NCBI RefSeq assembly: GCF_002355635.1
Contig: NZ_AP017558.1
Span: forward strand, 1,364,001 to 1,428,000
Length of the DNA stretch: 64,000 nucleotides
Direction of reading: 5' to 3'
Source: Halopenitus persicus
GTDB taxonomy: Archaea > Halobacteriota > Halobacteria > Halobacteriales > Haloferacaceae
Within the stretch, counting starts at the first letter, position 1; every line of letters starts with the position of its first letter. The position numbers were made by a program, and so were the translations under genes. The notes beneath the pieces were generated by a model. That model had not been told where the DNA came from. It saw nothing but the letters and a program-made list of their open reading frames with translations, and searched no databases. Below, in pieces: positions 1 to 64,000 of this stretch.

Positions 1-39
1 GAATCGAATCCGAACGCCGATGACAGAGCCTGAACGCCG

Positions 40-1437
40 ATGACCGGAACCGACCGCGAGACGGCCGACAGCGGCCACGATGCCGCCGGGAGCGAGCCGG
101 GAGCGAGCGACGCCGACGAACCGGCGTTCGCGGTCGTCGGCGGGGGGATCGTCGGCGCGAGCGTCGCCTACCATCTGAGCGAGCGGACCGACGAGCCGAT
201 CACCGTCTACGATCGCGGCGAGCCGGGCGGGGAGACGACGCGCAAGTCGACCGCGATGATCGGCGTCTCGGGACCGAAGACGCTCCACGAGCTGCGCACG
301 TACGGGATCCGGCTGTACAACGACCTCCTCGAGGATCCGACTGCGGCCCCGCGATATCGGGGTGCGGGGCGGCTCAGGGTGACCACCGATCCGGACGTCG
401 CCGCGGGCTTCTCGCGGCTGGTGGAGGAGGCGGCAGAGCGGACGGACGGGGACGCGCCCGAGTCGACGCCGGTCGGGGGAATCGACGCGGCGACGCTCGC
501 CCACGGCACCGCGGCGTTCGTCCCGGGCGAGGAGATCCGCGGACGGCTGCTCGTCCCGCCGGTGAACGCCGAGGAACTCGAGGGGGCACTGTACCGACCC
601 GAATACGGATATATCAGCGGCGACGGCGACACGCTGGGTGCCGGAGAGCTGGCCCGCGAGTTGCTCGAGCGGGCGCAACGGAACGGCGTCACGGTCGAAT
701 CCGAGACCGAGGTGACGGAGATCCGCACCGCGGGGGGACGCGTGGTCGGGATCGAGACGCGGCCGACCGGACGCACGGAGGCGACCGCGACTGCCGATGC
801 GGGATCGAGCGCGAGGTCGGAGGCGGAACCGAACGCGACCGCCGTCGAGACGCGGAACGTGATCTGTGCCGCGGGGCCGTGGAATCCGAGACTCGCCGCG
901 ACCGCGGGGGTCGAGGTTCCGGTCGAGCACGTCCGCTCGCCGGTGTTCGAGCTGGATCTCGACCGACCCCTCCCGTACACGCTCCCGATGATCAAGTCCC
1001 ACGAGTCGTCGGTCGGCATCCACCCGAAACGACGGGACCGGATCCTGGTGACGTACACGCCGCGGCGTGACGGCGACCGGAAAGCCGACGAAAGCGGGAG
1101 GGACGGCGACACGCTCCGGGATCCGTCGGCGGTCTCGAACGTGCCCCGAGAGTCCGAGCGACGAACCGCGCTCCGGTGGGCGGAGCGGCTGGTGCCGCAG
1201 CTTGCGGACGCGACGCTGGCGAACGAGTGGGTCGGGATCGGGACGAAAACGCCCGACGGTGCGCCGATAGTCGGCCCAACGCCGGTCGGGGGACTCTCGC
1301 TTGCGGTCACCGGGGCGGGGATCCAACTCGCGCCGGCGGTCGGCGACCTCCTAGCCCGGCGGCTCGTCGACGGCGAGACGACGCCCCGCCACGAGGCGCT
1401 CGCGTCGTCGCGGTTCGCGGACGAGCCGGGACGATAG
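40..1437 (+). CDS. FAD-dependent oxidoreductase (DAO/GlpO-like family)
   Basis: Predicted FAD-dependent amine or hydroxyacid oxidoreductase of 465 aa. An acidic, Ser/Gly-rich leader of about 27 residues precedes the Rossmann dinucleotide-binding motif AVVGGGIVGASVAYHL (about residues 31-46), followed by the typical substrate/FAD stretch ETTRKSTAMIGVSG. The C-terminal part has the DAO signature region with GIGTKTPDGAPIVGPTP and an FAD-closing stretch GLSLAVTGAGIQLAPAVG. A low-complexity insertion near residues 245-275 (ATADAGSSARSEAEPN) is unusual and probably a surface loop. The ATG at 40 sits in the second copy of a 13-base direct repeat (12-24 and 32-44). The substrate cannot be told from sequence. 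It converges on rfcL across a 63-base gap. Confidence 0.85.
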   Translation: MTGTDRETADSGHDAAGSEPGASDADEPAFAVVGGGIVGASVAYHLSERTDEPITVYDRGEPGGETTRKSTAMIGVSGPKTLHELRTYGIRLYNDLLEDPTAAPRYRGAGRLRVTTDPDVAAGFSRLVEEAAERTDGDAPESTPVGGIDAATLAHGTAAFVPGEEIRGRLLVPPVNAEELEGALYRPEYGYISGDGDTLGAGELARELLERAQRNGVTVESETEVTEIRTAGGRVVGIETRPTGRTEATATADAGSSARSEAEPNATAVETRNVICAAGPWNPRLAATAGVEVPVEHVRSPVFELDLDRPLPYTLPMIKSHESSVGIHPKRRDRILVTYTPRRDGDRKADESGRDGDTLRDPSAVSNVPRESERRTALRWAERLVPQLADATLANEWVGIGTKTPDGAPIVGPTPVGGLSLAVTGAGIQLAPAVGDLLARRLVDGETTPRHEALASSRFADEPGR

Positions 1438-1500
1438 CGCGGGCCATCGTCGGTCGATTCGGACCGGGAGCAGGGACCGACGCCGCTCGATCCGGGCGGG

Positions 1501-3051
1501 TCAAGCGAAGTCGCCGAGCCCGAGCTGGTCGTCGTCACCGTCATCCTCCGGTGTGCCCGTGGAGGCGTCATCGGAGGCGGTTTCGACCGCGGTGGCTCCT
1601 GAGTCGGTCGATCCCGCGGAAGCGGAGTCGCCGTCCGACGCGGCAGCATCCCCCGAGCCGGTGGCGGCGTCTTCGTCGGTCCCGTCGGCTTCGACATCCC
1701 CGTCGTCCGTCGCCGCGTTCCGGTCCGGAACGCCGGCGAAGGCGCCGGCGGCGTGCTCCTCGAGCAGCTCCTCGCGGCGGCCCTGCGCGTCCTCGACGAT
1801 CCCGGCCACCTTGTTCGTCGACTCGCCGGAGCCGGTGACGAAGGCCACCTCCGAGGCGTCGAGGTCGTAGGCGGCCGCCATCCCGACGGTCAGCTCGCGG
1901 GGCGAGCAGTGGTGGGTCATTGCGGCGAGAAACGGCAGGATCTCCCGCCGGGCGGTCGCCATGCTGCAGCCCTCGGCGGCGGCGATCCGCTGGACGACCG
2001 CGTCCGCCGTCGCGTCCGAGGCGGGCCAGAACTGCGGGCGCCCCCAGCGCGTCCAGCCGCCGGCGGTGCCGTCGCGGGCGGCGGCAGTCCCGGCGGCCGC
2101 GTTGTCGGTGACGTACCGCCAGTAGGAGTAGTCCTGGGTGGCGCGAACGCGGCCCAGCCAGACGTCGGCGTTCGCGAGGAAGTCGTACGCGCGCGTGGCC
2201 TCCTCGGCGTCGTAGACCTTCAACAGGTTGCCCTCGATCCATTTCGTGAGGTCGTCGGGCGTCTCGTCGACGGCGTAGGCCGACTCGAGCGCGTCCCTGG
2301 CGCCCTCCTCCTTCAGGACGGCGTCGAGGAACGGGAAGATCCCCATCGACCGGTCGCGGTCGCCGGTGACCACGTCCGCGAGCTCGATCCGGTCGCGTCC
2401 CTCGGCGATCGCCTGGAGGTCGTTGACGGCGCCGCGGAGGTCGCCGGCGTTGCGCTCGGCGATCCGCTCGAGCGCGTCGGACTCGAAGGCGACGTCCTCC
2501 CGCCGGCAGACGTCGCGCAGGACGGGAACGATCGACCGCGCGGAGACGTCCCGAAACTCGATCTCCCGACAGGCGTTCCGGAGCCCGCGGGACATCTCGT
2601 AGTAGTCGTTCGCGATGAGGACGATCGGCTGTCCCGACTCCTTCACGAGGTCGGTGATGGCGGAGGCACCGCCGCGGTCGTAGTTGCCGTGGATGTTGTC
2701 GGCCTCGTCGACGATCACGAGCTGGCGGCTGGCGGTGTCGCGGCCGGCCGCCCCGCCGCCGGCCGCGCTGCCGCCCAGGGTGGCGTTCTTGGCCGCCCGG
2801 CCCGCGAAGCGCTCGATCACGTCGCCGGTCCGCTTGTCGGAGGCGTTGAGCTCGACGGTCTCCCACCCGCGGTCGGCCGCCAGCGCGTGGGCCGCGCTCG
2901 TCTTGCCGATCCCGGGGCTGCCGTGGACGATGACGGCCTCGCGGTGGTCGTCCCACGTGTCGGCCCACTCGGCCAGCTTCGAGACCGCCTTGTCGTTGCC
3001 GCGCACCTCCGAGAGGCTCGTCGGGCGGTACGTCTCCGTCCAGTCGCTCAT
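1501..3051 (-). CDS. rfcL: Replication factor C large subunit (clamp loader)
   Basis: Large subunit of the archaeal clamp loader, which with RfcS loads the PCNA sliding clamp on primed DNA using ATP. The 516 aa protein begins WTETYRPTSLSEVRGN, has Walker A HGSPGIGKTSAAHA near residue 45, Walker B VIVDEADNIHGN near 114, and the later AAA+ and collar domains. The C-terminal 100 residues are an acidic Asp/Ala/Ser-rich tail as in other haloarchaeal RfcL proteins, and the last residues QLGLGDFA resemble a PCNA-interacting PIP box. Length fits the family. It is transcribed alone, opposite the preceding oxidoreductase. Confidence 0.95.
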   Translation of the reverse strand: MSDWTETYRPTSLSEVRGNDKAVSKLAEWADTWDDHREAVIVHGSPGIGKTSAAHALAADRGWETVELNASDKRTGDVIERFAGRAAKNATLGGSAAGGGAAGRDTASRQLVIVDEADNIHGNYDRGGASAITDLVKESGQPIVLIANDYYEMSRGLRNACREIEFRDVSARSIVPVLRDVCRREDVAFESDALERIAERNAGDLRGAVNDLQAIAEGRDRIELADVVTGDRDRSMGIFPFLDAVLKEEGARDALESAYAVDETPDDLTKWIEGNLLKVYDAEEATRAYDFLANADVWLGRVRATQDYSYWRYVTDNAAAGTAAARDGTAGGWTRWGRPQFWPASDATADAVVQRIAAAEGCSMATARREILPFLAAMTHHCSPRELTVGMAAAYDLDASEVAFVTGSGESTNKVAGIVEDAQGRREELLEEHAAGAFAGVPDRNAATDDGDVEADGTDEDAATGSGDAAASDGDSASAGSTDSGATAVETASDDASTGTPEDDGDDDQLGLGDFA

Positions 3052-3093
3052 TGTCGAGTGAAGGCGGGAAGCGGGGTTAGTGGTTTCGGAGCG

Positions 3094-3501
3094 TCACTCC
3101 TCGTCGACCGCCGTCAGATCAAGACGAGACGTCACACCGTCGTACGCGCCGTCGCTGGAGACGATGGTGTCGCCGTTCGCTTCGACGAGATGCAGTGCGT
3201 CGAAGGGCGCAAACCCGTGGTCCGCGACGTACGTTGCCGCCGCGACGACCGTATCGACGTCCCCACGTACCTCGACGAGATTGGCAGCGTTGGTGACGAC
3301 TCGTTCACTGTCTCTGTCTTCCCGATACGCGACCAAGAGCAGTTCGATGAGCGTGAACTGTGACGTCCACAGTTCGTCGCGATGGTTTCGGTACACCGCC
3401 TCAGCAGCCTCACCGAGCCAGTCTTCGTCTTTGATGAGTGCGAGGAGAAAATCGGTTTCTGCGTCCGGCCTCGTCCATCGCCGCCTCTCGTGCTTCCTCA
3501 C
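3094..3501 (-). CDS. PIN-domain ribonuclease toxin (VapC-like), start codon uncertain
   Basis: PIN-domain protein, expected to be a Mg-dependent RNase toxin. The conserved core starts AETDFLLALIKDEDWL (first acidic Asp) and continues with a TSQFTLIELLLVAYRED acidic helix and the FDALHLVEANGDTIVSSD segment with the last two Asp residues, so the four acidic positions look intact. No ATG lies directly before the core. The open frame reaches back to 3555, but the only plausible downstream start is GTG at 3501, which would add about 16 basic residues unlike normal PIN proteins. The antitoxin frame reads through this junction. A small deletion removing the original start is likely, so the toxin may be poorly or not expressed. 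Confidence 0.6.
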   Translation of the reverse strand: MRKHERRRWTRPDAETDFLLALIKDEDWLGEAAEAVYRNHRDELWTSQFTLIELLLVAYREDRDSERVVTNAANLVEVRGDVDTVVAAATYVADHGFAPFDALHLVEANGDTIVSSDGAYDGVTSRLDLTAVDEE

Positions 3502-3688
3502 GAAGTTCCTCAGCCGTCTTGTCCACGTCCGAGAACTCGTCTCGGAGCGCGTCAAGCGGATTTTCGGCGACCGGGATTAACTTGATTCCGTCGTGAACCT
3601 GGACGATGTGGTAGCGGTCCCCGTACCGCTCTCGCACCTCCTTCGGTAGCGTCAGGCGGCCCCGGTCATCGAGCGTCGCATCGGACAT
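3410..3688 (-). CDS. AbrB/MazE-family (SpoVT-AbrB fold) antitoxin with abnormal C-terminus
   Basis: Swapped-hairpin DNA-binding antitoxin of 92 aa. The first 50 residues are a normal AbrB domain (MSDATLDDRGRLTLPKEVRE, then YHIVQVHDGIKLIPV). The helical toxin-binding part follows (LDALRDEFSDVDKTAEELR). After EAAMDEAGR the frame does not stop but continues 12 residues (NRFSPRTHQRRR...) in a frame overlapping the PIN gene by 92 bases. I chose ATG 3688 because a TTATTT-type TATA box on the minus strand near 3711-3718 is 23-30 bases upstream, fitting leaderless transcription. Such pairs are normally autoregulated. The overrun tail is best explained by a short deletion at the antitoxin/toxin junction. 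Confidence 0.75.
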   Translation of the reverse strand: MSDATLDDRGRLTLPKEVRERYGDRYHIVQVHDGIKLIPVAENPLDALRDEFSDVDKTAEELREEAREAAMDEAGRRNRFSPRTHQRRRLAR

Positions 3689-3841
3689 CTGCGAACGTAT
3701 GGTGGGTAGAAATAAGAATGTTCCCCGATTCAACGTATATACCCACCAGTGGATTTCTCGAGTGGTTTCGGACCGCAGGATCGGCATATCCGATGACGGG
3801 CCCACGGTGGAGGCCGGTCGGATCGGACCGGCGAATCTATT

Positions 3842-3861
3842 ATGATCGAGATCATATGATC
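3842..3861. promoter_or_regulatory. Palindromic operator-like site overlapping the ATPase promoter
   Basis: Two overlapping perfect palindromes built on GATCAT: ATGATCGAGATCAT at 3842-3855 (6-base arms around GA) and GATCATATGATC at 3850-3861. They lie 10-29 bases before the ATPase start at 3871, over the likely TATA/initiation region. This suggests a repressor site, possibly for self-control; that is inference. Confidence 0.4.
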
Positions 3862-3870
3862 GTATGCATA

Positions 3871-5247
3871 ATGATCGACCGGGAGCGCGAACTCGAGTGG
3901 CTGCGGACCCGTCTCGCGGGCGACGATCGGGAACTCCTGGTCGTGTACGGACGACGGCGCGTCGGGAAGACGACGCTCGTCACGGCGGCCCTCGAGGAGC
4001 TCGAAGCCGGGACGGTGTACTTCCTCTGTGACCAGCGCGGAACGCGGGCGAACGCCCGGCGGTTCGCGTCCAGGTGTGCGGAACGGTTCGACGACGTCCC
4101 GCCCGACGTCGACGGGTTTCCGGACGCGTTTCGATACCTCCGTGACCGGATCGAGGGCGCGGGCGTCGTGGCGATCGACGAGTTCTCGTACCTCGTCGAG
4201 GCGGACGAGACGGTGCCGTCGGTGTTCCAAACGGTGGTCGACGACGTCCTCACCGGAACCGACGTTTCGATCGTGCTGTTGGGCTCATCGATCTCGATGA
4301 TGGAGGAAGGAGTCCTCAGCTACGAAAGCCCGCTGTACGGACGGCGAACCGGACAGTGGCGGCTCGAACCGCTGCCGATCGCGAGCGCGAGGCAGTTCTT
4401 CCCCGAGTACGGCCCAGAGACGATGATCGAAACCTACGGAGTGGTTGGGGGGATCCCCGCGTACCTCGAACAGTTCGAGGCCGACCGTGACCTCCTCGAG
4501 AACGTCGAACGGCACGTCCTCTCGAAGGGGGCGTTTCTCCACGAGGAACCGGAGTTCCTCCTCCGACAGGAGCTTCGAGAGCCGGCGACGTATCTGGCGA
4601 TCCTGGAGGCGATCGCCGGCGGCGCGACGCGGGTGTCCGAGATCGCCTCGGTCATCGATCGGAACGCGAGCGACCTCTCACGGTATCTCAAGAACCTCGC
4701 GGAGTTGGCGATCCTCAAACGGGAGACCCCGGTCACCGATCCGGACGGGCGCGGCGTCTATCGACTGACCGACGACTTCCTTCGGTTCTGGTTCCGATAC
4801 GTCTCGCCGAATCGGGCAACGCTCGAACAGGGACACACCGGATCCGTGCGGGAGACGATCGCCGAGACGATGCCGACGCACACGAGCGTGACTTTCGAGG
4901 ATATCTGCCAGCAGACGGCGCTGCTACCGGCCTTTCCCGTTCCGTGCTCCCGGGTCGGTCGATGGTGGTACGGCGAGGACGAGATCGACGTCGTCGGCCT
5001 CGATCCCGCGAGCGAGACGGTGCTTCTCGGGGAGTGCAAATGGACCCGCGACCCCGTCGACCCCTCGTTGCTGTCCCAACTCGAGACGCTCGAACCCGAG
5101 GTCCGGTGGCGCGGGGAGGACAGGACCGTCCGCTATGCGCTGTTCGCCCGCTCGGGGTTCACGGAGCCGATGCGGGAGATCGCGCGTGACCGGGCGGACG
5201 TCGAGCTATACACGCCTGCCCGGCTGTTCGACCTGTTCGATCGATGA
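3871..5247 (+). CDS. Archaeal AAA ATPase with C-terminal DUF234/nuclease-like domain
   Basis: Archaeal ATPase of the DEXX-box type, 458 aa. The N-terminal ATPase shows Walker A VVYGRRRVGKTTLV (about residues 22-35) and Walker B VVAIDEFSYL. A winged-helix segment follows (TRVSEIASVIDRNASDLSRY), then the DUF234 region. The end carries EIDVVGLDPASETVLLGECKW, matching the D...ExK pattern of PD-(D/E)XK nuclease folds. I start at ATG 3871 (MIDRERELEWL), the usual beginning of this family; the frame is open further upstream without family resemblance. Role unknown; such proteins occur in mobile or defence contexts. It stands next to the AbrB/PIN pair but is divergently transcribed. Confidence 0.85.
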   Translation: MIDRERELEWLRTRLAGDDRELLVVYGRRRVGKTTLVTAALEELEAGTVYFLCDQRGTRANARRFASRCAERFDDVPPDVDGFPDAFRYLRDRIEGAGVVAIDEFSYLVEADETVPSVFQTVVDDVLTGTDVSIVLLGSSISMMEEGVLSYESPLYGRRTGQWRLEPLPIASARQFFPEYGPETMIETYGVVGGIPAYLEQFEADRDLLENVERHVLSKGAFLHEEPEFLLRQELREPATYLAILEAIAGGATRVSEIASVIDRNASDLSRYLKNLAELAILKRETPVTDPDGRGVYRLTDDFLRFWFRYVSPNRATLEQGHTGSVRETIAETMPTHTSVTFEDICQQTALLPAFPVPCSRVGRWWYGEDEIDVVGLDPASETVLLGECKWTRDPVDPSLLSQLETLEPEVRWRGEDRTVRYALFARSGFTEPMREIARDRADVELYTPARLFDLFDR

Positions 5248-5301
5248 CCGGGAGCAACACCCTCACGAGCGTCGGACCGGTTCACGACGCGCCGGACGAA
5301 C

Positions 5302-7560
5302 TCACTCCTGCGCGTCGACGACCGCGACGCCGGCGAGGTTCACGATGTCCTTGACCTCGTCGCCGCGCTGGAGGACGTGGACGGGCTCGTCCATCCCGAC
5401 GAGCATCGGGCCGATCGCCTCGGCGCCGCCGAGGCGCTGGAGCAGCTTGTAGCCGATGTTGCCGGACTCGAGGTTCGGGAAGATGAGCACGTTCGCGGGC
5501 TCGTCGAGCTCGGAGAACTCGTAGGTGTCCTCGAGGATGTCCTCGACGACGGCGGTGTCCGCCTGCATCTCGCCGTCGACCGGGAAGTCGACCTCGGGGT
5601 CGTCGTGGAGCGCCTCGACGGCCTGCCGCGGCTTGCTAGTGCCCTCGTTCTCGACGCTGCCGAAATTGGAGTAGGACAGCATCGCGGCGCGCGGCTCGAC
5701 GTTGAACCGGCGGGCCAACTCGGCGGTGTGTTTGGTCACCTCCGCGAGCACCTCCTCGTCGGGGTTCTGGTTGACCGTGGTGTCCGCACAGAACACGACC
5801 CGGTTTTTAAAGGTGAGCAGGTAGACGCCGGCGACGTGCTCGGTGTCCTCGGCCGAACCGATCACCTGCAGGGGCGGGCGCAGCGCCGAGGGGTAATGGT
5901 GGGTGAGCCCGGTGAGGAGGGCGTCCGCATCGCCGCGCTCGACCATCACGCTGCCGAGGTAGTTGGTGTCGCGGTGGACCAGCTCGCCGGCCTCGGTCCG
6001 GGTGACGCCCTTACGCTTGCGGATCTCGTGGAGCCGGTCGGCGTACGGCTCGAGGCTGCGCTCGCTGGGGTCGACGATCTCCGGCTCGAAGGAGAGGCCG
6101 AGCCGCTGGGCGGTTCGGCGGATCTCGTCGGCGTCGCCAAGCAGGACCGGCTCGGCGATCCCCTGTTCGGTCAGCTGGTAGGCCGCGCGGATCATCTTCT
6201 CGTCGGTTCCCTCCGCGAGCGCGACGCGCTTGGGGTCGCTTTTCGCCTTGTTCAACACGACGCGCATCATTTCCCGGGACTTGCCGAGCCGGGCCTCGAG
6301 GCGCTCGCGGTACTCGTCGGCGTCGACCGCGGTCCGGGCCGCCCCGGAGTCCATCGCGGCCTGTGCGACCGCCGGGGCGACCTCGAAGAGGACGCGGGGG
6401 TCGAGCGGCTTCGGGATGAGGTACTCGGGCCCGAACTGGAGCGGGTCGTCGCCGTAGGCCTTCACGACCGCATCGGGGACGTCCTGGCGCGCGAGCTCGG
6501 CCAGCGCCTCCGCCGCCGCGCGCTTCATCTCCTCGTTGATCTCGGTCGCGCGAACGTCGAGGGCGCCCCGGAACAGGAACGGGAACCCGAGGACGTTGTT
6601 CACCTGGTTCGGGTAATCCGACCGGCCGGTGGCCATGATCACCGTGTCGTCGCGGGCGGCCTTCGCGTCGTCGTAGGTGATCTCCGGGTCCGGATTGGCC
6701 ATCGCGAAGAGGATCGGGTCCGTCGCCATCGACCGGACCATCTCCTGGGAGACGATCCCGCCGACCGAGAGGCCGGCGAAGACGTCCGCGCCAGCCATCG
6801 CGTCCGCCAGGTCGCCCTCGGGAACGTCGCGCGCGAACTCGCGTTTGTACCGGTTGAGCTCGCCGTTCTCCGCGCGGGCCTCGGTGATGATCCCCGAGGA
6901 GTCACACATCGTGATGTTCTCCTTGCGGGCGCCGAGCGAGACGTAAAAGCGGGCGGTCGCGATCGCCGAGGCGCCGGCCCCGGAGAAGACGATCTCGACG
7001 TCCGCGATGTCCTTGCCGGTGACCTCGAGGGCGTTGAGCAGCGCGGCCCCGGAGATGATCGCGGTGCCGTGCTGGTCGTCGTGAAAAACGGGGATGTCCA
7101 TCCGCTCGCGGAGCCGGCTTTCGATCTCGAAGCACTCGGGCGCCTTGATGTCCTCGAGGTTGATCCCGCCGAAGGTCGGCTCCATCGCGGCGACGCTCTC
7201 GACGAACGCGTCCGGGTCGGTGATGTCCAGCTCGACGTCGAAGACGTCGATGTCGGCGAACCGCTTGAAGAGGACGCCCTTCCCCTCCATCACGGGCTTG
7301 GAGGCGCTCGCACCGATGTCGCCGAGCCCGAGCACCGCCGAGCCGTTCGAGACGACCCCGACGAGGTTCCCCTTCGCGGTGTACTCGAAGACCCGGTCGG
7401 GCTCCTCCTCGATGTCCAGACACGGGGCCGCCACGCCCGGCGAGTACGCGAGGCTCAGGTCCCGCTGGGTGTTCGTCGGCTTCGTCGTCGCGATCTCGAT
7501 CTTCCCCGGCGGCTCGCTCCGGTGGTACTCCCGCGCGTCGTCGTCCATTCCCATACTCAC
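5302..7560 (-). CDS. maeB: NADP-malic enzyme with phosphotransacetylase-like domain
   Basis: Malate dehydrogenase (oxaloacetate-decarboxylating), converting malate to pyruvate plus CO2 with NAD(P). The 752 aa protein has the malic enzyme N-terminal domain ([15 protein letters not shown] near residue 36), the NAD-binding domain with [19 protein letters not shown], and a C-terminal PTA_PTB domain from about residue 425 ([20 protein letters not shown]...). This is the usual MaeB architecture and length; in characterised members the C-terminal domain is regulatory rather than a working acetyltransferase. It is a single gene, convergent with the ATPase. Confidence 0.95.
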
Positions 7561-7626
7561 CGCTTCCGGCGAGCGACCAAAAAGGTAACCGATACCGTCG
7601 ATATTGAACCACGACGATCGTCGAAT

Positions 7627-8904
7627 TCAGTCGTCGGTGTCGCCACCAGCATCAATGCCGCCGTCGGTGATCCCGGGACCCCCGAGTCCGCCATCGCCCA
7701 GGCGGTCGACCAGCACCGCCTCGAACGGGGCGGAGTACTGCATCAGCATCGTTCCGAGGACGCTCATACAGAGCACGTACGCGACGGTGAACGCGTAGAT
7801 CTCGTCCGCAATCGGGGCGGCGAGCCGGGTTCCCTCGGCGATCGCGACCGAGGCGATGATCAGTGAGAACTCCCCACGGGTGACCATTCCCAGCCCGACG
7901 CGGGTCGACCGGCGCACGCCGAGGTCGTAGACGCGGCCGCCGAGGTAGCCGGAAAGGAACTTCGTCGGCGTCGTCACGACCACCGCGACCGCGACGAGGC
8001 CGGCGACGCCGGCGAACAGCGAGGGGTCGGTCACGAGGCCGATCCAGAAGAAGAAGACGGCCGCGAAGGCGTCCCGGATCGGCTCGAGGCGGTGTTCCAG
8101 CCGGTCGACGTGACTCGTCGCCGAGAAGGTCATCCCGACGAAGAAGGCCGCCACCGCCTCGCTGACGCCCACCGCGAGCGCCGCGCCGGCGACGAACACG
8201 GTGATCCCGATCGCCCGCAGCAGGAAGAACTCGCTCGAGTCGGTCGCGAGCAGCCGCTCGAAGGGGGCGCTCCCGTAGACGACGAGCGCGAGCAGCAGGA
8301 GGATGAAGCCGATCGAGATCCCGATGGAGGTCGCCGCCGCGCGCAGGTCGCCGCCGCCGAGGACGACCGCCGAGACCACCGCGAGATAAACCGCGATGAA
8401 CAGGTCCTCGTAGACGAGCGTGCCGAGGAGCGGTCCCGCCTCGTCGTTGGCGATCCAGCCGCGGTCGATGAGGGATTTCGTGATGATCGCCGACGAGGAG
8501 ATGTAGACGATCCCAGCGACCAGGACGGCGGGCAGGAGGGCGCCGAACAGGACGTAGCCGAGCACGAGCCCGGCGCCGAAGTTGACGACGAGGTCGATCG
8601 TGCCCGCGCGGCCGATCCGGTCCTTGCTCTCGATCAGCCGGTCGAGGTTGAACTCCAGGCCGAGGAAGAACAGCAGAAAGACGATCCCCAGCTCCGCACC
8701 CAGGGAGACGAACGCCGTCTCCTGGACGTACCAACCGCCGACGATGGGGATCGAGAGGTTTCCGAGGACGTACGGGCTCAGCGCCATTCCGGCAAGGATA
8801 TAAAAGGGGATCACCGACTGGCCGAGCCGGCTCGCGAGCCCGCCCACGAGCGCCGCCGCCGCGAAGAGCACGCCGACCTCGAACAACAGCGACTCAGCCG
8901 CCAT
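7627..8904 (-). CDS. CPA2-family cation/proton antiporter (KefB-type membrane domain)
   Basis: Monovalent cation:proton antiporter membrane subunit of 425 aa in the cytoplasmic membrane. About 12 hydrophobic segments are visible, with the typical starts LLFEVGVLFAAAALVGGLASRL and a GLEFNLDRL segment. It ends after the membrane domain with a short Gly/Asp-rich tail and has no fused TrkA-N domain. The regulatory part is instead supplied by the TrkA-C protein just upstream in the same operon (24-base gap). This two-gene layout resembles KhtU/KhtT-type K+ efflux systems. Whether the ion is K+ or Na+ cannot be decided. Confidence 0.85.
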   Translation of the reverse strand: MAAESLLFEVGVLFAAAALVGGLASRLGQSVIPFYILAGMALSPYVLGNLSIPIVGGWYVQETAFVSLGAELGIVFLLFFLGLEFNLDRLIESKDRIGRAGTIDLVVNFGAGLVLGYVLFGALLPAVLVAGIVYISSSAIITKSLIDRGWIANDEAGPLLGTLVYEDLFIAVYLAVVSAVVLGGGDLRAAATSIGISIGFILLLLALVVYGSAPFERLLATDSSEFFLLRAIGITVFVAGAALAVGVSEAVAAFFVGMTFSATSHVDRLEHRLEPIRDAFAAVFFFWIGLVTDPSLFAGVAGLVAVAVVVTTPTKFLSGYLGGRVYDLGVRRSTRVGLGMVTRGEFSLIIASVAIAEGTRLAAPIADEIYAFTVAYVLCMSVLGTMLMQYSAPFEAVLVDRLGDGGLGGPGITDGGIDAGGDTDD

Positions 8905-8928
8905 CGGGAGCCTCCGTCACGGCGGCGA

Positions 8929-9429
8929 TCACCGCTCGTCGACCGGCCGGCCGAGGTGTTCGCCCAGCTTCTCGACGCTCTCGCGGTCGCCGACGACGAT
9001 GAGGGTGTCGCCGACCACGAGTTCGGTGTCCGGGCCGGGGCTGGCGATGACCTCCGACTCGCCCCGTTGGATCGTCACGACCGACGCGCCCGTCTCGGCG
9101 CGGAAGTCCATCTCCTCGAGCGTCTTCCCGACGACCGGTGAGTCCTCGGTGACCTCGAACCACTCCAGCATCGCGCCGCCGGGGAGCATCGCCTCCTGGA
9201 CGTCGTGTTCGACGGGCTGGAAGTACGCGCCCTCCAGGATCGTCCCGACCGTCCGGGCCAGCTGGTCGGGGAGGTCGAAGAGCTTCTCGGAGTCGGCGTC
9301 CGGGGTCGGTCGTTTATAAACCTCCCGGCGGCCGCTGTTGTGCGTCAGGATCACGAGCGTCTCCCCGTCGCCGAGGTCGATCTCGTGTTTCTTCCCGACG
9401 CCGGGAAGTTCGGTCTCGGAAACCGTCAT
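8929..9429 (-). CDS. TrkA-C domain regulatory subunit of the antiporter
   Basis: Cytoplasmic protein of 166 aa whose C-terminal half is a TrkA-C (RCK_C) ligand-binding domain: FRAETGASVVTIQRGESEVIASPGPDTELVVGDTL is the usual GxxVVxIxR...P...L..GD pattern (positions about 105-150). The N-terminal half (GKKHEIDLGDGETLVILTH) matches KhtT-like subunits. It probably gates the antiporter encoded immediately downstream. ATG 9429 is chosen because a minus-strand TTTATAGG box at 9452-9459 lies 23-30 bases upstream, consistent with leaderless initiation. Confidence 0.85.
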   Translation of the reverse strand: MTVSETELPGVGKKHEIDLGDGETLVILTHNSGRREVYKRPTPDADSEKLFDLPDQLARTVGTILEGAYFQPVEHDVQEAMLPGGAMLEWFEVTEDSPVVGKTLEEMDFRAETGASVVTIQRGESEVIASPGPDTELVVGDTLIVVGDRESVEKLGEHLGRPVDER

Positions 9430-9570
9430 TGGGTGATCGTTGGACGAAGGACCTATAAAGGGACGCGGTCCGGCGCTGGCGGACGTCGGTTCGCCGGGGG
9501 ACGGAGGGCAGTCCGATGATCGAAACGGAACCAGGCGAGGCGAGCCGAATCGGAACCAACGCGGCCGACC

Positions 9571-9639
9571 GGTCAGTCCCGGATCGCAACCACGGTCAGT
9601 CCCGGATCGCAACCACGGTCAACCCAGGACCGCGACCAC
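9571..9639. repeat. 23-base unit repeated three times across the dolichol kinase stop codon
   Basis: Copies at 9571-9593 and 9594-9616 are identical; the third, 9617-9639, matches at 18 of 23 positions and is the 3' end of the dolichol kinase gene, including its stop codon (TCA on the plus strand at 9619-9621). The gene's tail thus appears to have been duplicated twice downstream. Confidence 0.85.
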
Positions 9640-10260
9640 GGTCCAGATCCCCGTCGCGGCGAACAGCGGGATCGTGAGGTTGTCGTCGACCGGCTGGCCG
9701 CGGATCAGCGGCGGAAGCCCGTCGGCGATCGTCGCGCCGACCGCGCCGACGACCGCCGCGAGGACGCCGACGTCGATCCCGAAGGCCGGCACCGTGATCG
9801 GGACCGCCACCGCGACGCAGACGAGGAAGGTGACGACCCAGATCGCGGGGCGCTTGAATTCGTCGGCCGCATTGGTCCCGAGTGCGCCGCTCACCGGGTC
9901 GCCGAGCGCCAGCATCCACAACGTCGGGATCGCGATCGGCGGGTGAAACCAGACCACGACGCCGGTCATACTCAGCTGGTACAGGGCGTAGCCGGCGACG
10001 TTGTCACGCTCGTAGGGACGCGTCAAGGCTCGAAAGACCGCGTGATCGCGCCCGACCACGAGTCGCAGGAACTCGAGAACCGCGACGACGAGCAGGCCGG
10101 CACCCAGGAGGATCCGCGTCCCCGTCCAGTCGATCCACCCCAGCAGGTACGGGGCGACGTACAAGGCTCCCCCCGCGTGGACGAGCCGGCGCTCGAGCTC
10201 GACCCGATCGCGCCAGCCCGTCGACGTCGCGCCGGATCCGTCGGAGCTGGGGGCCGGCAT
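9619..10260 (-). CDS. Dolichol kinase-like membrane protein (SEC59/DGK1/VTE5 family)
   Basis: Integral membrane CTP-dependent lipid kinase family protein, 213 aa. Features are the early RRLVHAGGALYVAPYLLGW segment, several hydrophobic helices, the conserved WMLALGDPVSGALG motif, and the late TIADGLPPLIRGQPVDDNLTIP signature. In archaea such proteins are thought to phosphorylate dolichol or related polyprenols for lipid-linked glycan or membrane lipid metabolism. The exact substrate is inferred from family only. It ends five bases past the downstream edge of glyS (10260 against 10266), so the two may be co-transcribed. Its 3' end lies in a tandem repeat. Confidence 0.85.
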   Translation of the reverse strand: MPAPSSDGSGATSTGWRDRVELERRLVHAGGALYVAPYLLGWIDWTGTRILLGAGLLVVAVLEFLRLVVGRDHAVFRALTRPYERDNVAGYALYQLSMTGVVVWFHPPIAIPTLWMLALGDPVSGALGTNAADEFKRPAIWVVTFLVCVAVAVPITVPAFGIDVGVLAAVVGAVGATIADGLPPLIRGQPVDDNLTIPLFAATGIWTVVAVLG

Positions 10261-10265
10261 CCGCC

Positions 10266-12062
10266 TCAGGCGGCCTCGACGTCCGTCTCGACCGGATCGT
10301 GGCGGTCCAGGAGGCCCTCGAAGCCCGCCGTGCCGTCCTCGCCGAGCAGGGCAGCCAGCTCGTCGGCGAGGTCGTCGACGGAGATCCGGACCTGTCGGGC
10401 CGCGTCGCGCTCGCGGACGGTGACCGAATCGGGGCCGTCGCCCTCGAGCCCGTCGCGGTCGACGGTGACGCAGAAGGGCGTGCCGATCTCGTCCTGTCGC
10501 CGGTAGCGCCGGCCGATCGAGCCGGAGTCATCGTGTGCCACCGAGAGCCCGTGCGCGCGGAGGTCGTCGGCGAGCCGGTCGGCGAGGTCGACCAGGCGGT
10601 CGTCGTTGCTCACGAGCGGGAAGACGGCGACGTCGATCGGCGCGATCTCCGGGGGGAGCTCGAGGTAGGTGCGCTCCTCGCCGTCGATCTCGTCCACGGT
10701 GTAGGCGTGTGCCAGGATCGTCTGGACGATCCGGCCGATCCCGAACGAGGGCTCGATGACGTGCGGGATGACGTGCTCGCCCGATTCCGTCTCCGTCTCG
10801 ATCGAGAAGTTCGCGACGTCGGCCTCGACCGAGACCGTTTCGCCGTCGTCGAGCTCGACGGTCACGGTCTCGGCGTCGAAGGCGTCCGGATCACGTTCGG
10901 CGAGGGACTCGAGGGCGTCGGCGACCGCGCCGGCCCGTCCACCGAACTCGGGGCCGAGCACGGACATGTCGGGGTCGACCGTCGCCCGCTCGACCGTCCT
11001 CGGCTCGTCGTACCGCTTGAAGATCGTGAAGGAGTCGTCGGCGTGGGCGTCGTGTTTCGAGAGGTCGTAGTTGCCCCGGTCGGCGAAGCCGGCGATCTCG
11101 ATCCAGTCGCCGTCGACCTCGCTCTCGGCGTCCCAGCAGTCGGCCGCGTAGTGGGCGCGCTCGCCCGACAGGTGCTGCCGGAATCGGAACCGGTCCATGT
11201 CGACGCCGACCCGCTCGTACCACTCCTGGGCGACGCCGAGGTAGTAGCCGACCCACGCGGAGCCGATGACGCCGTCGTCGACCGCCTCGCCGACCGTGGT
11301 CTCGAGGTAGTCCCCGTCGTCGGCCGCCTGTTCGGCGGCGGGGTAGAGCCGCACCTCGACGTCGGCGACGCGGTCGATCGGCGGGTCGTCGTCCTCGGGG
11401 TCGATGAACTGCTCGAGCTCGGCCTGGGTGAACTCCCGGAGCCGCAGCAGGCCGCCCCGCGGCGAGATTTCGTTTCGGTAGGCGGGGCCGATCTGGGTGA
11501 CGCCGAACGGAAGCTGCCCGCGGGCGTACTCCTTGAGCCGCGGGAACTCCACGAAGATCCCCTGTGCGGTCTCGGGGCGAAGGTAGCCGGGCTGTGCGTC
11601 GCCGGGACCGATGTTCGTCGCGAACATCAGGTTGAAGTCCTCGACGTCCTGCCCGGCAAGCGGCGTGCCGCAGGCGGGACAGACGACGTCGTGGTCGCGG
11701 ATGAGCATCTCGACCTCCGATCCGGGCAGCGCCTCCGCGTCGGCGATCGACGTGGCGTCCTCGACGAGATGATCGGCGCGGTGGGAGACGCCACACTCGC
11801 CGCACTCGACGAGCATGTCGTCGAACCCCTCGAGGTGGCCGGAGGCCTCGAAGACCGGCTCGGGCATCACGGTCGGGGCCTCGATCTCGTGGTTCCCCTC
11901 CTTGAGCGTGAACCGGTCGCGCCAGGCGTCCTCGAGGTTTCGCTTGAGCGCTGCGCCCCGCGGACCGAAGGTGTAGAACCCGGCAGTGCCGCCGTAGGCG
12001 CCGTTGGAGCCGAAGAAGAACCCGCGGCGCTTGGCCAGCTCGACGAGCTCGCGGCCGGCCAT
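10266..12062 (-). CDS. glyS: Glycyl-tRNA synthetase (class II, archaeal/eukaryal type)
   Basis: Charges tRNA-Gly with glycine. The 598 aa protein begins ELVELAKRRGFFFGSNGAYGG, has the zinc-like Cys cluster ECGECGVSHRADH and CPACGTPL around residues 85-150, motif 2 QIGPAYRNEISPRGGLLRLR, and motif 3 FGIGRIVQTILAHAY. The C-terminal anticodon-binding domain begins IAPIDVAVFPLVSND. Length and order fit archaeal GlyRS. It lies three bases downstream of the CBS protein gene and five bases upstream of the dolichol kinase gene, suggesting one transcript. Confidence 0.95.
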   Translation of the reverse strand: MAGRELVELAKRRGFFFGSNGAYGGTAGFYTFGPRGAALKRNLEDAWRDRFTLKEGNHEIEAPTVMPEPVFEASGHLEGFDDMLVECGECGVSHRADHLVEDATSIADAEALPGSEVEMLIRDHDVVCPACGTPLAGQDVEDFNLMFATNIGPGDAQPGYLRPETAQGIFVEFPRLKEYARGQLPFGVTQIGPAYRNEISPRGGLLRLREFTQAELEQFIDPEDDDPPIDRVADVEVRLYPAAEQAADDGDYLETTVGEAVDDGVIGSAWVGYYLGVAQEWYERVGVDMDRFRFRQHLSGERAHYAADCWDAESEVDGDWIEIAGFADRGNYDLSKHDAHADDSFTIFKRYDEPRTVERATVDPDMSVLGPEFGGRAGAVADALESLAERDPDAFDAETVTVELDDGETVSVEADVANFSIETETESGEHVIPHVIEPSFGIGRIVQTILAHAYTVDEIDGEERTYLELPPEIAPIDVAVFPLVSNDDRLVDLADRLADDLRAHGLSVAHDDSGSIGRRYRRQDEIGTPFCVTVDRDGLEGDGPDSVTVRERDAARQVRISVDDLADELAALLGEDGTAGFEGLLDRHDPVETDVEAA

Positions 12063-12065
12063 CGC

Positions 12066-12914
12066 TTACAGCCCCTCCAGCAGGTCGACGTCGCGAACGA
12101 TCCCGACGAGCTCGCCGCCGCTGACCAGCGGGATCTGCTCGACGTCGTTCGAGATCATCTCGCGGGCGGTCTCCGCGGCGGTCCGGCGTCCGGAGACCGT
12201 CACGACGTCGGCCGTCATGAACTCACTCGTCGGACCGAGCGGAAGCTCGACGTTGCGCGTCGGGAGGTACCGGTTGCCGACCGCCTTGATCCCCTCCCAG
12301 GCCCAGTCGTCGTCCTGGTTGGCGAAGCTGTCGCCGGTTCCCTCCTCGCCCTCGACGACGCGGGCGACCTCGAGGACGTCGACCTCGGTGAGGATCCCAA
12401 CCATCGTCGCGTCGTCGTCGAGCACCACGGCGTACGGGACCGCCGAGAGGCCGATCTCGCGTTCGGCCACCGGGAGCGGCGTGGCGACGTGGGTGGCATT
12501 GACGTCCCGCGTCGCGAGGTCGCCGACCGCGGCGTCCCCGTCGACGTCGCCGCGGGCGATCGCTCGAACCACGTCGGTTACCGTAAGGATCCCCTCGAGC
12601 GCGTCGCCGTCGACGACCGGGATCCGGCGGGCGTTCTCGGTGACCATCACGGAAGCGGCTTCACGAATGTCGACGTCGGCGCCGGTCGTCGGGACCTCCC
12701 GCATCAGCATCGCGAGCTGGTCCTCGTCGGGGTGGTCGATCAGGTCGTCACGCGAGACCAACCCGCGGTAGACCTCGCCGTCCCCGGTTCCCTTGACGAC
12801 GGGCACCGAGGAGAAGCCGTGGTCCTGGATGTACTCGAGGACGTCGTCCCGCGTCCCGGGGATCTCGACGACCACGAGCTCCGAGCGCGGCGTCATCGCG
12901 TCAGCTACGTTCAT
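12066..12914 (-). CDS. Four-CBS-domain protein
   Basis: Cytoplasmic protein of 282 aa made of four CBS motifs (two Bateman modules): MNVADAMTPRSELVVV, then EVPTTGADVDIREAASVM, DLATRDVNATHVATPL and SEFMTADVVTVSGRRTAAE mark the repeat starts. CBS pairs bind adenine nucleotides and usually sense energy state. No fused enzyme domain is present, so the partner is unknown. It is the first gene of a tight run with glyS (3-base gap) and the dolichol kinase gene. A minus-strand TATA-like box near 12940-12948 is 26-34 bases upstream of ATG 12914. Confidence 0.85.
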   Translation of the reverse strand: MNVADAMTPRSELVVVEIPGTRDDVLEYIQDHGFSSVPVVKGTGDGEVYRGLVSRDDLIDHPDEDQLAMLMREVPTTGADVDIREAASVMVTENARRIPVVDGDALEGILTVTDVVRAIARGDVDGDAAVGDLATRDVNATHVATPLPVAEREIGLSAVPYAVVLDDDATMVGILTEVDVLEVARVVEGEEGTGDSFANQDDDWAWEGIKAVGNRYLPTRNVELPLGPTSEFMTADVVTVSGRRTAAETAREMISNDVEQIPLVSGGELVGIVRDVDLLEGL

Positions 12915-13192
12915 AGGGCGCCTTTCGCCACCGGACCTCTTGTATACTGCGAAGGGCTCCCGTCAGGAGATCCCACACCGACCGTTCGATCAGGGAGTCG
13001 GCGTGGTTCGACCGATACCGACCTCACCGACCGGAATCAGGTTCGATACCGCCGTTCAAATCGACACAAACGTCGATGTACGCCCACTTCAGAAGGCGAT
13101 AGATCGTCGTTTGTCCAGCACGATCGTGTATAACACCGGGTTCGTGGATTCAGTCCGATGAGTTTATATGTGAGTGCGAACTGATGTCAATC

Positions 13193-13417
13193 ATGTCACG
13201 GAGTTCCACTCCCTGGGACGAGCCGGACACCGAACCACGCGACCCGCCGCTGCCGCAGGCACGGGACGCGCTCGAACCGGTGTCGTCGCCGGACGTAATG
13301 GCGTCGGTGGACGCCACGCCGTCCCGGTCGGAGTTCGTCATCGCGGACGTCTCCCGCGAGGACGCGTGGATGGCGGTCGAGGAGACCGACGCCCCGGTCC
13401 TCGAGGAGTGGTGCTGA
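13193..13417 (+). CDS. Small haloarchaeal protein (DUF7556-like)
   Basis: 74 aa protein starting MSRSSTPWDEPDTEP and ending EETDAPVLEEWC. The pattern VMASVDATPSRSEFVIADVSREDAWMAV is like small uncharacterised haloarchaeal proteins that end with a short acidic, Trp-containing stretch. I chose ATG 13193 over ATG 13184 because a TTTATA box at 13163-13168 puts a leaderless start near 13192. It has no signal or membrane segment. Function unknown. Confidence 0.65.
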   Translation: MSRSSTPWDEPDTEPRDPPLPQARDALEPVSSPDVMASVDATPSRSEFVIADVSREDAWMAVEETDAPVLEEWC

Positions 13418-13466
13418 GGCCCCGATAGCGACACGCCGATTCCGCCGACGTCCCCGCCCGACCTCC

Positions 13467-14399
13467 TCAGAGACCGCCGGCGCCGCCCCCGACGTCGTCC
13501 GCCGGCCGTAGTCCCCGATCGCGCTCCCAGGCCCGGAGCAGCGCCGCCAGCGTCCGGCAGGTCGGCGTCTCGACGCCGTGGGTCTCCCCGCGGTCGATCG
13601 CGGCCCCGTAGATCGCGTCCACCTCGGTGCAGCGCTCGTCCGCCCGGTCCTGTCGCATCGAGGAGTGGTTCGCGGCCGTGGTCTCGGCGACGCGCTCGAC
13701 GGCCGCCACGGCGTCGCCGTTCGAGAGATCGACGCCCTCCGCACGCGCGACCGTCGCGACCTCGCAGGCTGCCTCGCGCGCGACCGCGCCCGCCGGACCC
13801 GTCGCCACCGCGGCGTTGTCGACGTCCGCCAGCGCCGTCGGGCCGTTGATCCCGGCGTTGACGGCGAGCTTTCGAAAGCGGCGCCGGGGCATGTCCGACG
13901 CCGACCCGGCGGTGACGTCCGCCTCCCGGAACGCCTCGGCGATCCGCTCGGCCTCGGGGTCCTGTCCGCCCGAGAGCGCGCCGATCGTCACCTCCCCGGT
14001 TCCGGTACATTCGACGCGACCGGAGTCGACGAGCCGCGCGCCGTAGGTGACCGTCCCCGCGAGGACGCGCGCGTCGAGGGCGGCGAGGAGCCGTTCCTCG
14101 GTGAGCCCGTTCTGGAGGGAGACCACCGTTTCGTACCGACCCGTCGCGAGCGTCCGCGCCGCAGCGTCCGTGTCGTAGGTCTTCGTCGTCACGATCGCCA
14201 CGTCGGCGCGCTCGCCCGTGCCGTCCGTGAGCGCGCGGGGATGGGTGTGCGCCTCGATGGCCCCCTCGATCCGGAGGCCGTCCTCGCGGACCCGGCGCAT
14301 GTGCGGGTCGCGGCCGACGAGCGTCACGTCGTGTGCCCGCGCGAGCAGCCCGCCGATCAGGCTTCCGAGGCTTCCGGCGCCGAAGACGAGGATCCGCAT
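13467..14399 (-). CDS. panE: 2-dehydropantoate 2-reductase
   Basis: NADPH-dependent reduction of ketopantoate to pantoate in CoA synthesis. The 310 aa protein starts with the dinucleotide motif MRILVFGAGSLGSLIGGLLA, has IVTTKTYDTDAA and VSLQNGLTEERLL typical of ApbA/PanE, and RRFRKLAVNAGINGPTAL containing the catalytic Lys and conserved Asn. ATG 14399 is preferred; the frame extends nine residues further upstream but the Rossmann motif should be at the very start. It has no close operon partner. A poly-A stretch near 14427-14433 may be its promoter. Confidence 0.9.
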   Translation of the reverse strand: MRILVFGAGSLGSLIGGLLARAHDVTLVGRDPHMRRVREDGLRIEGAIEAHTHPRALTDGTGERADVAIVTTKTYDTDAAARTLATGRYETVVSLQNGLTEERLLAALDARVLAGTVTYGARLVDSGRVECTGTGEVTIGALSGGQDPEAERIAEAFREADVTAGSASDMPRRRFRKLAVNAGINGPTALADVDNAAVATGPAGAVAREAACEVATVARAEGVDLSNGDAVAAVERVAETTAANHSSMRQDRADERCTEVDAIYGAAIDRGETHGVETPTCRTLAALLRAWERDRGLRPADDVGGGAGGL

Positions 14400-15075
14400 A
14401 CGTGCCGCTGTGCGTCCGAGGGGCAAAACGGTTGGTGGTCGCCGAAGGCGACGATCGATGGCCAGCCAACATAAACACCAATTTTAATGAATATATAAAT
14501 ATATGATAAACGATCGCCGTCTTCGTCATCGGCACGGTGCTGGCCGGAACGGATCGACGGCCCAACGTGTGGGATCGGCGTCGTCCCGGTGGCGGTGCCG
14601 ACGTGATCCGTCCGCGATCCGGTGAGACGACCGACCGTCGTTTGATTCGGTTAAAACGCCCAAAGCGCGGCTATAACATAGAGACAAGCATTCGATATAT
14701 AAACGGTCCTCGACCGGATCCACCCGGTATCCGCAGCAGATGGCAGTCGGATCACGACAGACTCGGACGCGGACGAAACCGATCTGGAGACGAGTTATTC
14801 CGATCGTTGTCATATTTTAAATGACTACTGTTCAGAAGTATATGATATACTATACTATTTGAATGGCGGCAGAATCCGATCGGAGCGCTCGAGATCGGCG
14901 AGTCCGAACGGGCATCCGGCAGGGCGGCCGACCCGCTCGGAGCACGGCCGACCCGCTCGGAGCACGGCCGACCCGCTCGGAGCACGGCCGACCCACTCGG
15001 AGCACGGCCGGCCCGCTCGGAGCACGGACGGGCCACACGTCCGTTCCCGCCAGCCGACCCACGCGTCCGCTCCCG
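14400..15075. other. 676-base AT-rich and repeat-rich intergenic region
   Basis: No convincing gene here. 14460-14515, 14690-14702 and 14810-14865 are strikingly AT-rich for this genome and contain several TATATAA-like strings, so promoters in either direction are possible. A perfect 7-base inverted repeat AGTATAT-G-ATATACT lies at 14837-14851. The right part is the tandem repeat described separately. Short open frames in it show no protein-like character. Confidence 0.5.
14927..15028. repeat. 20-base tandem repeat, five copies
   Basis: The unit GCCGACCCGCTCGGAGCACG is repeated head to tail at 14927, 14947, 14967, 14987 and 15007; the fourth copy has an A for G and the fifth a G for A. The core GACCCGCTCGG is partly self-complementary (CCGCTCGG/CCGAGCGG). 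It follows the 3' end of the DUF2848 gene. Contiguous spacing without unique spacers excludes a CRISPR. Confidence 0.9.
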
Positions 15076-15813
15076 TCAGGGAAGCTCGCAGTCGTCGAGC
15101 CAGTCGTTCAGCGAGACGTCGTACTGGTGGGAGATCCGGCGGTTCGCCGCCGGGTCGTACAGCTGCATCGCGTAGAAGTCCCCGTAGGTGACGTCCGGCC
15201 GGGCGTCGACGTCGCCGTCGGCGCCGGTCGAGACGGTGCCCGACCAGACGGCGGTGCCGGTAAGCGGCGCGGTCGTCTTCGCGTCGATCGCCTCGAGGAG
15301 CGCGTCCGGCCGCAGGAACGCGTCGAGGGTGGCTCGCTGGTAGAGCTCCCGATCGTCCCCCCGCCCGGTCCAGCAGCTGATCTCGAGGTCGTCCCAGCGG
15401 TCGCGGACGTCGTCCAGCCGCCAGACCTCGTCGGCGATCACGCTGGGGCACGTGCTGTTCGCCCGGTGGAGGTTCCGGTCCATCACGTGGTCGTCCTTGT
15501 GGTCGACGCCGACCCCGACGTAGGTCCGGTCGGCGGTCGGCAGCAGCACAAACTCCAGCTCGCCGCCGGTCGTCGCCGCGTTGACCACGATCTCGGAGTC
15601 GGTCGTCAACAGGTGCGGCGGCTTCGGAACGACCATCGGGAGCGTGTCGGGGCGGGTGACCCCGATCGTGGCCAGCTCCTCGAACATCCGGTCGACCCGG
15701 TCCGGGTCCGGGTTCCGCGTCGCCATCCCGCAGTTGGCGATCCGCCGTATGGGGACCGTCACGCCCCGGGTCGAGCCGTCCGCACGGCGGACGGTGAGGT
15801 CAAGGGTCGTCAT
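15076..15813 (-). CDS. DUF2848 family protein (first of two paralogues)
   Basis: 245 aa protein of the DUF2848 family, thought to be related to fumarylacetoacetate-hydrolase-fold proteins. Family features visible are RRIANCGMATRNPDPDRVDRMFEEL near residue 25, PPHLLTTDSEIVVNAATTGGELEFVL, and VGVGVDHKDDHVMDRNLH in the middle, then VADEVW-like IADEVWRLDDVRDRWD. Function unknown; members often lie with amidase or hydantoinase genes. The second copy at 27700-28365 is shorter and divergent. The stop codon lies in an imperfect 26-base-period duplication (15035-15053 and 15061-15079). Confidence 0.75.
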   Translation of the reverse strand: MTTLDLTVRRADGSTRGVTVPIRRIANCGMATRNPDPDRVDRMFEELATIGVTRPDTLPMVVPKPPHLLTTDSEIVVNAATTGGELEFVLLPTADRTYVGVGVDHKDDHVMDRNLHRANSTCPSVIADEVWRLDDVRDRWDDLEISCWTGRGDDRELYQRATLDAFLRPDALLEAIDAKTTAPLTGTAVWSGTVSTGADGDVDARPDVTYGDFYAMQLYDPAANRRISHQYDVSLNDWLDDCELP

Positions 15814-15918
15814 CGTCGTGGTCTCACCCGGAACACGATTAATCCTTTCGGCGACCGCGGGCTGCGTGCGAGTCGATCCACCGGCATCGTTTTGTGCGTC
15901 CGCGTTCCGCGTTTGGTA

Positions 15919-17001
15919 GTGACACCCACACTATTCTCGCCGGTCTCGATCCGGGGGGCCGACCTCCGGAACCGGGTGATGGTCTCGCCGATGTGCCAGT
16001 ACTGTGCCGCGGACGGGCTGGCCGACGACTGGCACCGGGTCCACCTCGGAACGCGCGCGGTCGGCGGCGCGGGGCTCGTGATGACCGAGGCGACCGCGGT
16101 CGAGCCCCGGGGACGCATCACGCCGTTCGACCTCGGGATCTGGTCGGCCGAGCACGCGGACGCGCTCGCGCCGATCGCGTCGTTCGTCCGCGAGCAGGGC
16201 GCAGTCCCCGGGATCCAGCTCGCGCACGCGGGGCGGAAGGCCTCCCACGCGCCGCCGCGGGAGGGGCGACACCCGATCCGGCCCGCGGACGGGGGCTGGG
16301 AGACCGTGAGCGCGTCCGGAGTCCCGTATCCCGAGGAGAACGCGGTCCCGACCCGACGGCTGAGCGAGGCCGGCATCGAGGCGATCGTCGACGCGTTCGC
16401 CGCGGCCGCACGGCGGGCTCGCGAGGCCGGCTTCGAGGTCGTCGAGATCCACGCCGCCCACGGCTACCTCCTCCACCAGTTCCTCTCGCCGGTCACGAAC
16501 CGCCGGGACGACCGATACGGCGGCGACGTCGAATCGCGGGCTCGAGTTCCGATCGCCGTCGTCGAGCGCGTCCGGGAGGTGTGGCCGGACGATGCGCCGG
16601 TGTTCGTCCGGATCTCCGCGACCGACTGGCTGCCGGACCGGACCGCCTGGACCGTGGACGACTCCGTCCGGCTCGCCGGGCGGCTCGTCGAGGCCGGCGC
16701 CGACCTCGTCGACGTCTCGGGCGGCGGGCTCCACCCGGACCAGCGGATCCCCGAGACCGGACCGGGCTATCAAGTGCCGTACGCCGAGACGATCCGGGAG
16801 GCGGGCGACCTGCCGGTGGCGACGGTCGGGAAGATCACGTCGCCGACGCACGCGGACGCGATCGTCCGGAACGGCCGGGCGGACCTCGTGGCCCTGGGTC
16901 GCGAGCTGCTTCGGAACCCGTACTGGCCGCTCGCGGCCGCCCGGGAGCTCGGCGCCGACGTCGAGTGGCCGACCCAGTACGTCCGCGCGAAGCCGCGGTG
17001 A
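15919..17001 (+). CDS. NADH:flavin oxidoreductase, old yellow enzyme family (YqjM class)
   Basis: FMN-dependent ene-reductase family enzyme, 360 aa TIM barrel. It starts VTPTLFSPVSIRGADLRNRVMVSPMCQYCA; the Cys in SPMCQY is the hallmark of the YqjM class. Further motifs are QLAHAGRKAS (substrate-binding His), VEIHAAHGYLLHQFLSP with the HxxH-like pair, NRRDDRYGG, and the late FMN phosphate site RNGRADLVALGRELLRNP. I start at GTG 15919 since no ATG fits and the upstream frame is repeat-derived. Substrate unknown. It is divergent from the DUF2848 gene and convergent with the creatininase-family gene. Confidence 0.88.
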   Translation: MTPTLFSPVSIRGADLRNRVMVSPMCQYCAADGLADDWHRVHLGTRAVGGAGLVMTEATAVEPRGRITPFDLGIWSAEHADALAPIASFVREQGAVPGIQLAHAGRKASHAPPREGRHPIRPADGGWETVSASGVPYPEENAVPTRRLSEAGIEAIVDAFAAAARRAREAGFEVVEIHAAHGYLLHQFLSPVTNRRDDRYGGDVESRARVPIAVVERVREVWPDDAPVFVRISATDWLPDRTAWTVDDSVRLAGRLVEAGADLVDVSGGGLHPDQRIPETGPGYQVPYAETIREAGDLPVATVGKITSPTHADAIVRNGRADLVALGRELLRNPYWPLAAARELGADVEWPTQYVRAKPR

Positions 17002-17060
17002 CGGCCGGGGGTCGCGGCGTCACGCCACCGCGGCCGGCGGCAGTGCACCGGCGGTCGGAA

Positions 17061-17095
17061 GCCGCCTCAATACCGCGGCCGGAGCCGCCTCAATA
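17061..17095. repeat. 23-base-period duplication at the creatininase-family stop codon
   Basis: GCCGCCTCAATA occurs at 17061-17072 and 17084-17095, exactly 23 bases apart; the second contains the gene's stop codon (TCA, 17090-17092). Confidence 0.7.
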
Positions 17096-17914
17096 GCTCA
17101 GCCCGATCGAGCCGTCGCCGCTCCGGTGCGCGTAGAGGTCCTCGAGGAACTCGATCGCGTTGTCGACGACGTCCTCGAGGAGCGTCTCGCCCTTCTCGGC
17201 CGACGCCTTCGTCGGGTCGCCGTGGTGGCCGAGGTCGTCCTCGCCCCAGTCGGCGCTGACGCTGGCGGTGCCCACGCTGTCGTCCATGCTCACGTAGTCG
17301 TTGGAGGTGAACCGGGTCCAGCCGTCGTGGGTCTCCTTCACGAACTCGTCCTCGTCGACGAGGTCGGGGTGTTCGTGCAGCATGAAGGAGGTCTCGAACT
17401 CGCCGCCGTGCATCCCGTCCTCCGGGTCGCCGTCGCGCAACTCGTTGTGTGAGCGAACCCCGATCCGCACCAGGTCCACCGTGGCGAAGAACACCTCGGG
17501 GTGCTCCTCGCGGACCCGTTTCGACGCGATGTCGATCGCCGGGAGGTTCGCGAGGCGATGGCCGTTGACGGTCAGCACGTTCTCGACGCCGTGGCGGGCC
17601 AGACTCTCGTAGACGTCTGACAGCACCGAGATCACCGTCTCCGAGGAGAGCGCGATCGTCCCGGGAAACGCCATGTGGTGCTCGGCGTCGCCGTACCAGA
17701 TCGGCGGCGCGGCCACGACGTCCGCGCGCTCGGCGATCCCCTCGGCGACGTCCTTGGCCTGGTACGCGTCGACGCCGAGCGGGAGATGCGGCCCGTGCTG
17801 TTCGGTCGAGCCGATGGGCACGACGACCGTCGGGTTGTCGGCCGATTCGAGGTACGCCTCGAAGTCGGGCCAGCTCAGCTCCTGGAGCCAGACCTCGTCC
17901 TCATTCCGTGACAT
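17090..17914 (-). CDS. Creatininase-family hydrolase
   Basis: Metal-dependent amidohydrolase of the creatininase/MftE/FAPy-deformylase family, 274 aa. Metal-site motifs visible: VVVPIGSTEQHGPHLPLGVD (Glu and His ligands, residues about 31-50), PIWYGDAEHHMAFPGTIAL, LTVNGHRLAN (the usual NGHGGN is changed to NGHRLAN) and GMHGGEFETS. The altered NGH motif is worth noting but the metal ligands remain. Family substrates include creatinine, formamidopyrimidines and peptides; the one here is unknown. It sits in a region of amide-related genes. Confidence 0.82.
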   Translation of the reverse strand: MSRNEDEVWLQELSWPDFEAYLESADNPTVVVPIGSTEQHGPHLPLGVDAYQAKDVAEGIAERADVVAAPPIWYGDAEHHMAFPGTIALSSETVISVLSDVYESLARHGVENVLTVNGHRLANLPAIDIASKRVREEHPEVFFATVDLVRIGVRSHNELRDGDPEDGMHGGEFETSFMLHEHPDLVDEDEFVKETHDGWTRFTSNDYVSMDDSVGTASVSADWGEDDLGHHGDPTKASAEKGETLLEDVVDNAIEFLEDLYAHRSGDGSIGLSY

Positions 17915-17987
17915 ACGTCACCATCCCGCTCAGCGTGTAAAAAGATGCCGGGGGATTCGACGGGAAACGTGGGGGAGGGGACGAGCG

Positions 17988-18950
17988 CTAGGAGACCAGG
18001 TTCCGGAACCGGTCGCGGTCCGCACCGTCCTCGAGACGGCGAACGTTCTCCGCCAGGACGTCGGCGAGGCGAGGCCAGTGTTCCGGCGTGTGGCCGCCCA
18101 TGTGCGGCGTGATGATCGCGTCGTCCAGGTCCCAGAGCGGGTGGTCGTTCGGGAGCGGCTCGGGGTCGGTGACGTCGAGCGCACAGCCGGCAAGGTCGCC
18201 GACCTGCAGGGCCTCGACGAGCGCGTCGGTGTCGACGAGCGGGCCGCGGCCGACGTTCACGACGACCGAATCGGGGCCGAGCGTCGCGATCTCGTCGGGG
18301 CCGATCAGCCGGCGGGTGGTCTCGGTGAGCGGGGAGCACAACACGACGTACTCGGAGCGGGCGAAGGCGGCGTGCAGGTCGTCGTCGAAGCCGACGACCT
18401 CGTCGGTCGGGCCGCCCTTGGAGGGGGTGTACCGCACGCCGATCGTCTCCACGCCGAACGCGTCGAGCCGCTCGACGATCGCGTGCCCGATGGCGCCCAG
18501 CCCGACGACCGTGACGGTCGATCCCATCAGCTCGGTGGCCTGGTAGTGGTGCCAGCGGTTGTCGGCCTGTTGGCGGATCCCCCGGTGGATGCGGCGCGCG
18601 AACACGAGCAGGTAGCCGAGGACCTGCTCGGCGATCCCGGGCGCGTGGATGCCGGAGGCGTTCGCGACGAGGATGCCCCGGTCACGGAGCCGGTCCATCG
18701 GGAGGTGGTCGGTTCCCGAGGAGGCGACGACGAACAGCTCGAGCTCGTCGGCCAGCTCGACCTGTTCACCGGTGATCGAGATGCCGGTGGCGATGCGTGC
18801 CTTCCGGAGAAGGTCGCGCTCCTCGCGGGGCGTCTCCGCGAGCACGACGGTCAAATCGGGGAGTCGCCGGCGGAGGGCGTCCGCGTACGCCGCGGGCGAC
18901 AACGCCTCGGTCCCCCGCCGAAAGACGACGACGTCCGGGTCTCGCGTCAT
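17988..18950 (-). CDS. D-2-hydroxyacid dehydrogenase (NAD-dependent)
   Basis: 320 aa member of the D-isomer 2-hydroxyacid dehydrogenase family. NAD-binding motif VTVVGLGAIGHAIVERL near residue 143, catalytic Arg region VVVNVGRGPLVDTDALVEAL, Glu in DVTDPEPLPNDHPLW, and catalytic His in IITPHMGGHTPEHW. It lacks the ACT/ASB domains of SerA at 48976, so it is a separate short-type enzyme. ATG 18950 gives a normal N-terminus; the open frame upstream is repeat sequence. Its 5' region contains the inverted and direct repeats at 19223-19392. Confidence 0.88.
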   Translation of the reverse strand: MTRDPDVVVFRRGTEALSPAAYADALRRRLPDLTVVLAETPREERDLLRKARIATGISITGEQVELADELELFVVASSGTDHLPMDRLRDRGILVANASGIHAPGIAEQVLGYLLVFARRIHRGIRQQADNRWHHYQATELMGSTVTVVGLGAIGHAIVERLDAFGVETIGVRYTPSKGGPTDEVVGFDDDLHAAFARSEYVVLCSPLTETTRRLIGPDEIATLGPDSVVVNVGRGPLVDTDALVEALQVGDLAGCALDVTDPEPLPNDHPLWDLDDAIITPHMGGHTPEHWPRLADVLAENVRRLEDGADRDRFRNLVS

Positions 18951-19222
18951 CCGGAACTCCCGTCGGTGGTGCTGACGTGAATGGACATGGCGGTTCGGAT
19001 CACTCCGTTGGAACGACCCGTACTCTCGTACCATCCATAATAACGTTTGTGGCGGCGCGCGGGTCGCGTGGAGTGCGCGACCCGGCGGCGACGACGGCCG
19101 CGGCGGCGGGCCGCGGCCGCCGTCCTCCGGCGCGGCGCGTTTCACGTCGAGAAACCCGATTCGAGCGGCACGGTCGGGAGCGGAGCCCAGGACGGGACGG
19201 CGATCGTGCGTGGTCGGGTGAC

Positions 19223-19260
19223 CCGACTGAATTACAACCATAAATTTGTAATTCAGTCGG
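19223..19260. repeat. Perfect 15-base inverted repeat with 8-base spacer
   Basis: CCGACTGAATTACAA at 19223-19237 and its exact reverse complement TTGTAATTCAGTCGG at 19246-19260 around CCATAAAT. It could be a regulator site for the gene starting at 18950, a transcript hairpin, or a small mobile-element remnant. Confidence 0.85.
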
Positions 19261-19317
19261 CCGCGATCGGCGGCCCATCGAACGTCCATTCGTTTCATCC
19301 GATGAAACTGACGTCGG

Positions 19318-19392
19318 CAGTGGCGGATGAAACGACCACCGACAGTGGCGGATGAAACGACCACCGACAGTGGCGGATGAAACGACCTCCGG
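19318..19392. repeat. 25-base direct repeat, three copies, carrying GATGAAACGACC
   Basis: Copies at 19318-19342 and 19343-19367 are identical; the third, 19368-19392, diverges at the end. Each contains GGATGAAACGACC, and the half-site GATGAAAC also forms the near-palindrome at 19291-19307, giving at least four GATGAAAC sites in 100 bases. Confidence 0.85.
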
Positions 19393-19469
19393 CGTGGAAA
19401 TCGCCGGGACGAACGCCGACATCCGCGTCGTCGCTCGTGGCTCGTTTCGTGGCCGCAAACGCCGGCACG

Positions 19470-20720
19470 CTACTGGGTCGGCGCGTCGACGGACACCCCC
19501 AACGTTTCGGCGAGCGCATCGAGCCGTGGCTCGACGCGCGGGGGCTGGCCGACGACGTCGGTGAGAGCGTCGGGCCACTTGACTCCCGCACCCGTCGCCA
19601 CGCAGACCACGGTGTCTCCGGGGCCGACGACCCCGTCGCCGACGGCGCGGTCGACCGCGGCGGGCGCGAGCGCGCTCGCCGGCTCCGGGACGACGCCCGC
19701 GAGGGCGGCCGCACGCATCGCCGCTTGAACGGCGGCCTCGTCGATCCCGTAGGCGGTGCCGTCGGATTCGCGTATCGCGCGAAGCGCGTGGTCGCCGGCG
19801 GAGTCGCCGCTCGCGGAGACGCTACTCGGCATCGGTCCGGGGGCCTCCCCCACGGTGTCGTGGCCCTCCTCGACGGCGGTCACGAGCGACGGCCGCTCGG
19901 CCGGCTGCACGCCGACCATTCTCGGGGTCCGGTCGATGACGCCCAGGTCCCGGAGCTCGCGGAACCCCTTCCAGGTCCCGTAGAGACCGTCCCCGGACCC
20001 GACCGCCGCAACGACGACGTCGGGCGGGGTTTCGAGCGCCTCGACGAGCTCGAAGGCGATCGTCTTGTACGCCTCGTTCCCGTACGGCTGGCTGACGTAC
20101 TCCTTCGAGACGCTGACGGTCGGATACCAGCCGCGTTTCGCGAGGGACCGCAACAGCGGGCGCCGCTCCTCGTAGTCGGTCACCGCCGCCTTCGCGCCGT
20201 ACGCGCGGATCTGGGCACGGATCGGTCGTTCGGTTTCCGGCGGGATGAGGACGAGCACCTCCTCGGCCCCGGCCAACCGGGCGTAGGCCGCGGTGCTGGC
20301 GCCGTGGTTGCCGGTGCTCGAGGTCGCCACGTGGGTCCGGCCTTCCCCCGCGACCGCGTTCGAGAGCAACAGCGAGTTGAGTCGGTCCTTGAACGACCAG
20401 GTCGGATTGCCGGTCTCGTTCTTCAACAGGACGGTCGCGTCGCCGCCGGCGTCGGGGAGTTCGACCAGCGGGGTCCACCCCTCGCCCATCGTCACGGGCT
20501 CGGCCGCACGCAGCGGCAGGAGCTCGCGATACCGCCACATGTCCGACCGATGACTGCGGTCGGTCCCGAACGGCAGCGCCGACGCGTCGACAGTCGCGAG
20601 GTCGACGACTGCCTCGAGCCGACCCGCCTCCCCGTCCGATCGGCAGTCGGGGCAGCCGCGCGGGAACAGCCCGGGGTCGAACGTCCGCTCGCACCGCTGA
20701 CACTGTAGGACGTGATCCAT
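19470..20720 (-). CDS. PLP-dependent threonine-synthase-like enzyme with N-terminal zinc ribbon
   Basis: Fold-type II PLP enzyme, 416 aa. An N-terminal CQRC...CPDC zinc ribbon precedes the catalytic domain with NETGNPTWSFKDR (PLP Lys) and STGNHGASTAAYARLAG. The Gly-rich AVGSGDGLYG phosphate loop follows. It resembles threonine synthase, but a more typical ThrC is at 50616-51899, so this copy may act on another phosphorylated or amino-acid substrate (cysteate synthase-like enzymes belong here). Start ATG 20720 follows a minus-strand ATATTTAT box at 20742-20753. Confidence 0.8.
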   Translation of the reverse strand: MDHVLQCQRCERTFDPGLFPRGCPDCRSDGEAGRLEAVVDLATVDASALPFGTDRSHRSDMWRYRELLPLRAAEPVTMGEGWTPLVELPDAGGDATVLLKNETGNPTWSFKDRLNSLLLSNAVAGEGRTHVATSSTGNHGASTAAYARLAGAEEVLVLIPPETERPIRAQIRAYGAKAAVTDYEERRPLLRSLAKRGWYPTVSVSKEYVSQPYGNEAYKTIAFELVEALETPPDVVVAAVGSGDGLYGTWKGFRELRDLGVIDRTPRMVGVQPAERPSLVTAVEEGHDTVGEAPGPMPSSVSASGDSAGDHALRAIRESDGTAYGIDEAAVQAAMRAAALAGVVPEPASALAPAAVDRAVGDGVVGPGDTVVCVATGAGVKWPDALTDVVGQPPRVEPRLDALAETLGVSVDAPTQ

Positions 20721-20817
20721 ACGCACGGATGCCGGCTCCAACGATAAATATATGTAGGCCGATCCTCGGCACCGATCCGACCCGAGCGTTTATGTGTGCG
20801 ACCGACAACCGTGTCCC

Positions 20818-21972
20818 ATGCCAGCGGACCGTATGTCCGCGATCCCGTTCTCCGGGATCCGGAAGATATTCGAGGAGTGTGACCGGCTCGAGGCCGCGGG
20901 CGAGGACGTCGTCCACCTCGAGATCGGACGGCCGGACTTCGACACGCCCGAGCCCATAAAGGACGCCGGAAAGGACGCGCTCGACCGGGGCGAGGTCCAT
21001 TACACGTCGAACTACGGCATCGAGCCGCTGCGGCGGGGGATCGCGGAGAAGCTCGCGACGGATAACGGGTTACAGTACGATCCGGACGGGGGGATCATCG
21101 TGACCTCGGGCGCCACCGAGGCCGTGTTCTGCACCGTCGTCGCGCTCGTCGGTCCCGGGGACGAGGTGCTGGTTCCGGACCCGAGCTGGACCTACCGGCC
21201 GTCGATCGAGACAGCCGGGGCCACGCGGGTTCCGTACCCCGTCTCGCCCGAGGAGGGGTTCCAGCCCGACGTGGAGGCGCTCGCGGAGCGCGCGTCGGAC
21301 GACACCGAACTGCTCATCGTGAACACTCCGCACAATCCGACCGGCGGAATGCTCGACGCGGACCACGCCGCGGCGATCCGCGACGTCGCGGTCGAACACG
21401 ACCTCACCGTGCTGTCCGACGAGATCTACGAGAAGATACGCTACGACCGTGACCACGTGAGCCTCGGCGCCCTCGATGGAATGTACGACCGGACGGTGAC
21501 GGTGAACGGCTTCTCGAAGGCGTACTCGATGACCGGGTGGCGGCTGGGCTATCTGGCCGCGCCCGAGTCGCTCGTCGACCCGATCATTCGGCTCCGCCAG
21601 TATACGACGACGTGTGCGCCCTCGATCGCACAGCACGCCGGGGTTCGCGCGCTCGAGGGGACCCTCGAGGCGCCGATGGTGGAGGCGTTCGAACGACGGC
21701 GCGACCTGGTCGCCGACCGGATCGCCGACGTTCCCGGGATGACCTGTCCGACGCCGAGCGGCGCCTTCTACGCGTTCCCGACGGTCCCGGAGGGCGTCGA
21801 CGACGAGACCGAGTTCGTCTACTCCCTGCTCCGGGAGGCGGGGGTGGCGCTCGTTCCCGGGACCGTGTTCGGCGAGACCGGGGCAGGACGGGTCAGGATC
21901 GCGTACTCGAACTCCGCGGACCGGATCGACGAGGCGTTCGACCGGATCGAAGCCTGGCTCGCGGCGCGGTGA
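20818..21972 (+). CDS. Class I/II aminotransferase (AspC/PatA-like)
   Basis: PLP-dependent aminotransferase, 384 aa. It begins MPADRMSAIPFSGIRKIFEE, then HLEIGRPDFDTPEPIKDAG, IIVTSGATEAVFC, NTPHNPTGGML, LSDEIYEKIRY (Asp/Tyr contacting PLP), and FSKAYSMTGWRLGYL with the Schiff-base Lys. The late RVRIAYSNS supplies the carboxylate-binding Arg. Substrate is probably aspartate or an aromatic acid, unproven. A GTTTATG box at 20788-20794 places a leaderless start near 20816, supporting ATG 20818. The gene's last 23 bases are imperfectly duplicated after the stop. Confidence 0.9.
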   Translation: MPADRMSAIPFSGIRKIFEECDRLEAAGEDVVHLEIGRPDFDTPEPIKDAGKDALDRGEVHYTSNYGIEPLRRGIAEKLATDNGLQYDPDGGIIVTSGATEAVFCTVVALVGPGDEVLVPDPSWTYRPSIETAGATRVPYPVSPEEGFQPDVEALAERASDDTELLIVNTPHNPTGGMLDADHAAAIRDVAVEHDLTVLSDEIYEKIRYDRDHVSLGALDGMYDRTVTVNGFSKAYSMTGWRLGYLAAPESLVDPIIRLRQYTTTCAPSIAQHAGVRALEGTLEAPMVEAFERRRDLVADRIADVPGMTCPTPSGAFYAFPTVPEGVDDETEFVYSLLREAGVALVPGTVFGETGAGRVRIAYSNSADRIDEAFDRIEAWLAAR

Positions 21973-22001
21973 GCTCCCGGCTCATCGTGCGGTGAACTCC
22001 G
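21956..22001. repeat. 23-base imperfect tandem duplication spanning the aminotransferase stop
   Basis: 21956-21978 and 21979-22001 match at 17 of 23 positions; both contain GGTGA, the first being the stop codon (21970-21972). Confidence 0.6.
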
Positions 22002-22062
22002 GCCACAAATCGAACGCAACGACGGGTAAACGTTTAAGTCGTGTGGGTAGTCAACACTGGGT

Positions 22063-23781
22063 ATGGTTTCGCCCGGGAAGCTGGAGATATTCAGACATTC
22101 GCTGAAGGGAATCGTCGAGGAGATGGGGGTCACGCTGCAACGGACGGCCTACTCGACCAACATCAAGATCCGACGGGACCACACCTGCGCCCTGTTCGAC
22201 TCGGAGCTTCGTCACATCGCACAACACGACATCGCGCCCCAACACATCGGGTCGCTCGTCTCGGTCGTACCGCGGAATATGCGCGACCGCGACGACCTCG
22301 AGCCGGGGGACGGCATCCTGATAAACGACCCGTATAAGGGTGCCGTCCATCTCCCCGACGTGATGCTCATCTGCCCGCTGTTTCACGACGGGGAGATCAT
22401 CGGCTACGCCGCGAACTCGGCCCACCACGTCGACATCGGCGGGCCGACCCCGGGCGGCATCCCGACCGACAGCACCGACCTCTACGGCGAGGGGGTGATC
22501 ATGCCGGGCGTGAAGGCCGTCGAGGACTGGGAGTACGACGAGGAGGTCCTCGGACTCATCACCCGGAACGTCCGGTCGCCGGACATGCGGGTCGGCGACT
22601 ACCGGGCCCAGCTCGGCGCCAACCGGATCGGCGAGGAGCGCTTCGGCGAGCTGTACGAGGAGTACGGATCCGACGCGCTCGCCGAGTACCTCGACGAGCT
22701 GATCGACTACACCGAGCGGCTGGTCCGGTCGAACATCCAGGAGCTCCCGGACGGCGTCTACGACGCCAGCGACTACATGGACGGCGACGGCATCAACGAC
22801 GAGGAGCTGCTGGTGACGCTGACCATCGAGATCGACGACGACGAGATGACCCTCGATTTCACCGGCACCGCCGATGAGAACGAGGGACCGCTCAACTGCA
22901 CGCCCGCGATGGCGTTCGCGGGAACGATGGCCGTGGTGATGTCCCTGCTCGGCGGCGACCTCCCGAAGAACGAGGGGTTCTACCGGCCGTTCGAGATCAT
23001 CACGCCCAAGGGGTCGATGGTCAATCCGACCGACGACCGGCCGGTCGCGGCCGGCTGGGAGATCGCCATCCGGGCCGGCGACCTCGTGACGAAGGCGATG
23101 GCCGACGTGCTCCCGGAGGAGACCATCGCGGCGACGAAGGGGATCATCTGCAACATCGCGTACGGCGGCCGGGACCCGCGGAGCGACGACGACGAGTACG
23201 TCTACTACGAGACCGTGGGCGGCGGCTACGGCGGCCGGGCGACGAAGGACGGGATGGACGGGGTGCAGGCGCACTATCAGAACACGGCGAACAGCCCGAT
23301 CGAGGAGCTGGAGACGGAGATCCCGCTGTACGTCCGACGGTACGAGTACATCCAGGATTCCGAGGGAGCCGGACGCCAGCGCGGCGGGCTCGGGATCCGG
23401 CGAGACATGGAGTTCTACGACCATCGGTCGTCGTTCACCGTGCTCTCCGACCGGACGAAGAACCAGCCGTGGGGGCTGTTCGGCGGGCACGCGGCACGCG
23501 CCGCGAAGTACGTGATCAACCCCGACGACGATCCGGAGGTCGTGAGCTCGAAGTCGACCACGAAGCTCGACCCGGACGACGTCGCCAGCGTCCAGACGCC
23601 CGGCGGCGGGGGCTACGGCGACCCGCTCGAGCGGCCGCCCGAGGAGGTCCTCGAGGACGTGGTCAACGGGAAGGTGTCCGTCGAGAAGGCCGAATCGGAG
23701 TACGGCGTCGCGGTCGACCCGGAGGAGCGGTCGGTCGACGAGGCGGCGACGCGGGAGCTCCGTGAGGAGGTGGACCGATGA
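22063..23781 (+). CDS. hyuB: Hydantoinase B / oxoprolinase beta-type subunit
   Basis: HyuB-type subunit of an ATP-dependent hydantoinase, 5-oxoprolinase or acetone-carboxylase-like complex, 572 aa. Recognisable stretches: EEMGVTLQRTAYSTNIKIRRD, PGDGILINDPYKGAVHLPD, YAANSAHHVDIGGPTPGG (conserved His pair), GADRVGE-like GANRIGEERF, and GGGGYGDPLERPPEEVLEDV at the C-terminus. It lacks an ATPase domain, which is supplied by hyuA overlapping it by four bases (ATGA). A TTTAAG box at 22031-22036 is about 27-32 bases before ATG 22063. Substrate likely a cyclic amide, inferred from family and neighbours. Confidence 0.92.
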   Translation: MVSPGKLEIFRHSLKGIVEEMGVTLQRTAYSTNIKIRRDHTCALFDSELRHIAQHDIAPQHIGSLVSVVPRNMRDRDDLEPGDGILINDPYKGAVHLPDVMLICPLFHDGEIIGYAANSAHHVDIGGPTPGGIPTDSTDLYGEGVIMPGVKAVEDWEYDEEVLGLITRNVRSPDMRVGDYRAQLGANRIGEERFGELYEEYGSDALAEYLDELIDYTERLVRSNIQELPDGVYDASDYMDGDGINDEELLVTLTIEIDDDEMTLDFTGTADENEGPLNCTPAMAFAGTMAVVMSLLGGDLPKNEGFYRPFEIITPKGSMVNPTDDRPVAAGWEIAIRAGDLVTKAMADVLPEETIAATKGIICNIAYGGRDPRSDDDEYVYYETVGGGYGGRATKDGMDGVQAHYQNTANSPIEELETEIPLYVRRYEYIQDSEGAGRQRGGLGIRRDMEFYDHRSSFTVLSDRTKNQPWGLFGGHAARAAKYVINPDDDPEVVSSKSTTKLDPDDVASVQTPGGGGYGDPLERPPEEVLEDVVNGKVSVEKAESEYGVAVDPEERSVDEAATRELREEVDR

Positions 23782-25808
23782 GCGTCCGCATCGGGGTCGA
23801 CACCGGCGGCACGTTCACCGACGTCGTGCTCTACGACGACGGGACGAACGAGATCCACACGACGAAGACCCCCTCGACGCCGCCGGACTTCGACCGGGGC
23901 GTCCTCAACGGGATCGACAAGATCCTCGAGCAGACCGACACCGACCCCGGGGACGTCTCGTTCCTCAGCCACGGGACGACCGTCGGGACGAACGCGGTGT
24001 TGGAGGGGGAGATCCCGAACCTGGGGCTCATCACGAACGAGGGGCTCCGGGACGTCCTGGAGATCGGCGACCAGACGCGGCCGGACCTGTACGACCTGCA
24101 GACGGACAAGCCGCCGGAGCTCATCCCGCGGTACCTCCGGCGGGAGGTCCCCGGCCGCGTCGACTCGCACGGCGAGGTCGTCGACGAGCTCGAGGAGGAG
24201 GCGGTCCGGACGGTCGTCGACGAGCTCGCCGGGGAGGACATCGAGTCGATCGTCGTCTCGACGCTCTTCTCGTACCTCAACCCGGCCCACGAGGAGCGGA
24301 TCGGCGAGATCATCGAGTCCCACGAGGCCGACCTCCAGTACGCGCTCTCCTCGAGCGTCCACCCCGAGATCAGGGAGTACGAGCGGACCATCACGACCGT
24401 CCTCAACGAGGCGATCAAGACGACCGTCGAGGACTACTTCGGGAAGCTGACCGAGGGGATCGAGCAGCGCGGCATCGACGTGCCGCTGAACATCATCCAC
24501 TCCGGCGGCGGGATCTTCACCGCCGAACAGGCCACCCAACGGGCGGTCCGAACGATAACGTCCGGGCCGGCCGCGGGGGCGGTCGCGACGGAGAAGGTGA
24601 GCGCCCAGGAGGGCTTCGAGAACGCGATCGGGATGGACATGGGCGGCACGAGCGCGGACGTGAGTCTCATCCGCGACGGGGAGATCGTCCGGTCCACCGA
24701 GGGCGAGATCAACGACCTCCCGATCAAGACGCCGATGATCGACATCAACACCGTCGGCGCGGGCGGCGGCTCCATCGCGTGGATCGACGAGGGCGGGATC
24801 CTGCACGTGGGCCCGAAATCCGCCGGGGCCGACCCGGGACCGATCTGTTACGGGCAGGGCGGCGAGCAGCCGACCATCACCGACGCGAACCTGCTGTTGG
24901 GCCGTCTCAACCCGGCGAACTTCCTCGAGGGAGAGATGGAGCTGATCGTCGAGGAGACGCGCGAGCGGTTCGCGGAGACGATCGCCGACCCCCTCGACCA
25001 GTCGGTCGAGGAGGCGGCGCTGTCGGTGATCGAGGTCGCGAACGCCAGCATCGCCCGGCGCGTGCACAACGTCACCGTCGAGCGTGGCGACGACCCGAGC
25101 GACTTCGCGCTCATCGGCTTCGGCGGCGCCGGACCGCTGCAGACGCCGGCCGTCGCCGAGCGGATGGATATGGAGGACGTGATCATCCCGCGAAGTCCGG
25201 GCGTCTTCTCGGCGCGCGGCATCCTCATCGCGGACGTCCGCGTCGACGAGTCACACTCCTACCGGGAGCGGCGCATCGACCCGACGATCATCGACGACCA
25301 GGTCGGGGCGCTGGCGGCCGAGACGCACGAGCGGTTCGTCCAGCAGGGGTTCACCGACGAGGAGATCCGCATCGACCGGGCGATCGACATGCGGTACGCG
25401 GGACAGTCCTACGAGCTGACGGTCCCCGTCGAGGACGACCCGATCACCGCCGAGACCATCGAGGCCGCAACCAACCGGTTCCACGAGATGCACGCCCGGC
25501 TCTACGGGCACGCGATGGAGGGCGAGGACGTCGAGGTCGTGACGCTGCGCGTCACCGGCCACGTGCCCACGGCGCCGCTCACCGACGTGCCGGAGACGAC
25601 CGCCACGGAGGCCTTACGCGACGTCAGGGACGTGTACTTCGCCGACCGCGGGTGGCTGGAGACGGACGTCTACGACCGGACCGCCCTCGCGACCGGCCGG
25701 ACGGTCGAGGGACCGGCGATCCTCGAGGAGAGCGGCGCGACCGCCATCGTCCCGCCGGATACCGAGGCGACCGTCACCGAGGCCGGGAACGTCCACATCA
25801 CGCTGTGA
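23778..25808 (+). CDS. hyuA: Hydantoinase A / oxoprolinase alpha-type subunit
   Basis: ATP-binding HyuA subunit of 676 aa. N-terminal phosphate-binding motif RIGVDTGGTFTDVVLY (residues 3-18), LSHGTTVGTNAVLEG, the HyuA core FENAIGMDMGGTSADVSLI and GAGGGSIAWIDEGG, and SAGADPGPICYG, all as expected for this family; the C-terminal acetone-carboxylase-like domain ends ATVTEAGNVHITL. It is translationally coupled to hyuB. Together they probably open a ring such as a hydantoin or oxoproline with ATP. The last 24 bases, including the stop, are duplicated right after the gene. Confidence 0.92.
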   Translation: MSVRIGVDTGGTFTDVVLYDDGTNEIHTTKTPSTPPDFDRGVLNGIDKILEQTDTDPGDVSFLSHGTTVGTNAVLEGEIPNLGLITNEGLRDVLEIGDQTRPDLYDLQTDKPPELIPRYLRREVPGRVDSHGEVVDELEEEAVRTVVDELAGEDIESIVVSTLFSYLNPAHEERIGEIIESHEADLQYALSSSVHPEIREYERTITTVLNEAIKTTVEDYFGKLTEGIEQRGIDVPLNIIHSGGGIFTAEQATQRAVRTITSGPAAGAVATEKVSAQEGFENAIGMDMGGTSADVSLIRDGEIVRSTEGEINDLPIKTPMIDINTVGAGGGSIAWIDEGGILHVGPKSAGADPGPICYGQGGEQPTITDANLLLGRLNPANFLEGEMELIVEETRERFAETIADPLDQSVEEAALSVIEVANASIARRVHNVTVERGDDPSDFALIGFGGAGPLQTPAVAERMDMEDVIIPRSPGVFSARGILIADVRVDESHSYRERRIDPTIIDDQVGALAAETHERFVQQGFTDEEIRIDRAIDMRYAGQSYELTVPVEDDPITAETIEAATNRFHEMHARLYGHAMEGEDVEVVTLRVTGHVPTAPLTDVPETTATEALRDVRDVYFADRGWLETDVYDRTALATGRTVEGPAILEESGATAIVPPDTEATVTEAGNVHITL

Positions 25809-25832
25809 GGGAACGTCCACATCACGCTGTGG
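25785..25832. repeat. 24-base tandem duplication of the hyuA 3' end
   Basis: 25785-25808 and 25809-25832 are identical except the final base, which turns the stop TGA of copy one into TGG in copy two. The unit is a multiple of three, so readthrough would repeat GNVHITL. Confidence 0.9.
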
Positions 25833-25962
25833 GACGCTGAGACGCACGGCGCCGGAGTCCCACGGCGCCGACGTTCCCGCCGACGCCGCTCCACCGACGC
25901 CGCTCCACCGACGCCGCTTCCCACACCCCAATATTTATATGAAGAACATGTATAGTCCGGGT

Positions 25963-26313
25963 ATGGACGTCGTGGAACACGACGACGCCGAGACGTACGA
26001 ACCGGACGAGGGCTGGGAGCGGCGAGCGCTTGCGGGCAGCGACCAGTTCTCCTTCGAGTGGTTCACGAAGCCGTCGGGGCACAGCTCCCCGATGCACGAC
26101 CACGAGAACGAGCAGGTCTGTCTCTGTCTCGAGGGCGAACTCACGCTCCATAGCGAGGACGGAACGTCGGTCACCCTCGAGCAGTACGACTCCGCGTTCA
26201 TCGAGTCCTGGGAGATCCACGCCGTCGAGAACACCGGCGACGGGATGGCGGTCGGGCTCGACGTCTTCGCGCCGGGCCGTTCCTTCGACTTCTGGACCGA
26301 CCGGGAGGAGTAA
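25963..26313 (+). CDS. Cupin-domain protein
   Basis: Single cupin barrel of 116 aa. Metal ligands are visible in HSSPMHDHENEQVCLCLEGEL (cupin motif 1, H-x-H and Glu) and in the later ESWEIHAVEN (motif 2 His). It may be a small-molecule isomerase/dioxygenase or sensor acting with the hydantoinase; there is no direct evidence. ATATTTATAT at 25931-25940 is 23-32 bases before ATG 25963, which I prefer to the in-frame ATGs at 25939 and 25948 for a leaderless message. Confidence 0.8.
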   Translation: MDVVEHDDAETYEPDEGWERRALAGSDQFSFEWFTKPSGHSSPMHDHENEQVCLCLEGELTLHSEDGTSVTLEQYDSAFIESWEIHAVENTGDGMAVGLDVFAPGRSFDFWTDREE

Positions 26314-26328
26314 TCGGCCGCAGCAGCG

Positions 26329-26377
26329 CCCTATTTAAAAAGCGGCCGGCCAGGGGAGCACCCTATTTAAAAGCGGC
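26329..26377. repeat. Direct repeat of CCCTATTTAAAA-type boxes
   Basis: CCCTATTTAAAAAGCGGC (26329-26346) recurs, one base shorter, at 26361-26377, 32 bases apart, in the spacer between the cupin and M20 genes. Each contains TATTTAAA, which looks like an archaeal TATA box, but neither is at a start-proximal distance from a gene. Confidence 0.7.
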
Positions 26378-26478
26378 TAGCTTCGGAAGCGCCCACGTAA
26401 AAGATCGAACCACGCGTGCACACGGAACGTGTGAACACGACCCAAATATTAATGTAGGAGAGCCGAGAACGTCGATCG

Positions 26479-27558
26479 ATGCCACGCGATCCAGCGTCGA
26501 TACTGGCGGATCTAGTCCGAATCGAGAGTCACGACACCGTCGACGAGATCCGGGACCACCTCGTCGAAACGGTCGAGAACGCACGCATCCACGAGGAGTC
26601 CGGCTGCGTGGTGGCGCGGAAGGGCCCGGAGGACGGATCGCCGCACCTCCTCCTCAACTCGCACATGGACGTCGTTCCCCCGCATCTCCCGTTCCGCGAG
26701 GAGGATGGGGTGATCCACGGCCGCGGTGCCTGCGACGCGAAGGGCTGTCTGACGACGATGATCAGCGCCTTCGAGCGCGTCGACCCGACGGACGGCCGGG
26801 TAACCCTCGTGGTCTCCCCGGACGAGGAGACCTACTCCGAGGGGTTCTACGACTTCCTGGCCCTCGAGGGCGAGGCGGGCGACCTCGCGATCAACGGGGA
26901 GCCGACGGGACTGGACGTCTGTGACGCCGCGCGCGGGAGCCTCAAGTACATCGTCGAGCTCTCGGGCAGCGCCGCCCACGCGGGCACCCGGGACAGCGGA
27001 CGGTCGGCCGTCTCGTGTGCTGCCGAGGCGGTGCAGCGCCTCGAGTCGATGGACCGGATGGAGCACCCGTACCTCGGGGAGTCGAGCCAGACCGTCTCGT
27101 GGATCGAGGGCGGCCCGGTGGGCGAGCTCACCAGCCAGGTGCCGGAGTCGGTCCGCCTGTTCGTCAACCGGTGGAGCGTCCCGCCCGAGACGCCGGCGGA
27201 GTTCCGGGAGAAGATGGAGGCGGAGCTGGCCGACCTGGAGTGTGGAGTCGACGTCCGGTATCCGTACCGGCCGAACCGGTTCCTCGAGAGCTATCGCCTC
27301 GAGGAGGGTACCGACGTCATCGCGGACCTGTCCGCGGCCATCGAGGACACGACCGGCGAGGCCCCCGAGGTGAAGCCGTTCTCGGTCGCGGCCGAGTCCT
27401 CGTTCCTCCAGCGGTATATGCCGGTCGCGGTCTTCGGCCCGGGTCGCATCGCCGACGAGGAGGGCCCGATCGCCCACTCGAACCGCGAGTATCTGGAGGT
27501 CGACGAGCTGGAAACCGCGGTCGACGTGCTGGAGCGATACCTCTCACGGACCGTGTGA
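26479..27558 (+). CDS. M20-family amidohydrolase/deacylase (ArgE/DapE-like)
   Basis: Zinc-dependent M20 peptidase family enzyme, 359 aa. Metal ligands: His in LLLNSHMDVVPPH, Asp in GRGACDAKGCLTTM (normally RGxxDMKG), Glu pair in SPDEETYSEG, and a late His in EGPIAHSNREYLEVDE. The dimerisation domain contains ELSGSAAHAGTRDSGRSA. It could be an N-acyl or N-carbamoyl amino acid hydrolase completing hydantoin breakdown; this follows from context only. AAATATTAATG at 26443-26453 serves as promoter for ATG 26479. The last codons and stop are triplicated downstream. Confidence 0.88.
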   Translation: MPRDPASILADLVRIESHDTVDEIRDHLVETVENARIHEESGCVVARKGPEDGSPHLLLNSHMDVVPPHLPFREEDGVIHGRGACDAKGCLTTMISAFERVDPTDGRVTLVVSPDEETYSEGFYDFLALEGEAGDLAINGEPTGLDVCDAARGSLKYIVELSGSAAHAGTRDSGRSAVSCAAEAVQRLESMDRMEHPYLGESSQTVSWIEGGPVGELTSQVPESVRLFVNRWSVPPETPAEFREKMEAELADLECGVDVRYPYRPNRFLESYRLEEGTDVIADLSAAIEDTTGEAPEVKPFSVAAESSFLQRYMPVAVFGPGRIADEEGPIAHSNREYLEVDELETAVDVLERYLSRTV

Positions 27559-27611
27559 GTGAAGCCCCCGACCGTGTGAGTGAAGCCCCCGACCGTGTGA
27601 GTGAAGCCCCT
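27549..27611. repeat. 21-base tandem repeat, three copies, carrying the M20 stop codon
   Basis: Units at 27549-27569, 27570-27590 and 27591-27611; only the last base of the third differs. Copy one contains the real stop TGA (27556-27558). Because the unit is 21 bases, copies two and three place two further TGA stops in the same frame. Confidence 0.92.
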
Positions 27612-27635
27612 CGATCGGGTGAGCGAGTTCGTGGT

Positions 27636-27662
27636 GGTTCGAGTGTGCCACGTGATCGAACC
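27636..27662. promoter_or_regulatory. Inverted repeat GGTTCGA/TCGAACC before the second DUF2848 gene
   Basis: Perfect 7-base arms at 27636-27642 and 27656-27662 around a 13-base spacer, followed by a GATTAAG box at 27668-27674 and ATG 27700. Placement upstream of the TATA-like box suits an activator or regulator site, or a terminator hairpin of the M20 gene. Confidence 0.4.
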
Positions 27663-27699
27663 CCATTGATTAAGCCCCTCGACCGCGAGCACCGGAACG

Positions 27700-28365
27700 A
27701 TGCTCCGACTCAACGTTTACGGCGAGGTCGTCACCGTCGCGGTCGACCGCGTCATCAACGCCGGCTACAGCGGTCGCGACGAGGAGGCCGTCCAGGCGCA
27801 CGTCGACGAGCTGGTCGCGGACGGGATCCCGGCGCCGGAGACCGTGCCGGCGACCTACGAGCTCTCGCCGAACGTGCTCCGGGTGGACCCGGACGCCGTC
27901 CGCGTCGCCGGACAGAACACCTCCGGGGAGGCGGAGTTTGGGCTGGTCGTGACCGGCGGGGAGACGTACGTCGTCGCCGCCAGCGACCAGACCGACCGCG
28001 ACCTGGAGCGTGACAGCATCCAGAAGGCGAAACAGATCGCCCCGAACGTTCTCTCGGGGGACGCCTGGCGGCTCTCGGACGTCCGCGACCACTGGGACGA
28101 GATCGAGCTTCGGGCCTGGAACACGGTCGACGGCGAGCGACGCCGGTACCAGGAGTCGACGTTCGGGGCCATCCGCGAGCCCACGGACCTGCTCGAGACC
28201 GTCGCCGACCGGTACGAGGGACCGCTCGACGGGACGGCGCTGCTGTCCGGAACCGTGGCGACCGTCAACGGGGAGCTCGCGCCGGGGTCGCGATTCGAGG
28301 TGGCGATCCACGACCCGGTGACCGACCGCGAGCTGTCGGTCGCCTACGACGTCGAGACGATGTGA
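27700..28365 (+). CDS. DUF2848 family protein (second paralogue)
   Basis: 221 aa DUF2848 protein, a distant paralogue of the one at 15076-15813. Shared features are the N-terminal INAGYSGRDEEAVQAHVDELVADGI segment, the central GEAEFGLVVTGGETYVVAASDQTDRDLER, and GDAWRLSDVRDHWDEIEL. Function unknown; position between an M20 hydrolase and an IclR regulator ties it to the amide/hydantoin cluster. GATTAAG at 27668-27674 is a possible TATA box 26-32 bases before ATG 27700. Confidence 0.78.
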   Translation: MLRLNVYGEVVTVAVDRVINAGYSGRDEEAVQAHVDELVADGIPAPETVPATYELSPNVLRVDPDAVRVAGQNTSGEAEFGLVVTGGETYVVAASDQTDRDLERDSIQKAKQIAPNVLSGDAWRLSDVRDHWDEIELRAWNTVDGERRRYQESTFGAIREPTDLLETVADRYEGPLDGTALLSGTVATVNGELAPGSRFEVAIHDPVTDRELSVAYDVETM

Positions 28366-28501
28366 TCGGACCGGATCGGCGTCGGTCGAGTCGACGCCGG
28401 CCGAGGAGAACGGCTTCGCGCCGGCCGACGCCGACGCCATTCGATCGATGCCGGCCAGCCCGGCGCGACGGCCCGCGCACAGGGCCCGATGGGTAGCCGG
28501 G

Positions 28502-29272
28502 TCACCGATAGGTGGTGTTGATGCTGATGATCGTCGCCGTGTTCTCCACCCGGTCGGCGAGTCGGTCCCGGATCCGGTCGTCGGTCATCCGGCTTATCGG
28601 GCCGGAGACGCTCACGGCGCCGAGCACGTCGCCGTCGTCGGTCGTGATCGGCGCGGCGATACATCGGATGTGCGTCGCCCGCTCCTCCTCGTCGAAGGCG
28701 ATGCCGCGGTCCCGTATCTCCCCGAGTTCCGCCTCGAGCCGGTCCCGGTCGGTCACCGTGTTCGGCGTCTCGGCCGGCAGCCCCCGGCGGCGATAGATCC
28801 GCTCTCGGCGCTCCTCGGGGGTGTGCGCGAGGATCGCCTTGCCGAGGGCACACGTGTGGAGATGCTGTGTCGTTCCGACCGTGGTGTCGAGGCGGACGGC
28901 GTCCGCCCCGGTCTCGATGGCGACGTAGACACCCAGCCCCTCCTCCTCGATCATCAGGTTCGCGACCTCGCCGGTCTCCTCGGCCAGCGACCGGAGCGGA
29001 TCGATCCCGGTGGCGTAGACGTCCCGTCGTTGGACCACCGACTGTCCGATCTCGAAGAACCGCATGCTCGGCCGATACCGGCCGTCCTCGTTGACCAGAT
29101 AGCCGTGCTCCGCAAGCGTGCTCAGGTGGTGATGAACCGTGGCCTTGTTCCGGTCGAGCCGATCGGCGATTTCGGTCACCCCCGCATCCCCCGACTCGAC
29201 GACGACCTCGAGGATCTCGAGGGTCGTTCCGCTCGATTTGATCGGATTGTTCGCTTGCTGGCTCATCATCAC
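28502..29272 (-). CDS. IclR-family transcription regulator
   Basis: 256 aa regulator with an N-terminal winged helix (TLEILEVVVESGDAGVTEIADRLDRNKATVHHHLSTLAEHGY in outline, residues about 14-56) and a C-terminal IclR effector domain (ALGKAILAHTPEERRERIY; GIAFDEEERATHIRCIAAPI). It is divergent from the ABC transporter operon starting at 29426 and near the hydantoinase genes, so it probably controls one or both in response to a substrate or product. An inverted repeat lies 13-42 bases before its start. Confidence 0.92.
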   Translation of the reverse strand: MMMSQQANNPIKSSGTTLEILEVVVESGDAGVTEIADRLDRNKATVHHHLSTLAEHGYLVNEDGRYRPSMRFFEIGQSVVQRRDVYATGIDPLRSLAEETGEVANLMIEEEGLGVYVAIETGADAVRLDTTVGTTQHLHTCALGKAILAHTPEERRERIYRRRGLPAETPNTVTDRDRLEAELGEIRDRGIAFDEEERATHIRCIAAPITTDDGDVLGAVSVSGPISRMTDDRIRDRLADRVENTATIISINTTYR

Positions 29273-29284
29273 GACATACGTCCG

Positions 29285-29314
29285 GTTTCACTTAGGTGTT
29301 TGGCACGGTGAAAC
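29285..29314. promoter_or_regulatory. Inverted repeat GTTTCAC/GTGAAAC, candidate IclR operator
   Basis: Perfect 7-base arms at 29285-29291 and 29308-29314 with a 16-base spacer, placed over the iclR promoter region in the iclR/transporter divergent spacer. IclR proteins bind such palindromes, so autoregulation plus transporter control is plausible. Confidence 0.5.
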
Positions 29315-29425
29315 GTATCGACCGATGGACGGCGTCGACGAGTGCGGCGTCGTCTGATGTGGGCCGAATATAACACTATCGTTAGCAGCAAAACAATTAT
29401 ATATTCGAACGTGATATGATGGTTT

Positions 29426-30889
29426 ATGCCAGATACTGGCACACATACGTCGAACGACGAGACGGGCGACTCGAGCGACGGCGGATCGAGAACGCCGTCG
29501 AAGCGACGATCGTTTTTAAAGGCGACCGGGATCGGCGCTACGGCGGCGCTCGCGGGATGCCTCGGCGGGAACGGCGGGGGGAACGGCAACGGCGGCGGCA
29601 ATGGAAACGGCGGTGGCAACGGCAACGGCGGCGGAAACGGCAACGGCGGCGGAAACGGCAACGGTGGCGGCAACGGCAACGGCGGCAGCCAGGAGACGTT
29701 CACCGTCGGCGCGATCTACCCGCTCTCCGGGGGACTGGCCGAGCTCGGCCAGTCGATGCAGCTGCTGTGTGAGAACGCCGTCGACATCGTGAACAACTCC
29801 TACAGCGACCTCGGACCGCTCACGATGGCCGAGGGCGAGGGGCTGACCAACCACGGGAACATGGAGGTCGAACTCCTCGTCGCCGACCACCGCGCCGACC
29901 CCGGGCAGGGGCGCGCGGAGGCCGAGCGACTCATCCAGGAGGAGGGAGCGGACATGCTGTACGGCTCCTACAACAGCTCGGTGACCTCCACGGTCAGCCA
30001 GGTCGCCGAACGGGAGGGGATCCCGCACGTGAACGGGGAGTCCTCCAGTCCGGACCTCACCGATCGGGGACTCAACTGGTTCTGGCGGACGGGGCCGCAC
30101 GACAGAACGTATACGCAGAACATGTTCGAGATGATCAACGGGCTGAACGAGCGGGTCGACCAACCCATCGAGACCGCGGCGATCATCCACGAGGACACCG
30201 AATACGGAAGCGTGAGCGCGGAGGTCCAACAGAACCTCTGTGAGGAGAACGACATCGAGATCGTCGCCGGGCCGATCTCCTACACCGCCGAGAGCGTGAG
30301 TTCGCTCACGAGCGAGATCCAGCGGATCCAGGACGCGGACCCCGACGTGCTGTTCCCGACGTCGTACGTCCAGGACGCGCTGTTGATGGCCGAGGACATG
30401 CAGACGCAGGACTTCATGCCGCCGCTGGTCCTCGCGCAGAACTCCGGTCACACCTCGAGTTCGTTCATCAACGAAACCGAACTGTCGAACTACTTCTGTA
30501 GCCGGACCGACTTCACGACGGACACGCCCGATGCGGTCCCGGAGATGGGAACCTATCGCGAGTTCGTCACCTCGAACACGGACGTGCCGCCGAACGACTT
30601 CGCGGCGCTGGTTCGAACGTGGGGCGGCCTGCTGTGCGGCCTCACCGCGGTCAACCAGGCCGAGAGCCTCGAACCGGAGGCGATCCAAACCGCCCTCAAC
30701 GAGCTGCAGGTCGACCGGCTCGAGTCCGGCCTCCTGTTCGGCGTCGAGTTCGCCGAAAACGGGCAGAACGAACTGGCATCCGGCGTCATCGGTCAGTTCG
30801 AGGGCGGGGAATCGAACCTCGTGTGGCCGTTCGACCTGGCGGGCGAAGACGCGTTGACCTACCCCGCCCCCGGCTGGGGAGAGCGGTAA
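29426..30889 (+). CDS. ABC transporter substrate-binding lipoprotein (branched-chain amino acid/amide type)
   Basis: Periplasmic-type binding protein of a HAAT-family importer, 487 aa, anchored outside the cell membrane. N-terminus: acidic leader, Tat motif SKRRSFLKATGIGA (twin Arg about residue 27), hydrophobic stretch and lipobox LAGC, then a flexible (GGGNGN) linker of about 40 residues. The binding domain (TVGAIYPLSGGLAELGQSMQ; ADMLYGSYNSSVTSTVSQV; AAIIHEDTEYGSVSAEVQQ) matches LivJ/AmiC-like proteins. TTATATATTCG at 29396-29406 supports a leaderless ATG 29426. First gene of the five-gene transporter operon. Confidence 0.92.
   Translation: MPDTGTHTSNDETGDSSDGGSRTPSKRRSFLKATGIGATAALAGCLGGNGGGNGNGGGNGNGGGNGNGGGNGNGGGNGNGGGNGNGGSQETFTVGAIYPLSGGLAELGQSMQLLCENAVDIVNNSYSDLGPLTMAEGEGLTNHGNMEVELLVADHRADPGQGRAEAERLIQEEGADMLYGSYNSSVTSTVSQVAEREGIPHVNGESSSPDLTDRGLNWFWRTGPHDRTYTQNMFEMINGLNERVDQPIETAAIIHEDTEYGSVSAEVQQNLCEENDIEIVAGPISYTAESVSSLTSEIQRIQDADPDVLFPTSYVQDALLMAEDMQTQDFMPPLVLAQNSGHTSSSFINETELSNYFCSRTDFTTDTPDAVPEMGTYREFVTSNTDVPPNDFAALVRTWGGLLCGLTAVNQAESLEPEAIQTALNELQVDRLESGLLFGVEFAENGQNELASGVIGQFEGGESNLVWPFDLAGEDALTYPAPGWGER
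29572..29693. repeat. In-frame minisatellite encoding a Gly/Asn linker
   Basis: About six 18-base units of the GGAAACGGCAACGGCGGC type with third-position variation, encoding repeated GGGNGN just after the lipobox Cys of the binding protein. Length is expected to vary between strains by slippage. Confidence 0.85.
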
Positions 30890-30931
30890 GGACACGCATC
30901 GTCAGATGAACATCGTTCACTACGAAGACTT

Positions 30932-31846
30932 ATGGTAGGATCATTGCCGTTACAGTTCGGGTGGATAGAATACCTCAATCTGGTCCCACAGGCGTTCTTC
31001 AGCGGGCTGCTGATGGGGCTCGTCTACGCGCTCGTGGCGGTCGGGCTGGCGCTCATCTGGGGCGTCGCCGACATCGTCAACTTCGCGTACGGGGAATACA
31101 TGCTGATGGCGATGTACGTGACCCTGATCGGCTCGAACAACTACGGGATCGACCCGCTGTTCATGATCCCGGTGAACGTCGTGCTGCTGTTCGCCGCCGG
31201 CTACGTGACCTACAAGCTCGTGATCAAGCGGGTGATGGACGCGCCGATGCTGTCGCAGATCTTCGTCACGTTCGGGATCCTGCTGATCCTCCGGTTCGGA
31301 ATGCTGTTCGTGATGGGGCCGAACACGCGGTCGGTCGAGACGTTCATGTTCGATGGCGCGGTCGTCATCGCCGGACTGAACTTCAGCCTCCCGAAGATCG
31401 TCACCGGCGTGGTGAGCCTCGTGACGCTCGCCGTGTTCTTCCTGTTCCTCAACCGGACGAAGACCGGAAAGGGGATCCGCGCGACCGCACAGGATCCGGA
31501 GGCCGCCCAAGTGATGGGCATCGACCCGGACTACATGAACGGCCTGGCGTGGGGGATCGGGTCGGCGACCGTCGGAGTCGCCGGAACGATGGTCGCCACG
31601 TTCTTCTCGATGCAGCCGGAGCTGACGCCGACGACGTGGACGCTGTTCGCGTTCGCGTCGGTCGCGCTGGGCGGCTTCGGAAACATCCTCGGTGCCGTCG
31701 CCGGCGGAATGGTCATCAGCATGGTCGAGCACCTCGGCGGCGTGCTGTTGAACCCCTCCTACAAGGAGCTGTACATCTTCCTGGTGTTCATCCTCGTGTT
31801 GATCTACAAGCCGGAAGGCATCCTCAACTGGGGTGAAGGGGAGTGA
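30932..31846 (+). CDS. ABC transporter permease (LivH-type)
   Basis: Membrane permease of 304 aa with about eight hydrophobic helices. LivH signatures: GLMGLVYALVAVGLALIWGV, ADIVNFAYGEYMLMAMY, and FFLFLNRTKTGKGIRATAQD, VMGIDPDYMNGLAWGIGSA (permease EAA-like loop). It pairs with the LivM-type permease that overlaps its stop codon (GTGA at 31843-31846). The substrate is inferred to be an amide, urea-like compound or branched-chain amino acid. Confidence 0.92.
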   Translation: MVGSLPLQFGWIEYLNLVPQAFFSGLLMGLVYALVAVGLALIWGVADIVNFAYGEYMLMAMYVTLIGSNNYGIDPLFMIPVNVVLLFAAGYVTYKLVIKRVMDAPMLSQIFVTFGILLILRFGMLFVMGPNTRSVETFMFDGAVVIAGLNFSLPKIVTGVVSLVTLAVFFLFLNRTKTGKGIRATAQDPEAAQVMGIDPDYMNGLAWGIGSATVGVAGTMVATFFSMQPELTPTTWTLFAFASVALGGFGNILGAVAGGMVISMVEHLGGVLLNPSYKELYIFLVFILVLIYKPEGILNWGEGE

Positions 31847-32826
31847 TCGGGACGATCCGCGACCGCCTCGACGACCTTCCGACGCGGCAGCGCTGGGGGC
31901 TCGCCGGCATCCTATTAGTCGGCATGCTGCTCGTTCCGCAGGTCTCGACCAACTTCTTCGTGATGAACGTCTTCATCTACGCGTTCATCTTCATCGGGCT
32001 CGGCCAGAGCTGGAACGTCATCGGCGGCTACGCCGGACAGTTCTCGCTGGGCCACGCCGTGATGTTCGCCGTCGGGGCCTACACGACGGCCATCCTGTTC
32101 ATCCGTCACGGGGTGACGCCGTACGTCGGGATCTTCGCCGGCGGGTTGACGGCCGCCGCCGTCGGGCTCTTCCTCGGAGCCGCGACGTTCCGGCTGCGGT
32201 ACCACTACTTCGCGATGGCGACGCTGGCGGCCGCGCTCATCGGGAAGACCGTCGGTTTCCGGTGGAAGTACATCAACGGCGCCAGCGGGATCGAGTACCC
32301 GTTCGCGCAGCTCGGCACCCCGTGGTCGATGATGTTCCGGGACAAGCTCCCGTACTACTACCTCATCGGCGTGATGGCGCTGGCGGCGACGCTCGTGATC
32401 TACCGGATGGACCGGGCAAAGCTCGGAATGTACCTGCGCTCGATCGACATGGACCAGGGGCTCGCCCGGAATTCCGGCCTGAACGTGTTCAACTATAAGA
32501 TGTACGCGATGGGGGTGAGCTCCTACATCGCCGGCGTCTTCGGCGGGCTGTACGCCCAGTACGTGCTGTACATCGACCCGATGTCCACGCTCCGGGTGCT
32601 CCGGAACATCGACATCATCATCGTCCCGATAATCGGAGGCGTCGGGACCGTGCTCGGCCCCGTCGTGGGCGCGTTCATCTTCATCCCGATCCGGGAGTAC
32701 ACGCGCACCGGGCTCAGCGGCGGCTACACCGGGCTCGGCTGGGTGGTCGTCGGGGTCGTCATCGTGCTGATCTCGATCTACCGGCCGGGCGGCGTGTTGA
32801 ACCAGTACTTCGGGAGGTGGGACTGA
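31843..32826 (+). CDS. ABC transporter permease (LivM-type)
   Basis: Second permease, 327 aa, starting at GTG 31843 inside the livH stop. Conserved LivM features: FIGLGQSWNVIGGYAGQFSLGHAVMFAVGAYTT (outline), LRYHYFAMATLAAALIGKT, and GMYLRSIDMDQGLARNSGLNV, followed by GGVGTVLGPVVGAFIF. The stop abuts the ATG of the ATPase gene at 32827, so the operon is translationally packed. Confidence 0.92.
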   Translation: MIGTIRDRLDDLPTRQRWGLAGILLVGMLLVPQVSTNFFVMNVFIYAFIFIGLGQSWNVIGGYAGQFSLGHAVMFAVGAYTTAILFIRHGVTPYVGIFAGGLTAAAVGLFLGAATFRLRYHYFAMATLAAALIGKTVGFRWKYINGASGIEYPFAQLGTPWSMMFRDKLPYYYLIGVMALAATLVIYRMDRAKLGMYLRSIDMDQGLARNSGLNVFNYKMYAMGVSSYIAGVFGGLYAQYVLYIDPMSTLRVLRNIDIIIVPIIGGVGTVLGPVVGAFIFIPIREYTRTGLSGGYTGLGWVVVGVVIVLISIYRPGGVLNQYFGRWD

Positions 32827-33615
32827 ATGGTGCCGTCGGCGACCGACGAGGACGAGTACGTCAGGTCGGACGCGGAGACGGTTCTCCGGGTCGATGGCGT
32901 CGAGAAGACCTTCGGCGGGGTGACCGCGCTCGACGGCGTCGACCTCGAGGTCCGTGACGGGGAGATCGTCGGACTCGTGGGACCCAACGGCGCCGGCAAG
33001 ACGACGCTTTTCAACTGCATCATGGGCGAATACGACGTCGACGCCGGCACCGTTCACCTCGGCGACACGGAGATCACGAACATGAACACTCCCGCCATCG
33101 TGCAGGCCGGACTCTCCCGGATGTTCCAGTTGGCTCGAGTGTTCCCCGAGCTGACGGTCCGCGAGAACGTGCTGATCAACCAGGACCACAGCGGGGAGAA
33201 CATGCTGACGACGCTGTTTCGCGAGACGGACGAGGAGGTCGTTCGGCGCGCCGAGGAGTTGATCGAGTTCGTGGACCTCACCCACCTGATCGACGAGCAG
33301 GCCGGCAACCTCTCGGGCGGACAGAAGAAGCTGCTCAACCTGGCGTGTACGCTGCTCACCGACCCCGACGTCGTGCTGCTCGACGAGCCGACTGCGGGGG
33401 TGAATCCGAACCTCGTCGACGACATCACCGAGTCCATCATCGAGTTGAACCGCGAGCGCGGGACGACGTTCTTCGTCATCGAACACGACATGGACGTCGT
33501 CCACGAGATCAGCGACCACGTGTACGTGTTCGCGACTGCAACGAACCTCACCGACGGGGAACCGAACGCGGCGCTGAACGATCCGCGTGTGCTCGAAGCG
33601 TACTTCGGGGAGTGA
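32827..33615 (+). CDS. ABC transporter ATP-binding protein (LivG-type)
   Basis: ATPase subunit of 262 aa: Walker A VGPNGAGKTTLFNC, signature NLSGGQKKLLNLAC, Walker B VVLLDEPTAGVNPNL, and switch His in FFVIEHDMDVV. It begins directly after livM with no spacer. One of the two ATPases of this importer, in the cytoplasm at the membrane. Confidence 0.93.
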   Translation: MVPSATDEDEYVRSDAETVLRVDGVEKTFGGVTALDGVDLEVRDGEIVGLVGPNGAGKTTLFNCIMGEYDVDAGTVHLGDTEITNMNTPAIVQAGLSRMFQLARVFPELTVRENVLINQDHSGENMLTTLFRETDEEVVRRAEELIEFVDLTHLIDEQAGNLSGGQKKLLNLACTLLTDPDVVLLDEPTAGVNPNLVDDITESIIELNRERGTTFFVIEHDMDVVHEISDHVYVFATATNLTDGEPNAALNDPRVLEAYFGE

Positions 33616-33619
33616 TAGT

Positions 33620-34354
33620 ATGGCTATCCTTGACATAGAGAACCTACACGCGGGGTACGGACAACACCTCGTTCTCAAAGGCGTCGACGCACAGGCGGAG
33701 GAGGGCGACATCACGCTCGTGATGGGGCCGAACGGCGCGGGCAAGTCCACGCTGTTCAAGACGATCTTCGGACTGTTGGACCCCTCCGAGGGATCGATCA
33801 CGTTCCACGGGGAGGACATCACCGGCTGCACGCAGGAGGAACTCCTCGATCTCGGGATGGCGTACGTCCTCCAGCGGAGCGCGCTGTTCGAGGACATGAC
33901 GATCCGGGAGAACCTCGAGATGGGCGCGTACGTGGCGGACCGCAACTACGACGTCGACGGGAAGATCGAGGAGATCTACGACCTGTTCCCGATCCTCGAG
34001 GAACGGTCGAACGCGAAGGCCGGAACGCTCTCGGGCGGCCAGCGGCAGATGGTCGAGTTCGGCCGCGGGCTGATGCTCGATCCCGAGTTCATGCTCATCG
34101 ACGAGCCGACCGCCGGGCTCGCGCCGAAGATCATCGACCAGGTCTTCGAACGGGTCCAACAGATCAACGAGACGGGCGTGACGATCTTCATGATCGAGCA
34201 GAACATCAAGACCGGCCTGCAGTACTCCGATTACGCCTACGTGCTCGACAACGGGGCGACCCGGTTCCACGGGCCGGCGGACACGATCCTCGACAACCCG
34301 GAGATCCGGGACGCGTACCTGAGCGAGAACGTCTCCTACGAGGGCGCGGAGTAG
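33620..34354 (+). CDS. ABC transporter ATP-binding protein (LivF-type)
   Basis: Second ATPase, 244 aa: starts MAILDIENLHAGYGQ at ATG 33620, four bases after the LivG stop. Walker A MGPNGAGKSTLFKT, signature TLSGGQRQMVEFGRGL, Walker B FMLIDEPTAGLAPK, H-loop equivalent IFMIEQNIK with Gln in place of His, as is normal in LivF proteins. Last gene of the transporter operon. Confidence 0.93.
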   Translation: MAILDIENLHAGYGQHLVLKGVDAQAEEGDITLVMGPNGAGKSTLFKTIFGLLDPSEGSITFHGEDITGCTQEELLDLGMAYVLQRSALFEDMTIRENLEMGAYVADRNYDVDGKIEEIYDLFPILEERSNAKAGTLSGGQRQMVEFGRGLMLDPEFMLIDEPTAGLAPKIIDQVFERVQQINETGVTIFMIEQNIKTGLQYSDYAYVLDNGATRFHGPADTILDNPEIRDAYLSENVSYEGAE

Positions 34355-34505
34355 CCGGACGCAGCCCTCCCTTCATCACCGGGTCCGATTCTCGACCGAC
34401 CCCCGTTCATCATCGACCTCGAGTCCATCCGGCCGTCCGTCGTTGATCGCCGGAAGAAGCAGACTTAACCCGGTCGGTGGCCTGGCAGGAGGTACCTCTC
34501 CACCG

Positions 34506-35765
34506 ATGAACCGTAACGACCGGGCGATCGTCGGCTTCGCGACCATCGGCCACTCGATGTTCCACCTGTACGAGCTGGCGATCCCGCTGTTCATCGTCTA
34601 CTGGCTCGTCGACTTCGACGTCTCCGCCGCCGTGATCGGCACGCTCGTCGGCGGCGGCCTGGCGCTGATCGGCCTCGGCGCGCTCGTCAGCGGCGTGCTC
34701 GCCGACGAGTACGGGTCGAAGCGGCTGATGATGGCCGCGATCGTCGGGATGGGCGGGTCCTTCCTCCTGATCGGGATCTCGCCGCGTCTGGAGGTGCTCG
34801 CGATCGCGCTGCTGGTGTGGGGTGCCGCCTCCAGCCTCTATCACCCCGCGGCCCTCTCGTTGCTGACGCGCGGAACCGCCGAGCGGGGCACCGCGCTCGC
34901 GTACCACGGCGCGGCCGGCAACGTCGGTACCGCGCTCGGCCCGTTCGCCGCGGCCGTGCTGTTGACGGTCGCGCCCTGGGAGTGGGTGGCGGTCGCGTTC
35001 GCGGCGCCCGCGCTCCTGGCGGTGGCGATCGCCGTCCGGTTCGAGTTCGACGAGACCGCCGGCGTCGAGGCGAGGACGGGCGAAGCGGCGCCGTCCACCG
35101 ACGACGCGGACGGAGCCGCCCCGACGACCGATGGAGTGACCGATCTCCGCGGTTTCCTGGCCCAGTCGCGGCACCTCTTCACGGGCGGGTTCCTCGTGGC
35201 GTTCGCGATCATGATGGTCCATGGCGTCTACTCGCGGGGCATCCTCTCGTTTCTGCCGGAGATCCTCGCCGACCTCCCGCTGTTCGCGCCGGTTCGGATC
35301 GGCGGGGAGGCGGTCGAGCCGAGCCAGTACGTCTTCGCGGGGCTGCTGTTGCTCGGCTCGGGGGGGCAGTACGTCGGCGGCAAGCTGACCGACCGAACCC
35401 GGACCGAGTACGCGCTCATCGCGACGTACGCGGTCATCGTCGGCGTCTCCGTGGCGTTCCTCCCGGCCGCGGCCGCGGGGATCGCGCCGATGCTCGTCGT
35501 CTGTGGCGCGCTCGGGGTCACGATCTACATGTCCGCGCCGATCCGCCAGGCGCTACTTGCGGAGTACTCAGCGGCCGACGTTCGCGGCCTCTCGTTCGGC
35601 TACTTCTATCTCGGCGTCTACGGCGTCGGCGCGGTCGGCACCGCGCTCGCTGGGATCGTCCTGACGTACGGGACGACCGGCACCTTCTTCCTCGTCTTCG
35701 CGGCGATCGCGGCGCTGGCGGTCGGACTGGGCGGGGTGCTCCTCGTTCGGTTCGCCGAGGGGTGA
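34506..35765 (+). CDS. Major facilitator superfamily transporter
   Basis: Twelve-helix membrane carrier of 419 aa. N-terminal half GFATIGHSMFHLYELAIPLFI resembles fosmidomycin-resistance-type (Fsr) carriers; the loop-2 motif region is GVLADEYGSKRLMMAAIVG. A charged linker (about residues 190-220, rich in Ala/Thr/Asp) separates the halves. I choose ATG 34506 because AGGAGGT at 34487-34493 is a strong ribosome-binding site 12 bases upstream, one of the few clear ones in this window. Substrate unknown. Confidence 0.88.
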   Translation: MNRNDRAIVGFATIGHSMFHLYELAIPLFIVYWLVDFDVSAAVIGTLVGGGLALIGLGALVSGVLADEYGSKRLMMAAIVGMGGSFLLIGISPRLEVLAIALLVWGAASSLYHPAALSLLTRGTAERGTALAYHGAAGNVGTALGPFAAAVLLTVAPWEWVAVAFAAPALLAVAIAVRFEFDETAGVEARTGEAAPSTDDADGAAPTTDGVTDLRGFLAQSRHLFTGGFLVAFAIMMVHGVYSRGILSFLPEILADLPLFAPVRIGGEAVEPSQYVFAGLLLLGSGGQYVGGKLTDRTRTEYALIATYAVIVGVSVAFLPAAAAGIAPMLVVCGALGVTIYMSAPIRQALLAEYSAADVRGLSFGYFYLGVYGVGAVGTALAGIVLTYGTTGTFFLVFAAIAALAVGLGGVLLVRFAEG

Positions 35766-35792
35766 CGGCGACGAGAGACCGCGGCCGGCGCC

Positions 35793-35844
35793 GTCCGCTC
35801 GAGCGACCGATCCACGTCGTCCGCTCGAGCGATCGGTCCGCGTC
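35793..35844. repeat. 26-base tandem duplication between convergent genes
   Basis: 35793-35818 and 35819-35844 match at 23 of 26 positions and each contains GTCCGCTCGAGCGA, partly self-complementary (CGCTCGAGCG). They lie between the MFS and polC 3' ends and could work as a bidirectional terminator. Confidence 0.8.
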
Positions 35845-35864
35845 GCCCCGGCGTCCCGGACCTC

Positions 35865-38800
35865 TCACATGAAGTCCGCGATGCCCGACTGCTTGTTGGT
35901 GTCGTCCTCGAAGACCGACTCCAGCGAGCGCTCGAGCACCTCGAGGCGCTGTTTGGTGTAGGGCCGGCAGTCGAAGCGGTCGGCGACCGCGATCGCGGTG
36001 TCCATGTACTTGTTCACCGACCCCTCGTGAACGGTGAGGTTCACCCGGCCGCCGCACTCGCGGCACTCGCCCGACAGCGGCATCCGCCGGTACTTCTCGC
36101 CGCAGTCGAGACACCGCGTCTCCTGTCTGGAGAACGCCCGGAGGTTGCCGATCAGGTCCGGCAGGAAGTGGTACTCGATGACGCGCTCTGCGACGTCGGT
36201 CTCGTCGACCGCCCGGAGCTTCCGGGCCAGCTCCAGCTGGGCGTCCATCTTGTCCATCATCGAGCCGAGCGTCTTGTACGCCGACAGGTCCGGCCCGAGC
36301 GCGATGTCGGAGGTGTCGTGGGTGTGGTCGAACCCGCGGTACTGGTCGGACGTCCCGAGCGTGTCCTCGCCGATCGTGATCGCGTCCTCGAGGTCGTCCG
36401 GGTCGGCCATCTCCAGGGTCGCCTCGTAGAACTCCCGGGGGTACTGCCGGACGATGTCCATGTTGTGCGCCTCGTCGTCGATCTCCGCGGGATCGATCCG
36501 CGAGGACATCACGAGCGGCGCGTCCATACTGCCGCCTCGTTTATCAGGAAGGAAAGATTTCGAGAAGTTCAACAACCCATCCATCAACAGCATTACGCAA
36601 TCCTCGTCGCCATCGCAGTTGCGGCGCTTCGCCGCGTGGAAATACGGGTGCGCGTAGCCGACCGCCGCGGAGGTGAAGCCGATCACGCGACCGACGGTCG
36701 CGGCGCTCGTGTGCGGGGCCATCCCGAAGACGAGCTCGCCGACGAGGTCGTCGCGCTCGTTGAGCTCATAAAAGCGCGGCAGGTCGTAGAACTCCGCGAG
36801 CAGGTCGTCGACGAAGTCGGCCGTCTTCATCATGTGCTCGGCGGCGCCGTCCGAAAGGACGACGTCCTGCACCTTCAGCTCGACCAGCTGGTCGTCGTGT
36901 CGGAGGGGTTCGCCGTCGACGTCCTCCTCGTAGCCCAGCTCCCGGAAGTGACCGACGGTCACGTCGAGCTCCGCGGGACGGACCGCGGTCACCGGCAGGT
37001 CGGTCATGTCGTACCGGACCGTCCCGTCCTTGAACGCGGTCACGTCGTTTTTCGCCCGGAGCACGCCCTTCTCGATGGGTTCGGGCGTCTTGTTCGTGGA
37101 GGTGAGCCCCTTGACCCCTTTTAATATCTCGAAGGCGGCCTCCCGCTCGCCGACCGACTCGAGGGCCGACCGATAGGCGTCGTTGAGGTCGATCTCGCGC
37201 CGGGAGACGGCCGTCACCGTGCGGTCACACCGCGGACACTCGACGCGGCCGGCCTCGTCGGGTTCACACTCGGTTCCACACTCGCGACACTCGTAGTACG
37301 GTTCGGTGTGGGACCCGCAGCCGGGGCACTCGTTGTGGAAGGTGTGCGTGCCGCAGTCGGGACACTCGCGGTCGGCGACGTCCAGTTCGATGACGCCACG
37401 GCGGCCCGAATCGTCCATTCCGCTGGCGGCGTCGGCGACGTTCCGCTGTGAGCCGCCGGCCTCGCCGATCGGGAACAGGGTGTGGACCGCCGGCGAGAGG
37501 TCGCGGCTCTCCGACTTCTCCGGACGCCCCATCCGGTTGCCGATCCGGGTCGGCGCGCGCTCGCGGACCGTGAAGGGCGCGACCTCGTTGACGGCCCGAA
37601 CCGCGTTCTTCCCGTCGGCCCAGTTCCGGGCGGCGGGCGACAGGTCCTCCCAGGTGCGCCGGAGCCCGTCGTCGACCCCGAGCGAGCGCGCCAGCGGCCG
37701 CCACTCGGGGACCCGTAGCGAGTCGGGCGTCCGGGAGTGCTCGACGAGCAGCGACTCGAGGGCGTCCGTCGTCGCCTCGGTGCGCTCGATCGCCAGGACG
37801 CCCTCGACGACATCGCCGTCGGCGACCGCGCGGGCGAGGGTCTCGAACCGCTCGACCGAGACGTCGTGCCAGAGGTAGGTGTAGGCGGGATGCAGGGGAC
37901 AGTCGTAGTCGGTGGCCCACGCGAGCGCCTCCTCGACGGTCGGGTGCTCGAGGTCGACGTGCGGGTCGTCCGACAGCGCCTGCACGTCCGCGCCCGCCGC
38001 CTCGAACTCCTGGATCCACCATTCGTACACGTAGGAGGCCGGCGCGAGGGGGTGGTTGTTCTCGATGAACTCCCCGAAGTTCACGAGGTACTCGCCCAGG
38101 TCGAGCACCTTCTCGACGCCGTTGCGGACCGCGAGCGCCTCCTCGACGTCGTCGATCCGGCGGACGTCCCCGTTCGCGAGTCGGACGGTCGGCCCCTCGA
38201 TGGAGTCGACCGGGACGACGCCCGCGGCCTTGCCCGGGCGCTCGGTCTTGATCTGCGTGCCGGTCGCGAGGAAGTCGTCGACGAGGTGCATCGTCGCCGG
38301 ATGGACGCCGGCGGTCGCGAACCCGTGGTTCCGCGACCGGCCGTATCGGAGCCGGAAGCCGCCGGCCTCCGAGGGATGCGAGAAGACCGGCCGTCCCGCG
38401 ATCAGGTCGCGCAGGTACTTGGTTGCGGGGTCGACGCGTTCGGGCCCGGCGTCGGCAGCAGTGGCGTCGGCGTCATCCACGACGCCGGTGTCAGTCGCAC
38501 CAGCATCGGTTTCGTCTGCGACGTCCGCCTCGGCAGTGGCAGCGTCGTCGGTCGAAGCGTCCGCAGCATCGGCGTCCGCATCGCCGGCGTCCGTATCGTC
38601 GGCGTCCGCATCGCCGTCCTCCTCCCCCTCCGTCCCGATCGTCCCGTCGATCAGGTCCTGGAGCCAGGGCCAGTCGACCTCCTCGAGGTCGCGGGTGTAC
38701 CGCTGTATCTTCGGGGCCTTCAGCGCGATCCCCTCGGCGAGGACCAGACACATCCCGCCCCGCGAGGAGTTCGTGTCGATGCGCTCGAGGTCCCGGAAGC

Positions 38801-39488
38801 CGGACACCTCCTCGTCGCCGGTGGCCTCGCCGTCGAGCATGATCGGCATGTTCCGGGCGATGAACTTCGTCTCCTTGTCCTTCGGCGAGTACTGGAGGCC
38901 GGTCTCGGAGTCGTAGAGGGCGACCTCCTCGGCGTAGCGTTCGACCTCGTCGTCGCGGGGCCGGAACTCCTCGATCCCCAGTAGGGACCGGGCGTAGTCG
39001 GCCACGAGCACCGACAGCGCCTGCGCGGTCCCGCCCGCGGACCGGATCGGACCGGCGTAGTAGACGTTGACGAACTCGGTGCCGTCGTCGTTCTCGAGCA
39101 GCTCGACCCGGTCGATCCCCTCGATCGGGGCCGCGACCACGCCCTCGGTCAACAGCGCGACGGCGGTCCGGACCGCCCCCTCGATCTTCCCCTCGCGGGA
39201 GTCGTAGTCGCCGACGGTCCCCTCGACGAAGTCGGTGACGAGCTCGAGGGCCGCCTCCTCGCGGGACATCTCCCCCTCGAGATCGCGGACGCGCTCGGCG
39301 ACGCCGTCGATCCCGAGGATGTTCTCCACGCGGTCGGCCATGTCGCGGGCGACCGGGATCTCGATCTCCGGTTTCGGGTCCTTGCCCCGTCCCTTGGCCG
39401 CCTCGGCCACCTCGAAGGCCTCGTCCAGCCGGTCCTCGATGCGCGCGAAATACCGCTCGTCCTCGGGACGCATGTCCGTCTCCGTCAT
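35865..39488 (-). CDS. polC: DNA polymerase II (PolD) large subunit DP2, without intein
   Basis: Catalytic subunit of archaeal family D DNA polymerase, 1207 aa; works with DP1 in replication. Seen: N-terminal ERYFARIEDRLDEAFEVA, VYYAGPIRSAGGTAQALSVL, zinc motifs CPDCGTHTFHNECPGCG and CRECGTECEPDEAGRVECPRC near residues 700-750, the catalytic-region stretch KRRNCDGDEDCVMLLMDG near 960-980, and a C-terminal CLDCGEKYRRMPLSGECREC ribbon. An Asp/Ala/Thr low-complexity insertion of about 65 residues sits near 290-355 (38440-38620). Codons of the NCDGDED region differ sharply from the rest. Confidence 0.95.
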   Translation of the reverse strand: MTETDMRPEDERYFARIEDRLDEAFEVAEAAKGRGKDPKPEIEIPVARDMADRVENILGIDGVAERVRDLEGEMSREEAALELVTDFVEGTVGDYDSREGKIEGAVRTAVALLTEGVVAAPIEGIDRVELLENDDGTEFVNVYYAGPIRSAGGTAQALSVLVADYARSLLGIEEFRPRDDEVERYAEEVALYDSETGLQYSPKDKETKFIARNMPIMLDGEATGDEEVSGFRDLERIDTNSSRGGMCLVLAEGIALKAPKIQRYTRDLEEVDWPWLQDLIDGTIGTEGEEDGDADADDTDAGDADADAADASTDDAATAEADVADETDAGATDTGVVDDADATAADAGPERVDPATKYLRDLIAGRPVFSHPSEAGGFRLRYGRSRNHGFATAGVHPATMHLVDDFLATGTQIKTERPGKAAGVVPVDSIEGPTVRLANGDVRRIDDVEEALAVRNGVEKVLDLGEYLVNFGEFIENNHPLAPASYVYEWWIQEFEAAGADVQALSDDPHVDLEHPTVEEALAWATDYDCPLHPAYTYLWHDVSVERFETLARAVADGDVVEGVLAIERTEATTDALESLLVEHSRTPDSLRVPEWRPLARSLGVDDGLRRTWEDLSPAARNWADGKNAVRAVNEVAPFTVRERAPTRIGNRMGRPEKSESRDLSPAVHTLFPIGEAGGSQRNVADAASGMDDSGRRGVIELDVADRECPDCGTHTFHNECPGCGSHTEPYYECRECGTECEPDEAGRVECPRCDRTVTAVSRREIDLNDAYRSALESVGEREAAFEILKGVKGLTSTNKTPEPIEKGVLRAKNDVTAFKDGTVRYDMTDLPVTAVRPAELDVTVGHFRELGYEEDVDGEPLRHDDQLVELKVQDVVLSDGAAEHMMKTADFVDDLLAEFYDLPRFYELNERDDLVGELVFGMAPHTSAATVGRVIGFTSAAVGYAHPYFHAAKRRNCDGDEDCVMLLMDGLLNFSKSFLPDKRGGSMDAPLVMSSRIDPAEIDDEAHNMDIVRQYPREFYEATLEMADPDDLEDAITIGEDTLGTSDQYRGFDHTHDTSDIALGPDLSAYKTLGSMMDKMDAQLELARKLRAVDETDVAERVIEYHFLPDLIGNLRAFSRQETRCLDCGEKYRRMPLSGECRECGGRVNLTVHEGSVNKYMDTAIAVADRFDCRPYTKQRLEVLERSLESVFEDDTNKQSGIADFM
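36535..36645 (-). other. Atypical-codon patch in polC at the usual DP2 intein position
   Basis: About 35 codons encoding NCDGDEDCVMLL...PDKRGGS use GTA, TTG, TCT, CTT, CCT, GAT and AAA, rare in the flanking GC-rich sequence. DP2 inteins of other archaea lie in this conserved block. The protein is uninterrupted here. Confidence 0.6.
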
Positions 39489-39507
39489 CGCGACCGTCCC
39501 CCCGTCC

Positions 39508-39927
39508 TCACAGCCACAGGTCCAGGTCGGTGGTCACGTCGTGTTCGCGGACCAGCGGCTCCGCGAAGGTGCGGAGGTAGACCTCGCCGGCGAAGACGGT
39601 GGCCGAATCGAGGTGCCCCGCGAGCGCCTGCCCGCTCTCCCGCGAGAACACCGCGTGCGTGTGCGCGAAGACGTCGTCGTCGAGCCGCGCGACGTTGCCG
39701 ACGCAGGCGGCGACCTCCAGCGGCTCGTCGAAGGTGACCGACCGGTACTCGGTGTCGTCCTGGTCGTAGAACCAGATCTCGGCGTCCTGGACCGCGCCCA
39801 TCGCGTTGAACCAGCCCGCCTCGGCGTCGACCTCGCGCGCCAGGTCCTCGATCTCCGCCCGCCAGTCGGCGCCCGTCTCCAGCCGGGCGAGGTACTCCCC
39901 CGCCGACTCGACCGCTCGGTAGTGCAT
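39508..39927 (-). CDS. PPC/DUF296 domain protein
   Basis: 139 aa single PPC (plants and prokaryotes conserved) domain, a trimer-forming fold sometimes DNA-associated. Core features: LARLETGADWRAEIEDLA, GWFNAMGAVQDAEIWFYD, DDVFAHTHAVFSRESGQALAGHL (conserved His) and ATVFAGEVYLRTF. Complete at normal length. It lies 19 bases upstream of polC on the same strand and may be co-transcribed. Molecular role unknown. Confidence 0.85.
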   Translation of the reverse strand: MHYRAVESAGEYLARLETGADWRAEIEDLAREVDAEAGWFNAMGAVQDAEIWFYDQDDTEYRSVTFDEPLEVAACVGNVARLDDDVFAHTHAVFSRESGQALAGHLDSATVFAGEVYLRTFAEPLVREHDVTTDLDLWL

Positions 39928-40027
39928 ACGCGTCGATGAGGCGGGTGGCGAGGAAAAACCTTCGCCGTTCGAGTTGGGGGATCGCCGGTCGATCCGTAAC
40001 GTTCGGAGAGACGGGGGGTGCGGAACG

Positions 40028-40414
40028 TCAACGGCGCCGTTCGACTAGTTCGACGACGTACCCGTCCGGGTCACGAACGAACGCGATCCGGCTCCCGCTG
40101 GCCGCCTCCCGGGACGGTTCGGCGACGACGGGCGGATCGACCGTCTCGACGAGCCGTCGGAACGCGCCGTCGAGGTCCTCGACCCCGATGGCGACGTGTT
40201 CCCGAAGCGGAGGACCGCGTCCGTGGCGTTCCGGTGGCCGCTCCGGATGATAGGTGAACTGGATCTCCGGACCGGAACGGCCGGAAACGTAGACGTTCTC
40301 GATCCCGTCCGCTCCGGTGAACCGTTTCGACCGCTCGAACCCGAGCCCGTCCAGATAAAACTCGAGCGTGGATTCGAGGTCGGACACGGGAAACGCGACG
40401 TGTATGACGTCCAT
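40028..40414 (-). CDS. VOC-family protein (glyoxalase/bleomycin-resistance fold)
   Basis: 128 aa protein with two beta-alpha-beta-beta-beta modules: IHVAFPVSDLESTLEFYLDGLGFE at the start and REHVAIGVEDLDGAFRRL in the middle, ending RDPDGYVVELVE. Likely metal ligands are the His of IHVAF, the His of REHVAI and the Glu of VVELVE. Could be a lactoylglutathione lyase-like or dioxygenase-like enzyme; no neighbour clarifies this. It borders the accessory island. Confidence 0.85.
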   Translation of the reverse strand: MDVIHVAFPVSDLESTLEFYLDGLGFERSKRFTGADGIENVYVSGRSGPEIQFTYHPERPPERHGRGPPLREHVAIGVEDLDGAFRRLVETVDPPVVAEPSREAASGSRIAFVRDPDGYVVELVERRR

Positions 40415-41198
40415 TCGAACGGATTCTCGACGAGTCGGTTTTACTGTGACGAACGTGACGGACTCCGCCGCACCGTCGATCAGATCGGAGGGACCACTAT
40501 CTCGGAGGAGAGTTTTGATGCGTGCCTTCTATTCGACTTCACTCGTCGGCGGTGTACGCACCGGTTCGATCCGACGGACCGCAAGAATCGACTCGTCGTA
40601 GTCTACGATGCAGAAAGACGATACTGCCCAATGTGGAGTTTCGAGAACGGCCCACCAGTCAAACGCTCAACGAAGTCATCAGGGACACGCCAGAAGATTC
40701 GACGATTTCGTTGAGCTTTGAAACGCTGCGATCCTGTACATGTGTGTCAACCCCCATCGAATTGGTTCACAGCAGCGCCGACGTGTGAAGTACCGCGGGG
40801 ACAAGCCCCGCGGCTTCGCGGTTTTGACCGCACGTCCCAAACCGGGCCGTGCCGTCGCAGGCGAATGTAATTCCCCTCGACCTTCCCGTGACGGGTCGGC
40901 TGGAATTCACACCCGAACGCTCGATGCGTCCGTGAGGGTCGGCGGCTCCACCCCGCCCGACGACTCCCGTCGCACCACGCTGAAGACGTGGGTTTTGAGA
41001 GGAGTCGCATGTCCAAACCATCTCAGTCAGCGTTGGATTACGGTCTGTAATCCGTCTTTGTGGGTCTCTGACTGTACTCACTGTCCGAACCGTGGTTTGG
41101 TTAATCCTTCGACGGCCTTCACCCTCGGGTCAAGCCCCGAGGCACTCCGCCTGCTCAGCCTGTAGACGGAGTCGGGGGGAGTTCCGAGTATGGGCGGG
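40415..41198. other. 784-base gene-poor left border of the accessory island, with hairpins
   Basis: No convincing gene; short open frames are not protein-like. It contains perfect hairpins CCGCGGGG-ACAAG-CCCCGCGG (40791-40811), GCGGT-TTTG-ACCGC (40816-40829), CCACG-CTGAAGA-CGTGG (40975-40991 region) and CCTCGGG-TCAAGC-CCCGAGG (41123-41142). The shared CAAGCCCC motif also occurs at the right end of the intact TnpB element (57265-57272), suggesting degraded IS200/IS605 ends. Confidence 0.4.
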
Positions 41199-41954
41199 TT
41201 ATCGGCCGATCGTTCCTTGATAGGTGAGTGGTGCGTCGGGATTAATCAGGAAGGCCACGAGCAGTGTTTCTTCCTGCGCGCTGACGGTCAGATCGGTTGC
41301 GTTGACGAGCAGCCCGCTTTCCGTCCTGTCGAAGGTGGTGTCATTGGCTTCGACCGCGCCATCAAAGACATAGAAGTACGTATGCCATCCCTCGATTGCG
41401 GGGAGTTGGACACTGGTTCCCGCGTCAAGTTGCACGTCATAGAAGTTGACGTCATTGCGTACGTAGAACGGCGCGTCCGACTCCTCCGGGCCGAAGAGAT
41501 GTCGCCACTCGTTGGTGACGGGCTCCGGAACGGACCCATGTTGGATAGTCGGGTCAAGATCGACAGTGTGTGGTCGGACGAAGATCTGCAAGAGCCGCAG
41601 CTGTGGATCATCGTCGAGGGTTTGCTCCTCGTGCCAGAAGGCGCTGCCAGCGTTCATCACCATCAGGTGGTCGGAGTCTATGACTAACTCGTTCCCCGCT
41701 CGGTCCTTGTGACGCATTATACCGGTCGGGACGTAGGAAACGATCTCGTCGTTCTGATGGGGGTGCATCGAAACGAACGTGCCGGGGTCCAGAAAGGCCT
41801 CGTCAATGCGCGCCAGCGGACCGTAGCCGTGGTCGTCGTGGTCCGGCAGGTTTCGCCCGGGGTAGTTCGAGTGGATCCTGAACTTTCCCTGATTCTGCGA
41901 GATGTCCGTGCGTGGGGCCTTGTAGAGTTCTGTGTTGAGGGTGTTCCCTGTCAT
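41199..41954 (-). CDS. Pirin-family cupin protein
   Basis: 251 aa two-cupin pirin homologue. Iron ligands match the pirin set: His64 and His66 in [12 protein letters not shown], His108 and Glu110 in FWHEEQ. Pirins are quercetinase-like dioxygenases or redox-dependent regulators. The protein contains no cysteine. Its ATG overlaps the stop of the EF-1A gene (ATGA, 41951-41954), so the two are translationally coupled. A link to oxidative or electrophile stress is inferred from the coupled genes and the HxlR regulator. Confidence 0.9.
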
Positions 41955-43225
41955 TCGTCCCGCTCCGTGATTTCAAGGACCTTGCCAGCGGCGATGGTCT
42001 GACCCATATCGCGGACCGCGAACGAACCGAGCTCCGGTATCTCGGAGGACGGCTCGATGCTGAGTGGCTTCTGTGGGCGCACGGTGACGACCGCGGCGTC
42101 ACCGGACTTGATGAAGTCGGGGTTCTCCTCGGCGACCTCGCCAGAGGCCGGGTCGATCTTCTGGTCGATCGACTCGATCGTACACGCGACCTGCGTGGTG
42201 TGCGCATGGAAGACCGGCGTATAGCCCGCGGTGATGACCGACGGGTGCTGCATGACGACGATCTGTGCGGTGAACGTGTCGGCGACTGTCGGCGGGTCGT
42301 CGATGGGGCCGGCAACGTCGCCGCGGCGGATGTCGTCCTTGCCGACACCCCGGACGTTGAATCCGACGTTGTCACCGGGCTCGGCCTGGTCGACTTCCTC
42401 GTGGTGCATCTCAATTGTCTTCACCTCGCCACCGACGTCAGAGGGCTGGAAGCTGACGTTGTCACCCGTATTGAGCATCCCCGTTTCGACGCGGCCCACC
42501 GGCACGGTCCCGATGCCCGAGATCGTGTAGACATCCTGAATGGGGAGGCGCAGTGGCGCGTCCGTCGGCGGGGACGGCTCCGGCAGGTTGTTGAGCGCTT
42601 CAACGAGGGTTTCTTCGTTGTACCACGGCGTGTTGTCCGACGGTTCTGAGACGTTGTCACCCTCGAAGGCGGAGGTCGGAATGAATCTCGTGTCCTCGAT
42701 ATTGAAGCGAACCTGGTTCAGGAGTTCCTTGATCTCGTCAACGGTCGAGCGGTAGCGGTCTTCCTCGTAGTCGACGAGGTCCATCTTGTTGACCGCGACG
42801 ATGAGTTCGTCGATGCCGAGGGTCCGCGAGAGAAAGACGTGTTCCTGGGTCTGGGGTTGGACGCCGTCATCAGCCGCAACGATGAGGACGGCGTGGTCGG
42901 CCTGGCTCGCACCTGTAATCATATTCTTGACGAAGTCGCGGTGCCCAGGTGTATCGACGATAGTAAAGTCGTACGTATCCGTCGAGAACTCCTGGTGGGC
43001 AATATCGATGGTGACGCCGCGCTCGCGTTCCTCGGCGAGGTTGTCCATGACGTAGGCGAACTCGAACCCGCCCTTGCCCTTCTCTTCGGCTTCCTCGCGG
43101 TGCTGTTCGATGACGTGCTCGGGGACGCTCCCCGTCTCGTAGAGGAGTCGTCCCACGAGCGTGCTCTTTCCGTGGTCGACGTGACCGATGATGGCCAGGT
43201 TTTGATGGGGTTTGTCAGTACTCAC
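41951..43225 (-). CDS. Translation elongation factor EF-1A paralogue in an accessory context
   Basis: Complete 424 aa EF-1A GTPase, which delivers aminoacyl-tRNA to the ribosome. All G motifs are present: GHVDHGKS (14-21), DTPGH (91-95), NKMD (146-149), SAFEG (185-189), plus full domains 2 and 3. It starts at GTG 43225, after a minus-strand AGTATTTAGG box near 43251-43260. No ribosomal genes follow, unlike the standard EF-1A locus; a pirin gene does. It has only one cysteine (Cys348). The positions I remember as Cys in normal haloarchaeal EF-1A, DCPGH and DVCGP, are Thr92 and Ala305. I infer a specialised second copy. Confidence 0.9.
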
Positions 43226-43265
43226 TGTGGTCCCAACTACGATGTTGGAACCTAAATACTACCAA

Positions 43266-43285
43266 GTTAGAAGTATGGTTGTAAC
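43266..43285. promoter_or_regulatory. Imperfect palindrome in the EF-1A/hxlR divergent promoter
   Basis: GTTAGAAGTATGGTTGTAAC matches its own reverse complement at 14 of 20 positions. It lies just upstream of the EF-1A TATA box (43251-43260, minus strand) and before the hxlR gene, whose own box CATAAATA is at 43352-43359. HxlR dimers bind such sites, so this is a candidate operator. Confidence 0.5.
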
Positions 43286-43379
43286 TTCCACATCTGGAAG
43301 GAACGATGGGGTTCTCGAATGCATCAGCGCAGACAATACCGTCCAGAACACACATAAATACGAAAGTCGTAGTAAAGAT

Positions 43380-43742
43380 ATGAGCGAATCTGAGATGGCG
43401 GCCGAACCGAAATACGATGGAGCAGTCGATGGCCGTGAGTTCTTCTCCCTGCTTGGAAAGGCACACACCATGGCCATCCTCCGAAAAATTGTCCTTGGAG
43501 ACGATCAGCCAGCTCGGTTTGGGGAGATTAAGAAATCGCTTTCACTCTCGCCCAATACCCTCTCACGGCGCCTTGACGAACTCGTAGCCGCCGGGCTGCT
43601 TCAGAGAACGCAGTACGACGAGATTCCCCCGCGCGTGGAGTACGAGACGACCGAAATGCTGGATGATCTCGAACCGACCTTCCGAGAGTTGGAAACCTGG
43701 ATGGAGCAATACGGAGCAGAAGACCTTGGATGTCCTGAGTGA
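43380..43742 (+). CDS. HxlR-family transcription regulator
   Basis: 120 aa winged-helix regulator: GREFFSLLGKAHTMAILRKIVLG, RFGEIKKSLSLSPNTLSRRLDEL (recognition helix) and VEYETTEMLDDLEPTFREL are typical. Its only cysteine is Cys118, two residues from the end, rather than the N-terminal redox Cys of YodB/HypR. Divergent from the EF-1A/pirin pair with a shared 154-base promoter region, so it likely controls that operon. The CATAAATA box at 43352-43359 supports a leaderless ATG 43380. Confidence 0.88.
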   Translation: MSESEMAAEPKYDGAVDGREFFSLLGKAHTMAILRKIVLGDDQPARFGEIKKSLSLSPNTLSRRLDELVAAGLLQRTQYDEIPPRVEYETTEMLDDLEPTFRELETWMEQYGAEDLGCPE

Positions 43743-44270
43743 ACGGAGAACGAAGAGACGAAGAACGCCGTCCGTGTTGAAAAGTACCACAGAGCAGTCG
43801 TACCCTGAGAATGAGACGATCACACCACGGACGCCGTGATCGCCCCTCAACCGCGACTACATCGCTGCAGGGAGGACCCCAATCCGTGAAAGGGAGCAGT
43901 GGGTCGTGTTGCTCGCCTCTGGTTCGTGACCCGCCTGACTGAGCGACTGAACGTGTACTGGGATCGTCGCTAGAGAGTGGTAACGCTGATCAGTATCGCT
44001 AGGGCCCATACAATTTCTCACGCATGCTTGATAGTAACGTCAACGAGAGTTCGAGATGGACGCTTGATCGGTGAGAAGAACCACGAATCGACGGAGATTC
44101 GACCCAAAACTAGCCCATCCTCCGAAACTGTGGAGGGACGCGGGAAGAAATTGTATATCGCGGTATATGATTTATAAACGGACGGGGAAACGGTCCATCC
44201 ATCGACGGCTAACAACGGCCATTGGCGGGATACCGTCGACCTCGGCGCGTCAGGCGCGGGATCGGGCCGG
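43743..44270. other. 528-base AT-richer intergenic stretch
   Basis: No gene seen. Positions 44151-44180 hold an ATATCGCGGTATATGATTTATAAAC segment-type promoter (TATA at 44170-44176) that recurs in inverted orientation at 44704-44730, flanking the Hsp20 pseudogene. Confidence 0.45.
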
Positions 44271-44575
44271 TCAGCTCTCGATCGGGATCCGGTTCCGTTG
44301 ACGGCGCACCCGCACGGTAGCCGGACCTCGAGGATTCCGTTGGCGGACTCGGCGCTGATCGACTCGTCGTGGACGTCCTTCGGGAAGCGGCGATGGGAGG
44401 TTCGACGGTGCGGCGGGCGTCCGCGTGGTCGGCCGCGACGGTGAGCACCCCTCGTTCCACGAGACGGTCATCCCCTCGGGGGCGAAGCCCGGCAACCCGA
44501 CGTGAGGACGAACGCGTCGTCCTCCTCGTACAGTTCGGAGTCGTTACTCCCCGTTGAACCAGTCGGCAGCGCCAT
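44271..44575 (-). pseudogene. Hsp20/alpha-crystallin small heat-shock protein pseudogene
   Basis: Reading the minus strand from ATG 44575 gives MALPTGSTGSNDSELYEEDDAFVLT, the normal start of haloarchaeal Hsp20 but with part of the N-terminal region missing. A frame change then gives GLPGFAPEGMTVSWNEG, another gives GVLTVAADHADARRT, and a third gives HRRFPKDVHDESIS and NGILEVRLP, the alpha-crystallin signature; RIPIES appears in yet another frame at the end. At least three frameshifts, for example a lost G in a GGGG run before GTGCTCACC, so no functional product is expected. Confidence 0.8.
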
Positions 44576-44605
44576 AGCTGACCACCGTTGAGTATTTGCG
44601 GAGAA

Positions 44606-44660
44606 TCAAGGAGAAAGCCGCGCTTCAGCGCGGGGAGGATGTCAAGCGTGGCTTGAACGA
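44606..44660 (+). other. Orphan IS200/IS605-like right-end hairpin
   Basis: AAAGCCGCGCTTCAGCGCGG GGAGGATGTCA: a perfect CCGCGC-TTCA-GCGCGG hairpin at 44618-44633 followed by GGAGGATGTCA. This is, from memory, the kind of sequence seen at right ends of haloarchaeal IS200/IS605 (TnpB) elements. No transposase gene is attached, so it would be a relic. Confidence 0.4.
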
Positions 44661-44788
44661 GACGGGCGTTTCGACGGTCACCGCCGATGGTCGGTTGGAG
44701 GACCGATATAAATCACATACCGCAATATCAATTCACCCGGAGCCACCCCAACCGGCCGTTTCAAGACGCTGCCGGACGACCGGCGCGT

Positions 44789-45544
44789 GTGAGCGAGGAC
44801 ACGGAGCGATCGGCGGAACGAACCGGCTACGGTGAGGCGCTCCTGACCGCCGACGGCGTGGAGTTCGGCGAGCGTGACGCCGCCCTCCTTCGGACGATCG
44901 ACCGAACGGGATCGGTCGCGACCGCGAGCGCGGAGCTCGAACGGTCCCGGGCGCGTGCGCTCACGCGGATCGAGACGCTCGAGGAGGCCTTCGGGACCCT
45001 CGTGGAGCGGACGCGGGGCGGCAGCGGCGGCGGCGGAAGCCGACTGACCGCGGCCGCCGAGACGCTGTTGACGCGATACGGCCGGCTGCAAGCCGCACTG
45101 ACCGCCGCGGCGCAAGTCCCCGAAACCGTCCTCGAGGGAACGGTGACCGACGTCGACGGGGAACTGGCGACGGCGAAGACGCCCGTCGGCGAGGTGCGAG
45201 CGCTTCGGGATCGGGCGGCGGTCGGGGACACGGTGCAGCTTCGGATCGGCGCGGACGCGGTCACGCTGTCGGCGGTCGGCGAGGCGTCGGATCCGGATTC
45301 GACGAGCGCAAGGAACCGGGTTCGGGGAACCGTGACCGGCGTCGATCCGGGAGCGACGGTGCGAACCGTGACGGTCGACGTCGACGGGACGACGGTCAGC
45401 GCGCTCGTGACCGCCGAGAGCGCGGCGCGGCTATCGCTGGCCGGGGGACGGGACGTCGTCGTGACCTGGAAGGCGACCGCGACGCGGATGGTGCCGGTTC
45501 GATCGGCGGCGAACGGGTGGAAAAGCGGCGCCAGCGAGCGCTAG
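44789..45544 (+). CDS. ModE-like regulator: winged helix plus TOBE domains
   Basis: 251 aa protein. The N-terminal LysR/ModE-type helix-turn-helix reads DAALLRTIDRTGSVATASAE and RARALTRIETLEEAFGTLVE; a Gly-rich loop follows (GGSGGGGSRLT). The C-terminal part has two molybdate-binding TOBE/Mop-like segments: VLEGTVTDVDGELATAKTPVG and VRGTVTGVDPGATVRTVTVDV. Probably a molybdate- or tungstate-responsive regulator; no mod transporter is nearby. I use GTG 44789, as the TATA-like GATATAAAT at 44705-44712 lies downstream of the ATG at 44687. It ends four bases past the DUF424 stop on the other strand. Confidence 0.8.
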   Translation: MSEDTERSAERTGYGEALLTADGVEFGERDAALLRTIDRTGSVATASAELERSRARALTRIETLEEAFGTLVERTRGGSGGGGSRLTAAAETLLTRYGRLQAALTAAAQVPETVLEGTVTDVDGELATAKTPVGEVRALRDRAAVGDTVQLRIGADAVTLSAVGEASDPDSTSARNRVRGTVTGVDPGATVRTVTVDVDGTTVSALVTAESAARLSLAGGRDVVVTWKATATRMVPVRSAANGWKSGASER

Positions 45545-45840
45545 ACCCGGAGCAGCTGTGCGTGGCGCGTCCCGTCGAACTCGAGGACGGCGTCCTCGTC
45601 GACGAGGCCGGCCTCGATGGCGATCCCGACGGCGGTCTCGCCGACGATGTTCGCGATCTGTGCGCGCCGGAGCCCGGCGACGACCTCCTCGCGGGTCGCC
45701 TCGACCGCGTCGGGACCGCCGTAGAACTCCTCGGTGACCGCGAGCGTGGCCGCCTCGTTCTCGAAGGTCTCCCCGAGACAGTCGGGATCGCAGACCGAGA
45801 CGAGGACGCCCTTTTGGGTGTCCCGCTCGCGCAGGAGCAT
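45541..45840 (-). CDS. DUF424 family protein
   Basis: 99 aa archaeal DUF424 protein: MLLRERDTQKGVLVSVCDPD, CLGETFENEAATLAVTEEFYGG and AQIANIVGETAVGIAIEAGLVDE are the conserved stretches. The fold is small and soluble; the family is nearly universal in Euryarchaeota and its role is not established. It starts immediately after the TPR gene stop (45841), so the two are co-transcribed, and its 3' end overlaps that of the ModE-like gene by four bases. Confidence 0.88.
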   Translation of the reverse strand: MLLRERDTQKGVLVSVCDPDCLGETFENEAATLAVTEEFYGGPDAVEATREEVVAGLRRAQIANIVGETAVGIAIEAGLVDEDAVLEFDGTRHAQLLRV

Positions 45841-46755
45841 TTACCGGCCCCCGTCCTCCGACTCGAAGCCGTCGATCCCCCCACCGAGACTCTCCTCGAG
45901 ATCGCCTCCGAGCCCCGCTCCGGAGTTCCCGCCGAGGCCGCCGCCACGGCCAGCTCCGCCGGCGCCGCCGGCCTGTTCCCCCGGCGCGCGCTCGTTCACC
46001 GGACCGCTGCCGCCGTGTTCCTCGACGAGCTCACGTTCGCGTTCCTGTCGGAGCCGTTCGGCCTCCTCGGCGACCTCCTCGGCCTCCTCGTGCTCGCCGG
46101 TCTCCTCGAGGGCGCGGGCCTTCTCCTCGAGGACGTCGGCGTTCCGGTGGCCGAGGCGGATCGCGTTGTTGAACGCGGTGACGGCGTCCTCCGCGAGGCC
46201 GCGTTCGAGCAGGAAGAACCCCCGGTTGTACCACGCCTGCGCGAATCGCGGGTCGATCTCGACGGCGCGTTCGGCGTGCTCGAGCGCCTCCTCGTGGCGG
46301 CCGAACTCCCAGAGCGCGTACGCGAGGTTCGTCTCGGCGGTCGCGGCGTGCTCGGAGTCGTCGTCGATCCGGAGCGCCTCCTCGTAGGCGCCGATCGCCT
46401 CGTCGTACTCCTCGAGCTCGGCGTGGGCGACGCCCTTGTTCACCCACGCCTCCTGGGCCTCGAGGGAGTCCTCCTCGGCGTACATCGCCGCGCGCTCGAA
46501 GGTGCCCGTGGCCTCCTCGAAGCGGTTGATCCCCATGTACGAGAGGCCGACGTCGAGCAGCTGTTCGACGTCGACCTGGTCGTCGGCGATGTTCCGGCGG
46601 TCGAGCGCGTCCGTGATGACGCGCGTGTCGACCGGGTCGACGGCGGTCGGGTCGGCGTTCAGCTCGGGGGGATCGAGGGTGAACTCCTCGTAGTCCTCGT
46701 CGAGCCCCTGCCCGGCCGAGAACTCGTGGTCGTGGTCGTCCGGCTCGTCGGTCAT
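45841..46755 (-). CDS. TPR-repeat protein with Gly-rich tail
   Basis: 304 aa protein. Residues about 55-240 form five or six tetratricopeptide repeats (for example LLDVGLSYMGINRFEEATGTF, EAWVNKGVAHAELEEYDEAIG, RFAQAWYNRGFFLLERGLAEDA). An acidic N-terminal segment precedes, and the C-terminus is Gly-rich (GGAGGAGRGGGLGGNSGAG) after an Arg/Glu-rich helix. Probably a protein-protein scaffold in the cytoplasm. Partner unknown; first gene before DUF424. Confidence 0.85.
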   Translation of the reverse strand: MTDEPDDHDHEFSAGQGLDEDYEEFTLDPPELNADPTAVDPVDTRVITDALDRRNIADDQVDVEQLLDVGLSYMGINRFEEATGTFERAAMYAEEDSLEAQEAWVNKGVAHAELEEYDEAIGAYEEALRIDDDSEHAATAETNLAYALWEFGRHEEALEHAERAVEIDPRFAQAWYNRGFFLLERGLAEDAVTAFNNAIRLGHRNADVLEEKARALEETGEHEEAEEVAEEAERLRQERERELVEEHGGSGPVNERAPGEQAGGAGGAGRGGGLGGNSGAGLGGDLEESLGGGIDGFESEDGGR

Positions 46756-46790
46756 ATGGCCCGAGTTGGCGGTCGCGGCGGGTAAGGGTT

Positions 46791-46845
46791 ACGTCACGGG
46801 GGGTGAGAGGCCGGCCCAGCACGCCACGGAGGGTGAGAGGTCGAG
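46791..46845. repeat. Imperfect direct repeat in the TPR/thpR divergent spacer
   Basis: CACGGGGGGTGAGAGG (about 46796-46811) recurs as CACGGAGGGTGAGAGG (about 46824-46839), 28 bases apart, between two divergent genes. Confidence 0.6.
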
Positions 46846-46927
46846 CGATCACGACCGTCCGGAACGGCTCCCCGGGACGGGTCCCCGGCGGCGCCTTTTT
46901 GTCCGTCCGGCGACGACGACCGGCGAA

Positions 46928-47515
46928 ATGCGCGCGTTCTTCGCGGTCGACCTGCCGACCGACCTGGCCGACCGGATCGCCGAGGTGCAGGGGGAGCTCC
47001 GGGCGGCGGAGGGGCTGCGGTTCACCGACCCCGAGCAGGCGCACATCACGCTTGAGTTTCTCGGCGACGTTCCGGACGGGAGCGAGCGCGGCGGCGGGGG
47101 CGAAAGCGACCTCGACGCGGTGATCGAGGCCGGTCGCGAGGCGGTTCAGGAGGCGGACGTCGAACCCTTCATCGCGTCCGTCCGGGGACTCGGCGCGTTC
47201 CCCTCGACCGAGTACATCCGCGTGGTCTGGGCTGGCATCGGCGACGGATCGGCCGAGCTGACCCGGCTCCAGGCGGGGATCGAGTCGCGGACGACCGCCC
47301 TCGGCTACGAGCCCGACGACCACGAGTTCACGCCGCACGTGACGCTGGCACGAATGGACGACGCGCGCGGGAAGGGGATCGTACAGGAGGCGATCCGGAC
47401 CGCCGAGGCCGACGTGGGATCGTTCACGGTCGAGGCAGTCCGACTGAAGCGGTCGACGCTGACCGAGTCGGGCCCGGTCTACGAGACCGTCGAGTCGTTC
47501 CCGCTGTCGTCGTGA
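46928..47515 (+). CDS. thpR: RNA 2',3'-cyclic phosphodiesterase (2'-5' RNA ligase family)
   Basis: 195 aa LigT/ThpR protein, hydrolysing 2',3'-cyclic phosphate ends in RNA and historically seen to ligate tRNA halves in reverse. Both catalytic HxTx motifs are present: HITLEF near residue 39 and HVTLARM near 139. It begins MRAFFAVDLPTDLADRI. A Gly/Glu-rich loop (GSERGGGGESD) is inserted after motif 1. Its 3' end overlaps the convergent CNNM-type gene by 37 bases. Confidence 0.9.
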   Translation: MRAFFAVDLPTDLADRIAEVQGELRAAEGLRFTDPEQAHITLEFLGDVPDGSERGGGGESDLDAVIEAGREAVQEADVEPFIASVRGLGAFPSTEYIRVVWAGIGDGSAELTRLQAGIESRTTALGYEPDDHEFTPHVTLARMDDARGKGIVQEAIRTAEADVGSFTVEAVRLKRSTLTESGPVYETVESFPLSS

Positions 47516-48822
47516 GCGGGCGGCTGGGGAGGGTCCGCAGGGTCGGCGGCGTCCGTGGCGGAGCGGGCATCGTGCACGGTGACCCGCACGCGGTCGATCC
47601 GGGTCGCGCTCGCGGACAGCACCTCGAGCGTGACGGCCCCGAGCTCGACGCGGTCGCCGTCGGCCGCCACCCGGCCGAGGTGGTGGTGGACGAGGCCGGC
47701 GACGGTCTCGAAGGCCTCGGTCGTCGGGAGGTCGGTGTCGAGCGTCTCGTTGAGGTACGCGACCGTCGTCCGACCGTGGACGACCGCGACGCCCGCCTCG
47801 AGGACCCGGACCGGATCGGCCTCGCCGCGACCGACGATCTCGCCGACCACCTCCTCGATCACGTCCTCCATCGTCGCCAGTCCCGTGACCGCGCCGTACT
47901 CGTCGACCACGACGACCAGCCGGACGCCGTCGCGTTGCATCTCGCCGAGCAGCTCGTCGAGGGGTTTGGTCTCCGGGACGAACGTCGGATCGGCGAGGAG
48001 ATCCGGGAGGTCGTCGAGCTGGGTCTCGGACGGCTCGGGCCGCGTCATCGCGTCGCGAACGTCGAGGACCCCCAGGATGTCGTCCCGGTTCTCGCCGAAG
48101 ACCGGCAGGCGCGTGAGTCCCTCGCGGGCGCCGGTCTCGATCGCTTCGGTGAGCGTCGCCGTGGCGGGCAACGAGACGACGTCGGTCCGCGGGACCATCA
48201 CGGCGCGAACGGCGGTTCCCTCGAGATCGAGGACGCGGCGGATCATCGCGCTCTCGTCGGACTCGAGGACGCCGGCCTCCTCCCCGGAGAGGACGATCGT
48301 CTCGATCTCCTCCCGGGAGAGGTACGTCTCGAAGCCGGCCTCGCCGCCGGTGACGCGGTTGACGACGCCGACGGCGGCCTCGAAGACGACGAGCACCGGC
48401 CAGAGGACGCGCTGGACGAGGACGACGATCCGGGAGACGCGCAGCGCGTGGCGTTCCGCGTTGGTGACGGCGTAGGATTTCGGCGCGATCTCGCCGAAGA
48501 CGATGACGAACACCGAGGTGAAGACGGTCGCGCCGGTGGCCGCCTGGCTCGGCGGGAGTATCTGGACGAGAACCGCCGTCGCGACCGCGGCGGCGGCGAT
48601 GTTGGCGACGTTGTTGCTCACGAGCACGGTGACGAGGAAACGGTGCGGGTCCTCCCGGAGCCTGGCGAGCGCGGCCGACCCGGGCACGCCGGCCGCGACG
48701 AGGGAGTCGACCCGGTGGCGGCCCACCGAGAAGACGGCGAGTTCGCTGCTCGAGAAGAAGGCGCTGATCGCGGTCAACGCCAGGATGGCCAGGACCCCCG
48801 CTCCGATCGCGGACACGTTCAT
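47479..48822 (-). CDS. CNNM/CorC-type protein: DUF21, CBS pair and CorC_HlyC domain
   Basis: 447 aa membrane protein. Residues about 1-180 are the DUF21 (CNNM) membrane domain with three to four helices (AISAFFSSSELAVFSVGRHR; VIVFGEIAPKSYAVTNAERHA). Next comes the CBS pair (VMVPRTDVVSLPATATLTEAI; LVVVVDEYGAVTGLATMEDVIEE) and a C-terminal CorC_HlyC transport-associated domain. Family members are Mg2+/Co2+ efflux or Na+/Mg2+ exchange proteins. The acidic tail overlaps the convergent thpR gene. ATG 48822 gives the normal N-terminus; the frame continues upstream antisense to serA without meaning. Confidence 0.88.
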   Translation of the reverse strand: MNVSAIGAGVLAILALTAISAFFSSSELAVFSVGRHRVDSLVAAGVPGSAALARLREDPHRFLVTVLVSNNVANIAAAAVATAVLVQILPPSQAATGATVFTSVFVIVFGEIAPKSYAVTNAERHALRVSRIVVLVQRVLWPVLVVFEAAVGVVNRVTGGEAGFETYLSREEIETIVLSGEEAGVLESDESAMIRRVLDLEGTAVRAVMVPRTDVVSLPATATLTEAIETGAREGLTRLPVFGENRDDILGVLDVRDAMTRPEPSETQLDDLPDLLADPTFVPETKPLDELLGEMQRDGVRLVVVVDEYGAVTGLATMEDVIEEVVGEIVGRGEADPVRVLEAGVAVVHGRTTVAYLNETLDTDLPTTEAFETVAGLVHHHLGRVAADGDRVELGAVTLEVLSASATRIDRVRVTVHDARSATDAADPADPPQPPAHDDSGNDSTVS

Positions 48823-48975
48823 ACGGGGCGTACGTCGGAGCGCCCCATAAGCCTCGGCCGTGGCAACCGGGGGGAAACCGTCTATGTGAGACACACCCAA
48901 AATCCATGATACCACCCGACATGGTCGACGTCCGGATGAAAAAGGATTAACCACCCGCCCCGAATCGTTTCGAGT

Positions 48976-50580
48976 ATGAACGTACTCGTGACGGATCCGA
49001 TCGCTGACGCGGGCCTCGATCGGCTCCGAAACGCGGGCCACACCGTGGAGACGGCCTACGACATCGAGGGCGGCGAAGCGCTCGTCGAGGCGATCGAGGG
49101 CGTCAATGCCCTGATCGTCCGGTCGGGGACCGAGGTCTCCCGTGAAGTCTTCGAGGCGGCCGACGATCTGGTCATCGTCGGGCGAGCGGGGATCGGCGTC
49201 GACAACATCGACATCGACGCCGCGACCGACCACGGCGTCATCGTGGCGAACGCGCCGGAAGGTAACGTCCGCGCCGCCGCCGAACACACGGTCGCGATGA
49301 CCTTCGCCGTCGCGCGGTCGATCCCGCAGGCGCACGGCCGCCTGAAGGACGGCGAGTGGGCGAAAGGCGAGTTCCTCGGCGCCGAGGTGAACAACAAGAC
49401 GCTCACGATCGTCGGCCTCGGCCGCGTCGGTCAGGAGGTCGCCAAGCGGCTCGACTCGCTCGGGATGGATCTGGTCGTCTACGACCCCTACATCTCCGAG
49501 GAGCGCGCCGATCGCATGGGCGCCGAGCTCGTCGAGGACCTCCACGACGCGCTCGCGGCCGGCGACTTCGCGACGATCCATACCCCGCTGTTGCCCGAGA
49601 CCGAGGGAATGATCGGCGAGGAGGAGCTCGCCCAGCTCGAGGGCGGCTACCTCATCAACTGCGCCCGCGGCGGGATCGTCGACGAGGACGCCCTCGCGGC
49701 GGCCGTCGAGGACGGCACGCTCGCCGGGGCGGCGCTCGACTCGTTCGCGACCGAGCCGCTCCCGACGGACTCGCCGCTGCTCGACGTCGAGGACGTCGTC
49801 GTGACGCCGCACCTCGGCGCCGCGACCGAGGCGGCCCAGGAGAACGTCGCGACGGACACCGCCGACGCGGTGATCGCGGCGTTCAACGACGAACCCGTGA
49901 TCAACGCGCTCAACGCGCCCTCGGTCGACGAGAGCGCGTTCCCGCGCATCGAGCCGTACATCGACCTGGCCGAGACGGCCGGCAAGGTCGCCGCCCAGCT
50001 GCTCGAGGGCCGCATCACGGAGATCGAGGTGACCTACGAGGGCGACATCGCCGAGGAGGAAGTCGACCTGGTCACCGCCTCCGCGCTCAAGGGCGTCTTC
50101 GAGCCGCTGGAGTGGCAGGTCAACGCGGTGAACGCCCCCCAGCTCGCCGAGGACCGCGGGATCGACGTGGTCGAGTCGAAGAGCCGCCAGAGCGAGGACT
50201 TCCAGAGCATCGTCCGGGTCACCGTCCACAACGGCGACGACGCGCTCGCGGTCGAGGGGACGCTGTTCGCCGGCGAGGACCCGCGGATCGTCCGTATCGA
50301 CGGGTTCCGCGTCGACGCGGTCCCCTACGGCCACATGCTCGTCGCCCGGAACGCGGACACGCCGGGCGTCATCGGCCTCATCGGGACCGTCCTCGGCGAC
50401 CACGACGTGAACATCGCCGGGATGTTCAACGCCCGCCAGGTCCACGGCGGCGAGGCGATCACGGTGTACAACCTCGACCAGGAGGTCCCGACCGCGGCGG
50501 TCGAGGAGCTGCTGGCCGACGACCGGATCATCTCGGTGACGGAGATCACCCTCGACGCGGCGAACGGGCGCGAGGAATAG
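48976..50580 (+). CDS. serA: D-3-phosphoglycerate dehydrogenase
   Basis: First step of serine synthesis, oxidising 3-phosphoglycerate with NAD. 534 aa long form: substrate domain, NAD motif LTIVGLGRVGQEVAKRL near residue 143, catalytic Arg in INCARGGIVDEDAL, His in VVTPHLGAATEAAQEN, then an ASB domain (from about 325) and a C-terminal ACT domain (DTPGVIGLIGTVLGDHDVNI), which normally gives serine feedback control. A GATTAACC box at 48945-48952 supports ATG 48976. It converges on thrC. Confidence 0.95.
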   Translation: MNVLVTDPIADAGLDRLRNAGHTVETAYDIEGGEALVEAIEGVNALIVRSGTEVSREVFEAADDLVIVGRAGIGVDNIDIDAATDHGVIVANAPEGNVRAAAEHTVAMTFAVARSIPQAHGRLKDGEWAKGEFLGAEVNNKTLTIVGLGRVGQEVAKRLDSLGMDLVVYDPYISEERADRMGAELVEDLHDALAAGDFATIHTPLLPETEGMIGEEELAQLEGGYLINCARGGIVDEDALAAAVEDGTLAGAALDSFATEPLPTDSPLLDVEDVVVTPHLGAATEAAQENVATDTADAVIAAFNDEPVINALNAPSVDESAFPRIEPYIDLAETAGKVAAQLLEGRITEIEVTYEGDIAEEEVDLVTASALKGVFEPLEWQVNAVNAPQLAEDRGIDVVESKSRQSEDFQSIVRVTVHNGDDALAVEGTLFAGEDPRIVRIDGFRVDAVPYGHMLVARNADTPGVIGLIGTVLGDHDVNIAGMFNARQVHGGEAITVYNLDQEVPTAAVEELLADDRIISVTEITLDAANGREE

Positions 50581-50615
50581 GCGGCGACGGCTCGGCGCGA
50601 GGGGTTTTTAAAACG
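50581..50615. terminator. T-rich terminator between serA and thrC
   Basis: GGGGTTTTTAAAACG at about 50601-50615 gives a T-run for serA on the plus strand and a shorter one for thrC on the minus strand, as expected of archaeal oligo-T termination. Confidence 0.5.
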
Positions 50616-51899
50616 TCAGTTCTCGAGCAGCTCGAGCACCGCGTCGACGTCGTTGGCGACCGGCTCGGGGTCGTTGCCGGCCTCGTAGGCGGCGTCGGGG
50701 TCCTTCAAGAGGTGGCCGGTCGTCAGGCAGACGACGCGCTCGTCGGCGTCGACGACGTCCTCGCGGCGGAGCTTCCGCAGGCCGGCGACGCTGGCCGCGG
50801 AGGCGGGCTCGACGCCGATTCCCTCCGCGGCGAGCGCGCGCTGTGCGTCGGTGATCGCGTCATCGGAGACGGCGACCGCGGTGCCGCCGGTGTTCCGAAT
50901 GCCGGGCAGCGCCTTCGGCGCATTGACCGGGTTACCGATCCGGATCGCGGTCGCGCGCGTCTCGACGTCCTCCCAGCGGCGGATCGCGTCGGCACCCTCC
51001 TCGATCGCCTCGACCATCGGGGCGGCGCCGGCGGCCTGGACGCCGGTGAGCTTCGGGACGTCGTCGACGTCGAGCGCGCCCGACTGGACCAGCTCCCGGA
51101 AGGCCTTATACAGCGCCGCGGTGTTGCCGGCGTTGCCCACCGGCAGGACGATCCGATCCGGATACGTGCCGTGGTCGGCGTGGAACGCCTCGAGGATCTC
51201 GAAGCCGATCGTCTTCTGGCCCTCGAGGCGGAACGGGTTCAGCGAGTTGAGCAGGTAGGCCTCGCCGCGGGCGGCAAGCTCCTGGACGATGTCGAGGCAG
51301 GCGTCGAAGTTGCCGTCGACCTCGAGGATCCGCGCGCCGTGGAGGCTGGCCTGCGCGACCTTCCCGGCCGCGACCTTCCCGGCCGGCAGGAGGACCAGCG
51401 TCTCGAGGTCCGCCCGGCCACCGTAGGCGGCGAGCGCGGCCGAGGTGTTGCCCGTGGAGGCGCACGCGAGCGCGCCAACGCCGAGCTCCTCGGCGACGCG
51501 AACGCCGACGGTCATCCCGCGGTCCTTGAACGACCCCGTCGGGTTCATCCCCTCGTGTTTGATCCGGAGCGTCTCGACGCCGACGTCGGCCTCGAGCCGC
51601 GGCGCCTCGTGGAGCGGGGTGTCGCCCTCCGGCAGGGTGACGCCGAGGTCGAACGGGAGCGCCTCCCGGTAGCGCCAGACGCCGCGGTCGGGGCCGTCCG
51701 TGGACGCGCCGTCGCCGAAGTCGTCGAAGGTCGGCGGGGTCGCATAGCGGGCCTCCAGCAGGCTCCCGCAGTCGTCGCAGGTGTAACGGACGTCCTCGAA
51801 GGGGGCGAACGTGGAGCCGCAGTCGATGCAGGCGAGCCACACCCCGTCGTCGGCGCACTCGGGGGCGTCCGGCGCGGGCGTGTCGAGATCGAGCGTCAT
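50616..51899 (-). CDS. thrC: Threonine synthase
   Basis: PLP enzyme converting O-phosphohomoserine to threonine, 427 aa. N-terminal zinc ribbon CIDCGSTF...CDDCGSLL (residues about 24-46), then GDTPLHEAPRLE, PLP Lys in GMNPTGSFKDRGMTVGV, and CASTGNTSAALAAYGG. The phosphate loop is LPVGNAGNTAALYK. All typical of archaeal ThrC, more so than the paralogue at 19470-20720. Convergent with serA, which also serves amino acid synthesis. Confidence 0.93.
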   Translation of the reverse strand: MTLDLDTPAPDAPECADDGVWLACIDCGSTFAPFEDVRYTCDDCGSLLEARYATPPTFDDFGDGASTDGPDRGVWRYREALPFDLGVTLPEGDTPLHEAPRLEADVGVETLRIKHEGMNPTGSFKDRGMTVGVRVAEELGVGALACASTGNTSAALAAYGGRADLETLVLLPAGKVAAGKVAQASLHGARILEVDGNFDACLDIVQELAARGEAYLLNSLNPFRLEGQKTIGFEILEAFHADHGTYPDRIVLPVGNAGNTAALYKAFRELVQSGALDVDDVPKLTGVQAAGAAPMVEAIEEGADAIRRWEDVETRATAIRIGNPVNAPKALPGIRNTGGTAVAVSDDAITDAQRALAAEGIGVEPASAASVAGLRKLRREDVVDADERVVCLTTGHLLKDPDAAYEAGNDPEPVANDVDAVLELLEN

Positions 51900-52009
51900 C
51901 GTTCCAGGGTTGCCCCGCCGACGTAAAAAGGAGGACGGTCGGCGCGGCCGACGGCGAACCTGGACCGCGGCGCGGGGATCCGCGAGGTCAACGACGCCGC
52001 GGGCGGCTC

Positions 52010-52119
52010 ATAGTGATTACTGCGAGTCATTACCTCCGCGATGACCGGTATCGTTGACGAGAGCTGCTGAATCGACGTCTTTTGACACTCTCCGCGAAAC
52101 TATTCGCAGTAATCACTAT
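52010..52119. repeat. 110-base element with perfect 16-base terminal inverted repeats (MITE-like)
   Basis: ATAGTGATTACTGCGA at 52010-52025 and its exact complement at 52104-52119 enclose 78 bases with no gene. The right arm ends on the first base of the DUF5828 stop codon. Size and structure suit a miniature inverted-repeat element; no target duplication is visible. It could instead act as a terminator for thrC's neighbour. Confidence 0.6.
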
Positions 52120-52805
52120 CAGGTCGTCGTCGACTTCGACTCGTCCTCGGTTTCGGGGAGATCGACGCCCTCGGCCGCCTCCAGGTTGGCGGTCTCCTTC
52201 TCGGTCGCGACGTGCCACCGGTCGACCGTGGACTCGTACTCGGCGAGGATCTCCGAGACCTCCGCCTTCAGGCCGTCGTCGTTGACGTTCACCTCGAAGA
52301 CGAACTCCTCGTCGGCCTCGCCGCGGCCGACCCGCTGGATGTTGGCGCTTATCAACTCGTTGTCGAAGTAGTAGGGCGCCAGCTGAGTCATCACGTTCCG
52401 GTAGACCGTGTCCTCGACCTTCCGGAGCGCCTTCCGGCCGGCGGAGTCGGCTGCACGCGCGACGTGTTCGATCGACTCGCCCCAGCGGTCGATCGCGCCC
52501 TCGTTGTCGCCCGCCTCGACCTTCTCGTAGGACTCCGAGAGCTTCTCGCCGGCGGTCTGCATGTCCTCGCTCGCGGTCTTGCCGGCCTTCTCCCCCTCGC
52601 CCTTGCTCACCGAGGCCTGTTCGGCCGTCTTCTCGGAGACGTCCTCGTCGATCCGCTCGTGGGTTCGCGGTCGCCACTCGTCCCACTCGTGGAAGGCGTC
52701 GTCGTTGACGCCGGCCTCCCGGAGCGCCTGCGTGATCTTCTCGCCGTGTTCGACCATATCCCCCCAGTCCCCGCGGACCTTGAACCCGGAGATGCTCTCT
52801 TCCAT
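52119..52805 (-). CDS. DUF5828 family haloarchaeal protein
   Basis: 228 aa soluble, highly acidic protein: MEESISGFKVRGDWGDMVEHGEKI at the start, a helical Glu/Lys-rich stretch (DVSEKTAEQASVSKGEGEKAG, SYEKVEAGDNEGAIDRWGES) likely coiled coil, then DTVYRNVMTQLAPYYFDNELISANI. I recognise it as a haloarchaeal-only family without known function. The terminal Ser/Thr tail runs to the edge of the inverted-repeat element at 52104-52119. Confidence 0.75.
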   Translation of the reverse strand: MEESISGFKVRGDWGDMVEHGEKITQALREAGVNDDAFHEWDEWRPRTHERIDEDVSEKTAEQASVSKGEGEKAGKTASEDMQTAGEKLSESYEKVEAGDNEGAIDRWGESIEHVARAADSAGRKALRKVEDTVYRNVMTQLAPYYFDNELISANIQRVGRGEADEEFVFEVNVNDDGLKAEVSEILAEYESTVDRWHVATEKETANLEAAEGVDLPETEDESKSTTT

Positions 52806-52948
52806 CGGTTGGGCGAGGCGTACGTAACGGAGGCGTAAAGCCCCTCCGACGCCGCGGACCGTGGTTCATCGACGGCGGTCCACGATCCGCGGTCGCCGCG
52901 GCCGGATCCGTCGGCGGGTTTTTGGTGGTCGCCACGGAGGAAGGGCGT

Positions 52949-53353
52949 ATGGGCTACCGCGTCGTCGATCCCGACTCGGTCGAACCGGCCCCGGACCGAC
53001 CGTGCGAGATGCGCGGGCTGACGGAGCCGGCGGGGCTCTCGGAGTTCGCGATGAACCGCTATCGCGCGGCGCCGGGCGAACGGATCCCGCTGGCGTACCA
53101 CTACCACGAACGACAGGAGGAGGCGTTCTACGTGCTCTCCGGGGAGCTGGCGATCGAGACGCCGGGGGAGACCTACGTGGTGCCGGCCGGACAGGTGTTC
53201 GCCGTCGATCCCGGTGACCCCCATCGCGCGTACAATCCCGCGGACGCCGAGGAGGCAGTCGAGGTGCTCGCGATCGGGGCACCGCAAACGACGGGCGACG
53301 CCAAGCCGTACGAGTCGGCCGAATCCGACGGGGCCGATCGGCTGACGGAGTGA
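52949..53353 (+). CDS. Cupin-domain protein
   Basis: 134 aa single cupin: GERIPLAYHYHERQEEAFYVLSGEL carries the H-x-H...E metal motif, and DPGDPHRAYNPAD the second His motif. Not closely like the cupin at 25963. GGAGG at 52936-52940 precedes ATG 52949 by eight bases, a probable ribosome-binding site, with a weak T-rich box near 52917-52924. Function unknown; possibly mannose-6-phosphate isomerase-like or a binding protein. Confidence 0.82.
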   Translation: MGYRVVDPDSVEPAPDRPCEMRGLTEPAGLSEFAMNRYRAAPGERIPLAYHYHERQEEAFYVLSGELAIETPGETYVVPAGQVFAVDPGDPHRAYNPADAEEAVEVLAIGAPQTTGDAKPYESAESDGADRLTE

Positions 53354-53415
53354 ATCGAGACCGACGAATCGGATGGATCGAAGGGCTGCCGCGTCGTTCG
53401 AAGCCGGGCCGGCCG

Positions 53416-53553
53416 TCAGGCCGCGTCGTCGCCGTTTCCGGGGGCGTGTACGTCGTCGTTTCGGGAGTCCCACACGAACCAAAGCATCGCGAGCGTCATC
53501 CCCGTGATGGCGACTCCGGACACGATCGTCGCGGCCGTAATGAGCGTCTGCAT
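53416..53553 (-). CDS. Small single-pass membrane protein
   Basis: 45 aa: MQTLITAATIVSGVAITGMTLAMLWFVWDSRNDDVH, one clear hydrophobic helix and an acidic tail. Such mini membrane proteins are common in haloarchaea. ATG 53553 is the sensible start; the longer open frame upstream is Arg/Pro-rich and repeat-derived. No function can be assigned. Confidence 0.6.
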   Translation of the reverse strand: MQTLITAATIVSGVAITGMTLAMLWFVWDSRNDDVHAPGNGDDAA

Positions 53554-53746
53554 ACCTCGGGATCCGCCGGCAGCACAAATCAACGTGTCGGCTTCGGTCG
53601 AGCGGGGATCCGGGTCGGGCAGCCGGAATCCACCGGAACGTCGACGGAACTCCCCCGGAACCGACCGGAACCCCGACGGAACCGACCGCACCCGTCGAGA
53701 CGATGATCGGCGGGATTCTTGACCGTCGAGCGCGACCGCTTCGACG

Positions 53747-54808
53747 ATGACTCTCTACGACGCGTGCAAGCCGGCGCTGTTCGCGCTCCCGCCGGAGACC
53801 GCACATCGGGCGACCCACCGGCTGTTGCGGACCGTCCAGGGGACTCCGGTGACGGAGCTCCTCCGGCGGCGGTACGTCGTCGAGGACGACCGGCTCCGGA
53901 CCACGGCGTTCGGCTGCGCGTTCCCGAACCCGGTCGGCGTCGCGGCGGGGTTCGACAAGAACGCCGAGGTTCCCCGCGCGCTGGCCGCGCTGGGGTTCGG
54001 CCACGTCGAGGTCGGCGGGGTCACCGCGGAGGCCCAGCCCGGGAACCCGCGGCCGCGGATGTTCCGGCTCCGGGCCGACGAGGCGCTCATCAACCGGATG
54101 GGGTTCAACAACCAGGGCGCCGACCGCGTCGGCGAACGGCTCGCGAGCGAGCCGCTGCCGGACGTGCCGGTCGGGATCAACGTCGGGAAGTCGAAGTCGA
54201 CGCCGCTGTCGGAGGCCCCGGCCGACTACCGATACACGTACGAGCGCGTCGCCGACGCCGGCGACTACTTCGTGGTCAACGTCTCGAGCCCGAACACGCC
54301 CGGGCTCCGGTCGCTGCAGAACCGGGACGCCCTCGAGTCGATCCTCGGAGAGCTGGTCGACGCCGGCGCCGCCCCCCTGCTCGTGAAGCTCTCGCCGGAC
54401 CTGCCGCGGCCCGCCATCGAGGAGGCGCTGGCGGTCGTCGACGACCTCGATCTGGACGGCGTGATCGCGACCAACACGACGACGGACCGGCCGGACTCGC
54501 TGCGGAGCCCGCAGCGTGCCGAACGCGGCGGCCTCTCCGGAAAGCCGATCGAGGGGACCGCGACCGACCTGATCCGGTTCATCGCCGAGCGGACCGACGC
54601 GCCGATCGTCGGCGTGGGCGGGATCGACGACGCGTACGGCGCCTACGAGAAGATCCGCGCCGGCGCGTCGGTCGTCCAGCTATACACCGGCTTGGTTTAT
54701 AAGGGGCCGAGCGTCGCCCGCGACGTCAACGCCGGACTCCTCGACCTGCTCGAGCGCGACGGGTTCGAGTCGATCGAGGCGGCCGTGGGCGTTGACCGTC
54801 GGGCATAA
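53747..54808 (+). CDS. pyrD: Dihydroorotate dehydrogenase (quinone), class 2
   Basis: Fourth step of pyrimidine synthesis, membrane-associated, FMN-dependent and coupled to quinone. 353 aa. Class 2 signs: N-terminal amphipathic extension MTLYDACKPALFALPPETAHRATH, FPNPVGVAAGFDKNAE, MGFNNQGAD, and the catalytic Ser in VNVSSPNTPGLRSLQ; FMN site IVGVGGIDDAYGAYEKIRAGAS. Length and order normal. Upstream sequence carries short CCGGAAC-rich repeats (53625-53690). Single gene. Confidence 0.95.
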   Translation: MTLYDACKPALFALPPETAHRATHRLLRTVQGTPVTELLRRRYVVEDDRLRTTAFGCAFPNPVGVAAGFDKNAEVPRALAALGFGHVEVGGVTAEAQPGNPRPRMFRLRADEALINRMGFNNQGADRVGERLASEPLPDVPVGINVGKSKSTPLSEAPADYRYTYERVADAGDYFVVNVSSPNTPGLRSLQNRDALESILGELVDAGAAPLLVKLSPDLPRPAIEEALAVVDDLDLDGVIATNTTTDRPDSLRSPQRAERGGLSGKPIEGTATDLIRFIAERTDAPIVGVGGIDDAYGAYEKIRAGASVVQLYTGLVYKGPSVARDVNAGLLDLLERDGFESIEAAVGVDRRA

Positions 54809-55266
54809 ACATATCCGAAAACGGATTGTAATCCGAAATGGTTCGGTATAATATCATTCGATCTCGGGACAGATCGCGTCGATCGATCCGCGGTACCGCC
54901 CGAGATCCGGCCTGCGACCATGTGAGTCACCAGCCGGGGCGACGTGAGGAGTCCCGGGCGAATCCGGCCTGAACAACCCGTATTCGGCGGGTCTGCGTAC
55001 GACGGTGATCGACGTCGAAGCGGCTCCCGGAGCACCTTCCGGTCTACCGATGATGGGATCGATCGTCCTCGTATGGCCAAAGATCGGCAGATTCCGGATG
55101 TATTCGAACCGCATCACGGATAACTGAACGAACTGGTTTCCGTACGTTTTAAAGGGTCGGCCACGGCCGATCCGATCAGTACGATGAGTCCGATCCCGCA
55201 CCCCAACTCCCCCTCTCGATCCCTTTAAATATCAATTATATATACTACTTTGTCATCATATATGAA
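54809..55266. other. 458-base intergenic region, no gene seen
   Basis: AT-richer at both ends (54808-54860 and 55225-55265). A small hairpin ATCCG-AAAA-CGGAT lies at 54813-54826. A TTTTAAAGG box near 55147-55155 precedes ATG 55184, which would encode only a 14-residue peptide. The open frames here are not protein-like. Confidence 0.4.
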
Positions 55267-55914
55267 CTATTCTTCGCCGGGCGGGGCGGTCCACTCCTCG
55301 CCGTCGTCCTGCGGTTCGTAGCCGATCGTCTCGCGAGCGTGGTCCAGGTCGTCGAGCCAGCGGCGGTCGTTGGCGCTGACGCCGTAGAAGTGGTCCCACT
55401 CGACGGAGTCGTCACGGAGGCATCGGTCGACGAGCTGCGCGAGGTCCCGCCGCGACTGCCAGAGGCCCTTCATTCGGGCGACCTGCTCCGCGTAGGCGTC
55501 GTCGCCGCGCTCCCAGCGCCCCTCGTCGACGCCGCGCTCGGCGTCGCCGTAGGGGTGATCGTACTCGGGCGCACGGACGGCGCCGATCCGGAGCGCGTAG
55601 AACCGGATCCCGTGCGCCTCGGCGCAGAGCCGGCCGAGGTCCTCACCGTGGCTCTTCGAGAGTCCGTACGGGGAGTCCGGCCGGTGGGGCTCGTCGTGTC
55701 CCGCACGAACCCCCGTGTCGTGGTAGACCTCGGGCTCGTTCCGAACCTCCGCCATCCCGACGGCGTGGTTCGAGGAGGCGAACACGATCGACTCGAGGCC
55801 CGCGTCGACCGCGGCCTCGTAGACGGCGTGGATGCCCTCCAGGTTTGACCGGAGGTCCTCGGACCAGCCCACGTCTCGGGACCCCGACGAGAACGCGCTC
55901 GCCTCCCGGATCAA
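55267..55914 (-). pseudogene. NAD-dependent epimerase/uronate dehydrogenase, C-terminal part (split by TnpB element)
   Basis: 215 codons encoding the C-terminal three quarters of a short-chain extended epimerase: WSEDLRSNLEGIHAVYEAAV, IVFASSNHAVGMAE, and the catalytic YxxxK in SPYGLSKSHGEDL. The N-terminal 67 codons are at 57321-57521, separated by an insertion of about 1.4 kb. Joining them restores one frame (HLAVN then LIREAS) and a normal size of about 282 aa. The related haloarchaeal enzymes include uronate dehydrogenase, which fits the sugar-acid genes to the right. Confidence 0.85.
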
Positions 55915-57320
55915 CTAACCGGCAGCGCGGAGTCCCCTTCTTCAAGCGCGAGCAAAGCGAGCGGTAGGGAGGGGAGGGGAGGAGCGCGTTCGTATCGCTG
56001 GGTATGTCCGTTTTCTATAAATAGCCGCGATACTACATTGAAACTGTGGCAGACGACTACGTGCGTCGGACGGCAATCACCCGCCTCTCGGTAGACGACG
56101 AGCAACGCGATCTGCTCGAAGAGACCATCTCCGAGTGGAAACGGGGCTGTCAAATCGCCACCGACCTCGCGTGGGGGCACTGCAACACCAAGAGCGATGT
56201 GCAACCCCTCGCCTACGATCCTGTGCGCGACGAGACCGACCTCGGGAGTCAGCACGCAATTCTGGCCACTCACCAAGCCGCACAAGCCATCACTGGCTGT
56301 ATCGAACGCCGGGCGAAAGGCAAGAAGGTCAGCAAGCCGACGTTCACCGCGCCAACCGTGAAGTACGATACGCGGACGATGACGGTGTTCGATGACGATA
56401 CCGTGTCCCTCTCTACGACGGAGCGCCGGGTGCGGTGTCCGCTCGACCTTCCCGATGCCGACGATGGCTACCAGCGACAGTACCTCGACTCGGACGAATG
56501 GAGTGTTACCGAAAGCACGCTCACCGCCCGAGACGGCGAGTTCTTCTTGCATATCGGTTTCCGCCGGTACAAGAACGATACCGAACGGAACACCGCCGAG
56601 GACGGAACGGTTCTCGGGGTTGACCTCGGTATCGAAAACCTCGCCGTCACCAGCACCGCTTACTTCTTCAGCGGGCGGGAGCTAACCCACCGACTCCGCG
56701 AGTTCGAGAAGGTACGCGCCGGGTTGCAACAGGCCGGAACACGAAGCGCTCATCGAACGCTCGTACAGTCGAGCGGTCGGGAACTTCGCTACGTCCGCGA
56801 CGTGCTTCACCGAGCATCGAACGCACTGATAGACGAAGCCCTCCGATACGACTGCGACGTCATCGCGTTCGAGAACCTAACCCACATCCGCGATCGAACC
56901 GGCGCGTCGTGGGGTCACAAGTGGGCGTTCCGAACGCTCTACGAACAGGTCGAGTACAAAGCCGAAGCGGTCGGTATCTCGGTGAAGCAAGTCGGGTCGG
57001 CGTACACATCGAAGCGGTGTTGTGAGTGTGGATTCACGGCAGACGAGAACCGCCCGTCACGGAACGACTTTCGATGCGTGAAGTGCGGGTCGGAAGCGAA
57101 CGCGGACTACAACGCGGCGAAGAACATCGGGATACGGTATGTCCGTCGAGGCCAACAGTCGTCTCGGCGGACGGGCGACAGTCAGCTCGCCCTCAAGTCC
57201 GGAACGGTGAAGCCGAAAGGCGGATTTACCGCCTACCCCAATGGGTTCGAGGCCGAGTTCACGGACAAGCCCCACCCTCCACGAGCGAACCTCTCAGAGT
57301 GAGCGAAGTAGGGTGGGGTA
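55915..57320 (+). mobile_element. IS1341-type (IS200/IS605 family, tnpB-only) insertion element
   Basis: About 1406 bases inserted in the epimerase gene. Joining TCAA on the left to GTTGACC on the right restores the host frame; ends may shift one or two bases. No tnpA is present, so mobility would need a helper. A 9-base stem CCCCACCCT/AGGGTGGGG (57270-57278 with 57310-57318) lies at the right end, where the guide RNA (omega/reRNA) of TnpB elements terminates. No target duplication, as expected for this family. Confidence 0.85.
56046..57302 (+). CDS. tnpB: TnpB RNA-guided nuclease (IS1341-type), intact
   Basis: 418 aa OrfB/TnpB protein. The RuvC triad is complete: Asp193 in LGVDLGIENLAV, Glu276 in DVIAFENLTHI, Asp354 in ANADYNAAKNIG. 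The zinc ribbon CECGFTADENRPS...CVKCG is intact (Cys325/328/344/347 region). TnpB proteins are guide-RNA-directed DNA nucleases, ancestors of Cas12. Start GTG 56046 lies 18-25 bases after a CTATAAATAG box (56020-56029), fitting leaderless expression. The 3' end overlaps the presumed guide RNA scaffold. Confidence 0.93.
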   Translation: MADDYVRRTAITRLSVDDEQRDLLEETISEWKRGCQIATDLAWGHCNTKSDVQPLAYDPVRDETDLGSQHAILATHQAAQAITGCIERRAKGKKVSKPTFTAPTVKYDTRTMTVFDDDTVSLSTTERRVRCPLDLPDADDGYQRQYLDSDEWSVTESTLTARDGEFFLHIGFRRYKNDTERNTAEDGTVLGVDLGIENLAVTSTAYFFSGRELTHRLREFEKVRAGLQQAGTRSAHRTLVQSSGRELRYVRDVLHRASNALIDEALRYDCDVIAFENLTHIRDRTGASWGHKWAFRTLYEQVEYKAEAVGISVKQVGSAYTSKRCCECGFTADENRPSRNDFRCVKCGSEANADYNAAKNIGIRYVRRGQQSSRRTGDSQLALKSGTVKPKGGFTAYPNGFEAEFTDKPHPPRANLSE

Positions 57321-57340
57321 GTTGACCGCGAGATGCACGA
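57265..57340 (+). ncRNA. Predicted TnpB guide RNA 3' end and host-derived guide
   Basis: In TnpB elements the guide RNA overlaps the 3' part of tnpB, ends with a hairpin at the right end, and continues into flanking DNA as guide. Here the hairpin is 57270-57318 and the next 20 host bases begin GTTGACCGCGAGATGCACGA. Inferred by family; no direct transcript evidence. Confidence 0.5.
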
Positions 57341-57521
57341 CCGCGTCCTGTCCCTCGAAATGCGGCCGGATCTCGTCGTACTCACGGACGTCCGCGACGA
57401 CCGACTCGCCCGGGCCCGTCGGCCCGTCCACGTCGAGGAGCGTGAACGCGTAGTCGTCCGAGAGGTGGTCCGTGATCGCCGTGCCGACCCTGCCGGCCGC
57501 GCCGGTAACGAGGACGTTCAT
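57321..57521 (-). pseudogene. NAD-dependent epimerase/uronate dehydrogenase, N-terminal part
   Basis: 67 codons with the Rossmann start MNVLVTGAAGRVGTAITDHL and VVADVREYD, ending DAVVHLAVN at the TnpB insertion. Beyond it the frame runs into element sequence and would add YPTLLRSL. The promoter of the broken gene is upstream of 57521, with a TATATAAG box on the plus strand near 57547-57554 read as CTTATATA on the minus strand. Confidence 0.88.
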
Positions 57522-57603
57522 ACGGTCGTGACATCGAATGCCAGCAATATATAAGTGTGCCAGGGTGGACCGACGGAGGGCGTCGCGTGGTCCGGCCTGA
57601 CCG

Positions 57604-58047
57604 TCAGTCGCCGCGAACGAAGGTGACGGGACTGGGCGCGTTCAGGATGACCTCCTGGGCCGTCGATCCGAAGACCGCCTTCCCGGTCGGGGAGCGCTTG
57701 CGGCCGCCCACGACGATGAGGTCGGCGCCCTCGTCCCGCGCGAGTTCGACGATCTGCTCGCCGTGGTTTCCGACCGACCCGCGGACGTCGGTCGCGATGC
57801 CGGCGTCCGCGAGCCGTTGCTCGAGCTCGCGAACGATCGTGGCTCGACGAGCGACGCCGTCGGGGTCCGGAACGCCGGGAATCTCGAGCCGGTCGAGCAC
57901 GGTGTCGTACTCGTCGTCGGTGAACACGTGGGCGATCGTGACCGTCGCGTCCGCGGGGCCGGCGATGTCGGTCGTCGTCGACACGAGCTCGTCGACGCGG
58001 TCGTCGTCCGACGGACCGACGGCCAACAGAAGCGTCTCGAGTGCCAT
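57604..58047 (-). CDS. Universal stress protein (UspA family)
   Basis: 147 aa Usp domain: LLLAVGPSDDDRVDELVST at the start, and the ATP-binding signature GGRKRSPTGKAVFGSTAQEVI (G-2x-G-9x-G-S/T type) near the end, so it should bind ATP. Single domain, normal length. Location between the broken epimerase and LhgO suggests stress or carbon control, not proven. Confidence 0.9.
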   Translation of the reverse strand: MALETLLLAVGPSDDDRVDELVSTTTDIAGPADATVTIAHVFTDDEYDTVLDRLEIPGVPDPDGVARRATIVRELEQRLADAGIATDVRGSVGNHGEQIVELARDEGADLIVVGGRKRSPTGKAVFGSTAQEVILNAPSPVTFVRGD

Positions 58048-58116
58048 ACCCGACGTGGTGGTGGACGGCGCGTAAACGTTTCGATCGGGTCGATCCGACG
58101 TCCGTCGGGAACTCGA

Positions 58117-59319
58117 TCAGACTTTCGCTGCAAGCTGGTCGGCGACGTGCTCGCCGTACGGAAGCGAACAGGTCAGCCCGGGGGAGACGGCGTTGAGGAC
58201 GTGGACCGCGTCGTCGGTCTCGATCGAGAGCGGGTCCTTGACCAGCTCGCCGTCGGCGCTGACCAGCTGGGCGCGGATCCCCGCGTAGCTCTTGTGCAGG
58301 TCCTCGCCGCGAACCTCCGGGACGAGGCGCTGTGAGGCCTTCGTGAACGCACGCTTCCGGTAGGACTTGTTCAGCTCCGCGGCCGCGACCGACAGCATCG
58401 TTCGGGACGCGATGAGCTTTCGGAACCCTTCGTAGGAGAGCGTCTCGTACAGCTCACCGGGGTCGACGTCGGTGTTCTCGTAGGCCTCACGGCCGAACGC
58501 GAGGACGGCGTTCGGGCCCACGATCACCTTCCCGTCGGTCCGGCGGGTGTAGTGGACGCCGAGGAAGGGTAGCTCCGGGTCCGGGGTCGGATAGATCATC
58601 GTTCGACAGAGCTCCGTCTTCTCGGGCACGAGCTCGTAGTACTCGCCGCGGAACGGGATCACCTGATAGTCCTCCCCGACGCCGACCTGGTGGGCCAGCG
58701 TGTCCGCGTGCAGCCCCGCCGCGTTGACGAGAAAGTCGGCCTCGACGTCGCTGTTGCTCGTTCGAATGCGGTAGCCCGTCCCCGAGCGATGGATCGCCGA
58801 GACCTCGTGACCCAGATACAGCTCGACCCCCGCCTGCTGGATCTCCCGGCCCAGCGTGTAGACGTACTGCTGGGAGTCGACGGAGGCGGCCTCGGGCGCG
58901 TACAGCGCCGCCTGGCCGGCGGCGTGCGGCTCGTGGTCGCGGATCGCCGCCTGCGAGTCGAGCAGTTCGTATTCGACGCCGTTCGCCTCCGCCTGGGCGG
59001 CCAGCTCGTCGAGATAGGCCTCCTCGCGGTCGGTCGTCGCGACCACGAGAACGCCGCACTCCTCACACGGGACGTCGTGTTCCGCGCAGTACGCCTTCAT
59101 CCGGCGCGTGCCCGCGGTGGCGAACTCCGCCTTCACCGAGTCGGGCGGATAGTTGAACCCGGGGTGTAACACGCCCGAATTGCGCCCGCTCTGGTGTTCC
59201 GCGAGGTGATGCTCCTTCTCCAGAACGCAGACGTCGAGGTCGGTGCCCTCCGCGAGGTGTTTCGCCGTGGAGAGCCCGACGCAACCGCCGCCGACGATCG
59301 CCACATCGTGGTGTACCAT
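58117..59319 (-). CDS. lhgO: L-2-hydroxyglutarate oxidase (FAD-dependent)
   Basis: 400 aa DAO-fold flavoprotein that oxidises L-2-hydroxyglutarate to 2-oxoglutarate. FAD motif HHDVAIVGGGCVGLSTAKHL (residues 3-22), HLAEHQSGRNSGVLHPGFNY characteristic of LhgO, NAAGLHADTLAHQVG, and FRGEYYELVPEK. ATG 59319 places the motif properly; a TATA-like element is not obvious. Substrate is from family; a related hydroxy-acid substrate is possible given the sugar-acid neighbours. Confidence 0.85.
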   Translation of the reverse strand: MVHHDVAIVGGGCVGLSTAKHLAEGTDLDVCVLEKEHHLAEHQSGRNSGVLHPGFNYPPDSVKAEFATAGTRRMKAYCAEHDVPCEECGVLVVATTDREEAYLDELAAQAEANGVEYELLDSQAAIRDHEPHAAGQAALYAPEAASVDSQQYVYTLGREIQQAGVELYLGHEVSAIHRSGTGYRIRTSNSDVEADFLVNAAGLHADTLAHQVGVGEDYQVIPFRGEYYELVPEKTELCRTMIYPTPDPELPFLGVHYTRRTDGKVIVGPNAVLAFGREAYENTDVDPGELYETLSYEGFRKLIASRTMLSVAAAELNKSYRKRAFTKASQRLVPEVRGEDLHKSYAGIRAQLVSADGELVKDPLSIETDDAVHVLNAVSPGLTCSLPYGEHVADQLAAKV

Positions 59320-59397
59320 CGGTGACCGGGTATGGGGGGAGGGGAGAAAAACCCCCACACTTCGACGGCGGGCGGTTCCCCCGTCGCGGGGGCGGAC

Positions 59398-60339
59398 TCA
59401 CGGGGCGGTGATCTGGTCGTCGGTGGCGGAGACGATCGCCTCGTAGTACTCCGCGGCGCGCTCCGCGTCGGCCTCGGAGAGCTCGACGAGGGGCTCACGA
59501 ACCGGCCCGCCGTAGAGCCCGGCGAGCTCCATCCCGCGTTTGACCGCCGGCACGTTGTTTGCGGCGGACAGCTCGTTGTCCACGCCGGGTTCCGCACGGA
59601 GGGTCTCGTAGGGGCGAAGCAGGTCACGGAGCTCCCGGGCTCGGTCCCACCGTTCGGCCTCGAGCGCGTCCATCAGCGCGAGGACCTGCTCGGGGACGAA
59701 GTTCCCGATCCCGGTGGTGAACCCCTCGGCGCCCTCGACCGCGAAGGCGGGCGCGAAGCGCTCCGCGATGCCGTTCGACCAGACGACGTCGGCGTCGATC
59801 GTGGAGACCGCCCCGGAGAATCCCTCCACGTCGTTGACGGCGTACTTGATCCCGACGACGTTCTCGTACTCGGCGATCTCGGCGAGCAGATCGCGTGTGA
59901 GTTCGGGCCCCCGTTTATACAGAACGACGCCGAGGTCCGTCGACTCGACGATCCGTCGATAGTACTCGACCAGCCCGGCCTGATGCTGGTAGGTGTGATC
60001 GGGGTGCATCACCAGGATCGCGTCGGCGCCGGCGTCGGCGTAGGCGTCGGCGAGCTCGATCGCGGACCGGGTGCTGCCGCCGACGCCGCCGATCACCGTC
60101 GCCTCCTCGCCGACCGCGTCGACCACGGTCTCCACGACCGCGACCCGCTCGTCGTCGGTGAGGGAATAGTACTCCCCGGTGTTGCCGCACGGGATCATCA
60201 CGCGCCCGCCGGCGTCGACGACGTGCCGCACGTTGTCCGCGAGCGCGTCGTGGCGGATCGAGTCGCCGTGCTCGTCGAACGGCGTCGGGTTGGTGAACGC
60301 TACGCCTCGAAGGTCGGATCGAATACGCTGATACTGCAC
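59398..60339 (-). CDS. DapA-family aldolase/lyase (DHDPS/NAL superfamily)
   Basis: 313 aa TIM-barrel of the dihydrodipicolinate synthase family. Features: GVAFTNPTPFDEHGDSIR, GGRVMIPCGNTGEYYSLTDDER (usual GTTGE written GNTGE), and the Schiff-base Lys in VVGIKYAVNDVEG. In this neighbourhood a 2-keto-3-deoxy-sugar-acid aldolase is likelier than lysine synthesis. Start GTG 60339 is supported by a minus-strand GTTTATTA box at 60364-60371. Confidence 0.82.
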   Translation of the reverse strand: MQYQRIRSDLRGVAFTNPTPFDEHGDSIRHDALADNVRHVVDAGGRVMIPCGNTGEYYSLTDDERVAVVETVVDAVGEEATVIGGVGGSTRSAIELADAYADAGADAILVMHPDHTYQHQAGLVEYYRRIVESTDLGVVLYKRGPELTRDLLAEIAEYENVVGIKYAVNDVEGFSGAVSTIDADVVWSNGIAERFAPAFAVEGAEGFTTGIGNFVPEQVLALMDALEAERWDRARELRDLLRPYETLRAEPGVDNELSAANNVPAVKRGMELAGLYGGPVREPLVELSEADAERAAEYYEAIVSATDDQITAP

Positions 60340-60878
60340 GGGCGTGATGAACGCAGCCACATCTAATAAACGTTCTGACCTGGGTGGCACGTTACCGGGG
60401 TCGACGGTCCCCGTTCCGGTACCGATGTTCGCCTCTAGGGAACTTGTTCGTCGAACGGGGATCGATCGGACGATGCGTCGAGTCGTCGCTCGAACCACGG
60501 CGCCGTACCGCGAACGGTGAAACGGGGGAGCGAGCAGCGAGGAACGAGATGGATGTTTCGCTTCTTGGTATTACAAACGTACTTTTGTTATTCCCAGTTC
60601 CCGAAGGCGGAACGCACTGTGGCGCCCGCGACCGTCGGGCGAGCCGCGACCGGCGCGATCGGGGCGATCATAGCGTGGTCCTCGATGCGTTTTGTTCCCC
60701 CTTCGGGAACGATCCGAGGACAGATCACGAGCGAACGGTTGGCAAGGACGGGAACCGTCGGGGAGAATACAAACGGTCGACGAGAATGTAAACGGACCGC
60801 AAGAATTTGAACGGACGATCGCGGCACGGCGGGGGTGGAGCAGTATCGTTAAGACCGATCGCTCGTATGGCCGGACGA
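60340..60878. other. 539-base intergenic region
   Basis: Holds the divergent promoters for the DapA-family and Ldh2-family genes and a 19-base imperfect tandem repeat at 60764-60820; no gene recognised. TCGTTAAG at 60847-60854 is a possible box for the right-hand gene. Confidence 0.45.
60764..60820. repeat. 19-base imperfect tandem repeat, three copies
   Basis: Copies at 60764-60782, 60783-60801 and 60802-60820 share AGAAT-x-x-(A/G)AACGG. Confidence 0.7.
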
Positions 60879-61949
60879 ATGCGCACCGTTGATCCGGATT
60901 CGCTCGAGGCGTTCGCACAGGTCGCGATCGAGGAGTGTGGGGCACCCGCCGAGACCGCCGCAACCGTCGCCCGGTCCCTCGTCTCGGCCGACCTCGTCGG
61001 GCACTCCTCCCACGGAGTCGTCAGGTTACCCTACTACGCGTCCCAGATCGAGGAGGGCTCGCTCGACCCGGCCGCGCTGCCGACGGTCGAGGAGGCCGGG
61101 CTCGTCCACCGGATCGACGGCGGCGGCGCCTTCGGCCAGGTGACCGGGCGGCGGGCGGTCGAGCTGCTGACCGAGACCACGGCCGAGCACGGCGTCGGCG
61201 TGGTCGGGATCCGGAACTCCGGACATCTCGGCCGGATCGGCGAGTGGGCCGAGCAGGTCGTCGAGGAGGGATATCTCTTCGCCTCGTGGGTCAACCTCCA
61301 GGGCGGCGCCCAGCGGATCGCCCCGCCGGGAACCGCCGACAGGCGGCTCGGGACGAACCCGATCACGTTCGCCGTGCCGAGCTACGGCGCGTTGCCGTTC
61401 GATCTGCTCTACGACGGGGCGACCAGCCAGGTGGCACACGGCAAGATCATCGAGCGGGACGGGTCGGGCGAGCACCTGCCCACGGACTGGACGATCACCG
61501 AAACCGGCGAACCGGTCACGCACGCGGCCGAGTTCGAGGACCACGTCGGCGCGCTCCTCCCGCTCGGCGGGACCGAAACCGGCCACAAGGGGTTCGGGCT
61601 GGCGACGATGGCGGAGCTGTTCGCCTCCCTCGTCGGCGGCGGTCCCGTCTCGACCGAGGAGGAGCAGGGCTGGGCCGGCAACGGCGCCGCCTTCATCGCC
61701 GTCGATCCGACGACCCTCTCGACCCGCGAGGAGATGGCGCGAAAGGTCACCGATCTGGTGCAGTTCCTGCGGTCGGCCGAGCCGATCGACCCGGACGGCG
61801 AGGTCCTGCTGCCGGGCGAACCCGAACACCGGATCGCGCGGGAACGGCAGGCGGAGGGGATCCCGGTCGAGGAGGCCGTGATCGAGAACCTTCGCGAGGT
61901 CGCCGCGGATCACGACGTGCAGGGCGCGCTTCCCGAAACGCTTCGGTGA
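60879..61949 (+). CDS. Ldh2/MDH2-family malate/L-lactate-type dehydrogenase
   Basis: 356 aa NAD(P)-dependent 2-hydroxyacid dehydrogenase of the non-Rossmann type. Signatures: GHSSHGVVRLPYYASQIEEG, GVGVVGIRNSGHLGRIGEWA (catalytic His), TNPITFAVPS, and GGTETGHKGFGLATMAEL. Family substrates include malate, lactate, sulfolactate, ureidoglycolate and 2,3-diketogulonate; with these neighbours a sugar-derived hydroxyacid fits. ATG 60879 is preferred over ATG 60867 since the TCGTTAAG box at 60847-60854 lies 25-32 bases before it. Confidence 0.82.
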   Translation: MRTVDPDSLEAFAQVAIEECGAPAETAATVARSLVSADLVGHSSHGVVRLPYYASQIEEGSLDPAALPTVEEAGLVHRIDGGGAFGQVTGRRAVELLTETTAEHGVGVVGIRNSGHLGRIGEWAEQVVEEGYLFASWVNLQGGAQRIAPPGTADRRLGTNPITFAVPSYGALPFDLLYDGATSQVAHGKIIERDGSGEHLPTDWTITETGEPVTHAAEFEDHVGALLPLGGTETGHKGFGLATMAELFASLVGGGPVSTEEEQGWAGNGAAFIAVDPTTLSTREEMARKVTDLVQFLRSAEPIDPDGEVLLPGEPEHRIARERQAEGIPVEEAVIENLREVAADHDVQGALPETLR

Positions 61950-61990
61950 GACGCCCGGAGGAACGTTCCCCGTCGGTCGGCCGGTCATCC

Positions 61991-62022
61991 GACCGATCGT
62001 CGGACGGACCGATCGTCGGACG
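61991..62022. repeat. 16-base perfect tandem repeat
   Basis: GACCGATCGTCGGACG at 61991-62006 and 62007-62022; the unit is partly self-complementary (CCGATCGTCGG). It lies after the Ldh2-family gene and upstream of the next promoter, possibly a terminator. Confidence 0.8.
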
Positions 62023-62078
62023 CGTGGTGCGTCGTTCGAACAGGTGGGGTTTATATACCACCCGTCGATCGTTTCGGT

Positions 62079-63320
62079 ATGCGGATCACCGACGTGGGAG
62101 GGTATGCCCTCTCATCGCCGATCGAACCGGCACAGACGCGATCGTTCTACGGCGGTCGTCGTCGGCTGTTGAAACGCGACGTGGTGCTCGTGGTCGTCGA
62201 GACCGCGGACGGCGAGATCGGGTTCGCCCCCGCGGGCGCGAGCAGCTCCGCGATGCGCGAGTACTTCGAGGGCGACTCGCAGGCCACGTTCGCCGACCTG
62301 GTCGAGGACGAGATCGCCGACGCCCTCGAGGGCGAGACGCTGGCGGAGATCACCGACGCATACGACCTGATCGACGCGACCGATCTCCCGGAACGAGTCA
62401 AAACCGAGGCCGTCTCGGCGATCGACGTCGCGCTCTACGACCTGAAAGGCAAGCGACAGGGCGCGCCGATCCACGAGCTGCTGTGTTCGGAGTACGAGAC
62501 GGAGCCGACGACCGAGATGCCGATGTACGCCAGCGCGGGGATGTACATGGAGCCGGAGGAATACGCCGAGCAGGCCCGGATCATCGACGACCTCGGGTTC
62601 TTCGGGTACAAATACCGGCCGGGGATCGGTCCGGACGGGGACGTCGAGACCATCGACCGGCTCGCGGAGGCGGTCACCGAAACCGAGGTGATGATCGACG
62701 CCCACACCTGGTGGAAGCTCGACGACGACGTCTACGACGCCGCGACCCGTGCCGAGATCGTCGAGCACGCCGGCGACCGTGGTGCATACTGGGTCGAGGA
62801 ACCCGTCGCGCCGGACGACTACGACGGCTACCGCGACCTTGCGGGCCGCGGGGTTCGGTTGGCCGGCGGCGAGAGCGAGGAGTCGCCGACGGGACTGATC
62901 GAACTCGCCGAGACGGGCGCGGTCGGGTTCCTGCAGGGCGACGTCCGCCACCATCGTGGGTTCACCGGCTGTGCGGAGGCCATCGAGTACTGCCGGGGAC
63001 GCGACGCCGAGTTCGTGCCGCACAACTTCGGCACGTGGCTCGGGTTGATCGCGAACGCGCACCTGGTCGCGGCGGCGCCCGACGTGGAACTGCTCGAATA
63101 CCCCGTCTTCGAGGACGACCCCGCGCTGGATCACCCCGAGGATCCCGGCATGTATCCCTTCGATCTGGCCTTCGACGTCATCGAGGGGACGGTCGACGTC
63201 GAGGACGGCCACCTCACCGTCCCCGACGGTCCCGGACTGGGCGTGACCGTCGACATGGACGTCATCGAGGAGTATCCGCCCACCGAGGGCGCCTGGACCG
63301 AGTTCATCTACGACGACTAG
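62079..63320 (+). CDS. Enolase-superfamily sugar-acid dehydratase (mandelate racemase-like)
   Basis: 413 aa member of the mandelate racemase/muconate lactonising enzyme family, probably a sugar-acid dehydratase giving a 2-keto-3-deoxy product. N-terminal capping domain then barrel: AIDVALYDLKGKRQGAPIHELL, GYKYRPGIGPDGD, metal ligands Asp in VMIDAHTWW, Glu in YWVEEPVAPDDY and Glu in RLAGGESEESP, and a catalytic His in FVPHNFGTWL. Substrate unknown. GTTTATATA at 62049-62057 supports leaderless ATG 62079. Confidence 0.88.
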   Translation: MRITDVGGYALSSPIEPAQTRSFYGGRRRLLKRDVVLVVVETADGEIGFAPAGASSSAMREYFEGDSQATFADLVEDEIADALEGETLAEITDAYDLIDATDLPERVKTEAVSAIDVALYDLKGKRQGAPIHELLCSEYETEPTTEMPMYASAGMYMEPEEYAEQARIIDDLGFFGYKYRPGIGPDGDVETIDRLAEAVTETEVMIDAHTWWKLDDDVYDAATRAEIVEHAGDRGAYWVEEPVAPDDYDGYRDLAGRGVRLAGGESEESPTGLIELAETGAVGFLQGDVRHHRGFTGCAEAIEYCRGRDAEFVPHNFGTWLGLIANAHLVAAAPDVELLEYPVFEDDPALDHPEDPGMYPFDLAFDVIEGTVDVEDGHLTVPDGPGLGVTVDMDVIEEYPPTEGAWTEFIYDD

Positions 63321-63388
63321 GACGGGGCGAAGAAACGCCGCGTTCTCTTTTAAGTACCGACGAGCGTACCCACCCCGACCGCCGAGCC

Positions 63389-64000
63389 TCAGTCGTCGGC
63401 GACGCGCGCGAGACCGCGGAGGTAGCCTGCCGTGAAGCCGCGACCGCGGTGGCCCCAGTCCGTGTCGTCCCGTACCGTCGGCACGTGGTCGGGGATCACG
63501 ATCCCCGCGAAACCGCTGTCGACGAGGGACTGCATCACCGCGAGCTCGTCGTAGTTGCCGCAGTCGACGAACGTCTCGTTGAACGACTCCGCGAGTCCCT
63601 CGACGTCCCGGAAGTGGACGAAGGTGATGTCGCCGGCCTCGCCGAACTCGCGAACGACGTCGACGACGTCGGCACCCATCTCGGAGAAGCAACCGAGACA
63701 GAGCTTGAGGCCGTGGTTGTCGCTCGGGACGGTCTCCATCGCGCGGCGGAAGCTCTCCACGTTCCGGAAGAGCCGCGGAATGCCGCCGATCGTCTCGATG
63801 CTTGGCGGGTCGATCGGATGGAGCGCGAGCGTGACGCCCGCCTCCTCGGCGACCGGCAGGATCTCCTCGAGGAACCGTTCGTAGTTCTCCCACAGCTCGT
63901 CCTCGGTGTACTCGCGGTCGAGGGCGGGGTCGCCGGCGTTTTCGACGTCGTCGATGTCGAAGCTGGTGGCCTCCGCGTCGCCGCGGATCGGGACCGTCCC
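63389..64000 (-). CDS. uxuA: Mannonate dehydratase, partial (5' end beyond window)
   Basis: C-terminal 203 residues of UxuA, which dehydrates D-mannonate to 2-keto-3-deoxygluconate. Seen: NYERFLEEILPVAEEAGVTL followed by ALHPIDPPSIETIGGIPRLF (usual HPDDPP), CLGCFSEMGADVV, FVHFRDVEGL, FNETFVDCGNYDE and GIVIPDHVPTVRDDTDWGHR with conserved metal and substrate residues. The frame is open to position 64000, so the start is outside. Product matches the DapA-type aldolase nearby. Confidence 0.92.
   Translation of the reverse strand, partial: GTVPIRGDAEATSFDIDDVENAGDPALDREYTEDELWENYERFLEEILPVAEEAGVTLALHPIDPPSIETIGGIPRLFRNVESFRRAMETVPSDNHGLKLCLGCFSEMGADVVDVVREFGEAGDITFVHFRDVEGLAESFNETFVDCGNYDELAVMQSLVDSGFAGIVIPDHVPTVRDDTDWGHRGRGFTAGYLRGLARVADD

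Follow-up and report, generated by a model that had tools for sequence, protein, structure and literature searches.

Short tandem duplications at gene ends and elsewhere in the genomes of a haloarchaeal genus

Tandem repeats with units of about 20 nt have been described in Borg extrachromosomal elements, where they occur in intergenic DNA and in genes, with in-gene periods divisible by three. They are young, occur in a single genome each, have no relation from locus to locus and are flanked by partial repeats; some begin in the end of an open reading frame, and they are sparse in the related host genomes (PMC9879509). In yeast rad27 (FEN1) mutants, short direct repeats mediate insertions of the form ABA to ABABA, with A of 1–21 bp and B of 1–91 bp, one example being a 16-bp unit, with a repeat of 8 bp, that lies between two genes (PMC5677150). 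Prokaryotic satellites (VNTR) are presented in a survey as head-to-tail arrays with periods which in genes are mostly multiples of three, the in-gene class being predominant in Halobacteria (PMC6749651).

The window analysed here is a 64-kb stretch of a haloarchaeal chromosome (G000 contig C1, positions 1364001–1428000; genome of 3.1 Mb in 2 contigs). The original prediction, made from its sequence, was that the 3' ends of several unrelated genes had been duplicated in tandem together with their stop codons, perhaps by replication slippage at termination hairpins or through selection for repeated termination signals. In the following, the repeats are described and compared with the rest of the genome, with other haloarchaea and with sister species.

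Tandem arrays in the window and in the genome

Six stop-spanning repeats exist as predicted, according to TRF and direct comparison, with coordinates shifted slightly:

9570–9643, minus strand: 23-nt array, 3.2 copies, 90% identity, across the stop (9619–9621) of gene 9619–10260 (minus strand), named 'dolK'
15028–15079, minus strand: 26-nt imperfect duplication (20/26), across the DUF2848 stop (15076–15078)
17051–17095, minus strand: 23-nt duplication with a 1-nt indel, 90% by TRF, across the creatininase stop (17090–17092)
21956–22001, plus strand: 23-nt duplication (17/23), across the aminotransferase stop (21970–21972)
25785–25831, plus strand: 24-nt duplication, two copies (23/24), across the hydantoinase A (hyuA) stop (25806–25808)
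27549–27610, plus strand: 21-nt array, 3 copies, 20–21 of 21 positions per copy, across the M20 peptidase stop (27556–27558)

The assignments to DUF2848, creatininase, aminotransferase, hydantoinase A and M20 are backed by Pfam, but the frame named dolichol kinase was without a Pfam match. That the stop codon always lies inside the unit holds for these six chosen cases only, since the same window contains five stop-free intergenic arrays and also in-frame arrays inside genes:

14925–15027, no strand: 20-nt intergenic array, 5.2 copies, no stop touched
19318–19387, no strand: 25-nt intergenic array, 2.8 copies, no stop touched; no repeat in the sister species G002
25880–25918, no strand: 14-nt intergenic array (2.8 copies) lying 72 nt past the stop of hydantoinase A
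35792–35845, no strand: 26-nt intergenic duplication lying 20 nt past the stop of PolD DP2
61991–62022, no strand: 16-nt perfect intergenic duplication
29570–29682, plus strand: 18-nt in-frame array, 6.3 copies, inside gene 29426–30889
38557–38613, minus strand: 15-nt in-frame array inside the PolD large subunit (DP2)
51354–51385, minus strand: 15-nt in-frame perfect duplication inside gene 50616–51899

Counts at the scale of the genome were obtained from 864 kb of the same genome, taken as stretches, with genes called by the author's codon-usage caller and not by curated annotation. Stops (756) were scored for an adjacent unit of 18–30 nt with an identity of at least 74%; codon- and dinucleotide-shuffled flanks served as control. 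Such units were present at 47 of the 756 stops and at 1 of 756 in shuffled flanks, i.e., stops were far above shuffled chance, weaker cases included, and within the window the stops which passed this threshold were exactly the six listed first. The claim of a recurrent tandem duplication, which continues over time, was right.

Arrays with periods of 15–60 nt were found at 113 sites touching noncoding DNA and at 83 sites inside genes in the 864 kb, while shuffled controls contained 1–4 arrays in coding and 0–2 in noncoding DNA. The period was divisible by three in all of the in-gene arrays (83/83); outside genes, periods fell into the three residues modulo 3 with frequencies of 38/42/33, without a preference for multiples of three. 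The frame pattern clearly shows that duplications fall everywhere and that selection acts on them. Copy numbers had a median of 2.6 and were mostly 2–4, many copies were imperfect, and more than half of the arrays touched noncoding DNA. The suggested unit length of two helical turns fits the mode of the period distribution, but the distribution as a whole is broad (12–35 nt).

The similar unit length at many loci could mean that the arrays mark places where a dispersed element, mobile or REP-like, was inserted or has left remnants. The units at different loci were, however, unrelated, with 1 similar pair among 113 loci versus 3 in control intergenic DNA; an element of this kind was rejected for want of a shared unit family, and we consider this origin practically out of the question. 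Units were richer in GC (65.6%) than the background.

Gene ends and stop codons

Over the 864 kb, 26 arrays spanned a stop and one spanned a start. When uniform placement over all noncoding DNA was assumed, stop-spanning arrays were in 2–3 fold excess (25 versus 8.2 expected in one count, 32 versus 12–19 in another) and start-spanning arrays were nearly absent. Both deviations are due to the coverage profile, in which arrays are excluded from about 40 nt before starts and form a peak at about 20–40 nt, or more broadly 20–60 nt, after stops. Arrays extended back into the gene little beyond one unit, and the density of events was highest at 0–60 nt downstream of stops (1.7–2.2 per kb), with about 0.5 per kb beyond 80 nt.

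Uniform placement was discarded as a null for stops; it is too coarse, since it counts promoters and very long intergenic regions (IGRs) as available. With a local null, in which IGRs of up to 300 nt were used and 50 nt before each start were masked, 29 stop-spanning arrays were seen versus 27.6 expected. The ratio of seen to expected arrays was 0.65 to 1.7, depending on the settings, for IGRs of up to 500 nt, and 1.7 to 2.7 for all IGRs; a mild hotspot near 3' ends is possible when long IGRs are counted. Intergenic arrays were as dense in convergent (0.59 per kb) as in divergent regions (0.59 per kb), with 0.85 per kb in co-directional ones. Stop codons or termination hairpins are not supported as the target of duplication: the excess is lost under the local null, and convergent and divergent regions have equal densities. 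It follows from the genetic code that the protein stays the same when a duplication spans its stop, since the first stop is kept. A unit containing the stop is harmless, and gene 3' ends thus sit in tolerated space and look targeted.

Gene ends might still be specific hotspots, if replication or transcription stalled at termination structures behind the stop and slippage then duplicated the 3' end. The excess under uniform placement and the maximum of events just downstream of stops would be expected in this case, and collapsed sites fold slightly better than the background (-0.336 versus -0.298 per nt), although a higher GC content of the units alone gives better folding. We regard such hotspots as rather improbable, since the excess is lost once IGRs above 300 nt are left out and promoters masked, most of it stems from long IGRs which possibly hold missed genes, the peak is situated downstream of the stop and not on it, convergent and divergent IGRs have equal densities, and the gene ends which are struck differ between species.

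Selection for repeated termination signals is likewise not supported. Each unit repeats the stop by construction, and some gene ends have three copies, which could suggest that selection preserves them for their redundancy as stop or termination signals. Archaeal terminators are T-tracts; runs of four or more T/A occurred in 1.9% of the units versus 8.2% of other intergenic DNA. Besides this poverty in T/A runs, there was no excess under the local null, the duplicated state was not conserved between sister species, and many of the additional stops are not in the frame of the gene, as periods outside genes show no preference for multiples of three. A role as redundant signals therefore appears very unlikely.

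Array density in the genus and turnover between sister species

Four samples of the genus, from three species, were compared with 21 other haloarchaea and with 150 kb of E. coli, using counts which are independent of gene calls. The genus contained 21.7 arrays and 7.47 frame-breaking arrays per 100 kb, the other haloarchaea 3.3 and 0.87, respectively (P about 1e-47 for all arrays and 1e-19 for frame-breaking ones), which amounts to 7 to 9 times the density of related genera and about 8.6 times for frame-breaking arrays; no arrays were detected in the 150 kb of E. coli scanned. At an identity cut of 0.8, duplicated stops amounted to 6.6, 6.2, 5.1 and 5.5% in the four genus samples and to 0–3.1% in nine other haloarchaea; duplicated starts in the genus samples were at 0–1.2%. 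Gene calls were poor for the stretch from G016 (47% GC) and for a Gemmatimonadota MAG, and G016 was used for the caller-independent count only, while the MAG was kept outside the pooled comparison. The genome containing the window is assembled in 2 contigs and those of the sisters in 30–40, so that a single style of assembly is an unlikely cause.

The density of arrays is a balance of gain, loss and selection, and by itself no proof of a raised rate. Duplications could arise at a normal rate and be kept for longer, due to weaker intergenic selection or slower decay, and the coding density of our own samples (about 81%) is indeed slightly below that of most comparators. Nevertheless, the two sisters, with a coding density of 86%, have the same raised array density, in-gene in-frame arrays are raised as well (83 in 864 kb, 17 in 154 kb and 15 in 200 kb, versus 0–6 per 100 kb in other haloarchaea), and arrays turn over within the distance of about 91% identity to G002. 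Slower loss is thus an unlikely explanation, and a raised mutation rate would be the better one.

The sisters compared were G002, with about 91% nucleotide identity at the M20 locus, and G001, with about 83% at the first locus. Orthologous sites were in single copy at most or nearly all loci, and length differences were near whole units. The creatininase repeat (17051–17095) is absent in G002, which is shorter by exactly 23 nt at the aminotransferase site; it carries different arrays in the intergenic region of hydantoinase A (15 nt) and at the M20 site (16 nt). In the array at 9570–9643 two copies are identical and the copy with the true stop agrees at 18/23 positions; since G002 holds two diverged copies at the orthologous site, the array goes back to one older and one newer step.

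Among 93 orthologous intergenic regions, arrays were present only here in 8, only in G002 in 10, and in both in 3, with different periods (P = 0.18). The corresponding numbers for G001 were 9, 9 and 2 of 76 regions (P = 0.66). Comparison of alleles between relatives, as had been proposed, showed that the sisters share duplicated gene ends no more than by chance, and hotspots shared between species were rejected, there being no association with either sister. A looser scan yielded three cases in which two species had arrays of similar period. Almost every array is confined to a single species; most of them thus arise independently and turn over fast.

Probable mechanism and relation to known systems

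We consider it highly probable that short tandem duplications arise at a high rate throughout the genus, with purifying selection acting as a filter. Segments of about 12–35 nt would be duplicated in tandem all over its genomes, probably because strands slip, or templates realign, between short and imperfect direct repeats while DNA is being synthesised (A-B-A to A-B-A-B-A), and whole units would subsequently be gained or lost. Purifying selection would remove duplications which break reading frames, start regions or promoters, and copies would persist where they are harmless, including just across gene ends.

Near-perfect arrays of two copies possess a partial third copy with a mean of 11 nt versus 0.8 nt by chance, a length to which decayed outer copies contribute. 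Where a sister lacks the array, its two A segments match in 69% (noncoding) and 80% (coding) of aligned positions, compared to 34% in the control, with an alignment fitted to the species which has the array. Both observations are consistent with slippage of this kind, with no more than moderate support for the homology step.

A missing repair gene as the cause was rejected, since the genus possesses FEN1 (XPG_I match in 3/3 members), MutS, NucS, RNase HII and DinB; the Rad50 hook model was uninformative in this group. Among 25 genomes, the three genus members scored lowest for RNase HII (C1:1047204–1047887 in the genome analysed here), and in 2/3 genus species the match is split in two by additional sequence. 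The genus also has DinB and MutS domain matches that cover more bases than most, and the odd RNase HII may therefore be a consequence of in-frame duplications and not their cause. It is conceivable, although we suggest it only tentatively, that the genus is a natural tandem-duplication mutator, in which an altered essential step of lagging-strand or ribonucleotide processing, with RNase HII as one candidate, leads to rad27-like duplications at a constantly raised rate. New in-frame repeats would then be fed into proteins and gene ends would be shifted.

The burst in this genus is a natural experiment, in which rate, selection filter and cause are separable. Should a heritable change in replication or repair be behind it, the genus would be a rare example of a mutator that affects one mutation class, is shared by a whole genus and is long-lived; it would also supply proteins with new repeats. 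There is a caution as well: the tolerance of gene ends towards repeats can by itself make stop codons look targeted.

The open-access literature searched yielded no previous description of a haloarchaeal genus of this kind, and a burst at the level of a genus is not described in the available portion of the satellite survey (PMC6749651). Like Borg repeats (PMC9879509), the arrays of the genus have units of about 20 nt, are in-frame in genes (83/83), young, private and flanked by partial repeats. Unlike Borg repeats, which have perfect copies and A-rich units, they are chromosomal (the window lies on a 2.97-Mb haloarchaeal contig), with fewer copies (median 2.6), which are often imperfect, and with GC-rich units (65.6% GC). 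They resemble rad27 insertions (PMC5677150) in their comparable sizes and probably in the ABA to ABABA form, yet FEN1 is present in the genus, and the arrays are an evolutionary record, whereas the rad27 data are a measured mutation spectrum. As in the satellites or VNTR, the arrays are head-to-tail and vary in copy number between close relatives; unlike those surveyed there, they have mostly 2–4 copies, and more than half of them touch noncoding DNA (PMC6749651). The reading of stop codons as targets is not supported; the pattern is best placed with slippage-type tandem duplication, of the minisatellite or VNTR kind, and it is the burst across the genus which is worth following.

Duplicated stops and extra DNA at the first array

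All six gene ends of the window whose stop codon falls inside a tandem repeat are located within 18 kb (window 9570-27610), where such stops are more closely spaced than across the genome, in which about 6% of genes have one on average; this grouping may represent chance clustering. At the first array, a 23-nt repeat across a gene's stop, the sister species G002 was found to contain approximately 700 nt of additional sequence between the two flanking genes, within which an additional gene may be present.

G002:C14 about 232825-233603, extra sequence, counterpart of window 9430-9619

Replication and repair proteins

RNase HII was located in Halopenitus persicus (G000) and both sister species:

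G000:C1:1047204-1047887, RNase HII
G001:C12:23291-24031, RNase HII
G002:C13:31011-31697, RNase HII

Among 25 genomes, the three lowest RNase HII scores were those of the genus members, and in two of these species the match was split into two pieces; low scores and two-piece matches point to a putative mid-domain insert. The match to the C-terminal domain of NucS in G001 (C27:46987-47406) was split into two pieces, and this domain looks as if broken up by an in-frame insert. The gene for the large subunit (DP2) of DNA polymerase D has its own in-frame array (15-nt, window 38557-38613).

Window 35865-39488, DP2 gene

Arrays outside the genus

Among the haloarchaeal comparison genomes, the highest count, 10 arrays per 100 kb (counted in C1:500001-600000), was obtained for G039, which belongs to another genus of the same family. 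Its array periods are long (noncoding median 41 nt), and G039 may be a milder case or one of a different kind.

Follow-up and report, generated by a model that had tools for sequence, protein, structure and literature searches.

The closest described relative of the gene discussed here is probably hsp5, a haloarchaeal gene of the Hsp20/alpha-crystallin family. In a review, hsp5 is said to need no more than its BRE and TATA box for the heat response in haloarchaea. The gene carries the number 6201, with cdc48d at 6199, in the excerpted text of PMC1971269. A second point of comparison comes from Haloquadratum, where 52-bp "terminal-only" PATEs are described, in the excerpt of PMC3119063, as arising by deletion between two palindromes. 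Here, we analyzed a stretch of 64,000 nucleotides from Halopenitus persicus (the window; features in Table 1). It very probably holds, at positions 44271-44575, a dead hsp20 gene that has lost its promoter, has a PATE in its promoter region, and derives from an intact ancestor shared with a congener, G001. Judged by sequence comparison, this is a case of ordinary gene decay.

Table 1. Features of the hsp20 locus (window positions) and, in the last row, close facing pairs of the palindromic element elsewhere (G000 is the genome of the window).
Feature	Coordinates	Strand	Remarks
PPC/DUF296 gene	39508..39927	-	intact; left flank of the locus in congeners; no indels relative to G001
Island: VOC protein, PATE-like repeat, pirin, EF-1A, HxlR regulator	39969..44139		between PPC/DUF296 and hsp20; right edge approximate
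Left copy of TATYGCGGTATRTGATTTAT element	44156..44175	+	faces the 3' end of hsp20; 4 mismatches in each congener
hsp20 pseudogene	44271..44575	-	ATG kept at 44575-44573; 305 nt, 372 in G001
Decayed solo IS605-type terminal-only PATE	44596..44645	+	TTGC plus 46 nt ending in TCAA; where G001 has the hsp20 core promoter
Right copy of palindromic promoter-type element TATYGCGGTATRTGATTTAT	44708..44727	-	between hsp20 and TOBE; 0 mismatches in G001, 4 in G002
TOBE/HTH gene	44789..45544	+	intact; right flank of the conserved locus; no indels relative to G001
Close facing pairs	G000:C1:1892938/1893944; G001:C25:326703/327691; G002:C27:203941/204929; G023:C1:175485/176166; G025:C2:63717/63927		

The value of the locus lies in a clean comparison, because the same slot in three Halopenitus genomes holds an intact hsp20 (G001), a broken one (the window) and none (G002). 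An intact version of the locus could thus be found in a relative and aligned: on contig C18 of G001, between the PPC/DUF296 and TOBE genes, lies an hsp20 gene whose 123-aa product is a 100% match to a protein of Halopenitus persicus DC30. In G002, both flanking genes are kept and no hsp20 was found at the slot (best tblastn E value 0.048), nor an ortholog elsewhere in that genome, where the best match has 41% identity. Identity to the window across the DNA polymerase region is 94.6% for G001 and 90.6% for G002, which makes G001 the nearer of the two. The gene may either have been gained in the common ancestor of the window and G001 or have been lost in G002. Among 24 TOBE loci (of 27, three fragment rows being omitted), scanned with about 1.5 kb of flank each, the DUF296-TOBE neighborhood occurs in G001 and G002 only, the window locus having an island between the two genes. 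In both congeners, the large DNA polymerase D gene contains an additional block (L025:7643-8412), about 770 bp long in G001 and 680 bp in G002, that is missing from the window at about 36615-36622 and is possibly an intein.

An hsp20 pseudogene with several frameshifts had been proposed from the letters of the window alone, and the comparison with G001 confirms it. The two genes align in synteny with 85.7% DNA identity over 321 columns, the window copy being 67 nt shorter. Its in-frame losses are of 48, 6 and 6 nt, and the frame is shifted by at least four further deletions (1, 1, 4 and 1 nt), the gap placement varying with the alignment (e.g., 5 + 1 for one of the 6-nt deletions). The 48-nt deletion is near the start of the gene, and the N-terminal part deleted in the window is present in seven other aligned orthologs, which places the loss on the window's side. 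The pieces of the alpha-crystallin domain that had been seen in order in three minus-strand frames were recovered by tblastn with the 123-aa G001 protein: residues 1-117 at 44575-44291 (minus strand, with gaps and one stop; E = 4.8e-20), residues 42-60 in a second frame at 44501-44445 and residues 58-72 in a third at 44454-44410 (both on the minus strand, E = 7e-8), these E values referring to a small target of two short stretches. The same protein searched against the whole genome gives E = 5.9e-19 at the locus. The domain remains recognizable enough to assign the pseudogene to the Hsp20 family, with a Pfam HSP20 score of 26.5 bits (cutoff 20.8) for window pieces joined by hand across the breaks. 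In the Hsp20 family search of the own genome, the locus is absent from the matches. With at least four frameshifts and no core promoter, it does not have the single open frame and promoter of a working hsp20 gene. Four other PF00011 matches exist in the genome, none with inner stops, and the cell may tolerate the loss of hsp20 because these other members of the family remain. An Rfam scan of the locus yielded no score close to gathering (one match, E = 0.92), and no tRNA was found between 39500 and 46000.

The pattern of substitutions is less telling. Differences from G001 at first, second and third codon positions number 2, 12 and 10 in the body of the pseudogene (7, 17 and 14 if the badly aligned start is included) and 19, 14 and 61 in TOBE. 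The third-position bias is weaker in hsp20 than in TOBE, with a Fisher p of 0.06 that is not decisive. Full neutrality would give evenness over the codon positions, and the hsp20 differences are uneven (p = 0.02), with first positions low. Hence, the codon measure alone is no proof of neutrality.

The decay extends to the promoter. In G001, the segment TTTATTACGAACCGC stands 34 nt before the hsp20 start, matching at 15/15 positions the pattern that we derived from this genome after its recurrence upstream of orthologs had been noticed. We searched for it in 34 of 47 ortholog loci, the other 13 being dropped (the record of G001 itself, and loci with a partial start or insufficient DNA upstream). 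It reaches at least 10/15 within the last 80 nt in 32 of the 34, with 30 placed 28-36 nt before the start and most at 33-36 nt, and at least 12/15 in 20; among 3400 shuffled sequences, 181 reach 10 and 3 reach 12. The best match in the 140 nt upstream of the window gene is 10/15 at 122 nt, which is equaled by 90 of 1000 shuffles, and the last 130 nt offer no more than 8. By this measure, the core promoter is absent from the window hsp20. Since the BRE and TATA box of hsp5 reportedly suffice for the heat response, the loss of this segment should silence the gene.

Part of the place of the core promoter is taken by the element at 44596-44645, which recurs in the genome with unrelated flanks, as three intact solo copies and one decayed copy on contig C2. 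Each intact copy fuses the left and right ends of a tnpB element at C1:898921-901177 (L029), whose ends are likely the parent of the solo PATEs. Its tnpB pieces carry OrfB_IS605 and Cas12f1-like TNB domains, and it is interrupted by an ORF with a DDE-transposase match just under the cutoff (26.4 vs 27 bits). With a left and a right end fused in one palindrome and no transposase, the solo elements have the structure that defines a terminal-only PATE of the IS605 type. The window copy differs from the intact form by TTGC instead of TTAC at the left edge and by two missing hairpin bases. The tetranucleotides TTAC, AAAG, GAAT and TCAA are reminiscent of the rules of IS608. The excerpt of PMC12558985, consulted for short solo elements, held nothing applicable.

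These observations suggest the following history. The common ancestor of the window and G001 would have carried a whole hsp20 at the slot, transcribed leftwards from a core promoter of its own some 34 nt ahead of the start codon. In the window lineage, as the comparison shows, a 50-nt non-autonomous IS605-type element now lies in the promoter region, the core promoter is gone, and the coding part has gathered in-frame and frameshifting deletions. The promoter would have disappeared with the arrival of the PATE, in a deletion-coupled insertion, and this loss may have been the first event.

The sequence-only reading had also drawn attention to inverted copies of a promoter-like segment on either side of the gene. 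They are real (22 nt, 91% complementary), and promoter-like is an apt description, since the same element occurs 55-61 nt upstream of rio2. At up to 3 mismatches, the 20-base TATYGCGGTATRTGATTTAT pattern drawn from these copies occurs 8 times in the own genome and its reversed control not at all. The left copy lies upstream of PPC/DUF296, at about 120 nt in G001 and 170 nt in G002, and is 4.2 kb from it in the window, where the island lies between. The right copy precedes hsp20 by 115 nt in G001; it precedes TOBE by about 60 nt in G001 and the window and by about 320 nt in G002. We dropped the idea that the copies are the terminal repeats of one insertion: such scars should be missing where the insertion is missing, and both copies are found in G001, which has neither island nor PATE here, and in G002, which has no hsp20 at the slot. 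We also dropped the idea that they are the usual promoter of hsp20. In 43 upstream regions of orthologs (of 47 loci), the pattern was found at fewer than 6 mismatches in the G001 record only, and the orthologs share a different core promoter, so that the right copy is not the conserved proximal promoter of hsp20.

The element is better characterized upstream of rio2. In a sample of the best 30 of 59 genomes' RIO2 loci, of which 28 allowed the start to be placed, a version close to ATTYTATATCGCGGTATGTGATTTAT was found at up to 5 mismatches in 15 regions, the own genome among them, and not in the other 13. All 15 have the same orientation, 13 of them lie 55-61 nt before the start, and they come from haloarchaea of several families; one of 560 shuffles does as well. 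This fixed placement argues that the TATYGCGGTATRTGATTTAT/ATTYTATATCGCGGTATGTGATTTAT sequence is a real element of promoter type, as far as sequence can tell. When 60 genomes were searched with a near-identical pattern at up to 2 mismatches, 38 of them, the own included, had matches, and the control had none in any. The own-genome copy upstream of rio2 is at L039:3426-3445 (G000:C1:1893925-1893944). In the match lists of the own genome and the 60 genomes, six pairs are closer than 1.1 kb, including the one around hsp20, and all are facing, with the plus copy first and then the minus copy. One copy of the rio2 pair is at the very 3' end of rio2 in three Halopenitus genomes. Among the matches listed, the literature on Halopenitus genomes and Haloferax rio2 promoters gave nothing on the hsp20 gene or the motif, which is no proof of absence. 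The rio2 element deserves separate work and could matter more than the decay of hsp20.

These facing copies raise an alternative: the locus could be kept as a non-coding or antisense unit, in which they would drive convergent transcripts and hsp20 would be dispensable. We consider this unlikely. Both copies do persist in G002, where hsp20 is gone. A scan of 20.0 kb of G001 allowing up to 6 mismatches, and one of 15.5 kb of G002 allowing up to 5, turned up these two copies and no others. The presence of the element upstream of rio2 in 15 of the 28 loci and the recurrence of close facing pairs point in the same direction. However, the left copy, with its mismatches in both congeners, may simply belong to the PPC/DUF296 gene, and BLAST detects nothing else of significant similarity in the G002 interval that the two copies bound, so that the sequence between them is not kept. 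It is quite improbable that the facing copies form a regulatory unit that marks the PPC/DUF296-TOBE slot in the three Halopenitus genomes and outlives hsp20; convergent or antisense transcription would then have carried the gene as a passenger or have targeted it.

The preferred reading, the decay of a once intact gene, would be mistaken if hsp20 were really whole and its frameshifts were base-calling errors or faults of assembly. Several of the lesions are single-base deletions, which would suit such errors, but these would leave the 48-nt deletion, the 4- and 6-nt deletions and the replaced promoter region to be explained. Furthermore, three neighboring genes (TOBE, PPC/DUF296 and DUF424) have no indels relative to G001, and when 13 mechanical reading frames of G001 were compared with the window, hsp20 alone was split over several frames. 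One or two stops occur in four of the other 12, and from our reading of the contexts they fall before the likely start or in spurious-looking frames. We regard an error of this kind as very improbable.

It had further been suggested that the pseudogene belongs to an island of stress genes in decay, or that the site has suffered repeated insertion. The island, of 4.2 kb, has a GC content of 52-65% over most of its length; that of the genes flanking it is about 70-73%. It is absent at the slot in both congeners: G001 has 233 bp in its place (less the left element copy), and nothing of it aligns at the G002 locus. Located past the 3' end of hsp20, it does not cut the gene. That hsp20 arrived with this island, the whole of which would now be decaying, has next to no credibility, even though about 130 nt separate the end of the pseudogene from the estimated edge, because G001 has the intact gene in a slot without the island (unless it was lost there without trace) and the island's EF-1A, pirin and VOC protein have open frames that encode their domains. 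The insertion of the island is, on this comparison, an event separate from the decay of hsp20. The suggestion of repeated insertion holds in part: two unrelated insertions flank or invade the gene, one being the solo PATE towards the promoter and the other the island, but the inverted copies are not their traces, since both congeners have the copies and neither insertion.

Within 41199-43742, a second EF-1A gene overlaps the pirin gene by 4 nt and is divergent from the HxlR regulator; a related divergent EF-1A/HxlR pair is found on contig C11 of G002, with no pirin match seen beside it. At 40785-41167, the island contains a multi-copy repeat of about 380 bp, with a 99% match over 176 bases elsewhere in the genome, matches in 46 plasmid records and a weak match to a sot2652-like RNA (31.2 bits; gathering score 61). 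This repeat is probably a PATE derived from a tnpB element.

How does the locus compare with the known systems? The G001 protein is 72% identical to a protein of Halobacterium salinarum DSM 3754 whose gene is 60 nt before a Cdc48 gene. This arrangement fits the numbers 6201 and 6199 in the excerpt of PMC1971269, so we infer that the protein is Hsp5. Like hsp5, which has the segment at 12/15 and 35 nt, the G001 gene has a similar core promoter at the same distance. Unlike in hsp5, no cdc48 was found within the 6 kb examined downstream in the G001 record (L082), and the window gene is broken and promoterless. Across the 47 ortholog loci, cdc48 is present in 16, within 200 nt on the same strand in 13, and was not found in 31, some of which have little downstream DNA. 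Where the ortholog is directly before cdc48 (L083, L085, L105 and others, 13 of 47), the two form a chaperone-unfoldase pair that is missing at the G001 locus.

The element in the promoter region resembles the terminal-only PATEs of Haloquadratum, as excerpted in PMC3119063, in its length of about 50 bp (52 there), its fused ends, its single palindrome, the lack of a transposase and the presence of solo copies at several sites. The likeness is one of structure, and the likely parent here is a tnpB element of the own genome. As in the deletion-coupled insertions of Haloquadratum described there (PMC3119063), new sequence stands in place of lost sequence. Unlike those, our case consists of one site and one gene-bearing sister genome, so insertion and deletion may be separate events. 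It shows, beside these systems, a solo PATE in the promoter region of a dead gene.
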